Assembly: GCA_008638375.1 (NCBI GenBank)
Contig: CM018031.1
Location: forward strand, 59,193,188 to 59,257,187
Reading direction: 5' to 3'
DNA from: Nyssa sinensis
Lineage: Eukaryota > Streptophyta > Magnoliopsida > Cornales > Nyssaceae
DNA: 64,000 bases
Shown: piece after piece, positions 1-64,000 of the stretch
How positions within the stretch are numbered: the first letter of the stretch is position 1
Layout: the number at the start of each line of letters is the position of its first letter
The notes under the pieces: model-generated
The model's input: the letters and a program-made list of their open reading frames with translations, nothing else
What the model was told of the DNA's origin: nothing
Database searches by the model: none
Position numbers and translations under genes: made by a program

Positions 1-401
1 GAGTGGATTTCTATTCGAGATCAAGTTGCTTGGTTCTTTAATCTTTATATGGAGCACTCACATGATTATCATGTTAAGAGTTCAAGTTGAGCTCTATAAG
101 TTAACAAGCTTCAAATATGGTTGAGCTTGGCTTGCACATCTCAAAAACGTCCTCTAGGGATCCTTTGATTTAAGCCAATTTTGAGCCAGAACAAGTAGTT
201 TGTTTTATCTTGAACCTGCCTTACCTGACTGTGATATTTAATTTTCAGCCACCATGTTTGTTTCTTAATTTATGAACCACAAAACATGTCTGAAGCCTGG
301 AGGGACTAGTCAAGAAACAGTCTCAATGATTGAGTTGCTAGAAAATGTGAATGATTGCATGTGCCATTTCTGTAATGCATTTTCTGTGGTGAATTTTTCA
401 G

Positions 402-3400
402 CATTGTTTTTTGAAGCAATTTTATGGATCCGTTACCAAAACAGATTACATGACACTGCGAATTGGTTTCATTATGGTAAGTATCTAGTATTAAGGTTTG
501 TGTTCCCCTTTAGATCTATGTTTCACTGTTTTTATTGTCACTACTTATTAGGTGTTTGTGTTAATATTGAACTTATTTTTACTGCAGACACATTGCAGGG
601 CAAACCCAAAGTTTAATTTTCACAAGTACATGATACGTGCCCTGGAAGATGACTTTAAGAAAGTCGTTGGTATAAGGTAAGTGAAGGTGGTGTTACCTGC
701 ATAATTCTAAGGCTTCATATGACTTCTTCTGTGTGCTCACTGGGCATGTTTCCATAAACTTTAAAGCTGAGTTTTTTTCTTTTCTCCCTTTGATTTTACT
801 TGATTCATGTTTAATATCTGATTTTTGTTGGTTGCAGTTGGTATTTGTGGGTATTTGTGGTCATCTTCTTGTTGCTGAATGTTAATGGTATGCTACTTCA
901 TTGAGTTATTTAACTTATGACATCACTTTAGATCCTAATGCCAAATGTTTTCTAGTGGTTTTATTCTTTTCAAGTGGTTTACTCAATTGATTGTGGTTCT
1001 TTACTCCAAAGGGGTTTAGACACTTTCTTTTCCTTGGGTGGAATGTCAAGTTAAAGGGGAAGAAGTTAAGCTTTACAATTCCTAGCCACAAGTTACTGTA
1101 TGCAAGAGTAGGTTTCCTTCCAATCATTTGGATTTGTTGTCACAAATCACATCCTACTTTAACTATCTACCTAGGACAATATTATTCTCTGTCAAATTGT
1201 TATATGGCCGGTTCTTCTCTCACTAATTCAACCATCACCTTTTGGCCTCCCCCTTGTTTTTTGTCCTCGTACTTCCTTTAACTTGAGTTTCATTGCTCAT
1301 TTTTAGAGCATCTCTTGGTCTTTGTTGCAAAATTCAAATGACCAACAATTTCAGGTGACATTCTTGTCTGCGCCCTATTGCCTTCATCTCCAAGTTAGGG
1401 CTGCAAAATTAATTGAATTGCTTGTGGGCAACTCAAGTTTGGTCCAATTCCTGACCATTCGAGCTTGCTTATTGAATCTATCAAGTTGAGCTTGAGGCTT
1501 GAGGCATAGTTTTGAGTTTATTTGTGTGATACTCCTGTCCCACATCGGTTGCGTGGGAGTATCATGATTGGTATATAAGACACTACAAGTCTTACTACTA
1601 ACAACTTGGGCTTAAGCTTTTGAGTCGTAATGTTGTGGGCTCTTCAGGTTGTTGGAATAGTGGGCTTGGGGCGTTACAGTCTGGCCAACCAGCCGAGCTC
1701 GAACAACCTTTGGTTTAGCGTGGATATGCTCATGACTTGTGAGCATAGAAAAGTTTAGACATAAGAGTATGCAATCCTATGTTAGAAACTGTTTAGTTGA
1801 TGCTCACAAAAAGTAAATGATGAAGTAACCCACAATTAGATGACATGCCAATATATTCATCTCTTTTGATTAATGTCAAAACATCAAAATGCCTCAGGCC
1901 TTGGATATCACCTCCTGGTGACGCTATAGCTCCTCTAGTTAAATCCTGCAAAAGCTGCTGCAATCTTTGGTTGATTGTGACAAAACAAACTTTTTCTTAA
2001 AGCATCATGTACTTGACCAACATTTCCTTATAGTTTATATACAATGACCACATTTATCTTTATATTATAATTTAATGCATTCGGTAAGCCAAGCTCAAAC
2101 AAGGTTGAAGAAATGCAAATCAAGTTTGGCTCACAAGATGGATATTAATGAACTGAAATTGAATAGCCGAGTGTTCAGATTGCCTGGGGTTGTTTCCAAC
2201 CTACTCCAAATCTTCAACTTTGCATTTGGCATCATTTAGTATGATCTATATCCATCAAAATGAAATTTTCCTTCAATTTCATTGTCCCCAATAACATTTC
2301 CTTGCTTCATTAATTCAACTGATTTTGTGGATCATGTCCCCTTCGATTCTCCATTGGAAATGGATCAAGATAGTGAGAGTTTTACCTTTGCTGCTTAACC
2401 ATCTCAAAATCCTTTTTCAACTATACGCATTCTGTTGCCTGTGCACATCTTCATTATGTCCTATAGTTTTGTTAATTATTGTTTTAACCAGTATGAATTG
2501 TGGATCACAGGACACTCAAAAAGCACATCTCCATTTCACTTTCACTGCTTAGCTTTATGGTTTATATTCTCTTTGGCTGCTTCCTCTTTATGGGTGATTA
2601 AATGTGACTGCAAATTATGCTTTGCAAAATATCTGTCTCGATGTCATGATTCATTATATTTATGTTGTGACTATCTAGCATTCTGTACAACAAAATTTTA
2701 AATTTTTTCATTTAATTTCATGGGTATATGTCAGTCATACTAAAAACTCTTCCCCATGTTTATCCTGCGTATCCATTTTCTCATTTTTTTCCCCTAATAA
2801 TATCTCCATATTCGTGGTTGATAGAATCAACATAACGAAAATGGTTATTCTTTTAAGTTTCCGTTGTTCATCAATCTGAGTTATATTTATTATCAGATAT
2901 TATACCCACATATTTTTGGTTCTCCTTTCCATAAAACCATTATTTTTGGTGTTTTTTTTTTTGGGGTGAAAAAATCATATATATTTTCAAATTTTGTGGT
3001 GAAAAGCTATTCCCTCACTATGGAGCACTGAAATTTGATTGTTTCAGATGTTTCACTCCTGACATATGTGCCAGTTAATATGGGATTAATTGTGTTTGTT
3101 TCCAACCTAAGTGATATTTATTTTATATATAAAAAAATTTAATTCGCCCCCTCTATAACACTCATGGGAAGTGTGTTAAATATTAATCCTGCACTCTTTA
3201 CTTCTCCCATGCTCAAGCAAGTATCCAAACTCTATTCCTCTATATATCAAAAAAAAGAACTGTAAATGTGGTGGTGTTTATGATATTTATTATCATCTTT
3301 TCCAAGTTGTGACATTTGATCGTTGTTTTTGGTTTTGGCAACTTATATCAAGATCGTTACATAAGAACTTATGTATTTTCATTTTGCAGGATGGCATACG

Positions 3401-6400
3401 TATTTCTGGATAGCTTTCATTCCTTTCGTCGTGAGTTAGTCTCCTAGTATTATCTTAATGTGCATGATCATACATTTCTGCTCATCATGGTTGCCTGCTT
3501 AACATTTCATTTAGCTTCTGAAAAATCATAAATTTATACACGCATTTTTTATAATCATCCAGTTGTTTGATATTTGGGTGAACTTATACAATGTGCCTTT
3601 TTAATTTCAAGTTTCAACACCTTAAGATATGCAGTATGTGTTTTACATTTGCAAAGAGCATGCATTCTACCTCTTTCTTGTAATCTTCCGGTGCTAAGCT
3701 GTTTTGTCATGGGATAATGTGTAACATGCTTGTGGTGCTGTACTCGTTTCATATGATGTGTTGCAGTAAATGTTTGTTTGCACTTCCATCTGTGGATATC
3801 ATCTGTTACGGAGTTGATTTATTGCATCAAGAACTTAGGATCCATCGTTGATTTGAGTTTCCATTATCATGAAGCCTGTTAATCAAGGATTTTAATCAGC
3901 TTTTGCATCAATGTATCAATGTAAAGTCTAAGAACAGCTTAAAACATAAGCATGATAGATAAGAGCATTCAAAGCATAGGCTAATACAGAGTAATGGGAT
4001 GAGGAAATGGTCCATAATCAACATATTAATTCTATCAAAACTAGATCACTATGTTTTTGCCAACAACTAGTGGAAGAACAATTTGTTTTTTCATAATTAA
4101 ATTTAAAAAAGAAAAAAAAAAAACAAATGAAACTTTTTGAGAATGTCAAAATTTTCTATCCATGAATGTTTGATTAGAAAAATTTTCCTATTACCTTTAG
4201 AAACAGCTTCCCTAAGGAGAAAATTAGAAATAACTAGGAATTCAGCACATTTTTCTTTTGTACCAATGTTTCCTTGCTTTTTTAGCTATATATTAGATCT
4301 CAAGCTTGATACAAGCAGTTTCTTCCATCTCTAATATGAAGACATTTGGTTCATTAATCTCTGTACTTGAATTTAGTTCTGTGTTTGGTATTATTTCTCT
4401 TTGGGTGCTAACGAGGAGGTTTCATGGCCTCTTTGAGCACTTGATTAGTCCTGAACATGCAGTCCCCTCACCCCAGATGCATCAGGCAATTACTGGGATA
4501 AAAGAATGATCTAACGTAAGACATCCATTCTTCTCTATGAAGAACCAGAAAGGAAGCATAGATTATTATTGTTTTTCATAATAAATTTTTTGTAGCTTTG
4601 CACTGTTTAAACATGTTAGATTAAAGATATGATATGTTGAAACAGATGAAGATATGATATGTTGAAACAGATGAAGACCGCTGTCGATAGAAAGAAATAG
4701 GACTCATAGTGTTGGATTTATCTTTGTATTTAATCAACTCATTTTTGCATTTATTAGAATAGTGGTTTAATTTACTTGGAGCACCTTCTGTGCCTTGAAG
4801 GCAACTGGGGAATAAACTAATGGGCTGGTAACGACACTATTTACCTCAAGGAGGACATTTACTTGGGATATGAAAGTTTCCTGCAATTAAAAATGAACCC
4901 CTCTGAAAGTAGATTAACGTGCTGAAGGAAGGATCTAAAGAAGAATTTAACCTTAGGCCTTAACTTCTAATCATTACTTTTTATTTATCTCCTAAAATGG
5001 AAACTTTTTATATTTTACTTTTCTTGAAGCAAAATCGTTACAATGCACTTCAGAATTACTTTCAGATGTTCACAAGCATTGTCTTGTGACTCATCTCAGC
5101 CTCTTCGGTTAATAATCAGTCTTATGGCTAGAAGATTCTGACTTCTGACGTGGAAAGCCATAAAAGGGCTAATGAATATCCATTTATGAAAGTGTTATTT
5201 ATGCATGGGGTTGATTCCAAGTGCATGTGTTATAATATGTTTGTGATCTCTCATTTAAAGAAAATCCATGTGCAAATTCTGTAATTTGCATTCTTTGCAA
5301 TTCATTAAGGATGCATGTGTAAACATACATTTATACAGTGGCGGATGTAGGGGGACCCCCCCCCCCCCCCCCCAAACAGCCACCCCATGACACTTTTTGG
5401 ATTCAGCATTGCATGTCTATCGGCACGGACACCTCAGTTCAATGTGTCAGAGAGCCTTGTGCAATACAAAACTTATTACATTTATATGAGTGATTGTTTT
5501 ATCCATTGTATTCTTATGCTTTACTTATTTAATTTTCAGCTTCTACTTGCTGTGGGAACTAAGCTGGAGCATGTAATATCCCAATTGGCTCATGAGGTTG
5601 CTGAGAAACATGTTGCAATAGAAGGCGACTTGGTAGTTCAACCTTCAGATGATCACTTTTGGTTCCATCGACCCCGCATTGTCCTTTTCTTAATACATTT
5701 TATACTCTTCCAAAATGCTTTTGAGATAGCATTTTTCTTCTGGATATGGGTAAGCTGATTTGTAGAGGCTTGTTGTCATGGTGTCATCTAATAGAAAACT
5801 AGTTGTGGACGGACATTGACCTTGTATGCCTCAATCACTTACAGGTTCAATACGGATTTGACTCCTGCATAATGGGACAGGTCCGTTACATTGTCCCAAG
5901 GCTAATTATAGGGTAAGAACCATTGCTCTTTTTTCTCCTCGGATGTTTTTTTTCTCTTCTTTTCTTCCCTGATTTTGTCTTTCCCAATTCTTTCAGTATA
6001 TGTTATATTGGGATTGTGATGTGATCTGTTACAAGTATAATAAATTTTTTTATTTTTGCCTCTTAGGGTAATCATTCAGGTACTCTGCAGTTATAGCACC
6101 CTACCACTGTATGCCATTGTGACACAGGTGAGGTCATGTGTAGTTTTAACATAAATTTGAACTAGTCTTTGACCGAAGAATATTACCACTAATTATTTTA
6201 TTTTATTTTAATTTTATTTTTTGGGGACAATGAAATGAAGATGGGAACTTTTTTCAAAAAAGCAATATTTGATGAGCATGTGCAAGTGGGTCTTATTGGA
6301 TGGGCTCAGAAGGCCAGGATGAAGAAGGGGTTGAAGGGGGCAACCAATGGCTCTGGTCAAGGGAGTTCAACTGATGGTTCTACTGTGAGAGTGGGAGTGG

Positions 6401-6474
6401 GACTTCAGATGGCCAAAGTTGTGCGCAAGGAAGCTGCACCAGAGGAGACTCAGCCCACAACTGCTTCTCAATGA
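402..6474 (+). CDS. MLO: MLO1-like seven-transmembrane protein, 3' eight exons (5' part outside window)
   Basis: Exons by splice sites and unbroken frame: 402-476, 588-676, 838-887, 3390-3430, 5540-5749, 5845-5912, 6067-6127, 6241-6474 (stop TGA). They give 275 residues of the C-terminal half. The stretch includes [20 protein letters not shown], then [40 protein letters not shown], the [17 protein letters not shown] loop, and a last membrane segment ending [13 protein letters not shown]. These are hallmark blocks of plant MLO proteins, plasma-membrane proteins that modulate defence and cell-surface signalling. After the last membrane helix, [18 protein letters not shown] is the expected calmodulin-binding amphipathic helix with its conserved Trp. 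The tail after it is short (about 45 residues) and Gly/Ser/Thr-rich, most like the MLO1/13/15 group. Introns 3 (2.5 kb) and 4 (2.1 kb) are long; intron 3 holds a solo TRIM LTR. No frameshift or stop was seen. Upstream exons must lie before base 1; bases 1-401 read as intron. Confidence 0.95.
1525..1678 (+). mobile_element. Solo LTR of a TRIM family (154 bp) in MLO intron 3
   Basis: It starts TGTGATACTCC and ends GGGGCGTTACA, and is the same length and sequence type as the 154-bp LTR at 27573-27726. No internal region, primer-binding site or second LTR follows, so it is a solo LTR. The flanking 5-mers (ATTTG and GTCTG) do not match, so no target duplication is visible; this suggests age or an ectopic exchange. 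It carries a perfect snRNA-type USE and a TATA box. Confidence 0.85.
1537..1579 (+). promoter_or_regulatory. USE + TATA promoter module in the solo TRIM LTR
   Basis: GTCCCACATCG at 1537-1547 matches the plant snRNA upstream sequence element RTCCCACATCG exactly. It is followed after 24 bp by TATATAAG at 1572-1579. In plant snRNA genes this short spacing is the Pol III arrangement (about 24 bp), against about 34 bp for Pol II. A T4 run follows at 1618-1621. Whether it is used is unknown. Confidence 0.6.
4624..4673 (+). repeat. 25-bp tandem duplication, two copies
   Basis: Two identical adjacent copies of AAGATATGATATGTTGAAAC plus five further bases, at 4624-4648 and 4649-4673, in MLO intron 4. 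Confidence 0.9.
5356..5373 (+). repeat. Homopolymer C run (about 18 bp)
   Basis: An uninterrupted C tract directly after GGATGTAGGGGGA, about 165 bp upstream of MLO exon 5. The exact length is unreliable in most sequencing data. Confidence 0.8.
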
Positions 6475-7728
6475 GCAGTACTGTGTATTTCATGATATGA
6501 TTATAATGTATAATAGCCATATGAGGAATATTTTAACATGTGCTTGTGAATGTTTTGTGAATTTAAAAGCCAAGATATATAATTATTAGCCAGTTTTGAA
6601 TATTATTCTTCCTTGTGATATTCACCTGTAAAAACCGATATTTATTATGATTTACTGAATATATATATATATATCTATATATAGCTTTGTTTACTCGGTA
6701 TATGACTCGTGTTGCAACTGTTTTATCATGGAGCTGTGCCCATCCGTCATTTCCCTCCTGCCTGGAAAATGTAGAAGGGATGATAAAAGTGTTGGCATAG
6801 TATCTAAAGAGACAATTTTATATAAAAAATATATAAAGTCTTTCACCTCAATAACTTCATATGGGAAGGAAATGAAAAGGAATGATGTGGTAGTCATTGT
6901 TTCTTCATTAAATATGAAACTTGAGTGGCCTCTGACAAGACCCTGAATGGTAAAAATGGAGTGTTGAGGTTGACAGATCTTTCATACATTCTTCTGATAG
7001 CTTTTATAATAAAGTTGAAGGCCCTTTCCATTATCCGTACTTAAAAATTTCACATCAATCTTTACCATTATCAACCATCTAAATTTCTATTCTTTTCATT
7101 TTTATTTGTCTGAATCTAATCATTCTTTTTCCTATTCAATCCTAAACCTATCCATAAAGTTTGAATTGAAACTTGTAAACCCTAGATATCTGACATAGTT
7201 ATCACTAGTGGCCCATCATAATGATGAAACCGACAGTGAAACCCATCCCCATCTGGGCCTGGGGCTTCTTGGGTTTCATGCTCCTGATGGTCTCATAAGA
7301 CTTCTTTCCAGGTAGTCCTGTCAGATAAAATTTGGGCCTTCTGTTGTGTAATAAAATTGGGGAAATGTATGTCCATTGGACTCATTTGCGCTGATAAAAC
7401 CATGGAAATGATCAGTGACATGCTGGGTTAAAATGGCCTTATCAGTGTACCAGTTCCCTTCTTCAATTCTTATGCCTTCCTCTTGCAAATGATGGAAGTG
7501 TGGGAGAATTTAGTAATTTTATTTCCATAATTAACTCTTAGTTTTTGTAACTAGAAAGTCACGAGTTTGAATAGTGAAAACCATTCTTCTGTTCGCGAGA
7601 ATAAAGTTACATATATCTAATAAGCCGGTGACAAATAATGAATATATATATATATATATTTTGTTTGCATAAGTTGTTCATATGTTTCAATCCAATAGAA
7701 GTTTTAAACAACTTCAAAAATTTCATTA
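6475..7728. other. MLO 3' flank / intergenic, no gene seen
   Basis: AT-rich sequence with short TA tracts near 6660-6680 and 7643-7660. It contains the presumed MLO 3' UTR. No exon, RNA gene or clear terminal inverted repeat was recognised. It ends at the TTA target site of the first Harbinger element. Confidence 0.6.
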
Positions 7729-8249
7729 GATCAACTCCAAGGGGGAGTGGCATCAAGGGTGGCAACCTCATAACTGCTTATAACTACCAAAATGCCACCC
7801 CAAATTTAAAATTTTTCACACCAACGAGGGTGGCATCAAGGATTGGAAAATGGCAGGAATGGTCTTGAAATAACAATTTTTCAAACTCTGGAGAGAGAAA
7901 GAGAGAGGTTGCAAAGAGCCATTCTGGCTTTTCAGATTCTACTGTTCCACTCTCAACGGCACTATTCAACCAAACAATTCTATAAATACAGAGATTTTGA
8001 AAGAGAAAACTTACCAAAGGCCGGAAAAGCTTGCTGTGAAAATCGTTGTAAGTTTCTGCTCCCTGCTCATGATTTTTCTTCAAACCTTGTGGTTGGTGAT
8101 GGCAGATCTGGAGAAGGAGGCACAGAGAGAGGGAAAGGGGAAGGAGGCGCAGAAGGGGAAGGGGAAGGAGGAAGAGGCGCAGGCGTCGAGGGGAAGGGGA
8201 AGAAATCCAGAGGCGCGGGGGGGGGGGAAAGAAATCCAGGGAGACTCTC

Positions 8250-9656
8250 TGTAACGGCCCGCATCCACTCGGCACAATATTGTCCGCTTTGGGCCTCGGC
8301 CCGCACGGCTTTAAAACGCGTTGTACCAAGGAGATGTGCAACCATCCATATAAGTCCTTCACCTTTCCCTTCCCCAGGCGATGTGGGATCCATTACTCTC
8401 TCCCCTCAAGGGCGTGCAGCCATCCACTCCCACTCAGGAGAGCCCGCGTCCCCGCGACGCACCTCTGGCTGGGGTCCAGCTCTGATACCATCTGTAACGG
8501 CCCGCATCCACTCGGCACAATATTGTCCGCTTTGGGCGTCGGCCCGCACGGCTTTAAAACGAGTTGTACCAAGGAGATGTGCAACCATCCATATAAGTCC
8601 TTCACCTTTCCCTTCCCCAGGCGATGTGGGATCCATTACTCTCTCCCCTCAAGGGCGTGCAGCCATCCACTCCCACTCAGGAGAGCCCGCGTCCCCGCGG
8701 CGCACCTCTGGCTGGGGTCCAGCTCTGATACCATCTGTAATGATTGAGCAAAACTATCAGAGCTGGACCCCAGCCAGAGGTGCGCCGCGGGGACGCGGGC
8801 TCTCCTGAGTGGGAGTGGATGGCTGCACGCCCTTGAGGGGAGAGAGTAATGGATCCCACATCGCCTGGGGAAGGGAAAGGTGAAGGACTTATATGGATGG
8901 TTGCACATCTCCTTGGTACAACGCGTTTTAAAGCCGTGCGGGCCGAGGCCCAAAGCGGACAATATTGTGCCGAGTGGATGCGGGCCGTTACAGATGGTAT
9001 CAGAGCTGGACCCCAGCCAGAGGTGCGCCGCGGGGACGCGGGCTCTCCTGAGTGGGAGTGGATGGCTGCACGCCCTTGAGGGGAGAGAGTAATGGATCCC
9101 ACATCGCCTGGGGAAGGGAAAGGTGAAGGACTTATATGGATGGTTGCACATCTCCTTGGTACAACGCGTTTTAAAGCCGTGCGGGCCGAGGCCCAAAGCG
9201 GACAATATTGTGCCGAGTGGATGCGGGCCGTTACAGATGATGGCTGCACGCCCTTGAGGGGAGAGAGTAATGGATCCCACATCGCTTGGGGAAGGGAAAG
9301 GTGAAGGACTTATATGGATGGTTGCACATCTCCTTGGTACAACGCGTTTTAAAGCCGTGCGGGCCGAGGCCCAAAGCGGACAATATTGTGCCGAGTGGAT
9401 GCAGGCCGTTACAGATGGTATCAGAGCTGGACCCCAGCCAGAGGTGCGCCGCGGGGACGCGGGCTCTCCTTAGTGGGAGTGGATGGCTGCACGCCCTTGA
9501 GGGGAGAGAGTAATGGATCCCACATCGCCTGGGGAAGGGAAAGGTGAAGGACTTATATGGATGGTTGCACATCTCCTTGGTACAACGCGTTTTAAAGCCA
9601 TGCGGGCCGAGGCCCAAAGCGGACAATATTGTGCCTAGTGGATGCGGGCCGTTACA
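8250..9656. mobile_element. Head-to-head concatemer of a minimal TRIM/SMART LTR retroelement
   Basis: Six 143-bp LTRs: reverse at 8250-8392 and 8493-8635; forward at 8850-8992, 9093-9235, 9271-9413 and 9514-9656. A forward LTR starts TGGATCCCACATCGCC and ends GGGCCGTTACA. LTRs alternate with a 100-bp internal segment that begins GATGGTATCAGAGC, the initiator-Met-tRNA primer-binding site. It ends in a polypurine tract (GAGGGGAGAGAG). One internal segment is 5'-truncated at the inversion (8755-8849) and one is cut to 35 bp (9236-9270). There is no coding capacity. Each LTR differs from the majority sequence by two bases at most; those at 8250, 8850 and 9093 appear identical. The outer ends are inverted (TGTAACGG and CCGTTACA), and CTCTC is duplicated outside the whole block (8245-8249 and 9657-9661). 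Confidence 0.93.
8853..8896 (+). promoter_or_regulatory. USE + TATA promoter module in the 143-bp SMART LTR
   Basis: ATCCCACATCG (8853-8863) is a perfect plant snRNA USE. TATATGG at 8890-8896 follows after 26 bp. The same module recurs at the equivalent place in the other LTRs of the array; the copy starting at 9271 keeps the USE. A T4 run (8926-8929) follows 36 bp after the TATA start. Confidence 0.55.
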
Positions 9657-11218
9657 CTCTCTTTGTGCCTCCTTTGCCTATATGTATATAATTGATTTTA
9701 ATTTAAAATAAATGTTTTTATTTTAGTTAATTGTTAGAATTTAAATTTAAATTTTAAATTAAATTAATTTTTGTAATTTAAATTGAGTGTTTTAATTTTA
9801 GTTTATTTATTTATTTATATATTTTTGTTAATTTAGGATTAATTTATTTATTTAGCTAATTTTTATAATTGAAGAAGTTTTTTCTATTTTAGTTAATTGT
9901 TATTTAGAATTTAAATTTATTTTTTAATTAAATTAATTTTTGTAATTTAAATTGAATGTTTTAATTTTAGTTTATTTATTTTTGTTAATTTAGGGTGAAT
10001 TTATTTATTTAGCTAATTTTTTAATTTATAATTTTTTTTAATTAAGGGTGATTTTATTTATTTTTTAATTGATTATTTTATGCTCATTCTTTCAATTGAT
10101 TATAATTTTTTTTTTTTGTAGATGGATTTGCAATTTGACAGTTCTTTCACTGATTTGCTTATGAACAACACAGATTTGAAATTTGAAACTTTTATTATAA
10201 AAATATATCCGTTAAATTGCGATCGTTATGAAAACTATACCCGTTAAGTTTAATTATATTTTTTAATAAAAAATATTAAAATATTAAAATGGCACCCTAT
10301 TTTGGCACCTACCATTGGAGCAGATTTATAATTCAGGGATGCTAAAACACTGTTCAAGATTGCAAATGGGTGATTTGGCACCCCAAAATGGCAACTCTCT
10401 TTGAAGTTGCTTTTAGTAGTTTAAGCTAATTGGACTCTAAGAGCAACTCCAACGAGGAGTTGCATCAGGGGTGGCAAACGGGTAACCACCTGTAACTGCC
10501 AAAATGTCACCCCAAATTCTACTGTTTTGGACTTCAACGGAGGTGGCATCAAGGATTGGAAAATGGCAGCAATGGTCTTGCGGTGCCAATTTTCCAAACC
10601 CTGGAGAGAGAAAGGGAGGGGTTGCAAAGAGCCGTTCTACCATTTTCAGATCATACTGTTCACTGAACGGCTCTTTGCAACGGCTATATTCAATCCAAAA
10701 AATTTTATATATACAGAGAGATTTACAAAAAGATTTACAGAGATTTTGAAAGAAAAAACTTACCAAGAGAGATTTACAGAGAGATTTTCAGAGATTTGCC
10801 GTGAAAATCGTAAGTTCCTTAGCTCCGTGCTCTTAATTTTTTTTCAAATCTTGTGATTGTGATGGCAGATCTGAAGAATTTATTTACAGAGGGAGGGAAA
10901 GGGAAAGGAGGCGCAGAGACGAAGGGGAAGGAGGAGGAGGCGCAGAGGGGAAGGGGGAAGAACGGCACTGAGAGACAGAGAAGCCGTTCTCTGTTTTGTT
11001 TCCTTCATCCTTCTTAGTTCATATATATATATATAATATGAACTCTATTTCCTTCATATATATATATAATTTATTTATATTTATATTTATATGTTTTACA
11101 TTAGTTTCATATTTTAGATTTAAATTAAATTTTTAAATTGAATTAATTTTTGTAATTTAATAAATTAAATGTTTTAATTTTAGCTTATTTATTTATGTAT
11201 ATATTTTTGTTAATTTAG

Positions 11219-11930
11219 GGTGAATTTATTTATTTAGCTAGTTTTTATAATGGAAGAATTTTTTTCTATTTTAGTTAATTGTTATTTACAATTTAAAATA
11301 GTTCTTAAATTAATTTAATTTGTGTAATTTAAATTGAATGTTTTAATTTTAGTTTATTTATTTATTGTTTTTTGTTAAATTAGGGTGAATTTATTTATTT
11401 AGCTAGTTTTATAATTGAAGAATTTTTTTCTATTTTAGTTAATTGTTATTTACAATTTAAAATAGTTCTTAAATTAATTTAATTTGTGTAATTTAAATTG
11501 AATGTTTTAATTTTAGTTTATTTATTTATTATTTTTTGTTAAATTAGGTGAATTTATTTATTTAGCTAGTTTTTATAATTGAAGAATTTTTTTCTATTTT
11601 AGTTAATTGTTATTTACAATTTAAAATAGTTCTTAAATTAATTTAATTTGTGTAATTTAAATTGAATGTTTTAATTTTAGTTTATTTATTTATTATTTTT
11701 TGTTAAATTAGGGTGAATTTATTTATTTAGCTTGTTTTTATAATTGAAATTTTTTTTTCTATTTTAGTTAATTGTTATTTACAATTTAAAATAGTTCTTA
11801 AATTAATTTAATTTGTGTAATTTAAATTGAATGTTTTAATTTTAGTTTATTTATTTATTTTTGTTAATTTAGGGTGAATTTATTTATTTAGCTAATTTTT
11901 GTAATTGATTATTTTATGCTCATTCTTTAA
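11219..11930 (+). repeat. About 164-bp AT-rich tandem repeats in the Harbinger 5' region
   Basis: The phrase GTGAATTTATTTATTTAGCT recurs near 11219, 11385, 11548, 11713 and 11874, spaced about 161-166 bp. Between the phrases lie near-identical blocks (TTTTTCTATTTTAGTTAATT, AAATTGAATGTTTTAATTTT). Fewer copies occur in the sibling elements at 9690-10100 and 15130-15400, so copy number varies between elements. Confidence 0.85.
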
Positions 11931-11956
11931 ATTGATTATAACTCATTTTTTTGTAA

Positions 11957-12982
11957 ATGGATTCGCAATTTGACGGTTCTTTCACTGATTTGCTTATGAA
12001 CGATACCGATTTATATGATGATGCTATGCAGACCAATCCCTCAGTATTTGCGCCAGTACAAAATGAAGCCGCTCCAAGAGTGAGAAAATCGCAAAGGACA
12101 AAGAACTTCTCTCAAGAAGAAGATAAATTAATTGTGTCTGCGTGGCTTAACAATAGTAAAGATGCAATTACTGGGACTGAACAACAAGGTGGTGCTTTCT
12201 GGCATAGAATATTGAAATACTTTGAACTTTATGGAGGCAATCAAGAAGAGCGTTCACAAGCTTCTATTAAAAGCCGTTGGACTAATATAAATGCAAAATG
12301 CGCCAAATTTGTTGGTTTTTATAGTCAAATTGAAAGACTGCGACAAAGTGGACACACCGAGCAAAACTATGTAATGATTGAGCTTTTTTAGATAGACACT
12401 ACTATGATTTGATATTTGAACTATTGACTGAATGATTTCATATGTTTTTCAGGTTGATGAAGCAAAAGAAATGTTTGTTAAGATCACTGGAAGACCATTT
12501 CAATACGAGTATTGTTGGAATATATTGAAAATGGAGCGGAAATTAACTGATAATCTCACCAGCAATAAAAGAGCAAAAACTCATTCAACTGATAGTCTTG
12601 CTGAATCAAATCATGTTGAATCTTGCTATTCAATTCCATATTTAGGGGATGACACTGAACCCTCGTCCACTCCCAACCTTGATAGGCCATTGGGCAGAAA
12701 GGCTTCGAAGAAATAACTTAAAAACAAGGAGAAGCAAACCAGTTTTGAAGCATCACTAGATCATCACCACTGGAATCAAAGAATGGAAGTGGAACGACAA
12801 AAAGTTGCTCAAAAGGAGATAGCATTGGAGCAACATCATAGACAGTTGAAGAAAGGCAGAATGAATGGCAAAAAGAAATGAAAATCATGGAAACTGACAC
12901 TACTGGCATGGACCTAATTTCTGCATCACATTGGAATAACCTTAAGATAGAGATTATGAACAAGCGGGGTTTTAATTTTTAG
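11957..12982 (+). pseudogene. PIF/Harbinger ORF1 (Myb/SANT-like DNA-binding protein), disrupted
   Basis: Exon 11957-12370 is spliced to 12453 onward (acceptor TTTTTCAG), in frame: NY|VDEAKEMF. The N-terminus is MDSQFDGSFTDLLMNDTDLY. A Myb/SANT-like trihelix region follows (NFSQEEDKLIVSAWLNNSKD, then GAFWHRILKYFE and SIKSRWTNINAK). This is the accessory protein that partners the transposase in this superfamily. A stop at 12714-12716 ends the frame after GRKASKK. Family-like sequence continues in the same frame past it (LKNKEKQTSFEASLDHHHWN). After a one-base shift near 12845 it runs to FNF-stop at 12982 (ERQNEWQKEMKIMETDTTGM). Full length would be about 320 residues, so one nonsense and one frameshift make it a pseudogene, though a truncated 226-aa product is possible. 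Confidence 0.85.
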
Positions 12983-13089
12983 TCGTTATTTATTATGTTG
13001 CTATTATTTTTTAATTTTTAGTCATTATTGAATGAGTTTGCTATTATTTATAAAAAACTATGTATTAAGTTTGATTGCTATGAAAGTAC

Positions 13090-13255
13090 TTGTGAAATTG
13101 AAAATACAACTTGAAATTGAAATTAGAATTAAAAATACAACTTGAAATTGAAATTGGAATTAAAAATACAACTTGAAATTGAAATTGAAATTGAAAATAC
13201 AACTTGAAATTGAAATTGGAATTGAAAATTCCACTTTGAAATTGAAATTGAGAAA
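13090..13255 (+). repeat. Minisatellite between the converging ORF1 and transposase
   Basis: About five imperfect copies of a unit near 30 bp built on ACAACTTGAAATTGAAATT, ending 2 bp before the transposase stop. It adds an artificial Asn/Phe-rich reading on the minus strand. Confidence 0.85.
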
Positions 13256-13256
13256 A

Positions 13257-14522
13257 TTATTCTTCGTCATGTCGTTCCCACAAATGCTCGATAAGATCTG
13301 ACTGCAGTTGAGAATGAGTTGCACTGTCCCTGATCTGACAATGGGTTTGCATGAAGTCTTCCAATTCTGGTGTATACACATGCGACACTTCTACAGGCGG
13401 ATTTGCATCACTTCCATCAGAGTCATTGTTATCCTCAATGACCATATTATGCATTATTATGCACGCTTTCATAATATTTGCAAGTGTTTCTTCATCCCAA
13501 AAGCGTGTTGGTCCACGCACAATTGCAAAACGGACTTGAAGTACTCCAAATGCCCGCTCTACATCTTTTCTTGCCGACTCTTGTGCTTTAGCAAAATGTT
13601 TTTTTTTCAGACCTTGTGGATAGGGAATTGTTTTTACAAATGTCGACCAATTAGGATAAATACCATCGGCTAGATAATATCCCATTGTATACTCATGGCC
13701 ATTAATTGTATAGTTTACTGGAGGAGCATGACCATTTGCTAATAATGCAAAAACAGGGGACCTATCTAGAACATTTATGTCATTCAGCGAACTAGGAAGC
13801 CCAAAGAATGCATGCCATATCCAAAGATCTTGAGAAGCCACAGCTTCCAAAATGATTGTTGGTTCGTGACAATGACCAGTATACATACCTTGCCATGCGG
13901 TCGGACAATTTTTTCACTTCCAATGCATGCAATCAATACTCCCTAACATGCCAGAAAAACCACGTTGTTCCCCCGTCTGTAACAATCGAGCAATATCCAC
14001 AGAATTTGGTGACCTCAGGTAATGGTCGCCAAACATTGCAATAATAGCTTTCACAAACCTTCTCAGACTCTGTATGACAGTGCTTTCTCCAATTCTGATG
14101 TATTCATCCACAGAATATGCCGGTGTTCCGTAAGCAAGAATTCTATAAGCAGCTGTTATCTTTTGAAGGGATGAAAAACCGAGAACTCCAACAGCATCTG
14201 TTGTTTGGATGAAGTATGGATCGTGTTGTTCAACCTCATTTACAATTCGGAGAAAAAGAGTACGACTCATTCGGAACCTCCTTCGAAAAAAACCTTCATA
14301 TACACAAGGGGTAACAAAATAGTCACGGTAGAGTCTTTCGTGACCTTCAACTCTACCACGATTAACTATTCTGTGGCCTGGAACGGAACCACGATACCTT
14401 CTTATCCGTCCCTGACTAGACCCTTCTGACCTTCTGGTTGCAGCACACAACATATCCAAATCATCATTATCTTCTTCCTCAATATTGAAGATCTCTCCTA
14501 AAATATTAGGATAGCGATTCAT
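13257..14522 (-). pseudogene. PIF/Harbinger DDE transposase (421 codons) with one in-frame TGA
   Basis: Reading from 14522 down to 13257 gives one continuous frame interrupted only by TGA at 13914-13916. The block reads GSIDCMHWK-stop-KNCPTAWQGMYTGH; relatives have Trp (TGG) there, so a single G-to-A change explains the stop. The plant Harbinger blocks (DDE_Tnp_4 / HARBI1 family) are present: the first catalytic Asp in GSIDCMHWK, then EAVASQDLWIWHAFFGLPSS, NDINVLDRS, the second Asp in MGYYLADGIYPNWSTFVKTI, and the last acidic block RKDVERAFGVLQVRFAIVRG. The C-terminus CIIMHNMVIEDN is intact. It converges on ORF1. Without the stop it would be full length, so loss of function looks recent. Confidence 0.93.
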
Positions 14523-14997
14523 TCTGATTGATGAATGAAAATATGAAAGGATAAATAGTCAAAGAGAAAGGAGATATTGAATTTATAAAGAGAATGTAAT
14601 ATAGATGGATGAAAACATGAGAAAAATGATCATATTTATAGACTAATTTTACTTTTTTGAATTTTTATTTTGGCGGTTAAATTTTCAAATTTGAATTTCA
14701 ACAGTTGAATTTTGAAATTTGAAATTTGAATTTCGGCAGACAAAATTTGAAATTTAAAATTTGAATCTGAAATTCGAAATTTGAAATTTAAAATTTTGAC
14801 TATAAAAATATATCCGTTAAATTGCGATCGTTATGTTTAATTATATTTTTTAATAAAAAATATTAAAATATTGAAATGGCACCTCATTTTAGCACCTGCC
14901 ATTGGAGCAGATTTATAATTCAGGATGTCAAAACACTGTTCAATGGTGTAAATGGGTGATTTGTCACCCCAAAATGCAAATCCCCCTTGGAGTTGCC

Positions 14998-15429
14998 ATT
15001 CCAATATTTTTTATTAAAAAATATAATTAAACTTAACAGTTATATTTGAACGGGTATAGTTTTCATAACGATCGTAATTTAACGGATATATTTCTATAGT
15101 CAAAATTTCAAATTTCAAATTTCAAATTCAAATAAATTCACCCTAAATTAACAAAAATATATAAATAAATAAATAAGCTAAAATTAAAGCATTCAATTAA
15201 AATTACAAAAATTAAATTAATTTAAATTCTAAATAACAATTAACTAAAATAGAAAAAAATTCTTCAATTATAAAAATTAGCTAAATATTCATATTCACCC
15301 TAAATTAACAAAAATATATAAATAAATAAATAAGCTAAAATTAAAACATTCAATTTAAATTACAAAAATTTAATTTAAAATCTAAAATAATTAACTAATG
15401 TAAAACATTTATTTTAAATGGGTATCTCT

Positions 15430-15489
<60 letters not shown>

Positions 15490-16025
15490 CCAAACAGGAA
15501 GGGAACAGCTCTGTATTTCTTTCCCCCCTCATGCGCCCATTCTTCCCCTTCCCTCTGCGCCTCCTCCTCCTTCCCGTTTCTCTCTGCGCTTCCTTCCCCT
15601 TTCCCTCCCTCTGTGTCTCCTTCTTCAGATCTGTCATCATCAACCACAAGGTTTGAAGAAAAATCAGGAGCAAAGAAACTTACAAAGATTTCACGGCAAG
15701 CGATTTTTCAGCCTTTGATAAGTTTTTTCTTTCAAAATCTCATTGTCTCTCTGTATTTATAAAATTTTTTGGTTGAATTTTTTTTGTTGAATAAAGCCGT
15801 TAAGAGAACAGTAGAACCTGAAAATGGTAGAACGGCTCTATGCAACCTCTCCTTTTCTCTCTCCAGAGGTTGGAAAATTGTAACCCCAAGAGCATTGCAA
15901 TCATTTTTCAATCCTTGATGCCACTCCCGTTAGAGTGAGAATTTTTGAATTTGGAGTGACATCTTGACAGTTATTAACAATTATTAGATTGTCGCTCCTG
16001 ATGCCACTTTCCCTTAGAGTTGCTC
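14998..16025 (-). mobile_element. Reverse-oriented partial PIF/Harbinger copy fused to the tail of the main element
   Basis: Read on the minus strand from 16025 it repeats the left-end structure: GAGCAACTCTAA, the GGTTGCATAGAGCCGTTC block, the GA-rich leader (15540-15620) and two AT-rich repeat units. It then jumps to the 3' region (the motif CGTTAAAT/ATTTAACG near 15076) and stops at 14998 beside the main element's right end. No ORF1 or transposase remains; it is a second, independent deletion derivative of the same family. Confidence 0.8.
15429..15488 (+). repeat. (TA)n(GA)n microsatellite
   Basis: About 26 bp of alternating TA runs directly into about 34 bp of alternating GA, within the reverse Harbinger copy. 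Confidence 0.95.
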
Positions 16026-17173
16026 TGAAAGGTTAAGGATAGGTTTGGAAAGGAGTGTCACTATCGTTGGCAGAGCAAACCATTCATCCAGTTTGTCTAT
16101 TTCTTCTTGATCAGACATCAATGCAATCCCTGTACTTCATCCTGTTTTGCTTTGATTGATCTTGATGTTCTTCAGCCATCTGAACCCCATTTTCTTCCTG
16201 CTGTGTTTAAAAATTTTCCTATCATCCTCATGCTCAGTAGCCTCTGTTATGATGTCTTGCGCCTTCACGCTCAAGGTAAATCTTATTTTTGTTAAAAAAT
16301 ATAATAACAAAATTACATTCTTTTTAATAACTTAAACTTTTAAATGAATTGATAACATAAACTTTTAAATGAGTTGGTAATATGATATCAGAGGAAGTAA
16401 ATCGTTTTGAATTCAAATTTCACTGTCATCTTAATAATATGAATTGATGCATGTGTAAGCTCGAACTAATCACATGTGAGAGGACAAAGTTTGCACGTTG
16501 GCAATTTTTAAATTTGTCTCAAATTTTGCATGTTAATCCCATTCATTATTATTATTTTTCGTCCTTCAAAAAATTTCTTTTATTGTCAAATAATGGCATT
16601 TTTATTTTAAAAAGATATATATTCATCCTAAACTTAAAAAAAAAAAGGGTTTACACAAAACCAAATTTGTTAGAAAGCTCAACATAGTTAAATCAAGTTA
16701 TTAATGTATTATTTTTTAACTGTTTAATATTTTATTTTATATAATATCATTGGTCTAATTATTGGTTTATAACTGTTTTATAAAATTATTTTTTAATTTT
16801 AAAAATATACGTTAATCACACACTATCGACATGAGAAATCAAAATGAGTTCATTAAAAAAGTAAAAAAAACAAAAAAAGAAAATTAATAAATTTAAAACT
16901 TTAACTAAATAAACAAAAAGTCTCCAAACAACTCACACAAAGAAATTATAATAGATTTGGTAGCAATACTGCCAAATGTCTATAAATTCTTGAATTTGAA
17001 AAATCAGTGGCATATATTCTCTGAATCGTGTGTGGATGACAAAGCTTCTTTCTGCATTTTCTCTTTGTTAAGCTTTACTGCAACTCTCTCATAGGTGGGG
17101 CGAAAAATGTATGACTGATTGATTATAAAGAGAGAAAATCATTGTAGACAAGTGATTCAATCTTTCTCTCAAA
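16026..17173. other. NdhV upstream region, no gene seen
   Basis: AT-rich sequence with no recognisable exon or transposon end. The last 100 bp hold TATTATAAAGAG near 17122, about 50 bp before the start codon. This is a possible TATA box, though it leaves only a short leader. Confidence 0.5.
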
Positions 17174-18748
17174 ATGGCAACAACAGGAAGTTCGATTGCG
17201 TTTTCAAGCTTTCCATCGTCTTCCTATTTCAGTCGTAAGGCCAAAGCCGCCTCCACACTCCCAATGGTATTCACAAAAACCCCTCTACAAATTATACATA
17301 TATATATATATATATGTATATATGAGCCTTAACTTGAGCAATATCTGGATTGAACTTTCTGTTTCTTCAATATTCTGATTTGTGTGTTGGGTTTCTTTAC
17401 CTGGTTTTAATTCAGAAAATTGTCTGCCAATTTATTTAATATCTGAAAGAAAGCATAACAATCCAATTCAAGATAACTCTCCCCTAGTATGCCAACTGGT
17501 TTTACTTGGTTCCTGAGAAAATGAGTGTAAAAGAAGAGAAAATGAACTCAAGCTCTATGTAAACCATACTTGATTCTGTACGTATTAGTTAATAGTTCCC
17601 GCAATGCTGGCAAAATAACTCAATTCAAGAGAATTTTCCAAAAACATTTTAACTAGCTCTGTTTGGTTCTTGAGAAAATATGCAGAGAAGAAAAGAAATT
17701 GAGCTTCATGGTCTTAGATTTTTTTTCCTTTCATTTGAGACTTGGAGAGCCAATGTAATAAAATTTCTACCCAACTTTGCTTAATGCGCTTATGTGGCTT
17801 AATTGAGCTAAGTTTTTTATTTCATGGGAAACTAAAATCTTATTTTCTTTTCTTTCACTCATTTGTTCTGGAGGTGTTTGACATATTGTCTACTATGTTA
17901 TGTGTGTGACAGATTGTAAGTAGATTAGTAACTTCACACCGAAAAATTGCCTGCTTTGCTGTGCAAGAATCATCAACTTCAACTGGTAACTTTTGGCATT
18001 CTCAGCACATGGCTTGGTTTAATTTCCTTAGAAGTATCTGATTCCGACCAACAATGTTATAAAAGGCAATTGTTTGTTGATATGTTTGGTCTTATCTTCA
18101 AATTTATAATTGTTAAAATAGTTGCTGCTGAAACAAAGGAAGCAAAGGAGGCAGAAACCACCAAAGAAGCAGCTGCCGCAAAGCCAAAGCCTCCTGCAAA
18201 AGCTCCAGCAAAACCACTACCTCAGATGATGGAGGAGGATGTGCTCCCTTCACTGAAAGCAATTCTGGAATCTCAAGATGATATCTCTGAAATTGAGTTA
18301 TCTTTCCAAGACAATAGGGTAAATCCTAGTTCCAAAAAAGGTTTAAACAATTGAAAATCCAATAACAAAAATTATCTAAGTCATTCTTATTTTTGTTTGG
18401 TTTTTTCATTCCATTATAACAGCTAGAAGGTTCATTTCTGAAGAAGGGCAATCCTTATTCATTTTGGGCCTTCTTCCCCAGTGGAGTTCTCACAGGCAAG
18501 TCTTTCTTCTCGAAAGGCTGAAAACTGTGACACTATTGGTATCCCATTGCACGTGTAACACTAATGCCCCACTATCTTTCTCTGCTTGGACAGGTCCAAA
18601 AGGATTTTCCCTGTCCTCCTATGGATCAGGAGTGAGCACTGTGGAGCCCTTTCTCATTGATGAAAAGAGAATCACAGCAAAACATGTTGTCTTCTGGGTT
18701 GAAAAGCGTTTGGCAGCTCAAGGAATAATTCCTGTGTGGAAAGAATAA
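17174..18748 (+). CDS. NDHV: Chloroplast DUF2996 protein, probable NDH-complex subunit NdhV
   Basis: Five exons, 17174-17266, 17913-17985, 18122-18318, 18423-18495 and 18594-18748, give 196 aa in one frame. The first ATG opens a Ser/Ala/Arg-rich, acid-poor N-terminus (MATTGSSIAFSSFPSSSYFS) typical of a chloroplast transit peptide. A Lys/Ala/Pro/Glu linker follows (residues about 56-83). The conserved domain starts at PQMMEEDVLPSLKAILESQD. It continues through SEIELSFQDNRLEGSFLKKG, NPYSFWAFFPSGVLTGPKGF and EPFLIDEKRITAKHVVFWVE to the end RLAAQGIIPVWKE. I recognise this as the DUF2996 family, whose Arabidopsis member is NdhV, a peripheral subunit that stabilises the ferredoxin-docking part of the chloroplast NADH dehydrogenase-like complex in cyclic electron flow. 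Intron 4 starts with GC (ACAG|GCAAGT); the others are GT-AG. The exons show no damage. The family assignment is from memory of its motifs. Confidence 0.85.
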
Positions 18749-20892
18749 TCACTTGCAAGTTTTCCGTTTCAGTCCAAATAATTTATGATCATCATCCATT
18801 GTATCAATTTTTGGTTTTATTGATGATGATGATGATGTAGCATCCCGTCAACTAAGGTACACAATTGTTAATATCTAAGTCACATTTGTTATATAGCCAA
18901 AAATTTAGGATTACACACCCTTACTATAATACTATTATTTGTCCACTAATCTAATTGGAAATTCGAAAACATCTGAACTAATTGTATGTTGGCCTTCCTA
19001 TTTGGATTGAGCTTATTCCTACATGTTCTGCAGCATCTTTTAGATTTGCCTCTTGCTTTGTTTAGATCCCTCATTATGCAATTGCTTCATCAGTGCTTTG
19101 AAGTTACTGAAAAAAGGCTACCTAGTGTTGGTCCAGACATTGTGCACCAGGGGGGTGTAAATTGGAGACAGACCTAACCTTTGGCATCATATTGCACAAA
19201 GTAACTGTTCTCAGATTCAAACCCTTTTTCTCATGCTTTGACAACTTGATTATTTTTGCACCAAGCAATGGCCCCTGGGAGAAAAAGTTACTGCAGGTGT
19301 GAATTATCTGTCATGATGTGAATGAGAATGATGCCTAGACTTTCTAGGGACGCATGCTAAGGTCAAGTTTTCTCATTTCAGAATCCCTGGTCAGGCAGTC
19401 GTGTCATCTGTTGCAAGGCCCAAGGGGAAGCTAAGGTGCAGATACGCAGCTTGATTTCTGAGGAGTTTTATGATATCCTTGTCACAGGAGGTTTCTTGGA
19501 CTCTGTGGCTTATGGCTGCCTTTTGCTAGATTGTGAAACAGCCGTTGGCAGATACTGATATTTATTGCAAAATTTTCTTGTACTAAAGCATACCTTTTCA
19601 ATGTTTCAAACCTGCTAATTAAGAGAAGCTACATGTGTTTTTCTGTCTCACTTCCCGAGTGAGAACCCTTGAAAATATTCATTTTTTGGGCATGCACTTG
19701 AACCCTGAAATACTTTTGGAAGTTTGGCTACAATTTTCTTCTCCAAAACAACGGTGAGCATACTGAGAAGAAATCAAAATTAGGGAGATTCTACAATTTG
19801 CCAAGTGACAATTTCTCTTCACAGTGTTGAACATTCAGATTTCCAGAGTGAAGAGTGGGATATTGTCATTATCGTGCTTCTCCTGTTGAAAAACAAATGG
19901 TATATGCATGTGAGCACAATTCTAGCCAGCCATCAAGGATGGACTTCACTCTTGAAACTGAGAATGCACAAGCTATATTTCACCGCACTCCATCCCCTCT
20001 TTAGCAAAATAACAAAACTCAAGAACAGACCTCTCATTTAAGCAGCAAGAACAAACTAGCATTGCCAGACATGGGGACATTTGGATCATCCATCCACCAT
20101 AAACTAGCATTGTTCACTCGATGAGCATGAGTTGCAAAATATGATCTCAGCAAAGGGATGCCCCATATTTTCTCAAATGCAAGAATAAGTAACAAATTCT
20201 CATCTCCAGCAAACTGCAAGCAATTTAAAGTGAATTGTGACCATGGTTCTGCACCAAGCAAGTTCCAGTGGCCCAAAATTATCTAATCCAGAGTTCACCA
20301 AATAAAACAATTCAGTTCCTCATAGCTATCATCAAATTGTACCTGTACATCCTTGCATCCAAATCATAACAACTATGCTGATCAGTAGTTGCAGCTTGGG
20401 CAGAAATTATATCCACATTAATACTAAAGACTGATACCCAGCCATTACATCATTGGCATGGCTCAGATAACTATTTTATTCAGTTAACTCAGCAACAGAA
20501 GGACAAAGGTGATCAATATCGTAATAGTCAAAATGTCTCAATTCAAACCAAGTTTTGATGAAGACCAGAAATTATTTGCTATTCATTATATTTATGGGAC
20601 AGTGCAGATGACATTCAACATTCCATTCCATGCTTTAACCTAATTAGAGTCTTCTATACTGGGACCATCTCTGCCCATACAATCATAAGCCACAAGCACG
20701 TTGGCACACAAACAACACCAATTCTTGCTTCCGTCATTATGCTTTTGCCAAATATATTTGAAAATGTCGAATAAGTAGCACGTGTTGGGGGTTTAACGAA
20801 TACATACAACAGGTTTTAATCATACAATAAAATGACTTTTGAAAGTCCAAAGCCGAACATTTGCTTCAACCAAGTTCCATCACATGTGATTG
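18749..20892. other. Intergenic region between converging genes, no gene seen
   Basis: It holds the 3' UTRs of the NdhV-type gene and of the minus-strand gene ending at 20893. The stretch 19380-19560 stays open on the plus strand for about 58 codons but matches no family I know and lacks a clear start or splice context. A short GAT repeat lies near 18821-18837. Confidence 0.55.
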
Positions 20893-21026
20893 TTAGGTAT
20901 TGGAACTGGCATTTGCATTGCGCATCGCACGCCGGAGTTCACTTAAGAAATCCATCTGTGAACCAGAAGGTCCAACACCAACTGTTGGAGGCATTAACTG
21001 AAGACAAGCAATCCAAAAGCATATTT

Positions 21027-21063
<37 letters not shown>

Positions 21064-24000
21064 AGCATGAATCTATAGCAAAAAAAATGATTTTACCTGA
21101 TGTGGAAGTCTAGCATTCCCCCAGGCTGATGCGCCAGTCCCCAAATACATAACAGGTCTTTCTGAAAAGCAGGAAAAAAATAGTAGTCAGGAAGGTAAGA
21201 GAATCTGATATTGGCATTTCATGCATGCACCTAAGACATGCTTTAGACATAGGGCCATAGCAGACCTTTTCCTCCACTCAAGATTCAGTAGACTGAAACT
21301 TTTACGTGCTATAATATAAATTTTGTTTCAATTCACAAAACCCAAAGGATTTATAATTGCACTGCTGATCAATTCTTCCAATTTCCAACTCAAAGGGAGG
21401 TAGCCAGGTTCGACCTAATAGACAATGGAAACATGCAAAGACAACCTTCATGTCTTGTTTCTAATTGGAGTTCTGAAGATCTTGCTAGAGTATCACTTTG
21501 AAAGTCTTTTAGTAGTTAGTTAGTACCTTGTGTAAACAAAGAAAAATAGTTGATACACACAAGTGAGCAAAAGATTAAAGCTTTTGGCATGAGTTGGTCA
21601 AAACAGTGAAGAAAAGAAGTTGCTTAAACTCCTTTTACTTAAAACCATGCTCACTCAGTAGACACCTTCTCTACTACAAATTCAATACATAGAAATTGAA
21701 ACCATGCAACATAATCACTCACTCTACGTTTCCAACTATAAAGTGAAGTGGACGGTGAGAAAGTAGAAATGGTGCTAGATGCTATGGGAAGAAATTTAAC
21801 AAGCATCAAACAAGCTAAAAATTATAGGAATCCAGTGTGGCCCTCCCAGGCACTCTGCATTGGTGGGAACAAGACTGGGAAATCACCTTTTTTAATAATG
21901 GTTATTAAGCAAGCATTTAAATGAGAATTAAGTCGGATGATGCTTATAAACTCTGAAAAAAGTAGTTAGTTCAGCTGACTCCACAAATAGGGTGCTCATG
22001 TTATTATCAACAAATAGACAATGTTTTATCCAACTACTTCAGGTTGGAGCACGTGTGGATCCTTATCTGCCATTCTTACACGTCCAAAAATCCATTATGT
22101 TAGCTACAGAAAGTTCCCCACCCCTTAAATATTGAGCAGATTCCCCTTTTCTTGTAATGACAAGGGCCTGCTGAGCAGATTCCAGGCTGGTATTATCATT
22201 CATGTAAAACTATAACTTATAAAAAAAAAAAGTAGAAAGATAACTGTAAAACTACACTTAAAAAAAAAAAAAAACCTTGTGTAGCCAAAGAAGGATGCAA
22301 AAATCCTAACTTTAGGTCTGTCCTCGTCTTATATTGTTTACAAGCATCAAACCACATCCAACTTATTGGGAAACTAATAATTTAGGTGAAACGTCAAAAA
22401 TATTGAAGCCAGTCAGCACATGTGAATTTTACAGCTGTCTTATCATAAGAAAGCCTACAATCAAGGCTCTGATTTGTTTATATCATGGAAGAAGACCCAA
22501 CCAACTGGTCGTGGGCATGCTTGTCTATGTCATACCATCAGTGTTGAATAATCACACATCTATAGCACCAATTTGTTGCATCTTGTATACTTGAAACATA
22601 CTCCATACATGGAACAAAATGTTAGTTATACATTTTTCATGTGACAAGGAAAAATCCATAAGCAAACCAATTGAAAGTTGTTCTCAAATGAAAGATGTTA
22701 CTCACAAATGGTCAAATAGGTCAAAGCAAACAAGCATTTGGAAATTTCTGAAGTTCTTTTACTCACCAGCTAAACTTGTTGATGGATTATTGTACGAATT
22801 CATAGCAGCTGCCCAACCTGCATTATAAGAGTCAACAGGACTTTCACCATTCTGTTGTGAAGCAAAGTAGTGAGCCACCAAAAGAATTGGTTGAAACTGC
22901 CATTTTAAAACAAAAAATAGGGATGCTAAAGATCCGTATTAGATTTATGTACACTTTTTAGATTTAAAAGATATATTTCTTAGTTAAACCTAGCCAGATT
23001 AGGGTGGCACAGAACATCCAGGTGAATAATAAGCAGAGCTAAGCAGTTGATTCAAGTAGGTGCAGATAGCAAACACTCATATCAAATATTATCAACCACA
23101 AAAGGCATTTAATATATTGGCAGTAAACATTATTGATTACAACATAGTTAACAAAATTGAAGGTAGGCATAAGAATCTAAAAGAGTTTCTACAAGAATTT
23201 AAGTCTATATCCAAGGCCATCACATGTTGATTTTTTTTTTAATCTGCTAAACCCCTTTGGTTAACCTCTCTTCTTCCAAAACATCACGGTTGTACATGTA
23301 ATATTGTAGGATGGGCCCCTTATTTCACTATACCAATGGTGTAGGAGTACACATAAGATCACATAATTACATTCGTATTTGCTTTATATGTGTCTGTGTG
23401 ATAGATACACATATATTTGCATGAAATATTATTTAAGAGAATAAAAATAAAAGAGAGAATGATTAGACATCCTCATCGACACCTACGGATGCCATTTTGG
23501 ATAAAAGTGATGTCTGAGTTCATTTTGTTTTAAGGTCACCATGTCAAGTTTTTTGCATTCATATATAATCCCATCAACTGAAAAAACAAGAACCAAAAAT
23601 GATACTCCACATCAGCTAAAAGTAAAATGATTCATCAAAGACAATGTGGCGCAAACATACGGTCATTCATAAGCTGATAAGCTTCGCTGTTACAACACCC
23701 ATGCAAGGCAATTAAACCTGGACGAGGATTCTCATTCACAAGATTGCCACTTCCTGCATCCACATGATCTACAATAGGAACATTTCTTGAGGCAGCAACT
23801 TGATTCTTCTCTCCATCATTAGCGTAAATGTTGTTTGCTCGTTCAAATCGTTCTGCAAAATTAAGTACTACTTTTTCAGTGCAAAATGATTCATCAAAGA
23901 TAATGCAGTGCACACACAAGGTCAGTTAAATGTTGTGCATGTGATGCTTCATAACAGAGCAGCTCCAAATGTCATGTTTCCTTAACCATCACTCAATAAT

Positions 24001-25373
24001 TATCACACATAAACAGATATGTAGAACTAAGTCCATGGGGATGACAGCTTAATTCTTAGATCCATGGACTTCTACTTTGTCCAGTTGGTGGTCTGAAAAT
24101 AGATAATAATGGCTGTAATTCATCAAATGTTTTTCTTTATTGAGTCTCTCTCTGCTTTGCCTAGATGTTGGCCTGGAAGTGGAAAGTTCACTTTATAATG
24201 GGTATATTTTAGGATACTTTTTCTACTCTTCCTAGTTTGTGGCCTAAAAGTAAACAAAGTTCTCAACTAACTGCTCAAGATCATTACTTTGTTTTTGTGG
24301 ATCAATAAATAGAAATATATAAAAGGCGCGTGAGGGGGGTGAACCCATATACAAGGGACTGGCTACAAGATTAAGGCCTCAAGTCCCTCAAAAAATCAAC
24401 CAGCTCATTTACATGACTAGGATAGGCCTCTTTGACCCAAAAAAACAAAAGCCTCACAAAACAATCTTTAAGCACAAAAGGAGGTTTATCAGCCCCCTCA
24501 AAAATACGGTTATTTCTCTCCTTCCATTAGCACCATAATAAACACAGCGGGGCCATTCTCCAAGCTTTTAGAGACAGACCCCCTAGCTTGTTCCTTTTCC
24601 AGCCCAATAATAAATCTTTAACTGCAGCTGGCAGGACCCCTCAAGATCATTAATTTAGATTTGTTTATTTTATCTTGCATGGCTACTTGGCTAGGATCAT
24701 TAGATCAATTTTATCCTTACGCAGAATATAAATTAGAAGGTCAATGAAACCGATTTATTACACACACAGAATATAAATTAGAAGGTCAATGGAACCGATT
24801 TATTACAAACGATTACCACTAGACCAAAAAGTCTGAGACAAGCATATCATAACAAATGGTAGGGGGAAAAATCAGGCCATACAGCCTAGTAGCACTTGCA
24901 TATGTCAAAAGCACTTTTTCCTTCATGCTGCAGAGATTGGTGAAGTGAAGTGCTTTGTTACATAAGCTACACATGGAATGTCTTACAGAGAATTACAAAA
25001 AAAAAAAAGATCAATCAAGTTTCCATCAATTTATAATTAGCTTATAAACATACCAAGTTGAAGATCAGCTGCATACAGTAAACATACCAAGGTCATGTAC
25101 ATGTACTAAACGAACTGAAACTCAAATTCCCTAGAGGGCAAGAGACTTACCCTGAAAATAATAATGTAATCTACCAGGTGGAATATGTGCATTGGACACA
25201 AGAACAATTCTCCAACCTCTCCAAGTTTACACAAAATACTAGAGTGACACACAATATCAATTGCCTTGTATGCCTCAAAATCTTTCAACAATACTTTATA
25301 TTCATAATTTTTTAGACAAGTATTATGTAACTCAATACATTGAAGGACTCCTCTTTAGCTCTTATGCATCCAC

Positions 25374-25420
<47 letters not shown>

Positions 25421-28400
25421 CATATACGGATAAGTAAAGTCTAATTGTAATAACAAAGTGCCCGAGGGGGGCGCACCCAATTTACAAGAAAAGACCGTAT
25501 AATTAAAGCCTAGAGACCCCAAAAAATCAAGTAAAGGAATTACATACAGGATAGGGCTCCTTGGCCTAAAAATAAAGTATACGCAAAAAACCTAGCTTTG
25601 AAACAAAAGGGGGGACTAACGCTCCCCGTCAAAAATCTCCTATTTTACTCCCTCCAAAATACACCAAATTAAGCATAAAGGAGCCATCTTCCAAATAATC
25701 CATTGTCGCCATCTAAGAAGCAACTACTTAAGCAAAGCAGGTATAACCCAATGATGCCCAAATAAGGAAAGAATCATACTCCATGCATCTCTTGCAACCG
25801 AGTAATGGAGAAGAAGATAATACGCCCACTCTAAATCTCCTTTACACATAAGACACCTACCAGCCAAATGGAAGTCCCTTCTTTGCAAAATTGTCCATAG
25901 TGAGAATAGCATTCCAAGAAGCCGACAAAAAAAAAAAAAACTTAGAACTTGAGAATCCAAGATCAACTTCCAAGGGAAATGAACTCCATCTCTGCCACCA
26001 ATTCCTTGTAGAAGGACCGGATCAAGAACTCCTTGAGAGTTTTTTAAAATCCACACCAAGGAATCCCGTCTATCGACAATCACCCTATACTTGTTCCCTC
26101 AAAAGGCTACCCACTTCCACCAGCTCCCAATCATGCAAATTTCTCCTCAAAATTGGACTCCATACCACCTATCCACCCACTAAAGCGCAATAATCAGCCA
26201 CATAAACATCCTTAGACCAAGTTGTATAAATGAGGAAATCTCAACTTAAGGCGCCTATCCATACTATATAGATCATCCCAAAACTTTACCCTTGACCCAT
26301 CCCCACCTCAAAACAAAGGCACCTCCTAAAATCAGCCCTCCCTTTCCCCACAATCCACACCCTATGGCCTCCACCCTTTCCTTAGAAAACCAACCCCCAT
26401 CCTCAACTCCATATTTGGAAGACACAACCTCCTTCCAAAGAAGTCAATCTTTTGTCCCCGAACCTCCACAACCACTTGTTAACAAAACTTTGTTGACCCC
26501 TTCACAAATGGGGATCTTTGCCTTATTCCACCCCACTAAATAAATCTTCTTCTCACCCTCCATGCCATCCCAAAGAAAGTCCCTTTAGAGCTTCTCCAAT
26601 TTTTTCTTTACCGAGACTGGGATATGAAACAAAGGCATTAGTAGGCAAATTGTCTAAGGTACTCTTGATCAACATAAGCCATCCCCCTTTAGATACTCGC
26701 CACTAAAATCTCTCAACCACTATGTCTCACACTGGACTAGTTCTAGGGTAACCTCCTAAACCAAGCCATCTCTTCTATTCCTGTAACCTCCCTCATAGGA
26801 ATAATCTCAATCTTACCCAAATTGACTCAAAGTCACAAAACAACCTCAACACAAAGAAGGACTGAACGAAAAAACCTCAATTGCCTAGCTTTCGTGTGAT
26901 ACTCCGGTCCCACATCGGATGGGTGGAAGTAGCATGATTGGTATATAAGATACCATAAGTCTTACTACTAACAACTTGGGCTTAACTTTTTCAGCTATAA
27001 TGTTGTGGGCTCTTTAGGTTGTTGGGACCAATGTTACCTAGAATGTGGATCGTTACGATACGGGGAACGGCAATGGCAACGTAGGTCATTATTTGTTATA
27101 GAACATGGTACATTAGGAGTAGGCTTCTTTGGATCGCTTTATTGAAACGAAATACATTTATTTGGAACGTGATATGCTTTTTTATTATATTTGTAATAAT
27201 ATTGGTATTTATATATATACACCAAAACGATTTCAACGAATCCAAATCATTATAAAATAAAATTACAATGATGTGTGCGTATTTTGTATGATTTTTTCTG
27301 GACTTTTGATATTTTAGATTGGAATACTAAATCTTGTGTTCCAAATCGCTAATGATCCATGTTTTGAATCTTATGATCCCAATTCACAATTCGCTAAGGG
27401 AGGAGCGAGTTATAGTAATCATGGTTGGGACAGTGGACTTGGGGCATTACATTTGTGGTATCAAAGTCAGTTCCCAGAAGATAGAGGCCCCTAAAGTATC
27501 TATTTAATGGGCAGCAGGGAGATCGAGATCCACCCCACGATGACATGTGGTCCTTTGGGGGGGGGGGGAGAATGTGATACTCTTGTCCCACATCAGATGG
27601 ATGGGAGTAGTATGATTGGTATATAAGACGCCACAAATCTTACTACTAACAACTTGAGCTTAAACTTTTGAGTAATAATGTTGCGGGCTGTTCAAGTTGT
27701 TAGGACAGTGGACTTGAGGCATTACATTTCGCCTCACAAAGGACAAGAGTGTCATCAACAAATAATAGGTGAGAGACTCCAACCCTACTATCATTGCTAC
27801 CCTAGACAACAAACCCCTTCAATAGATGACAAATAAGAAAAGGGATAATGGGTGCTCTTGTCAAAGCCCCCTGCAAATATGAAAGAAGCCGGCTGGAGTG
27901 TCATTCACCATAAATAGAAAGGGTAATCGAGGAGATGCACACCTTCATCCAAACCTTCCATTTCACCCCAAATCCCATTTATTTCATCATAAACAAGACA
28001 AAGTCTGAATTGACATGGTCATAAGCTTTCTCTATACCCAACTTGCAAACTAAGCCCTTTTCCTTCTTCCTTCTTGCATCAATACACTCATTTGCAATTA
28101 AAACCACAACCAAGATTTGCCTGCCCCCTACAAAAGCATTCTGGCTACTAGAGATGACACTACCCAACATTCTCCTCAACCTCATTAAGAGAACTTTCAC
28201 CATCAATTTATAGACACTTCCCACAAGGCCAATAGAGCAAAAGTCTCCAATATCCTCCACACCTTCCTTCTTTGGAATTAAAGTTATGAAAGATGTATTC
28301 AAACTTTTTCAAATGACCCATATTGGAAAAAAAAAACTGAAAACAACCAATATATCCTCCCTAACAATCTACCAACAACACTTGACAAGGCCATGGTAAA

Positions 28401-30698
28401 CCCATCGAGTCCCGGGGCTTATCCCCATCACAGGACCTTAGAGCACGGATAATTTCATCCTCCTCAAGGGGCTTTTCCAACATATCAGCTTCCTCCCCAT
28501 ATATCAATTATTACATGCAACAAATTGGAAATGTAATTCAAATACAAAGACATATAATAGGCAGATAAACCATCAAGTCATCACTTTCTTTTGTGCAATT
28601 ATAGGCAATAGTGGAAAGGGGGATTTGTTTTTTCACCTACATTTGTAGGTGATCTCATAAAATATTTAGGGTTGGCCTCCCCAAATATTTGTTATTGACT
28701 AAAGGGGTGAAACATGATATCATCCAATTTTTTTATTAGTAAAAGATTGTGTATATATATTGAAGGCACTCAAGAGGGGTGAGCCCATAATTAAAAAAGA
28801 AAAAACAGAAAAAGAAAAGTTACAAAAATTAAAGCCTAAGATCCTCCAAAAACTCTATAAAAGTATCTAATTACAAGCGATTTGCCTCTCTAGCCCAAAA
28901 GAAAAGTAAATACAAAAAATTGTCTTTAAAACAACAAGAAAATAGTTCAATCCCATCAAATTTCTTTCCCTCCTTGAGCACTATGAAAGGCAAAGGGGAG
29001 CCATCCTCCAAGTATGCCTCACCTCCTTCCTAACTCGGCTTCACTTCCAACTCAAAAACACCTCCTCTGTGTGCGCGCGTGTGTGTGTGTGTGTGTATTA
29101 CTTTTGAAACAAAAAGAAAGTAGAGGAATAGATACAGAACAACAGTCCTTAGGATTGTGGTTTCCATTCTAGTTTGTGGGGTTGGCTTTGGGGGAGGCCA
29201 AACTCTATTTGATTTTCAAGAATTTTGAGAGTGAATCTTAATTAAAGGACATAGAAGTGTCCACAAATCCAATTACTATTATATAAGAAACATGGGGCTC
29301 TAAAGTTGCTTTCTTCAATCAGATGAGTTTTTTCAATCCCGACTCTACATGTTGCACAACTTCTAACTTTCCTGAGCCCACTTCTTTGTCATCAGCCGAG
29401 ATAGTGATTAGCTGGTCGTCGATATCGAACTTTACCCTTTGGTGGTCGCCCTACGTGATGGGCACTTCAAAAGGCGAAACTCTCATCGAAAAAGCTCATC
29501 GATCCAAATGAATCAGTCTTCTGGTATCTCTTCGCTCCCTGCCCCAAAACTGTTCTGATTTATGTTCAAAATAAGATTACAGAAATAGTTCCTTTGGTTG
29601 CTGATCTAGAGTTCTAGGCCCCATTGCTACATTTAGTTAAAGAGGCTTCAATAATTTTTCATTGCCTCGTCAAATTCATCAATAATTTGTTGTTTTCATG
29701 CAATATCATATTGTTCATGTGGTTAATTCTTTGGTTGTTTAGCTTTGTGTTGATTCTTTATTAATTTAATTTTTTGTGTTGTTGTTATGTTGTTTTTAGT
29801 GAAACCTTTATAGTACTAATGCTTATGGACATTGAACTTTTGTTTTTATTTTTATAGAATATTTATTTTCATCAAAATGGTTCGAACTTTTTAGTCACTT
29901 TTTCAAACGTATATACTTTGGGCCCCTAGGCTTAGGAAGATTTTGCAAGTTTATGCTATTGTTGGAATGTCTCACATCGTCCATTTATGGCCCCTCTGTG
30001 TGGTTTATAAGGCTTTAGTTCCCCTCTACTTAATACTTTGAATTTTAAGGAGTTGAATGGGCTAGGCCTTCCAAGTGGTATCGGAGCCAGATAGGGCTAG
30101 TCTTCCTGGCATGCCGAGTGTCTGGCTGCTGTGGTCTGGAGGGTGTGTTGGAATGTCCCACATCGCCCATTTATGGCCCCTCTGTGTGGTCTATATGGCT
30201 TTAGTGCCCCTCTACTTAATCCCTGTGTTTTAAGGAGTTGAATGGGCTGGCCTTACAAGAGCTATAAATCCAGATGACCTATAGATGCATTTGATGAAGC
30301 AACAAAATATGATTCAGCAATGTCAGGTTCAGATTGTTGAGTGCAAATGGAATATTTGGATTAGGTGCATCATGCATGTAATAGAAAGTTAATCAAACAA
30401 TCATCAAAACGCTGGAACTAAACTCGACTTTATCTATATATGTGTATGTATATATGGACATGTGCAAGTTCAGGAGAACCTTGACTAATAAGAGATTATT
30501 AGTTACTTACCTCCTCCTGATTTGCGCCTGCTGAGAGAACGATTCCTGCACAGAACCAAATCATGGCCCAACTCAAAATCAATCAATCAACCGATTATCC
30601 AAAATATAGAGAGAATAATACCTCTGGTTGGGCGGAGCATAGCGCTTGACGGTGGTAATGTTGGGCGTGGATGATGAATCGGTAGGGTTTTCCAGCAT
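20893..30698 (-). CDS. Conserved plant protein of unknown function (174 aa, six exons)
   Basis: Minus-strand exons in coding order: 30622-30698, 30511-30545, 23661-23852, 22767-22817, 21097-21161, 20893-20995 plus two bases to 20997. All are bounded by GT-AG and keep one frame. The protein starts MLENPTDSSSTPNITTVKRY and then APPNQRNRSLSRRKSGGERF, a basic Ser/Arg stretch that could act in nuclear import or RNA/protein binding. The middle is hydrophilic. Then come NPRPGLIALHGCCNSEAYQL, a likely folded core MNDRWAAAMNSYNN, ERPVMYLGTGASAWGNARLP, and the C-terminus SQMDFLSELRRAMRNANASS. I recall similar proteins annotated only as hypothetical in plants and do not assign a function. No signal peptide or membrane helix. 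Intron 2 is 6.7 kb, swollen by antisense LINEs and two TRIMs. The start is the first ATG of the open exon, 1.36 kb from the divergent RPA-interacting gene. Confidence 0.85.
21032..21060 (+). repeat. (GA)n microsatellite
   Basis: Uninterrupted alternating GA, about 29 bp, in intron 5 of the unknown gene, 35 bp from the last exon. Confidence 0.95.
24300..24645 (-). mobile_element. 5'-truncated antisense LINE 3' end
   Basis: The stretch GGGGGGTGAACCCATATACA, the run of short Pro/Ser-rich codons and the phrase TTAGCACCATAATAAACACA resemble the start of the antisense LINE at 25428. Read on the minus strand it is the zinc-knuckle end and 3' UTR of a plant L1-type LINE. No RT remains. Confidence 0.6.
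24723..24806 (+). repeat. 45-bp tandem duplication
   Basis: AGAATATAAATTAGAAGGTC and the bases after it recur 45 bp later (24723 and 24768) with one substitution. Confidence 0.9.
25376..25426 (+). repeat. (TA)n(CA)n(TA)n microsatellite
   Basis: Alternating TA, then about eleven CA units, then TATACATATAC, just outside the 3' end of the antisense LINE. Confidence 0.9.
26907..26949 (+). promoter_or_regulatory. USE + TATA module in the TRIM 5' LTR
   Basis: GTCCCACATCG at 26907-26917, then 24 bp, then TATATAAG at 26942-26949. The 3' LTR copy has a change at the last base of the USE (CATCA), with the TATA kept. Confidence 0.55.
27029..27423. mobile_element. 395-bp hAT-like MITE inserted in the TRIM 5' LTR
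   Basis: The insertion splits the LTR between GTTGGGAC (27021-27028) and a second exact copy of GTTGGGAC (27424-27431). An 8-bp target duplication is the hAT hallmark. Its ends, CAATGTTACC and the complement of GTAATCATG, are only loosely inverted. No coding. Confidence 0.75.
28727..29060 (-). mobile_element. Third antisense LINE 3'-end fragment
   Basis: It begins with the same kind of phrase as the other LINE ends (AAGAGGGGTGAGCCCATAAT) and continues with the complement of the LINE zinc-region text. It abuts the 5' part of the LINE at 25428-28726, so one LINE may have landed in another. A GT microsatellite follows at 29069-29097. Confidence 0.6.
29960..30257 (+). mobile_element. Short TRIM with about 112-bp LTRs (298 bp total)
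   Basis: Direct repeats 29960-30073 and 30146-30257 both start TGTTGGAATGT and end GGCCTT(C/A)CA. Between them, 72 bp start at 30076 with TGGTATCGGAGCC, an initiator-Met-type primer-binding site, and end GGTCTGGAGGGTG, a weak polypurine tract. GCTAT precedes the left LTR and occurs again at 30261-30265, three bases beyond the right LTR. The target duplication is therefore possible but not clean. No coding capacity. Confidence 0.8.
30155..30198 (+). promoter_or_regulatory. USE + TATA module in the short TRIM 3' LTR
   Basis: GTCCCACATCG at 30155-30165, then 26 bp, then TATATGG at 30192-30198. The 5' LTR has one mismatch (GTCTCACATCG). A T4 run lies at 30228-30231. Confidence 0.55.
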
Positions 30699-32057
30699 CT
30701 CTCCAACACCACCACAGCCACTAGAGAGAAGATATATATGGTATGGTAGAGATTCGCTTCAGCTCAAAGCATTTCAGACCCTCAATCACACACCTCTCAT
30801 CATCGTCCCTGCTTTTTTCTTTCTTCCCCGTCAATGCACGGCCGGAGAAAGATGGGAGGGATTCAATTTATCGATTAATTATATATTTTTCTAGCAGCCC
30901 CCGTCGAGGAGTATTAGCTCCACGCGCCTTCACTTAGCGTTGAAACACTCGCCACATGTGTGACGGCTGCAATTTTTTTTTTTATTAAGATCATGCTAAT
31001 TTAACGAGTTTTTTTTTATATTATAATCATGCAATTTGTATTTAAATTTTCCAATCTCACAATTTTAAATTCATATTTAGGATAAAAATTTAATTAGATT
31101 TATTAAAAATCTATTTTTTAATGAAAAATATTTAAGAGAAATTATATTAACCAATTAAAATTTGGAATTGATTTAAAATAAAAACATTTTATTCTACTCT
31201 AAATTTATAAAATAAAATAAAATAAAATTGTACTATTAATTAATATTTTTAATTATAATTTTTTTTAGTTGAGATAAACTTGATAAAAACACATTTGTAA
31301 AATAAATATGATATTATGAGAATTTTTTTGTAATATATGATAATTATAAAAATTTCTCATGTGTTTTTTTTTATAATAAATTAATTTTTTAATGACAAAT
31401 TTGGACCAAAAGTATAGGATCAAAATTTTTATAATTAAAATCTTAAGAGAACATTTTATAAAAATATAAAAAAATTATGGGACAATTCTTAAATTTTAAA
31501 ACAAAAACTCTATAAAAAAAAAAAGGAGTAAAAATCAAAATTTAAAGGGCCAAAGTCTCCTAGCCCCTTTTTTATGTTTGTCATCCTAACTTTTTCATTA
31601 GAATTATCGAGAGATGAATATTAACGAAAAAAAATTATACTAATTTTTTTTAATTAAAATTATAAACAAATTAATGTAATAAATAATAATATTTTAGTCA
31701 TATAAAAATATAATTAAAATTTTAATATCACTAATAACAAATTTTATACAAATTAAAAACTTGTATATAGTTATTACATATAATCTAAAAAAATTAATGA
31801 AATTATTATTTTTTATTTTAAGGTATGTGAGGGTTCATGAACCCGACCCGTTAACGTCAGTGGATCAGGATGCGCGCCGAGAAGGTTACAATTAGTTTCA
31901 GGGCGGCGCATATTACCCCAACAACGCACTTGTCGATTCATTACCATCTCCGTTCATCTCTCTCAATAGATAGATGACATATTCTACATAATTTTGCTGG
32001 AGAGTCTCCGATCTTTCTCATTCCTCAATCGGTGCAACAAACAACAAAATCAGTGCA
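30699..32057. other. Divergent upstream region shared by the unknown gene and the RIP gene
   Basis: 1.36 kb between two start codons that point away from each other. The left 200 bp (CT-rich) is probably the 5' UTR of the minus-strand gene. 30965-31830 is extremely AT-rich with no ORF. The right end, about 31835-31950, is GC-richer (GTTAACGTCAGTGG, CGCGCCGAGAAGG, GGGCGGCGCAT) and probably holds the RIP promoter. No TATA box could be assigned safely. Confidence 0.6.
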
Positions 32058-35000
32058 ATGGCGGGGGACGAGGATCGAAGGACCCCAAGACGACCTTCTC
32101 TAAAAACCCATCTCTGTTTTAATAATTATCCCAATTGGAAAGACAAGGTACGTATCTCTGTTTCTAACTTTCTATACATAGCTACGTATCTTTCATTTAT
32201 TTTTCTTTCTAGTTTTTCTATTCATCTATCTTTTTTCCTTCTTCCTATTTGTAAACCGTGTTTACTGAATATTCAGTTCATTGGACGGTCACGATTTTTT
32301 TTCTTGGCATACATATATATAACACAAATTTATTTATATATACTATTTAAGTCTTGTATGCTTGTATATATTGTGGGAAATTGATGAATTATACGTTGTT
32401 GAATGTAGCTCAGAGAAAACTGTTGCAAAAGGGTTCGAGAGGATAGGACCCGCTTGCTTTGGAAATTGAGGTTACCCGAGGCTAAGGATCAATCTCTCAA
32501 AGATAAGGTTCTATTTTATTTTATTTTTTGGTATATAAATTTCAGTTATTCTGTTTTTATGCTGATACTATAGTTTTATTTTTTTATTTGTGGTAAATGT
32601 ACTTTAGTTACTCTATAATAGTTTGTTTTGATATTTGAAGTCCACTTTGCTGAGTGTGCTCATTATTTGATTTTCAAACCCTTTGGTAATGACAGTTATT
32701 GGTGGGTTGTTCTTCCTAATTTGTGGAAGAATTGTACATGTCACGCCCCAAATTCCAGCGAACCCGAGGCGTGAGTAACGAGACAAAAAGAAATAAAATA
32801 ATAACGAAATGAAAGATAACAATGACATTCTCATACAGTCCATACATTGTTCTAATACATACATAAAGTATGTATGTATTACAAAATATCAAAATGGAAT
32901 ACAGTCTCGGGCTTGTGCCCTTACAAAATATCAAAAGCGCCCATCGGGCCCAATATAACCCTCAATCAGACCGTCTCTATATCCCGCACAGCTGGAACAT
33001 CATCTGAAATGTTTGCCCCACTAAAGGGGTCAGCTCAACATGCTGGTACAATATAATGCTAATGCAAGAAACAAAACTAAGGTCGTGGCATGTGCGAATG
33101 TACAGTTATTTCTATATGGCATTCTATATCATGATGACAGTATATAGACAGTATACAGTATATGAGCAATATGCGTGACACACCCATGCAACTCTATGCC
33201 ACCCATGTCTCATGATACGGTCATTCTCCGCTGGCATGAGTACCGCCACTTATGTCTCGCTTCACGGTCCGGAATCCGTCAGGCTTGCAAGTACCTAATG
33301 GCCGATTTTGGGTTTTTCACCACAGGATCTGCACCCTCATAATGCAAGGCACCAAGTGCTTACCCACGCCATGTCCAAGGAATCACACCATGCCAATATG
33401 CTCTAATCTCATCATGTCATAATGCAATCCCAATGATGCATTTCAGTCATACATAAAACATGCTTTCAAGTGTACGATTCATAACATCGACAGTTCTTCA
33501 AGCAGATAATTCACACACCACGTTAACACATGCGATATACTCATAATCATCATCCAACTAAACAAGATAGTACATAGCACATAAGCATGTGAACACTCGG
33601 ACAAACATGTGAACAATTAATGCAGCAAAGCAAGTATTCCTAATCTCAATTCTATTTCTTACTTAGCACAATATATCGTACCTGGTAATCGATCTCAAAC
33701 CGGAAAAGTATACTCGTAGTCAAGTGAAACCACCGTAAGAACACTGAAGGTCAGGTCACCTTCTCTTTGCCTTTCCGTGTCCCTAAAATTCATAACATGA
33801 AACTCAGTTTATTGGTCACTTGAATTATGCTATTCATCAAATTTTACGTCTTTATCTTATAAGCTTCTACTTTGCTAAGTTAAACTCTACTATTGAATCC
33901 GGGGCATTGAAGAAAATAAGTTTAGGCTTTTCGTAGAATTCAATTCGGGCATCTGGGTCAAAAAGGGCAAAACAGTCATTTTGCACTTTACACGGGTCCT
34001 TACATTTTGTGACCTCTTTTCACAAATCGGACTCCACGGTTGAGTCCGGAATGTTCGAGATAATAAAATTCCACTATTTGTTTACCTAATTCGGAATTCG
34101 TCTGACAGTGTTTCAAGTTAGGGGCATTTTGGTAATTTTAAGGGTTACTACGGGTCTTTTATTTTTCGGGACCCCATCTCGTAAAACGGACCTCACCATT
34201 GGTCTCAGAATGGTCGAGATAGTCAAAATACACCTATGACTTGTCCCATTTGGACTCCGGGATGTTTTTGAATATTTAATTAATTAAATTAATTAATTAA
34301 ATAATTAATTAATTAATTTAATTAATATTTTATTAATATTTTAATCAGGTGGGTCAAAGTGTAATTTCTAACAGTTGGGGGGGTCAATTCGTAATTTCTG
34401 AAAGTTCAGGTTAAGGTTCAAATTCAAAAGGTTCAAATTCAAAGGGTTCAAATTCCAAAAAGGTTCAAATTAAAACTAGTTTAATTTGTTATTCTAAATT
34501 AGGTTAACCAAACAGGGCTTATCCAGAACAGGGATAGGATATCCCTGTTCCTATTTTAAATTTAAAAGTTTTTAATTTCTTATCTCCGTAACCAAACGCC
34601 CCAATTTGGTTTTTAATTTAAAACCAGTGGGCGACACGTGGCAGGGGCGGGTCAGCCCAAGCCCGACCCGACCCGACCCGACCCGAACCCGTACAGTCAT
34701 CATCTCCCCCCCGTTTTTTCCGGTAGGGTTCCGGCAGTCTCCGGTCACCTTCTCCGGCGACGTCGCCGGAATTTCAGGAAAATCAAGTTTTCAAACTTGA
34801 TTTTCTTGGTGTTTTTGATGCCCCTTTCAATCCCAAACCATTCTAAAACATTTTTGGAACCCTTTAACATCATTTTGAAGCTCTTAATCACAATGAAAAG
34901 CCTAAACTCCCCCCCATGGCCGTGACCTGCACATTCATTTTTCTCCCTCATTTCTCAACCATTTTGGTTGATTCTTGTCCCTAAATTCTCCATATTTCAT

Positions 35001-35459
35001 GCTCTATAAGTTCCAACAATTAAATCTAAGCAATAGGCTACAAAACAAGTTGGATATTTGAGAGATTTTCTAGAGAGAGAAAGCTTACGGTTATGGGTTT
35101 CCAACCCTGTGATGGTGCTCCTCTCCTCTTGCTTTGCCTCTGTTCTCCCCTTTGGCCTCCTTAGCTTCCTTCTTTCTGCTTCTCTTTCAAAAACCAGAGC
35201 ACACACCTCACTCTCTCTCTTTCCTTTCACTTTCTCTCTCTACACTTCTCTCTCTCTCTCTCTCTAAAATCCCACGACAGGTCTGTTCTTCTCCACCCTC
35301 TTCACTCACTTATACCCACCTATACATGCAGACCACACTCACACACTTCCAACAACTCTCTTACACACACCATGCCTCCCATGCCTTGTTTGAGTGTATC
35401 ACACTCAAACTTACACACACACACAACCGGGTACACACACCCACACCTCACACAACCTG

Positions 35460-35493
<34 letters not shown>

Positions 35494-35598
35494 TCACATT
35501 TAAATATACACTCACCTTGTACACATATACACACACAATTAAATTTAAATTATATGTATATATATATATATATATACACTTATATACATACATCCATC

Positions 35599-35630
<32 letters not shown>

Positions 35631-38600
35631 ATTAATAAAAATAATAATAACAACTTGAAAATTTTATTTATTTTAAAAAAAAAAATTTTCAGGTTGTTAC
35701 AGTACAATTAGTCATGTGTGTGTGATGCATTCATCTTGATTATGTAAGACACGGTGGAAGAGCAAACTGTTGGTACCAGTAAGCCTGTATTAGGGATACC
35801 TGGATTGGTTGTAATCAAGAGTATTTTTACATCAATTTTTGTTCAAATGTGAACTAAAGAAATTAGGGTTTTGTATGGTAGCTTTTGATAACACTTTTGG
35901 TATGGGATACATCTTTGTATATAGGACAAGTCTCTCAATGGGTTAGAACTTTCTGAAATTTGTACATATGCTGACCAAGTCTCCAAACACTCCCTCGGTG
36001 CATGTCTGCAAGGCATAAATAGAAGAAAAGAATTGAGGCTGTGCACATTTATTATTGGAACATCCAATGTCAATAATGAAGTGGTGACTCTACCAATTAA
36101 TGATCATTAAAAGACAAATGATGTCCTTTCAAGATATCAAAGTATGATCTCATATTCCAACTAAACTTATTACAGATGCTACATGCAAATTCATTCGAAA
36201 TTAAATATAAAACAAATTTCTTAGCTTGCTTTTTGTTAGTGGTTACTATATGGGTTTGGTTTAAAAATTGATGTAAAAACTCTAATATGTTGTGTTGGTT
36301 CAAGGTTAGGTAACTTGCTTAGAGAAAACTCTACAGTATCATGTACTCTTTCCATTGAGGCAAAAGTTAAATGTTCTTCCAACAAAGGTGGACAGCACTA
36401 TATTTTTCCTGATTTCATCACTATAGTATCGCAATCATGTTATTAAATACTTTCATTTGTCAGAATCGTAGAAGCAGGTCCAAAAAGCTATACGTAAGGG
36501 CTCTTTTATTTATTGCACCAGAAAAATCTTAAGAAAAAAAAACCTTACATTTTGCATGTTCTGACGTAATCTACCGCACGTTTTTTTTTTTTGGTTAACA
36601 TATAAAAGATTTGATCCAACCAAAAATACATACAAGTAGATTCGCAGAAAAGGAGGTGGATAAGATCAATTCCACAACGAAAACTTGGTGGATAAAAGGT
36701 AGAATAAGGTGGTCTTGTGTGCTGTGGTTAGAAGGTAGAATACCACAGTATAGATCAAACAGATTAATTTCACATGCACGGAGGGTTGAATGAATTATAA
36801 CTCTTATGACATGGGCTTGACATCAAACAAGAGCAAGTGTATAAAAAATTGGGATATGGATTTGAATACAAAGTTGACATATTGAAAGTTTCACATGCCA
36901 GTTGATGCTTAGATGCATTAGGATAAGGTGTTGGATTATGAGGATGAAATAGCATAGCAGTTCACTGACTTGTCGTGGTTAATGCATTAGGATAAGTCAC
37001 GGTCATTGGATGTGTCTCTCATGCACTGCATCTAATTTATTGGGAGTCTGCTCATGTCTTGAGTTGCCCAGAGGCAAACTGAATTAGTTGATATAGGGCT
37101 GCAGGAATTTCAGGTTGGGCAATGTGAAGGGTTGGCCCTTATTATCCCACAAAGATTCTGAAGGCAGTGCAAATATATTCTATATGCCTCAGGAAGAACT
37201 TTTATTAGCCTCTCAATTTAGTACTGTTGTTGAAGAAGATAGATAATCTCTTGATGGTTGAAATGGGAGGAGCATTGGAAAGAAAACTATGGTGGTCAGA
37301 TAATTGTTAATTCCAAGGAAGTAGAGCCCTAGAATTTTTTGGTTGGAGAACACATGAAGGGTTGGTTCTTATCTAACTTGCAAAGATGCTGAAGGCAATA
37401 CAAATATTTTCTCTGCAGCTCAGTGAATTTTTATTATTAGCCTCTAAATTTAGTACCGTTCTTAAAGAAGATAGATGATGTATTGACAGTTGAGATAGTG
37501 GGGAGCATTGGAAAGAAAACTATGAAAGTTCAGTGTCTTCAGATGATTGATAATTCCAAGGAAGTACAGCCTCATGCTCCTTGGGAATAGGACAGTGAAA
37601 GTTCCACTTTGGGAGAACATCTAAACAGATTTTAGGTGGTGGATGACATTTTGCTGTTGTGCCTTGTGCTCTTCTAGAAATAGATAGTTCATCCTGTACT
37701 GCTACCATATGCCCATCCAATAAAATACAATACTTCTTTGCTATTAGGTTTATCTACTCTTTATACCTTGGAGAGGTTGGTGCAATCAGATAACAATTTG
37801 GGAGAGCTTTAGATTGTGATGTTTCTTAGGACATCTCTCAACATCCAAGTTGAGTGGGAAAGAATAATGAAATTGATTTGGCTGAATTAAGGATGAGTCC
37901 TAGGGACCTCATGATGAAGGTGTAAGCTCTCCTGAAAGCATGCCTTATGCAATGGGCACTAGAACTAACCTAGGTTGAGATATTAAGAAAAGACATTATA
38001 GCATGTGGTTTAATTGAGGAGATGATAAATAAAAGAGTGGAAAAACTGGATTCATAGAGTTGGCCCCAACTTGTGGGGATGAGATTTGATTGAATTGAGT
38101 TATGGAACCTTCCAAAAGCTGCCTCCAACTAGTCGTTATATTGTTAAAATCATTTGAAGTTTTTGATGCCTTAATAAAGCTGACAGATCTTCCCAAAATA
38201 TTGTGGTAATTAAAAAAAAAACAAATTTCTAATGCATTGCGGATTATCCTAAACTCCTTATGCAATGATCTAAAACATTTTTATGAACAATCTAAGTCTA
38301 AATCCTGTTCTGTGCCATGTTATAAAGTAATATTCTCATCTGCCTCTTGTTCCACATACCTTAAGACTCCATTTTGCATGAAAATTTTCTGATTATCCTT
38401 AAGTTCATTCAAGAAGCGAGGTTTCCATCTTCTGAGCAGGTGTATTATGTGCAAGAAAGAGGAAGAAACAGCTGAACATCTCTTGATTCATTGTAAGGTG
38501 GCATGGAATATGTGGAGTTTAGTTTTTACCCTTTTGGCCTTAGCTGGGTGTTGCCGAGTTCAATTAGAGAAATTTTTTTGGGTTGGAGATGTGGCCGGCT

Positions 38601-41600
38601 AAGGAAAGATCTAAGCCGGGTGTGGAAAATGCCCCCCCTTGTGTTTGGCTTGGAGTATTTGGAGGAAGAGGAACCAAAGAATTTTTTAAGGCATTGAGAC
38701 TCCAATATGGCAGCTAAAAGATAATTTTTTACGTTTGCTTTCCTTTTGGCTTAACGAAGAATATCCGATGTATTTAGATACTTTTATAGGTTTTTTGGTG
38801 GATTTTAGGCCCTAATTTTGGTTGCCTTTCCGTTCTATTTGTGTATTTTTGGGTATGCCCTTCGTGGGCTCCTTGTTAATGAAATATACATTAGTTACAG
38901 ATAATAAAAAAAAAAGTAGTAGTTAAGGTCCACTTCTTCTTCTTCTTCTACTATTTTTTGATAAGTAAAGTGGAATATCATAAAAATGTCCAAGAAAAGT
39001 GAAATACTGGCAAGAAAAGGGATAACTTACAAAAGAGTAATACTATCTTTACCATAAAATTTTACCAGATTTTCTTACCTGTTGACGTGGCTGTTTGGGT
39101 GTTAGTCAATTAAGCTTATTGGTATATGTGGGTGCTAGGTCAATTAAGTTTATTGGTGCTAGTCAATTAAGCCTTTTTCGTACTAGTCAATTAAGCTTCT
39201 TAAACTCGCCTGACATGACCAGCACCAAGAGGCAGAATTCACTAGCACTTGCACAACCATGTCAACAGGTAATTTTTTTGGTAAAATGTTGAAGTAAGGA
39301 TAGTATTACTCCTTACAAAAAGGTGCTTAAACCTCGCAAAAACTTGTAAAAGAATCTATACATGACGGGTAAGATTTTATGACCCAAAAGTATAGAGACT
39401 TTAATAACCTAGACTTAAAAATAACTAAGGGGGGTTGCTTCCTCTTCAAAAATCTAACTATTTCTCTCTCTCCAAACACACCAAAAAAATACGAAGTATG
39501 ACTAGTCTCCATACTCTCCTAACATTATATTTGACCCGAGCTCCTTGCCCCATCTTCACCAAGTTCATCACCGACCAAGGTATCAACCAAGAAAACCCGA
39601 AGAAAGAAAGGAGGAGGTCCGCTTCTTCTCACTCTCTTTCTCCCATTTATGGTAGACAGACTTCAGTTTGATAAAGAGGAGGATAATAAATGAGGTATAC
39701 CCTTTTTTTTCTCATGAATATATTTCTCAGCAGAGGAGTTGAAGGCAGAGTTTCTCCATTCTACAGACCCAGAAGGAAGAAGATATAATACCTTGTTTAT
39801 CTATCCATAATTTTTGTTTCCTTGTGTTTTGTTGTATGATTAATGAGTAAATCTTGGTTTCTTATTAGAATTACATGTTCTTGTTAGATATATGCCTGTG
39901 ATTATTTGGAATTTGAATGCTATAAATTATTTTCTGGCTGTGACTTAGTTATGTTCCCTGGTTGAACTAAATTGTTGTTGTCATCTGGGTGAAAACAGTC
40001 GGTTCCCATTACCTTTTTTTTTTTCTGGTTGCAGGAGTTCATCAAATCAACTTTTCAGGACATAGTTACTGATGAATTTGAAAAAATTAAAGACTCTTCT
40101 TTGACTGACTATCTTGGGACCTTAACTTCTGCTCCCCAAGGTGATGATGCATTATGGGAATATGATGGTATTCACACGGCTTATGAAGGAGAATGTGAAG
40201 AGATATTGTTGGAAATGCAAAGGGTTTTTTATGAGGATCTTAGGATGGAACCAAGCAGAACAGGTAAATTATGGTTGCTCTTGTCTGAAGAGTTACAATT
40301 AGATCTTCTACATTCATGTGTTCTGGATGAAAGTCTCCACTAGCCTATGTTTGCCCCAACAATTAGGGAAACCTCAGCCGCAAATCTTAGTGTATTCCAT
40401 TCACTTTATCCCCTCCTCCCCCTAAAAAAATAAAAACAGATTTACCTACTTTTTTTATAAAAAAAATTTGTTTATGCACGAGGGTTTTTTTTTTTTTGCT
40501 CGACACAAATTGGGAAAACCAAACAAAAATTTGATCATCAAATTGATTTATGTGCAAACTTAACCTTTTCTTTTTCCTTTTATATTCATTAGGGATCATA
40601 TATGGTCAAGTCATCTTTTTTTTTTTTCTGAATAGAGATGTTTACTTTACCTCCTTGCAGAATCAGAAAGCTATATTGGAACCTGGGAAGATGAAGAAGA
40701 CGAATACTTGGCTCGTGCAGTTTATGAGCATATGCAGTTGAACAAAGAACAGGTATGATACCCATATCCATGAAAATTATATGTATAAAGATGTCCCACT
40801 GGTGTCAGCAATATACACAACGGTTATACATATATAGTATTTACATCTATAAACAATAGCAATTCTTTGAGCTAGATGTATGCATAGTAAAATTAGGTTT
40901 TTGAATAAAGTTCTAATTGAAATGTGAAATATAATCTAGAGGCACCATTTGCTTCAATGCAGAAACAATTATTGTTAATATGTAGATGTGTAGTAGTGTA
41001 CCTATTAGTTAACTTGATATAGCAATTGTCTATGAATCTTTTTTTTTTTTTGGACAAGTAATTAGCAGTTGTCTATGAATCTCAATCATTTATGATATTA
41101 AGTATTCGGATTTGGTAGGAAAAAATGTGCAACATGCACATCCCAAATCTTGAGGTTTGTCTTTTCCACTACGCTGTTCTTCCCCTCTTTGTTAGTTATG
41201 GTGTGATAGTGACTTATAAAAAAAAATGGTGTGATAGTCAAATGTAGATTACAAGTGCCTTTAATGAAATCTGATATTGGTTCAGCAGACCCTTCAACAC
41301 AATACTTTTTTTTTTTCTTCTTATAACTCGGTATTCGACCCTTCGGGTAGATTAATCCGAAGGACCAATCCCACCGTCTACTAGCGGGGGGCCCGATTAA
41401 AGCCGGGGCAGCGCCCCGTATGGACTTACCCCAAGAGAACGTGGCATCCGCTAGGTTTTGACCGGGCGAACCTTTTTTGGTTGGGGGGGGGGGGGGGGAG
41501 GGGAAGCCCCTTAGTTGCTGTCTACCGCCCACTTGGCCACCCCCTTGGGGTTCAACACAATACTTTTGGAGGAGATCACATGACTTCCACTAGTGCATTG

Positions 41601-43151
41601 CTTGAAAATTATTCCCAGCATCAGTTTTCCTAAATCTTGGGACATAACATTAGTAATATAGGAATCAATCTTGGTTTACCTGCCTCTATTCGTTGGTTTT
41701 CAGAAGCAATGAGTTCTTGAATATATGCCAGGAGAAATCTCATTGCTTCACATCCAGAACCATATTCTAATGTCTGCTATACTGATTTCTTGTGTCTACT
41801 TGGGGTCTATATACTGCAATATTACGTCATTCCTATTATAATTTATTACATGATCTTTTCTTCCAAAGATGACACATGACGGTTGCTTCTGGATTGCCTG
41901 TCTTTTCTGCTAAATGCAAGTATCCTTTGCCCCCCGCTCCTCTCTTTTCCCCACCAAAAAAAAACAGAGGTGTGTTATTATTTATTTCTAATACCACAGC
42001 TTTTATCTCTGGGAATTTTTTTTTGATTTTTTTATCTCCTTTCTTTTTGTATTTAATGCTCAGCAAACTCCTACACAAACACACTTGGAGGGAGGGGGGG
42101 ACTCTGGAAAGGGTGGTACCTGCATCTTCTAGGAGTCACCTCAAAGTGATTTCCAGGCAAAATGAATTCACCGTGCAGATTGCACAATTGAAAATATTAG
42201 CAAGAATTCATCCTTCCAAAATGCTGCCCACAACTTCAGCATATTAAACTCTTTTATTTTTTTATGATAGAGACCTGTCAACCACAGGTCCTTCGGAGTA
42301 CACCTGTTAGAGCAAACTCCAAATATGCGGCCCCACCCCAAGAATCGCAATATAAGGTCTCGGACTGGGGACCTGAAGGGGATATAGTCCTCTATCTTTG
42401 AGGTCTTACCAGCTGAATTAACCCTGGAGGGTCATTAATTATCTGAATCATTGTATTGGTTATTGTTAGGTTTCATGACCTCATGTAATTATCTAGTAGA
42501 GTTGCAAAATAATTTTATCTTTTGCTAGCCTTCCCCTGAACCAACTTTCAAATAAATGGAATCAATTAGATTTTATTTTTATTCTTTTATGCTGTTGGTG
42601 ATAGGTGCACAAGGTTATTTGGTGCCCCATCTGCAAGCAAGGAGAGTTACGAGAGAATTGCTGTCATATTCATTGCACTCTTTGTGAACTTAAACTCAAC
42701 AAAGACAATGAGGTCCAGCTATTTCTTTTTGATCTGTTAATATCCAGTTCTCTCCCTGCATGCAAACAATTCTCAATGCTAGTTTGGGATCTTATCACGT
42801 TACTTTATCAAACTGTTGATAGTTAATGACATAAATATTGTGAAAAGGGCATGTTGCATCACAATATTGGATGAATGTATCACATTACAATTGTGATTCA
42901 GAACTCTTCATTGCTGTTAACTCAATTTTGGCAATTCTCAGCTTTCTTTGATCCTACTTGGTTGCCTGAAAGGAATGATAATTTGGAATCTTATAATTCC
43001 GACAAAACAAACAATAGCTGTTTTTATAGGTGATGGTGACGTAGTTGCGAGCCTATCACTAATATAGTGCCAAAGATGGTGGAGAGGAGTGGTGGCAGCA
43101 TGATGGTAATGCAGGGGGCGGCCACTTCTGGAGATTTGTTCTAATTTATCT

Positions 43152-43194
<43 letters not shown>

Positions 43195-43502
43195 TATATA
43201 TATATATATAATTCTGAAATATTTGATAATGTCTGTCTTGTTCATTCTGATTTTCCCATGAAGGATAAATTGTTATTGTATTGTTTCTGTTATTTGAAAT
43301 ATTGAATCCTGACTTTTTTTTAATTACTTTGGCATTTTAGGTTAGTCTGGAGTTGTTGCAGACGCGACTAGCAGAAGCTCATGCCGAACATCTTGATAGG
43401 GGATGCAGATTGAAACCTAAGTTCTGTGTTCAGACTAGATTTAATCTAACTGCACTCTACATCGAGTGTCAGGGTTGCAGTACTTTTGACGTTGTAATAT
43501 AG
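32058..43502 (+). CDS. RPAIN: RPA-interacting protein (RIP/RPAIN family), six exons, 259 aa
   Basis: Exons 32058-32147, 32409-32507, 40035-40263, 40661-40752, 42605-42712 and 43341-43502 join without a break. Order of domains: N-terminal RPA-interacting segment (RRPSLKTHLCFNNYPNWKDK, LRENCCKRVREDRTRLLWKL); an acidic middle (STFQDIVTDEFEKIKDSS to WEDEEDEYLARAVYEHMQLN); then a C-terminal zinc-binding part with CPICKQGELRENCCHIHCTL and CEL, and the partner Cys in DRGCRLKPKFC and IECQGCSTFDVVI. In animals RIP carries replication protein A, the single-strand DNA-binding complex, into the nucleus; the plant role is inferred from this. All expected Cys residues are present. Intron 2 is 7.5 kb and filled with a solo LTR, LINE ends and a MITE; introns 4 and 5 hold SINEs and a TA tract. 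It converges on the auxilin-related gene. Confidence 0.95.
32739..35701 (+). mobile_element. 2.96-kb solo LTR (Ty3/gypsy-like) in RIP intron 2
   Basis: Starts TGTCACGCCCCAAATTCC at 32739 and ends GGTTGTTACA at 35701. GTACA is duplicated on both sides (32734-32738 and 35702-35706). No second LTR, primer-binding site or gag/pol remains, so it is a solo LTR left by LTR-LTR recombination. The length and the TGTCACGCC start suggest a long-LTR gypsy group such as Del/Tekay, but this is inference. Inside are an AT palindromic tract (34280-34340), ACCCG repeats (34668-34686) and a microsatellite-rich end. Confidence 0.88.
35200..35645 (+). repeat. Cluster of CT, CA, TA and AAT microsatellites inside the solo LTR
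   Basis: CT-rich tract to about 35268, CA-rich text 35340-35455, TA tracts 35459-35492 and 35558-35577, and AAT units 35600-35640. Several open frames here are just translated simple sequence. Confidence 0.9.
37120..37575 (+). repeat. Diverged tandem duplication of about 240 bp
   Basis: AAGGGTTGG...CTTAT, GATTCTGAAGGCAGTGCAAA, TTTATTAGCCTCTCAATTTA, GGAGCATTGGAAAGAAAACT and AATTCCAAGGAAGTAGAGCC all recur in the same order about 240 bp later with substitutions and small indels. Origin unknown; no intact frame. Confidence 0.8.
38390..38917 (+). mobile_element. 5'-truncated LINE 3' end, sense orientation
   Basis: It starts in the zinc region of an L1-type RT (RGFHLLSRCIMCKKEEETAE, HLLIHCKVAWNMWS) and then runs through a broken frame. 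The 3' UTR (CCCTTCGTGGGCTCCTTGTT) ends in an A tail at 38907-38917. It lies in RIP intron 2. Confidence 0.85.
38945..39680 (-). mobile_element. Antisense LINE 3'-end fragment split by a MITE
   Basis: Begins TTTTTTGATAAGTAAAGTGG, the complement of a LINE tail. After the MITE it resumes with CTTCCTCTTCAAAAATCTAA and TCTCCAAACACACCAAA, which parallel the LINE end at 46620-46800. The right limit is uncertain. Confidence 0.6.
39035..39311. mobile_element. 277-bp Mutator-type MITE
   Basis: The ends GAGTAATACTATC and GATAGTATTACTC are inverted, and similarity extends about 55 bp inward (TTACCTGTTGACGTGG against CCATGTCAACAGGTAA). CTTACAAAA is exactly duplicated outside (39026-39034 and 39312-39320), a 9-bp target as made by Mutator-like elements. 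The centre holds four imperfect copies of GCTAGTCAATTAAGCTT. Confidence 0.9.
41310..41550 (-). mobile_element. tRNA-derived SINE (Au-like) with 17-bp target duplication, RIP intron 4
   Basis: TTCAACACAATACTTTT occurs exactly at 41293-41309 and 41551-41567. Read on the minus strand the head has GGTGGCCAAGTGGG, a Pol III box A like that of tRNA-derived SINEs. A C run (G run on plus, about 41484-41500), GGTTCGCCCGG as a box-B-like site, and a 3' end of GA/A-rich tail follow. It has no ORF. Placement in the Au family is from memory of its style. Confidence 0.8.
42255..42432 (-). mobile_element. Second tRNA-derived SINE, RIP intron 4
   Basis: On the minus strand: GGTTAATTCAGCTGGTAAGA resembles a tRNA box A. 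CCAGTCCGAGACC, about 50 bp later, resembles box B. The body ends in an A-rich tail (complement of 42251-42262). No convincing target duplication was seen, and its sequence differs from the SINE at 41310. Confidence 0.6.
43155..43210 (+). repeat. (TA)n(CA)n(TA)n microsatellite in RIP intron 5
   Basis: About 28 bp of TA, three CA units, then about 20 bp of TA. Confidence 0.95.
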
Positions 43503-44359
43503 TTAATTTCCTTGCATGTAGATAATTATACAAGTGTCTGATTATCTTTTTACTCAACTGTTTGCTTGCTTTATTTTTTTTCAATGTTGATATATGTCTC
43601 TCTGTTTCTTGATGTTGTTTTTATGGAAGGTGTCGCAATTTTGTTACATTTGCTGTATGCTGAAGATCCTCGAATTGTTCATCTCCACAAATTTTGGCAA
43701 CGGATTTTTGTTCATCCATGTATATATATATTGAACCAAGGCTATTATTGTGTGTCTGGAGAAAGGTGCAAATAAATTGAATCACACTGCTCAGACATAT
43801 TATGTTTTGGTATCTAAATATGATCTGTGCTCATGGTTAAGGTAGACTTAGATATGAAGAAAGCTGAAGGGCTATCTATGCAAATCAATTTTATTAACAA
43901 ACACGAGAGTTGGGGCTCACTCATTGGAAGACGTTTGGTGCCTCCCAAATATGATTCTTTTGCTGGGTAACATTACAACACAGGGAAGGGGTCAAAGTAA
44001 AACCAAATCAAGGGTCCGATTTATGAATATCTGAAATGATATGGGCCAAGAATAGAATAATGGCAAGAACATATAGATTATAGACTGCCTCTCTTTCTTT
44101 TTGTCCGTCTTTGCTCCACCAAAACAACATACTGGAGAAGAAAGAGTAGAAGGAAACAAACAAGAGGAGCAGGCCAAATTTACATGAACCTAAAATTAAA
44201 TGCTAAGCATCTGCCAAGAAGAAAGATTGCCATGTACTCTTCAGCATGAATTGTTTTTTGGGATTAGATGTAGCAGCAAGTTTTCTAAGCATGTTGTATT
44301 AAGAAGAGGAAAAACAAGCATAACTGATTCTGTTGGCAAGTCGGACCAAAACCTGAAAT

Positions 44360-44392
<33 letters not shown>

Positions 44393-44902
44393 AAAGACAT
44401 ATATGGGTGAAAGATCCAATCACATATATATTCTCAGCTCAACAATATTACACTGGCTCGTTCAATATTTCAATATCTATAAACATATTGGCATCCATTT
44501 GACTGATGAAGCTCCACAAACAAAACTGAAAAAAGAAAAGAAAGGCAAAAAATTATAAAGAAAAATCAACAAACCACAATCATCATCTCTTGCAAATGAG
44601 ATGAGTGATAGGATGATGGGCAACAATGCTAGTCTACACCAACCAATCAGTCATTCCAACTTCTAGATATATCTTTATATCACCACCATGGACATCAATT
44701 TACAGCGACAAACTGAGTGGTACTTCACAAAATAGGCATCTCAGCAGCTACTGAAATCTCCTTTAACAATCCATCCAACATCAACAAAATGCAAGACAGA
44801 AGCAGAGTGAAATATGTCTCCTGGAGCAGTTGTGCATTTCCTCCCCCAAATGAATGGAACACTTTCCAGATTAACCAAGGCATGAAAGAATCACCACAGC
44901 AT
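43503..44902. other. Intergenic region between converging RIP and auxilin-related genes
   Basis: It holds the 3' UTRs of both genes. A TA tract lies at 44358-44392. No further exon, RNA gene or transposon end was recognised. Confidence 0.6.
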
Positions 44903-47900
44903 TCAAAAGAGCTCCTCTGAATTAAACTTGTTCCAGGCCTCCTATTTTAACACATCAAATTTCATATGAGAGCAAGATGAATAGAAATACTACTTCATCA
45001 ATAAAGAAGCATTTTCTCTAGAAGGAACTTCAAAAATGAAGAGCACAACTTGAAAAATAAATCTGAACTCCCCTTCCTCCCCACCAAAAAAATAACACTC
45101 AATGACCTTGACATACTAATACCTAAACTCCCCAGTCCAGAGACCTAGGTTAAGGATATTTAATTCTATAATAAGCCAAGATCGGAAATCTTCACTAGGG
45201 AGAAATTTAACATATATGTATCATTGCAAGGTGATATGAAAATGATCTGTAAAAGTACTTTAAAAAAAAACTGAAAGTAAACACTGAAAAAGGTGAATAG
45301 TTGACAGAAAACTACAGGATAACGCATTACATGTTTGAGGTACAATGCTATATTCCTTTACAGTACTACAAGAAAAAATACTGAGCAGGCTATGTGAGTA
45401 GATAATTCTAATATCATCTTGATTCAATGACTCAAAGTGATTGGCAGCAAGCATTAAAAATAATGATTAATGACCATTTAACACTACTAAGTTGACATGG
45501 TACACACAGATAACAAATTTGACTAATCACATATTAATACAAGTACCTTCAGTAGGTCGAACACCTTTTCAGCAATATATTTCTGTTGAATATTGGCACC
45601 TTTTTGTTGCACCTTATCAGGATGGATACAAAGAGTTGCTTTTCTATACGCTTTTTTGACTGAAGGACCAGTAATCAAATCAGTCAGAGAAACAGGCTGC
45701 CAACCACATTCAGGCCAAAGCACCTGATCATCATTCAACAGATACACAATAGCAATTAGCATACTTTTAACAAATGAAAAACAAATAAAAAATCTGAAAT
45801 GCTGACATCAATGGAGTTCAGAAAATAAATAAATAAATAAATAAATAAAGACCAGGAAAGGAATGCAAACCACGGGTGCAGTATTAAAGGTCTTGCAATT
45901 ATTTTTTATTAATTTGTAGTAGGAACTGAAGAGCAACGCATCAGGTTCCCTGGAGAAAAATCATTACATTCATTGAATTTAAGAAGACGAAAGGAATCTC
46001 CGGCCAGGCTGCAAGATTGGAAAATGACATCAATTGAATTAAATAGGCATACTTTGTTGGATTCTTTATTTATTATTTTGCCCAAATTACTAGTTGTTGG
46101 ATCATTTATCTGACTTGGAACCATATTACAATGCCAACCAATTAAGTATCCATTTCAGAGGCACTGACAGGGATTGTAAAATCCTTAACCCGTCTAGCAG
46201 AGCTTGGGACTCCACCATAGCAAGAATCCACTAAATCAATGACATAGGGAAACCCAATCAAAATCAAATATCAGTGGATTTGCTCTTTTTATTGCAGAAT
46301 GTGTAATTCTGAGACAAGATCAACCCAGCACATTCATGACTAAAGTACTGCAGAGCACATAACCAGTACGATGGGTTATTTATGATGTTAAGGCCTCGAA
46401 GGATCTTGAACAAGATAATCCAACAACCAAAGTGGCCAAAGATATAACTATGAACTTATAATAATCTATATAGGTACAACGACCTCTTAAACCCCAATAG
46501 TTATGGATGCTTGATGTGGCGTATTTTCCAAATTCCAACACTCACATAACGGGTAGGAAACTTGACACCATCATTATCAACAATTGTATTTTTTTATTGG
46601 TATATGTAAATTGTATTAATCACAAGGAGTCCGATGAGGGCAGTCCCAAAAATAAAAACCTTGTCTAAATACATAAGGTATTCTTTTTTAATCCAAAAGA
46701 AAAAAAAATTCAAAAAAGTATCTTTCAACTTCCAAGGAGAAAATTCCACCCCTTCAAAAAAATTTCTACTTCTCTCTCGCCAAATGCACCAAACGAGCCA
46801 TTCTCAAAGCTATTCTCAACTCCTACCTAGTTCTTTTGCATCTTCATCCCAAAAAAAAGTTGTTTGACCTTAGCCTACATTACCCATGTACATCCAAAAA
46901 TAGAAAATAAGAAGTTCCAAACATGTTGTAAATATTGACTTAATCTGTAACTTAATTTAGACATTAGATTGATTAATTGTATTGATTGTAGGAATTAATT
47001 TAGGATAGTTTCCTTATTTACTTGTAAATTGTGACTATAAATATTGACCTCATAAGGAAAAGAATACATCATTTTCATTCTCTAAAATATCTTCGACATG
47101 GTATCAGAGTGGGTTTTCTAAACCATAGATTCTATTTCTCGGTTCTCCCCTTCTTGGTGCCTCTCGTCCCCTCTCGGCTCCTTTGGTACCTCTCGGCCTC
47201 CTCGGCCTAGCATCTCGTCACCCTCGACAAAACTTCTCGGCTCGCTCAGCCCAGCCAGTCTCGGCCAACTTCTCTCGTTTCCTAAATCTTTGCTCTAGCA
47301 ACTTCTTTGTCCTATCATGGCTGATAAATTGGACACCAAGGACAACATAGAGTATGATTCTATTCTTTAATGTGCCAATGCCTCTTCTACTTCCACAACC
47401 AATTTGGTCTTGTCAGGTAACACATGTCTTCATTCTTCTTCCAATACTTTTTGGATTCTTGATTCTAGGGCGTCTGATTATATGACAGGTAACTTGTCTC
47501 TTCTTTCTAATATTTTTCGTCCTTCTTCTCCCTCCTTTGTCACTATTGCTAATGGGACTAAAGCTTGTATTCAAGAAATTAGTAGTGTTTGCACTTCTGG
47601 TCTCACTCTTTTTTATCTGTTTTATACATACCCCAATTTTCTTTCAATTTGTTGTTTATTCGTAAACTTAACCAGTCCTTCAACTGTTCAGTGACGTACT
47701 ATCCCTCTTATTGGGAATTTCAAGATCTAAAGACGAAGATGATAATTGGTGGGGGATATAAGAAGAATGGACTCTACTACCTTCAGTCCTCTTGTCAGTC
47801 GACTCCTTCTGCTCTACATGTCGTTGTTTTTCCTTATCAATGGCACTGTCGCCTTGGACACCCGTCTTCCACAAATCTTCGTCATTTAGTTCCTATTTTA

Positions 47901-50900
47901 TCTGATTTTTCTAGTTTTAATTGTGAGACACATGAACTTAGTAAGCATCATAGAGTTTCGTTTCCTCTACGTGTTGACCCCCCTTGTTTCCAATCTTTTG
48001 TATTAGTTCATTCTGATATTTGGGGACCATCTCGGACCACTACTTATGTGGTTCTCAATATTTTGTTACTTTTATTGATGATCATTTTCCTTTGACATGG
48101 GTGTATGTGCTTAAAAATCATTCTCAATTGTTTAATGCTTTTCAATCTTTTTATGCTGAAATTTCTAATCAATTTAATGCCAAATTGTTAGCTTTTCAAA
48201 CTGATAATCCTCAAGAGTATAAAGGCAATCATTTTAAACAGTTTCTCAAGTCCAAATGCATTATACACCAAACATCCTGTGTCACCACCCCTCAACAAAA
48301 TGGGATTGCCGAAAGAAAGAATAGTCCCATCCTTGCTATAGCTTATGCTTTTATGATCCAGATGCACATTCCCAAGTGTTTTGGGGGGGCTATTGTCCTT
48401 AGAGCTACGTATCTTTTAAATAGGATGCCTTTTCGCATTTTATAGGAAAAATTACCTTTAAATATCATGTTTCTTGATAAAATACCTTTCTCCATTTCCC
48501 CCAAAATTTTTGAATGTGTTTCGTTTGTGCATAACTTGCCTAGTCGTGACAAACTTGACCCTTGTGCTCATAAATGCATATTTCTTGGTTACTCACGCAC
48601 ACAGAAAGGTTACAGGTACTACAGTCCTATCTTATGTTCTTTGTCAGTGCTGATGTCACTTTGAGATTGTTCCCTATTATTCTCTATAAGGAAGTCAGTT
48701 ACAAGCACCATTATTTCCTGACCTTGTGTTACCCACTAGTGTTCCTACTCGCCCTCCTATTTCTCAAATGTATGTTCGTCGCTACCAAACTGCAACTCCA
48801 GTCAATCTTCCTGCTGGACCTTCTCTCTCACATCCTCCACCTACCTTGTCGTCTGTTGATTCATCTCATTCTTCTGACTCTGATCTTGATCTGCCCTTTA
48901 TAGTCCATAAAGGTACACATACTTGCACTGCTCATCATATCTCTAACTTTGTCTCTTATAATCATTTATCATCTTCCTTTTAAGTTTTTTCTCTGTCCTT
49001 ATCATCTCTCGTTGTTCTTAAATCCTCCTGGTTAGCGGACTACTATAGAAGAGGAAATACGGGAAGAGGAAATGCATACTTTGGAATTAAATCGTACTTG
49101 AGCTCTTGTTCCTAAACCTGCCAGTGCTAAAATTGTTGGTTGTAGTTATGTCGTCACAATCAAGCAGAATCCTGATGGTACTGTTAATCGGCTGAAGGCT
49201 AGCCTTGTGGCCAAAGGTTTTACCCAAACCTATGACATTGATTACACCAAGACTTTCTCTCCTGTTACCAAATTGAATTATGTTCGAGTTATCATATCTC
49301 TTGCTGCGAATCTCGATTGGCCTCTTCATTAGCTCGATGTAAAAAATGTCTTCCTACATGGAGATCTTGCTGAGACTATATATATGGCTCAACCACCTAG
49401 TTTTAAGTCCAAGGGGGAGTATGTTTGTTATCTTCAAAGGTCTATTTATGGACTCAAACAGTCTCCCTGAGCTTGGTTTGATAAATTCAATAAGGCAATA
49501 GTTTCTCATGGTATGACTCGGAGCCAAGCTGATCACTCGATATTTTTTAAGAGGACGCAAAGAGGTATCGTGATTCTAGTTGTCTACGTAGATGATATTG
49601 TGATCACCGGTAGTAATAAGGCAGGTATCCAGACATTGATTCGCCATCTTGGTTCTATCTTTCTCATCAAAGATCTTGAAAAGCTCCGTTATTTCCTTGG
49701 TATTGAGGTCGCAAGATCAAAAGCAGGGACCAGGTTGTCTTAGAGGAAGTACACTCTTGATATTTTAAAAGATACAACTGATCTTGGCTCCAAACCTGTA
49801 GCTACGCCCATGGAGACCAATTTAAAGTTGATACCAGATGAGAGTGATTTGGTTGAGGATCCAGAGATGTATCGAAGACTCGTGGGCAAGGATCAAAGTT
49901 TCGTTTCTTTTCCATCGAAATGGCCGAAACGTTTCCGTTTCTCAGGGAACTGAAACGAAATACTAGTAGAATATTGAAATTCACATGTTTCCATGGAAAC
50001 AAAATTGTTTCCGTGGAAACATACCAAAACTAGTGGAAACATACCGAATCAGAGGAAACATTTCTTTTATATCAACAATAATTCTAGAAGTTAGTAAAAA
50101 ATAATATCCATTTATTTTTCAAAGATTAAGACTCAAAATTACAAGAAGATATATTTCTATTATTTTTTCTAAAATAATAGAAAAGTAGCAGGGGAAATAA
50201 AGTGTAGAGAAACAACTATTTTAATACTAAGTTACTAATTATAATAGGTTTAAATCGCTATTTGTTTTACTTTTTATTTTATATGTAACTTATGTCAAAT
50301 TATCTAATTCGTAGATATTACATAGTAAATATCTATTATGTCATTTATCATGAATTAGCATCATTTATCATGAATATGATGTATATGCCTTAAACATGCA
50401 CAAATATTCAATAAATAGGCTTATTTGTATAAATAAATAAATTTTAAGTTATGTTTCCACATGTTTTTAATTTTTTCTCCGTTTCTATTATGTTTCTAAA
50501 ACGTTTCCATTTCCGGACAGACCGAAACTATACATCGAAACAATATTTTGATCCTTGCTCGTGGATAAACTCATTTACCTAACCATTACTCGACCTAACA
50601 TCTCCTATGCAAGTGTTGTGAGTCAGTTTATGATTAGTCCTTGAGTTCCTCGTATGGATGCAGTTACTCGTATCTTGAAGTTTCTTAAGAATACCCCAAG
50701 ACTTGGTCTGCTTCATCGATCATCTGGACATCTTCGGATTAAAGGATATACTAATGTTGATTAGGTATGATCACCTTCAGATCGCAAATCTACCATTGGT
50801 TATTGTACTTTCTTAGGGGGTAATCTCGTGACTTGGACAAACAAGAAGCTGTCGGTTGTGGCACATTCTAGTGCTGAGACAGAGTATCGAGCAATGGCAC

Positions 50901-53900
50901 ATACTATTTGTGAGCTGACTTGGTTAAAAACACTCGTACAAGAATTTGATGTTCCAATACGTGGTCCAACACCTCTCCATTGTGACAATCAAGCGGCAAT
51001 TCATATTGCCAACAATTTAGTCTTTCACGAAAGGACCAAGCATATTGAAGTTGATTGTCATTTCATTTGATCTAAAGTAGTCTCCAAAAAATCACCACTC
51101 TTTTTGTTCCTTCTGGTAATCAACTTGCCAACATCTTCACCAAAGCTTTACTAAAGACTGCTATCAACTCTATTTGTAGTAAGTTGAAAGTTATAGATAT
51201 ATACTCTCCAGCTTGAGGGGGAGTGTTATAAATATTGACTTAATATGTAGCTTAATTTAGACATTAGATTGATTGATTGATTATATTGATTGTAGGAATT
51301 AATTTAGGATAGTTTCTTTATTTACTTGTAAGTTGTGACAATAAATATAGATCTTTTAGAGAGAAGAATACATCTTTTTCATTTTCTAAAATATCTACGA
51401 CACATCCCAAGCAATCTTTACCAAAAAGGAGATGTTCCACCATCTCTTCCTCCTCTTTGCACAAAGGGCATCAACTCAGAAGATGGTATCCTCTCTTTTG
51501 AAGATTATCTACCATTAAGATATCACCCAAGCCACCTCCCAAGCCCAAAAAAACCGGCTTTCAATAGCACTCCACTTCCAAATCAATCTCCATAGAAAAG
51601 AATTATCCTTTCCATCCACCAATTTCGTATAGAAGAAAACGAACCGTGAAATTTCCATCTCTGCTTCCCTTCCATTTGATCCCATCCGTCCCACCGTCCA
51701 ACAAGTCCACCTTGCACAAAATAGCCAGTAACTCATATACCTCCCCTAGTTCCCAATCATAAAAGTGTCTCCTAAATTTTGGACTTCAAACCATTTTACC
51801 CCCCACCACCTCAAAGAAATCTACTACCAAACTCTCCTTATCCAAAGCTATGTTGAAGAGGTTGGGGAACTTATCTTTCAAAACACCATCCCCATGCCAG
51901 TGTCACCCCAAAATCTCACCCTCAAGCCATCCCCAATGTCAATACACATGAAGCAAAGCCCTCTTTTCATCTTGCTTTCCACACCCCACAACTATACGTC
52001 TCCAAAACATCCTATGAGTACTACCTCCTTCCTCACACCCATATTTAGCAGATATTGCATCTTTCCACAGCATTAATCTCCATGGAAAATCTCCAAATCC
52101 ATTTACCTAACAAAGCTTGATTGAACAAATTTAGATCTTTAATCCTCAACAATTAGAGCTTCCCCTTTGCCCCTCACAGGAAATCCTACTAAATCTTCTC
52201 AAGTTTCCTTATGACTGAAGCTGGCATGGGAAATAAGGACATGTAGTAGGTGGGAAGATTCTCCAATGTACTCTTAATGTGTAATCCTCGTCCCTTTTCA
52301 AAGATATTATCTCTTCCATCCTAGAATTTTCTAGAATCTTGCGATTTCAAACCCCTACTAATCACAATGAAGCCCCCCAAGGAAGACCAAGATACATGGA
52401 AGGAAAACTGCCCACCTTGCAACCCATGCCCCACGCTATCTCCTCCACTTCCCCCACATCACCCACAAGAATAATCTCAATCTTCTTAAAATTTACTTTT
52501 AACCTCAACACTGCCTCAAAACAAAGCAAGATTCATCTCAAAAAACAAAGTTGCACCTCTTCCACATCACAGAAAACTATGGTGTCATTTGCCCAATGAT
52601 AAGTGAGAGATCTCCACCCTTCTCCCATCACCTCCCTCAATTGCAAATACCCAAAACCCCCAAATCTAGCTTTATCAATCATCCTGCTTAGGGCCTCCAT
52701 AACAATCACAAATAGAAACAGGGACAAAGGCTCCCCTTACCTTAAACCCCTCGAGGACAAAAAGAAACTTGTTAGAGTTCCATTCACCAACACTGAATTA
52801 GAAACCGAAGCGATACAAGCTTGGATCCCTCTTCTCCATTTCTCACCAAAATCCATCCTGGCCAAAAAGAATAACACAAAGTTCTAATCTACATGGTCGT
52901 AAGCTTTTTCAATGTCTAGCTTACACACGAACCCCTTCTTCCGACATTTCCTCCTAGCATTAACACACTCATTTACAATCACAGCCACATCCAAAATCTA
53001 TCTTCCCCCACAACAAACATTTTGGCCTGGGGATATATAATTATGCTCGCGACCTCCCTCAATCTCAAAGCTAAAACCTTAGCAAATAGCTTTTAAAGCT
53101 CCCCACTAGGCTAATTGGCATGCAATCGCTCATATTCTCGACTCCTTTCCTTTTAGGAATCACTGCTATAAACGAAGCATTAAGACTCATTTCAAAAAGA
53201 ACATGATTGGTGGAGCTGAGTAAACACCGCCATAACACCACCTCTAATTATCCTCCAACAATGCTTATAAAAAAGTCATTTTGAAACCATCTGGTCTAGA
53301 GCTTTATCCACATCACAAGCTTTCGAGGTTAAAATAACTTTTTCCTCCTCGAAAGGCTTCTCCAAACTATAAGCTTCATCCTCTAGAATGGTGAAAAACT
53401 CCATGGCCTCTAGAATTGGTCTCCACTCACAAGATTTCGTATACAACTTTTGATAGAACTCCACAATCCCTTCTTTCACTTCCTCGACCCCTTGCAACTT
53501 CTTTTCCCCAACGGTCATTGCACTAATATTACTTCCCCTCTTGTGATAATTTGCCACCCTATGAAAGATCTTAGTATTCCTATGACCCTCTTTCAACCAA
53601 AGGACTCTAGATTTCTATCTCCACGGGAACTTTAGTCTAACAAAGATAATTGACAAGTTAAACTACAAAGCTATATGCTGGCTTGACCATACAATAATGC
53701 TCCCTTCAAGGTGGAAGCTGGAGTCCTTGGTTGAATGTAGTGTCAAGTAAACTTCTCCACCAAGGATGTCAGAAGTATGTTGTGTGATGCATGATGTTGC
53801 TTTGAGTGTGTAATATATTTGCAAAATAGAGGATGGTGCATAGCAACACAAAAACACCCGTCAAGGATTTAATTGCAAAATGAATTAATACATAGATTTA

Positions 53901-56900
53901 CTCAGAGGACTAAGTAACCAAAGAAGCCCTCCTCCCCTAGGACCCCACCAAAAAGGGGGGTGGGGGTAGGAGTGGGAGTGGGAGAAGACATTCTATAGCT
54001 ATTTAAATACACACAAACACACACACACACACACATATATATAAACACACGATCACACAATGACAATTTATCCCCTACAAATATCCTAAAGCCATTAAAG
54101 GTTTGTACAAATGACACCGGCAACAATTGGCTTAAAAGACTCTAAAGGAAGTAAGCATTCTTGCTACTTAGCCAGGCCAAGTTTGAGCAATATGATAGCA
54201 AAACTTGAGCCATTGCATTCCTTTTTGTATTGTTTTAGATCCATTGTCTTCCTTTTTGTTTTGTTTTAGATCCATTGTCTTCCCTGTTGCCAAAAAAAAA
54301 AGGGATGATAGTCCCCTTTTCCTTAAAAGACCCAACCACTTTTTGAGGCAAGTAAAAAAAAACCATCCCTGAGAAGTGGTTCTGTGAAATATGAAGAGAC
54401 TTGTCGCACAAGTACAATATTCAAACACTTAGTCAATAGTAAAGTCTATGAAATTATAATTACCCCAAAAAAAAAGGTCTATGAAATTATGCTCCAAAGG
54501 TCCATTTTCCAGAGAATGTCTCATTTCTTATTTTAGTTTAGATAGGATCATAAATGGCCTCTTTATTTCTAACATCTTATCTTGTATTTTGGTAGAAAGC
54601 TAAAAAATTTGTGTGCTTCCTAAAGCCTTCACCAAGATTACCAAGTTGTTTTTTTATTTGTGTCTAATTGCCCATAATAATAAGATTTTTTTTATTATAA
54701 GTATAATAATGACAAAAACTTTAAATCAAATATTTTATTAATCACAGAAACTTAATCTGCATGTGCAGTTTGCAGCTTTAATGGAGCGTAATTACAACAC
54801 TGAAGGCCCATTTGTTTTAAATAATTAAATGCATACAGTATATAGTGAGCAGAAAATGAACAAAACTTGACTCAAAACTTCAAAAAAGACGAGAGGAAAA
54901 TTAAAGCTGCAACCAAATCCTACACCAGTAAAAAGATTAATGTGTGAAATCCAGAAAAGAAGAGAAGTTAAAAAAGAAAATAAATCCTATGATTAGTAGG
55001 CATCAGGGCAATTTTGAGTGACAAGCGGGAGAGTATACACAAGATAGAGATACTCAAACACACATATTGCAATGTTGATAGCAAAGCGCGCAAATTTCCC
55101 TCTTTCCCTGCAGCCCAACGCTTGATCTCACTATCTAATGTTTCACTGATCCTCTGAAACCAACAGGTCAAGATTAGACAGATGAAAAGCATAATATAAT
55201 TTCAAAAGAGTTTTAATGTTGCCAAAGGGAGAAACCCACATAAAATAATAAAATACATTTTATGTGCGGAACCCATATCAAATATCTGAATATTAAAAGA
55301 AAATAAATAATTGAAATTGATTTGTATGGCATGTTTCTAATAAATGATCATCCCAACTAATTTCAATGCAATGGAACTACATTTATTAGCTACATCGGTA
55401 CAAGGTTAAAAGTTTAATAGATAAACATAAAAACGATTGGAGAACTAATCCAGAGTCAATCAAGTCTCAACTCAATTCCTCAGGTACATCCACCCCATCC
55501 GAGAACTCATCATTCATGCATTACTACATATGTGCATCAGTGCATGTAAGCATATATATTTGAATAATAAATAAATACAAACCCCATATTGATTTGCTGC
55601 CTCCCCAATAAAACACTCACTATATGGCAAATAAAATATAATCTAAAATAGGTGTAACAAGTATTTGGACAAATAAAAAACCAGTGGCCATAATGGATAA
55701 AATCCCAGAATTTGGTTTGATTATATGCACGACTTCAGTTTTAAGCTAAGCAGATGAGATAGGTGGTTCTAGGTTGATACCTGACTGAACATAAACAAAG
55801 TCACCAACTCATTGGTATCCATTCTGCCCCCTCAAACAAAAGAAGTAATATTCTTGTATACAATTCATAAAGTCACACACAAATATGCACAAACATGGGG
55901 AGCGGTAGTGAGATGAGTTGATTGTGAGGTGAGTCAGGTGACCGTTCATTTTAATTTTTTTTGTTAGACTCTTTGTACCTCTGTCATGTACATAGGTGCA
56001 CTCCCCCTTCCTTTTATATACATTATTTTACTTATTAAAAAAAAGGTATAAAACTTTTTTCTTGAACATCTATTAACAAAGAACTCCCTTAAATGCATAC
56101 AACTTGCTGCCGATAAAATACCATATATTAAATTGATCCGATTAGTGGAGAATTTTAGTGTCCAAGACATCTCATTTGTAAGCATGTAATTTTACTAATA
56201 ATCAATTTTTTGTCATATATGTATGCTTGCAATTGTGTACAAATATCTATAAAGAATTATATTCAAAGATTTTATAATATATGGTAAATTACACTAACCA
56301 CCCCCTGAGATTTATCAAAAATACACAAGGATCCCTAGGGTTTGAGAAATTACAATAACCTCCCCTGTCAAAAATTGTCAACAAACGGATGAATTAGAAA
56401 TATTAAAATGTTTATAATACCCTTGTTGTATTTTATACTTAAATCAATTTTTTTATTCAAAAACTCAATCCGAAACTCCCATTCATACTCTTTCGTCTTC
56501 TTCTTCATATATACATAAATACATATATATGTACACACACTAACGCACATTCTTTGTGAGTATAGATCTGACTTACTAGTGTTAGATGAAAAGGATGGAG
56601 GGGCAATGACGAGGAAAGAAGAAAGTCATGCACTACTCTGTTTTGAATCAATTTATGTTGATAAATTTCTCATACCCAATTTATTTGAGTCATTCCTTCC
56701 TGATCTACAATTTTATTTCTTTCTTTTTTAATTCATTTGATATTTTTGTTTCTTGATCTTTTAAACAATTATGAAAAAAAGGGTAAAGGAGGAACCAAGT
56801 GATGTGGGTTTTCCTCCGTGAAGAACGAGCAAACCATGATCAGCCATACATCAAATGCTTTTGAGGATGAAATTTTGGTTTCCGGTGGTTCATTTTCTTT

Positions 56901-59900
56901 GTTTCTACATTGGTTGGAGAGAATTGTTATCAAAAGAACCTTTATGTTTATTATGGATTTGAATTTGTGTTTTTTTTTTTCCAATGATTGAAGGGGAATG
57001 AAAATCCTAACTACTTGTTGAATTAAGCATGAAAGAAATTTGAATCAATTGCAAAAGTTGGAATTAATTGATGATGGCTGAAATCGGTGGCGGTGGCAGT
57101 GTCGATCATGGTGGTCGTCTCTAGCAACAAAGGGGATGTACAGGGGGTGGCGTTGGGCTTGTTGGTGAGGCGTTGTGTGATTCTTACGATGAGGAAGCCT
57201 CTGATCTCAACCCAAACATGGATGATGGCTGGAATCCATGGCAGTGGCGATGCCCAGGCAGCGAAGAGGATGTGCAGGGATGGTGGTCGTCGCAGGCCGT
57301 CTGCCTAGTGTCTTGTTCATATACAAGCTTTAGCTAAGATAGGTATTTCACCTCCTTTCTCTTCACCACCATCATCATCATTATTCAAATTCTGATCGTT
57401 CTCCACAGTGCCCTTCTCTCCAAACAAGATTTTCTTTTACTTTCTTGGCTACCAAACAAGATTTAAAATTAATTTTTTGTTTATTAATTATTCAAGGGTA
57501 AAATTGGTATTTTAAAAAATATGTAACATGACAACAGCAAAATCCGTTCATTCAACTAACAATTGACTAACGGAGGGGTTTTTTTGTTACTGACAACTAA
57601 ACCTGTGAGGAGGTTAGTGTAATTTCTCGAACCTCAGGGGTCTGTGTGTATTTTTGATAAATCTCAGGAGAGGTTAATGTAATTTACCCTATTATATAAT
57701 ATAATATTTCCTAAAAAAGTTATTAATTGTTCGGTAGTCAAAATATAAATTATCCACCATGGAGAATTTTTTTTTTTTTTTTTTGATAAGTACCATGGAC
57801 CAAAATTGGTTTCACTAATTATTACAAGAGATCATTAATTTATTAAATATCATGTATTGGATGGTTGGCTGCGTTTATGTATATGCCCCACTTTTGAGTA
57901 GACAAAAATGCATTGGCACCCCACTAAAAGGTGAGAATATTTTCATCATTTGAAGAGGCTTCCTCATTTGAAGAGGCTTCCTCAATCCTCATAACATTTA
58001 CACTGATTCCGAAAGACTGTATGACAAATGAAAGATGAACTGGGGAAAAGACAACTGGCCAGCATTGGTGCTTCTAAGTTCTAACAGAGAAACCATAAAC
58101 TGTTGTATATTAGAGAGAGAGGACGAGAGATGCCATAGCATTGGTGGAGTGCAGACTAGTCAGAACAGTGGGGATTGCGTCACCATTGATGGTGGAGTTT
58201 GACAAGTGTTCGGCAGAAATGGCGGATAATTGGAAATAGTGATTGACCATTGTTGATTATGGTCCATATAATGACAATGCTTAAAAAAGATACCGATGCT
58301 GGCAACAATGAGAGCTGATGAAGGTGCTGGTATTAATGGAAGCAGAGAACTGGGGGGGCGGCGAGGAAGATGAATGAAGTTACCATGTTAAGTTTTAAAA
58401 ATTGTAAAGAAGTTAAGAAATTAGTGTTTTCCCCTTCTATGGATTAATGCTGAGGGTCTTTTTGTCTATTTGAAGGTGGAGGATTTTCTAAATGACTCCG
58501 ATGCGAAGTAGGATTGCCATGTATGTACATATGCATCTATGCGTAGACACACACATTGTATGATATGCACAAAGTACTTACATGTCTTTCTTCTTGGTCT
58601 CTTTGAGTTTGGAGGTCACGCTGATTCTTTTCTGCAAGTGCCTTAGCCTGAGCATAAAAACTTAACAATCAAAAACAAGGAAACAAAACTGCAGGTATAT
58701 GAAAACAAATAGACAAATCATGTCACTTCAAGTTAAGACATGCACTCGACCAAACCTCAGGTAGGTGAACAAAAATTAAAAACATATTGCGACAGAAATC
58801 ACATACCGCACGCTCCTGAGTCCTTTGGTGGCGTTCCAGTCTAGCTCTTCTTCTTTCTTCATTTTCCCCTTCAGATTCCTGGAATTCTCCATATGACGGA
58901 GCAGCTTTTGCAAGCAAGAGTAGTTCAGCCATTTACCAAAAATGAATGAGAGAGATTGCGAGAATAAAATAACATCATAGCGTTATAAAAGGAACAATGA
59001 TATACCTCCAAAAATTGAAGTAAGATCATCAACAATATTAGTTGTGGAAGATGCTTTCCTAATGTTGGATGAGACACTAACAGATGAAGTCCTTCTTGAC
59101 CCATCAGGCCCTCCCCTGTTCTGGAATTGGGGATCCACAGGGTCCTGAAATTGGGGATTAAACTCAGGACCCACACGGAAAATGAATGACACAACCTTCT
59201 AATTGAACAAAAACTCAAAAATTTATACTGCAATAATAACAGCCTTGGGTACTCACAGAAGAATTTGCCCTTGGCCTTGGTGCACTGCTTGGCCGAGAAC
59301 CCATGCTAAAAAAGGATTCAAGATCATCATCATTCTTTTGTTGATTCGTCCGTGCAGCAGCAGCTGCGGCAGCTCTTTCTCGAGCCTCTGCAGCGGCCCT
59401 TTCTCGAGCCTCTGCAGTGGCCCTTTCTACAGCAGCTCGTTCTGCTCTACGTCTTGCTTCAGCTTCAGCCCTTGCAACAGCAGCTTTCTCCCGCGCTTCT
59501 TTCTCTGTTGCTTCTGCACTTGCCCTTCCCCTAGCTTCTGCAGCAGTCTTTTCTGCTCTTTCTTTTGCCCCCACTGCTGCCCTTTCACGGGCTTCAGCTT
59601 GTGCTCTCTGAACTGCAGCCCTTTCAACTTTAAGGCGAGCTTCAGCAGCTGCTCTTTCACGAGCCTCTACAGAAGCTCGTTCACGTGCTTCCCTGGTTGC
59701 CCTTTCCACAGCTTGTCTCGCCTTTTCCCTTTCCCTCTCAATCTCCCTCAATCTCTCCCTCTCCTTCTCAAGTCTCCTCTGCTCTCTCTCTTCTTCCTCC
59801 CTTTGTCTTTGTTCAAATTCTAGTCTCTCCTGGTTTTCTCTGAAGTCTCTCTCTTGTGCATCTTGCATGGCTTGCTCATCTTTTTCCAGCTGCACAGCTT

Positions 59901-60877
59901 CTTTAGTTCTAGCAGCCTTCACATACTCTCTTTCCCTTACTTCCTTGGCATGTCTGAATTTAGCCTCAGCCCTCTCCATAGCATCTTTCATAGCAGCAGC
60001 AGATGCAGCAGCAGCAGAGTTTGTGTTCATTTCATCACCAGAATGGACATCAGCATACTCATCAACATTTTGGGTCCTACCCATAACAAATTCTTCAAAT
60101 TCATCTATTTGAGACACCACCGAGCTCTTTGCAGCTGGGCGGACCAGGCTAGGGCTTTGAGAGTATTGAGAGGAACTTGGTGAAGAAAACTCGTTACCCT
60201 TCTTTCTTGCATTGGAAGCCCGAGCTGGCCTTGGAGGAGGTGGTCGTGAAGGTGGTGGAGCACTTGTGGGTTGTGTAAAGAGAGGAATGTCTGATACAGT
60301 GACCCACACATCATCAGTTGGTTCCACGTGTTCTTCTGATCTGGGAGACATATCTACCTGGGAGTTTGTCTCATTAGAATTAAAGTTTACAAATGGAGAA
60401 GCAGCAGTTTGACTAACAGATTCATTAGAATCTGGTGAAGCAGCTGGCATGTCAAACAGGCCTTGGGGAGATTCCTGAAAATTCGTAGCAGGTGTCTTCT
60501 TCTGTGAGTGGCTCTCAGAATTTTTAAAAGATGATTTCCCAACCGATTCTTTACTATTCATACTTGATCTTGTCCTTGAAGGGCTTTCATCCTTCTTGTT
60601 CATCTCGAATGAATATGCAGGCACAGATTTGCCAAAACCATTGAGGGGATCTAAATCATCAAATATTCCCCCACTAACAGATGAACCATCGACTTTAGTA
60701 TTTCCGGAGTTGCTAGGCTTACTGATCTCTTCCAGTGGATCAGTGAACACCCCTGGGGGCGAAACCAAGGGGGATGAAGTTGATTCAAAATCTACAAAAG
60801 GGTTCTCCATCACATTAGAAGTTGAATGATTTGCACTCACAGTTGGTTTTTGAGGTTGACTGGACTCTGAAATTGGC
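44903..60877 (-). CDS. Auxilin-related J-domain protein, 3' seven exons (5' end beyond window)
   Basis: Minus-strand exons: 59257-60877, 59006-59144, 58807-58904, 58582-58647, 55064-55153, 45547-45723, 44903-44941 (stop). They give 742 residues in one frame. The large exon has low-complexity Ser/Pro regions with endocytic-type motifs ([18 protein letters not shown]), a Pro-rich stretch [15 protein letters not shown], then about 200 residues of Glu/Arg/Ala coiled coil (repeated AEARERA). It ends [20 protein letters not shown]. Next come [20 protein letters not shown] and an Arg/Glu-rich helix. The C-terminal J domain is [56 protein letters not shown] and [17 protein letters not shown]; its HPD triad is intact. 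Auxilins recruit Hsc70 to strip clathrin from vesicles. The intron before the J-domain exon is 9.3 kb and stuffed with retroelements. Confidence 0.94.
45824..45849 (+). repeat. (AAAT)n microsatellite
   Basis: About six AAAT units, in the 9.3-kb auxilin intron. Confidence 0.9.
46924..51402 (+). mobile_element. Degenerate Ty1/copia retrotransposon with both LTRs, inside the LINE
   Basis: LTRs 46924-47098 (175 bp) and 51224-51402 (179 bp) start TGTT(G/A)TAAATATTGAC and end C(T/G)ACGACA-like. The primer-binding site TGGTATCAGAG begins at 47099 and a polypurine tract TTGAGGGGGAG precedes the 3' LTR. Pol order PR-INT-RT-RNaseH marks copia. Protease: [13 protein letters not shown] (active-site DSG is now DSR). 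Integrase 47800-48440: [42 protein letters not shown] 49100-49740: [29 protein letters not shown]. RNase H 50830-51070: [20 protein letters not shown]. Most of gag is missing: [10 protein letters not shown] is followed almost directly by protease. Many stops and frameshifts. No clean target duplication (AAACA against CATCC). Confidence 0.92.
49887..50557 (+). mobile_element. 671-bp hAT-type MITE, copy 1 (inside the copia element)
   Basis: Ends CAAGGATCAAA and TTTTGATCCTTG are inverted. CTCGTGGG / CTCGTGGA flank it (49879-49886 and 50558-50565), an 8-bp hAT target with one mismatch. The interior has inverted GAAACG-rich arms and no coding. It splits the copia sequence between RT and RNase H. 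Confidence 0.92.
54010..54050 (+). repeat. (CA)n microsatellite
   Basis: Alternating CA with one interruption, then a short TA tract; follows a GGGGGTGGGGGTAGGAGTGG purine stretch at 53957-53985. Confidence 0.85.
54218..54279 (+). repeat. 31-bp tandem duplication
   Basis: TTCCTTTTTGTATTGTTTTA and eleven further bases are repeated once with one substitution (54218-54248 and 54249-54279). Confidence 0.9.
56283..57689. mobile_element. 1.4-kb DNA transposon-like element with long inverted ends
   Basis: The left end GGTAAATTACACTAACCACC and the complement of the right end (57600-57689, AGGAGAGGTTAATGTAATTTACC) match over about 90 bp. Matching phrases include TGAGATTTATCAAAAATACA and GAGAAATTACA. 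The size and long inverted ends fit a Mutator-like non-autonomous element. No target duplication could be fixed because the flanks are TA-rich, and no known coding domain lies inside. It is in the auxilin intron between 55154 and 58581. Confidence 0.75.
57948..57983 (+). repeat. 18-bp tandem duplication
   Basis: ATTTGAAGAGGCTTCCTC twice in a row, identical. Confidence 0.95.
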
Positions 60878-62782
60878 CTATGTAGAAAGAAATATGGAGC
60901 TGAATTATTAATCAACTGATGTCCATACACTGGACCAATATATAAATGACACCAAATATGGGATCACACTAATAAGACAAATATTGAGAGGAAGACCACA
61001 GAACAAAGTGTTACAAGCCAAGAATATAAACAAATGCATTTATTGATTCCTTACATATTTTTTGTCTTGTCTATTCACTTTATTCAATGTTCAAGGTATA
61101 ATATTGCAGATACATATTCTATAAATTATTCTCATGCAACAAGTCAAACCGTACCAGATTAGTCAATTAAAACTCAATAGATCCCATATTAATGTGATTT
61201 TTACCTTTCCACTTAGTTGGGTATAGATTGTGAAAAATAATGAATGCTTTACTTTAAGGGATGCATGGAAGCAGCATTAAAAGAAAAAAGACACAATAAC
61301 TTGGACAAAGGGAAAGAAAGAGGTAGAAGGAGAAAGGAGGAAAAAAATAAGTATTCTAATTAACACTCCACCCCAAAAAAAAAAATAATAAATAAATAAA
61401 ATCTACAATTTATTTAGAATTTCAAGATACTCAATCTATTCCAACTCAAATTTGCAAGTTTCAAGTAACAATAAACAGCCAATTGATCTCATAGTTTTGC
61501 ATAATTGTCAAGTCTTTCATAAAAAGTCATGTAAATTTTATAAGAGATGTTTGTTAACACAAGAAAACTTCATAACAAATGTGAAATTTGGAAAAAGACT
61601 TACCACTAGTATAGATGCTATACATACACACACACTTCCAAGGACGGGTGGATGCAAAATTGTGCCCAAAAGGTGTAATGTGAATGTTTTGTAATTTCTT
61701 CGCACCATTATCCGATTATTTGTAACTTATTAGCAGAAAAATGGTTTTAACCTAAGAAGGATGGACACAGACACGGAACACAAATACCACACAAGCACGG
61801 ACGCGGCATTTCTCAAAAAAAGTAAAGACATAGATATATTAGGAACACATTGAATTTATATTTTTTTATATGACCATATAATAAGAACATAACATTACAT
61901 CAATCAAAATTGACATAAAAACACACAAATCACAACCACACTAATAAATTATCAAAATAACATAAAGATTCAAGAACTTCTTCATTAATCATCAAAATCC
62001 ATAATTCAAGTTCCAAAACATATATATTAACTACTATATAGAACATTAATATGTATATATATAACCACACAAAAAAACTAGGAAAGGAGGAGAAAATTTA
62101 AATAAAAAAAAAAGTGTCCCAAACATGTGCAAAACATGTCCTAACGTGTCCAATATTTAGAAGCGTGTTTGGGACCACGGATGCGTGGATGCGTGAGCTG
62201 AAATAAAGTATGCATACTTCTTAAGTTTTAACCTATAAAATAAATAGCAAAAAAATGGTTTTCATGGGAGAAGCAAGGTCAACAAAATGCATTTGCATCT
62301 GCCAGCATTTTATTTGTCGGCATATCATATGCACATTAGGTAGCTAGCAATTTTGCTCATTCAATTTGTTAACTCAAGTAACATGTCAAATTTTCCACGT
62401 TTATTAGTGCTTTAACTTGTTCATCACATATGAAATTGGGATAACTTCATATCAAAAAGTCGGTATTCTCTATGAATACTTGTCTTGACGTATAACTTTT
62501 GAGTAATGCTAGAGATCTCCAAAATATTCACCCAATTTTCTTCCCCAGTGATGTGGCAAGCCACACTATATTGTTTCTCTCTCCTCAAACAATTAATTGA
62601 TCTATTAATTAGCACAATTTACAAGAAACCCATCAAACTACCTTTCTCTCCCTCTCCCAAGCCAAATAAAAACAGAAAATATCACATACTCTACTCTCAG
62701 CATCCTGCATGTGTGTATGTGTGTGTATATATAATAGATATATAAAGAACTTCACATTAATATATATCACTATGATACATAT

Positions 62783-63453
62783 CAAGGATCAAAATATCGT
62801 TTCGATGTACAGTTTCGGTTTATCTAGAAACGGAAACGTTTCGGAAACATAACGGAAACGGAAAAAAAAAATTGGAAACATGTGAAAACATAACTTAAAA
62901 TTTATTTATTTATACAAATAAACCTATTTATTGAATATTTGAGCATGTTTAAGGCATATACATCATATTCATGATAAATGACACTAATTCATGATAAATA
63001 ATATAATAGATATATATTATGTACTATCCACGAATTAGATATTTTGACATAAGTTACATATAAAATAAAAAGTAAAACAAATAGCGATTTAAACCTATTA
63101 TAATTAGTAACTTAGTATTAAAATAGTTGTTTCTCTACACTTTATTTCTCCTACTACTTTTCTATTATTTTAAAAAAAATAATAGAAATATCTTCTTGTA
63201 ATTTTGAGTCTTAATCCTTAAAAAATAAATGGATATTATTTTTTACTAACTTCTAAAATTATTATTGATACAAAAGAAATGTTTCCTCTGATTCGGTATG
63301 TTTCCACTAGTTTCGGTATGTTTTCACGGAAACAATTTTGTTTCCATGGAAATATGTGAATTTCGATATTCCACTAGTGTTTCGTTTCAGTTCCCTGATA
63401 AACGGAAACGTTTCGGCCGTTTCGATGGAAAAGAAACGAAATTTTGATCCTTG
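62783..63453 (-). mobile_element. 671-bp hAT-type MITE, copy 2
   Basis: Same length and sequence as the element at 49887 but in the opposite orientation. Ends are CAAGGATCAAAAT and ATTTTGATCCTTG. ATACATAT is exactly duplicated outside (62775-62782 and 63454-63461). It lies upstream of the last visible auxilin exon. Confidence 0.95.
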
Positions 63454-63461
63454 ATACATAT

Positions 63462-63990
63462 ATATATAAAGAACTATATTATACAACAATCCAACAAAAC
63501 CTCATTGATATATACATATATATATAAGTGACTGGCTAGTTGTTTTTCTTTTCTTTTCTTTTTGGCTGGCTTTGTTTTTTCCAGATGTTTGGCTAGTTGT
63601 TGAGCTTTAGTTTCCAGTCAGGGGAGGTTTTTGATTGCCTTTTGTTTTGTTCATCCTCTTTGTGATGCTAGGCCATTTTCCTTTATTAATAAAATTCTCA
63701 TCGTCACTTAGCAACAAAAAAAAAAACAATTCTAAGGATAGTTAAATTCTAACAAACTACGATGACAAATTAAAATTTTTAATGTGTTCCTATTCTATAG
63801 GATACTGTAACCGTATTAAATTTAATCTCATATTAAATATATAAAAAAAATAGGTGACAAGGCTTTAGATAGGACTTCAGATAAATATAACTAATTAGGG
63901 CTTTATATATGTATATATATATATATAGAGAGAGAGAGAAAGAGAGAGAGAGATTGTTGTGTAATGTATACTATAGTTCTTTATATATAT
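63462..63990. repeat. Imperfect inverted repeat (fold-back) next to MITE copy 2
   Basis: TATATATAAAGAACTATATT at 63462-63481 and the complement of AGTTCTTTATATATA near 63973-63988 can pair, with further matches (TATACAACA against TTGTTGTGTAATGTATA). The loop is about 470 bp. It could be a MITE without a visible target duplication. Confidence 0.4.
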
Positions 63991-64000
63991 CGTTTATACA

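Follow-up and report, generated by a model that had tools for sequence, protein, structure and literature searches.

The window, that is, the whole stretch of 64,000 nucleotides analysed here, contains three families of short LTR elements with LTRs of 154, 143 and 112 bp, a Copia-type element and, on the minus strand, a 582-aa frame (59218-60963) with a 100% match in Nyssa sinensis F0562_002177 that covers 93% of the query. The host is very probably Nyssa sinensis or a species very close to it, an asterid eudicot; tupelo is the common name of Nyssa.

The 154-bp family (LTRs TGTGAT...GTTACA) comprises a solo LTR found by repeat searches at 1525-1678 on the plus strand, around which no TSD was seen, and a plus-strand TRIM at 26895-27726 that carries the TSD TTTCG on both sides. 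The solo LTR contains an exact USE, GTCCCACATCG (1537-1547, plus strand), and TATATAAG (1572-1579, plus strand), in which TATAAG begins 26 bp behind the USE. A preliminary description had counted 26895 and 27573 as separate copies; they are the two LTRs of the one TRIM, whose 5' LTR (26895-27028 and 27432-27451) is split by an insert of 395 bp (27029-27423) with an 8-bp duplication, GTTGGGAC, and whose 3' LTR spans 27573-27726. Both LTRs have TATAAG at +26 from a USE, which is exact in the 5' LTR (26907-26917) and mismatched at its last base in the 3' LTR (27585-27595). The element is 832 bp long, with a PBS-like TGGTATCAAAGTC (27456-27468, plus strand), an internal domain of 121 bp and a purine tract ahead of the 3' LTR (27557-27572, plus strand), and it combines TG...CA ends, a PBS, a polypurine tract and a TSD within 4-6 bp. 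The insert ends in CAATGTTACC and, reversed, CATGATTAC, and our guess is that it is perhaps a hAT-like MITE.

Six LTRs of the 143-bp family form an array at 8250-9656, with two on the minus strand (8250-8392 and 8493-8635), four on the plus strand (8850-8992, 9093-9235, 9271-9413 and 9514-9656) and CTCTC at both outer ends. The USE ATCCCACATCG (8853-8863, plus strand) is followed by TATATG at 8890 (+26), and the same pair is present in all six LTRs. A PBS-like TGGTATCAGAGCT (8995-9007, plus strand) and a purine run were also identified. The internal domain measures 100 bp in one unit and only about 35 bp in another. Both outer ends of the array are the 3' (U5) end of an LTR, and its inverted arms of 483 bp are separated by 24 bp; simple unequal crossing-over would not be expected to yield a head-to-head array of this kind, in which the TSDs adjoin two U5 ends. 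Stop-free frames run across the GC-rich array, and an 83-aa piece of these frames, the one piece used as a protein query, returned no relatives. Seven Rfam matches at E<=1 in 8200-9700, all below cut-off (six miRNA precursors and a fungal SRP), lie across the inverted repeat of the array and were set aside as probable hairpin effects. The label SMART, under which the family had been described, was rejected on the LTR ends, which read TGGATC...GTTACA here and TGTT...AACA in SMART. The array is itself enclosed by inverted arms (7728-7932 and 15822-16026, 79% complementary), which also enclose Plant_tran/DDE_Tnp_4 transposase frames (13260-14558, minus strand) and a Myb-like frame (11957-12388) below cut-off; the region 7728-16026 is a PIF/Harbinger-like element.

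The 112-bp family consists of one plus-strand element with a 5' LTR at 29960-30073, a PBS-like TGGTATCGGAGCC at 30076-30088 and a 3' LTR at 30146-30257. The USE of the 5' LTR (29969-29979) has one mismatch and is followed by TATAAG at 30006 (+26), and that of the 3' LTR (30155-30165) is exact and followed by TATATG at 30192 (+26). The element has TG...CA ends and a PBS; its flanks hold no matching TSD (GCTAT vs AGAGC), and a purine run of at least 9 was not found in it.

By the published yardstick, TRIMs are shorter than 540 bp in total, with LTRs of 100-250 bp and internal domains of 100-300 bp. The LTRs (154, 143 and 112-114 bp) and totals (437 bp minus the insert, 386 and 298 bp) of the three families lie within these sizes, and two internal domains fall below the range (72 bp in the 112-bp element and about 35 bp in the short unit of the 143-bp array). 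Two elements have a TSD: the 154-bp TRIM (TTTCG) and the 143-bp array (CTCTC). No tRNA was found in the elements. Rfam gave no hit to the TRIMs at its curated cut-offs and, in 26880-30300, none even at E values up to 1, and a regular-expression search for an A or B box in four stretches was negative.

The only large LTR element recovered by repeat searches of the window is the Copia-type element at 46924-51402 (plus strand; LTRs 46924-47098 and 51224-51402, TATA at 47036), with a gag_pre-integrs domain (PF13976) above cut-off, an rve domain (PF00665) below cut-off and a TGGTATC PBS. One copy of a 673-bp inverted duplicate with 93% identity (49887-50557 and 62783-63453) lies within it.

The USE and its distance to the TATA box

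The plant USE consensus is RTCCCACATCG (PMC4448504), letter for letter the 11-mer that the preliminary description had attributed to plant snRNA genes and had placed near the LTR start in all three families, where we found it unchanged at 1537, 26907, 8853 and 30155. Over both strands of the window, nine exact matches occur (plus strand 1537, 8853, 9096, 9274, 9517, 26907 and 30155; minus strand 8379-8389 and 8622-8632), compared with 0.01 +/- 0.10 expected from 100 dinucleotide shuffles. Together with the two one-mismatch sites (27585 and 29969), all 11 lie inside LTRs of the three families. The window also holds nine two-mismatch sites outside these LTRs, one of them (27338) within the insert that splits the 154-bp LTR, and two of the nine (22551 and 37144) have a bare TATA 24 or 26 bp behind them with no LTR noticed there, which cautions against giving a TATA by itself too much weight. 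Comparison with LTRs of large elements was possible for the single Copia element, which is one control and not a distribution: it has a TATA and no USE, the best matches having 5 mismatches both in 46924-47098 and in 51226-51402.

TATAWR begins exactly 26 bp behind the USE in all 11 LTR copies and all three families. Of the gaps reported earlier (24, 24, 26 and 26 bp), those of 26 bp were right, and those of 24 bp referred to the first TATA of the overlapping TATATAAG in the 154-bp family, in which either value applies according to the box chosen and TATAWR lies at 26 bp. When the stretch behind the USE was dinucleotide-shuffled for one LTR per family, TATAWR appeared at 23-28 bp in 0.78% (154-bp), 0.44% (143-bp) and 1.22% (112-bp) of sequences, and the frequencies for the whole interval of 15-60 bp were 5.5%, 2.9% and 9.7%, respectively. 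Granting each LTR a TATAWR at 15-60 bp, arithmetic from these shuffles gives a probability of about 0.003 that all three would fall at 23-28 bp. The spacer between the two boxes is identical at 21-24 of 26 positions within families and at 7-10 of 26 between them. As an outside control for the spread of gaps, at least 120 viral stretches matching USE-N{15,45}-TATAWA (unclassified) and two bacterial MAG records were collected; their gaps were spread out, with 17 of 122 at 23-28 bp compared with 23.6 if the distribution were flat. Two stricter USE-TATA patterns had no matches in the virus and prokaryote collections, and these scans yielded nothing identifiable as plant TRIMs, the viral stretches being unclassified.

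The promoter-like pair of USE and TATA is real. That chance, or the mere sharing of repeat copies, lies behind the motif is highly improbable: the nine exact sites belong to three families and so amount to at most three independent observations, but the expected number of exact matches is 0.01, the USE stands near the LTR start with identical spacing in all three families, and the conditional probability of that spacing is as small as given above. A different explanation would be that the motif is no part of a promoter and instead marks the LTR end for integrase or serves some other mobility protein as a signal. In every family the USE does begin close to the LTR start, at a distance of 3 to 12 bp, and the maize TRIM Wukong and its proposed partner Sanzang are reported to share a conserved 12-bp LTR motif for which protein binding has been suggested (PMC4528315), the sequence of the motif not being given in the available portion of that source. 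The distance to the LTR start is nevertheless variable (12 bp in the 154-bp, 3 bp in the 143-bp and 9 bp in the 112-bp family) and that to the TATA fixed, which indicates that the USE is anchored to the promoter and not to the LTR end, and the 11-mer is identical to the published USE. We thus disfavour an integrase-end motif and regard such a mobility signal as improbable.

Kinship of the three families and the choice of polymerase

In agreement with the earlier view that the families share no overall sequence, no pair aligned better than shuffles behind the USE (five comparisons; P = 0.17, 0.38, 0.61, 0.22 and 0.82). However, all three families have LTR 3' ends in TTACA, with the exception of the 5' copy of the 112-bp family (TTCCA), and TGGTATC, which we take to be a PBS of the initiator-tRNA-Met type, follows a 5' LTR by 2-4 bases in each. 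The LTR ends of the 154-bp and 143-bp families furthermore match over GGGNCGTTACA, eleven bases with one difference. With these shared ends and the TGGTATC behind the 5' LTR, a common origin fits as well as convergence. The families could accordingly descend from one old TRIM lineage that kept only its functional parts (USE, TATA spacing, TTACA end and PBS), in which case there was no convergence. The absence of significant alignment behind the USE speaks against such descent, and the PBS says little, since the Copia element has the same type. We give common ancestry an even chance against the convergent adoption of an snRNA-type promoter by the three families. Common ancestry concerns the origin of the families and is compatible with either polymerase. 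The central observation of the preliminary description stands, namely that three short LTR families without significant alignment to one another share a perfect plant snRNA USE and a TATA at Pol III-type spacing.

The USE and TATA pair is likely to be a SNAPc-type promoter. In AtU6-26, the USE and TATA are 26 bp apart and transcription starts about 29 bases after the TATA, whereas the spacing in Pol II snRNA promoters is about 34 bp; SRD2 is SNAP50. The Pol III-transcribed U3 gene of barley has its USE, TCCCACCTCG, 25 bp before the TATA and the TATA 23 bp before the start, an arrangement said to conform to Pol III promoters (PMC6181210). In dicots, USE and TATA are described as required and sufficient, and the distance between them as one of the main factors by which Pol III recognizes a promoter (PMC11961915); the host is an asterid dicot, and both points count toward transcription by Pol III. 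Our best explanation, to which we give slightly less than an even chance, is that the LTRs carry a minimal snRNA-type promoter of Pol III geometry and would be transcribed by Pol III. It draws on three families, which may not be independent, and on one large-element control.

We hypothesize that the first 50 bp or so of each LTR would constitute a complete minimal snRNA-type promoter, composed of USE, 26-bp spacer and TATA. The USE would be the binding site of the SNAP complex, the short distance to the TATA would bring in Pol III, and transcription would begin some 29-31 bases behind the TATA box of the 5' LTR. After reading through the weak T4 of the 5' LTR, the polymerase would traverse the PBS, presumably of the initiator-tRNA-Met type, and then the short internal domain, to terminate at the T4 of the 3' LTR. 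Each end of the RNA would then carry an R repeat of 9-19 bases on which the reverse-transcription jump could take place, similar to the 18 reported for Cassandra, with the enzymes potentially supplied by a helper LTR element.

T4 runs had been reported 36-46 bp after each TATA; they are present, with corrected starts of 36-37 bp (143-bp and 112-bp families) and 43-44 bp (154-bp family) after TATAWR. With the start put at TATAWR+29-31, the T run ends 9-12 bases (143-bp and 112-bp) or 17-19 bases (154-bp) downstream. The 143-bp unit and the 112-bp element have one T run of at least four per LTR and none internally, and the internal domain of the 154-bp TRIM likewise lacks such runs, those of the foreign insert being uncounted. 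The T4 lies at about +5 to +18 in the predicted RNA, where it should terminate a large part of Pol III transcription while still within the 5' LTR. The preliminary description had cautioned that Pol III transcripts would therefore be very short, an objection that is weaker than stated. The RNA of an LTR element has to begin in the 5' LTR and end shortly beyond the corresponding position of the 3' LTR, and Cassandra reportedly does so with 18-bp duplications as its RNA ends (PMC10886601); a T4 at this place is thus a feature that an LTR transcribed by Pol III would require, and it is not fatal to Pol III. The placement of the T4 was also tried as evidence for Pol III and rejected after comparison with the Copia element, whose 5' LTR has a T4 at TATA+36 without a USE. 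In shuffles of six LTR stretches, a T run fell in that place at 0.013 to 0.293 per sequence (1.3 to 29%). With T runs this common and one present in a USE-less LTR, the T4 counts neither for nor against Pol III.

A doubtful but possible alternative is that the USE and SNAPc are used and that Pol II transcribes the elements, with the TATA in its usual LTR role and the USE serving as a proximal activator. Pol II LTRs normally have TATA boxes, the Copia 5' LTR combines a TATA with a T4 at the same distance in the absence of a USE, Pol II is untroubled by T4 runs, and canonical TRIMs have been termed TRIMp2, i.e. Pol II elements (Kojima 2024; PMC10886601). Contrastingly, the 26-bp spacing belongs with the Pol III class rather than with the wider Pol II class, a plant snRNA 3' box of Pol II type was not found in four stretches, and neither AATAAA nor the near variants tested occur in the 112-bp and 143-bp elements, although AATAAT is present at 27674 in the 154-bp 3' LTR. 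Pol III may be the productive polymerase at these LTRs, with a probability below even.

Relation to known systems

The transcription of elements whose LTRs are this short is an unsettled question. The snRNA-type promoter proposed here is directly testable on existing genomes and start-site maps and, if true, would make it harder to find plant small RNA genes by their USE. Among the matches listed in our literature search, which covered titles and abstract openings with subscription papers mostly outside its reach, none joined the USE to LTR elements, which is not proof of novelty, and the term snRNA has no occurrence in the main text of PMC10886601.

TRIMs with a Pol III promoter have been named TRIMp3, with Cassandra as the only validated lineage (Kojima 2024; PMC10886601); Helenus and Ajax are proposed as further members and 7SL is speculated on in the same source. 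As no 5S- or tRNA-derived sequence was found in their LTRs, we do not class the present elements as TRIMp3 members, and the three families may work like them. It is conceivable, if rather doubtful, that they represent a third type of LTR retroelement driven by Pol III, with an external USE/TATA (SNAPc) promoter where the others have captured a gene for 5S or tRNA, and an R region bounded by the start and the T4, which would have arisen in, or been kept by, several plant TRIM families.

Like Cassandra, the elements have TRIM LTRs with the promoter of a small-RNA gene, and the predicted R of 9-19 nt compares with R ends of 18 bp (PMC10886601). Cassandra contains 5S-derived sequence, whereas the promoter here is of the external USE/TATA type, with neither a tRNA nor an Rfam match at curated cut-offs. 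Helenus and Ajax are likewise TRIMs proposed to use Pol III and differ in being tRNA- and 5S-derived (PMC10886601). SMART (FRetro129) of grasses is likewise a very short LTR element whose LTR contains a TATA box, and for which the original description reports no polyadenylation or termination sequence in the LTR; it measures 292 bp and its LTRs end in TGTT...AACA, compared with 386 bp and TTACA ends for the 143-bp unit. The maize TRIM Wukong shares the formation of multi-LTR arrays and the presence of a conserved LTR motif (12 bp), with LTRs usually in one orientation (PMC4528315), unlike the array described here, which has both. In the promoters of plant U6, U3 and telomerase RNA genes, the USE and TATA are about 25 bp apart, as they are in these LTRs, with 26 bp in AtU6-26 and 25 bp in the barley U3 gene (the latter from PMC6181210). 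Those genes are immobile, whereas here the promoter stands at both ends of a retroelement with a T4 close behind it.
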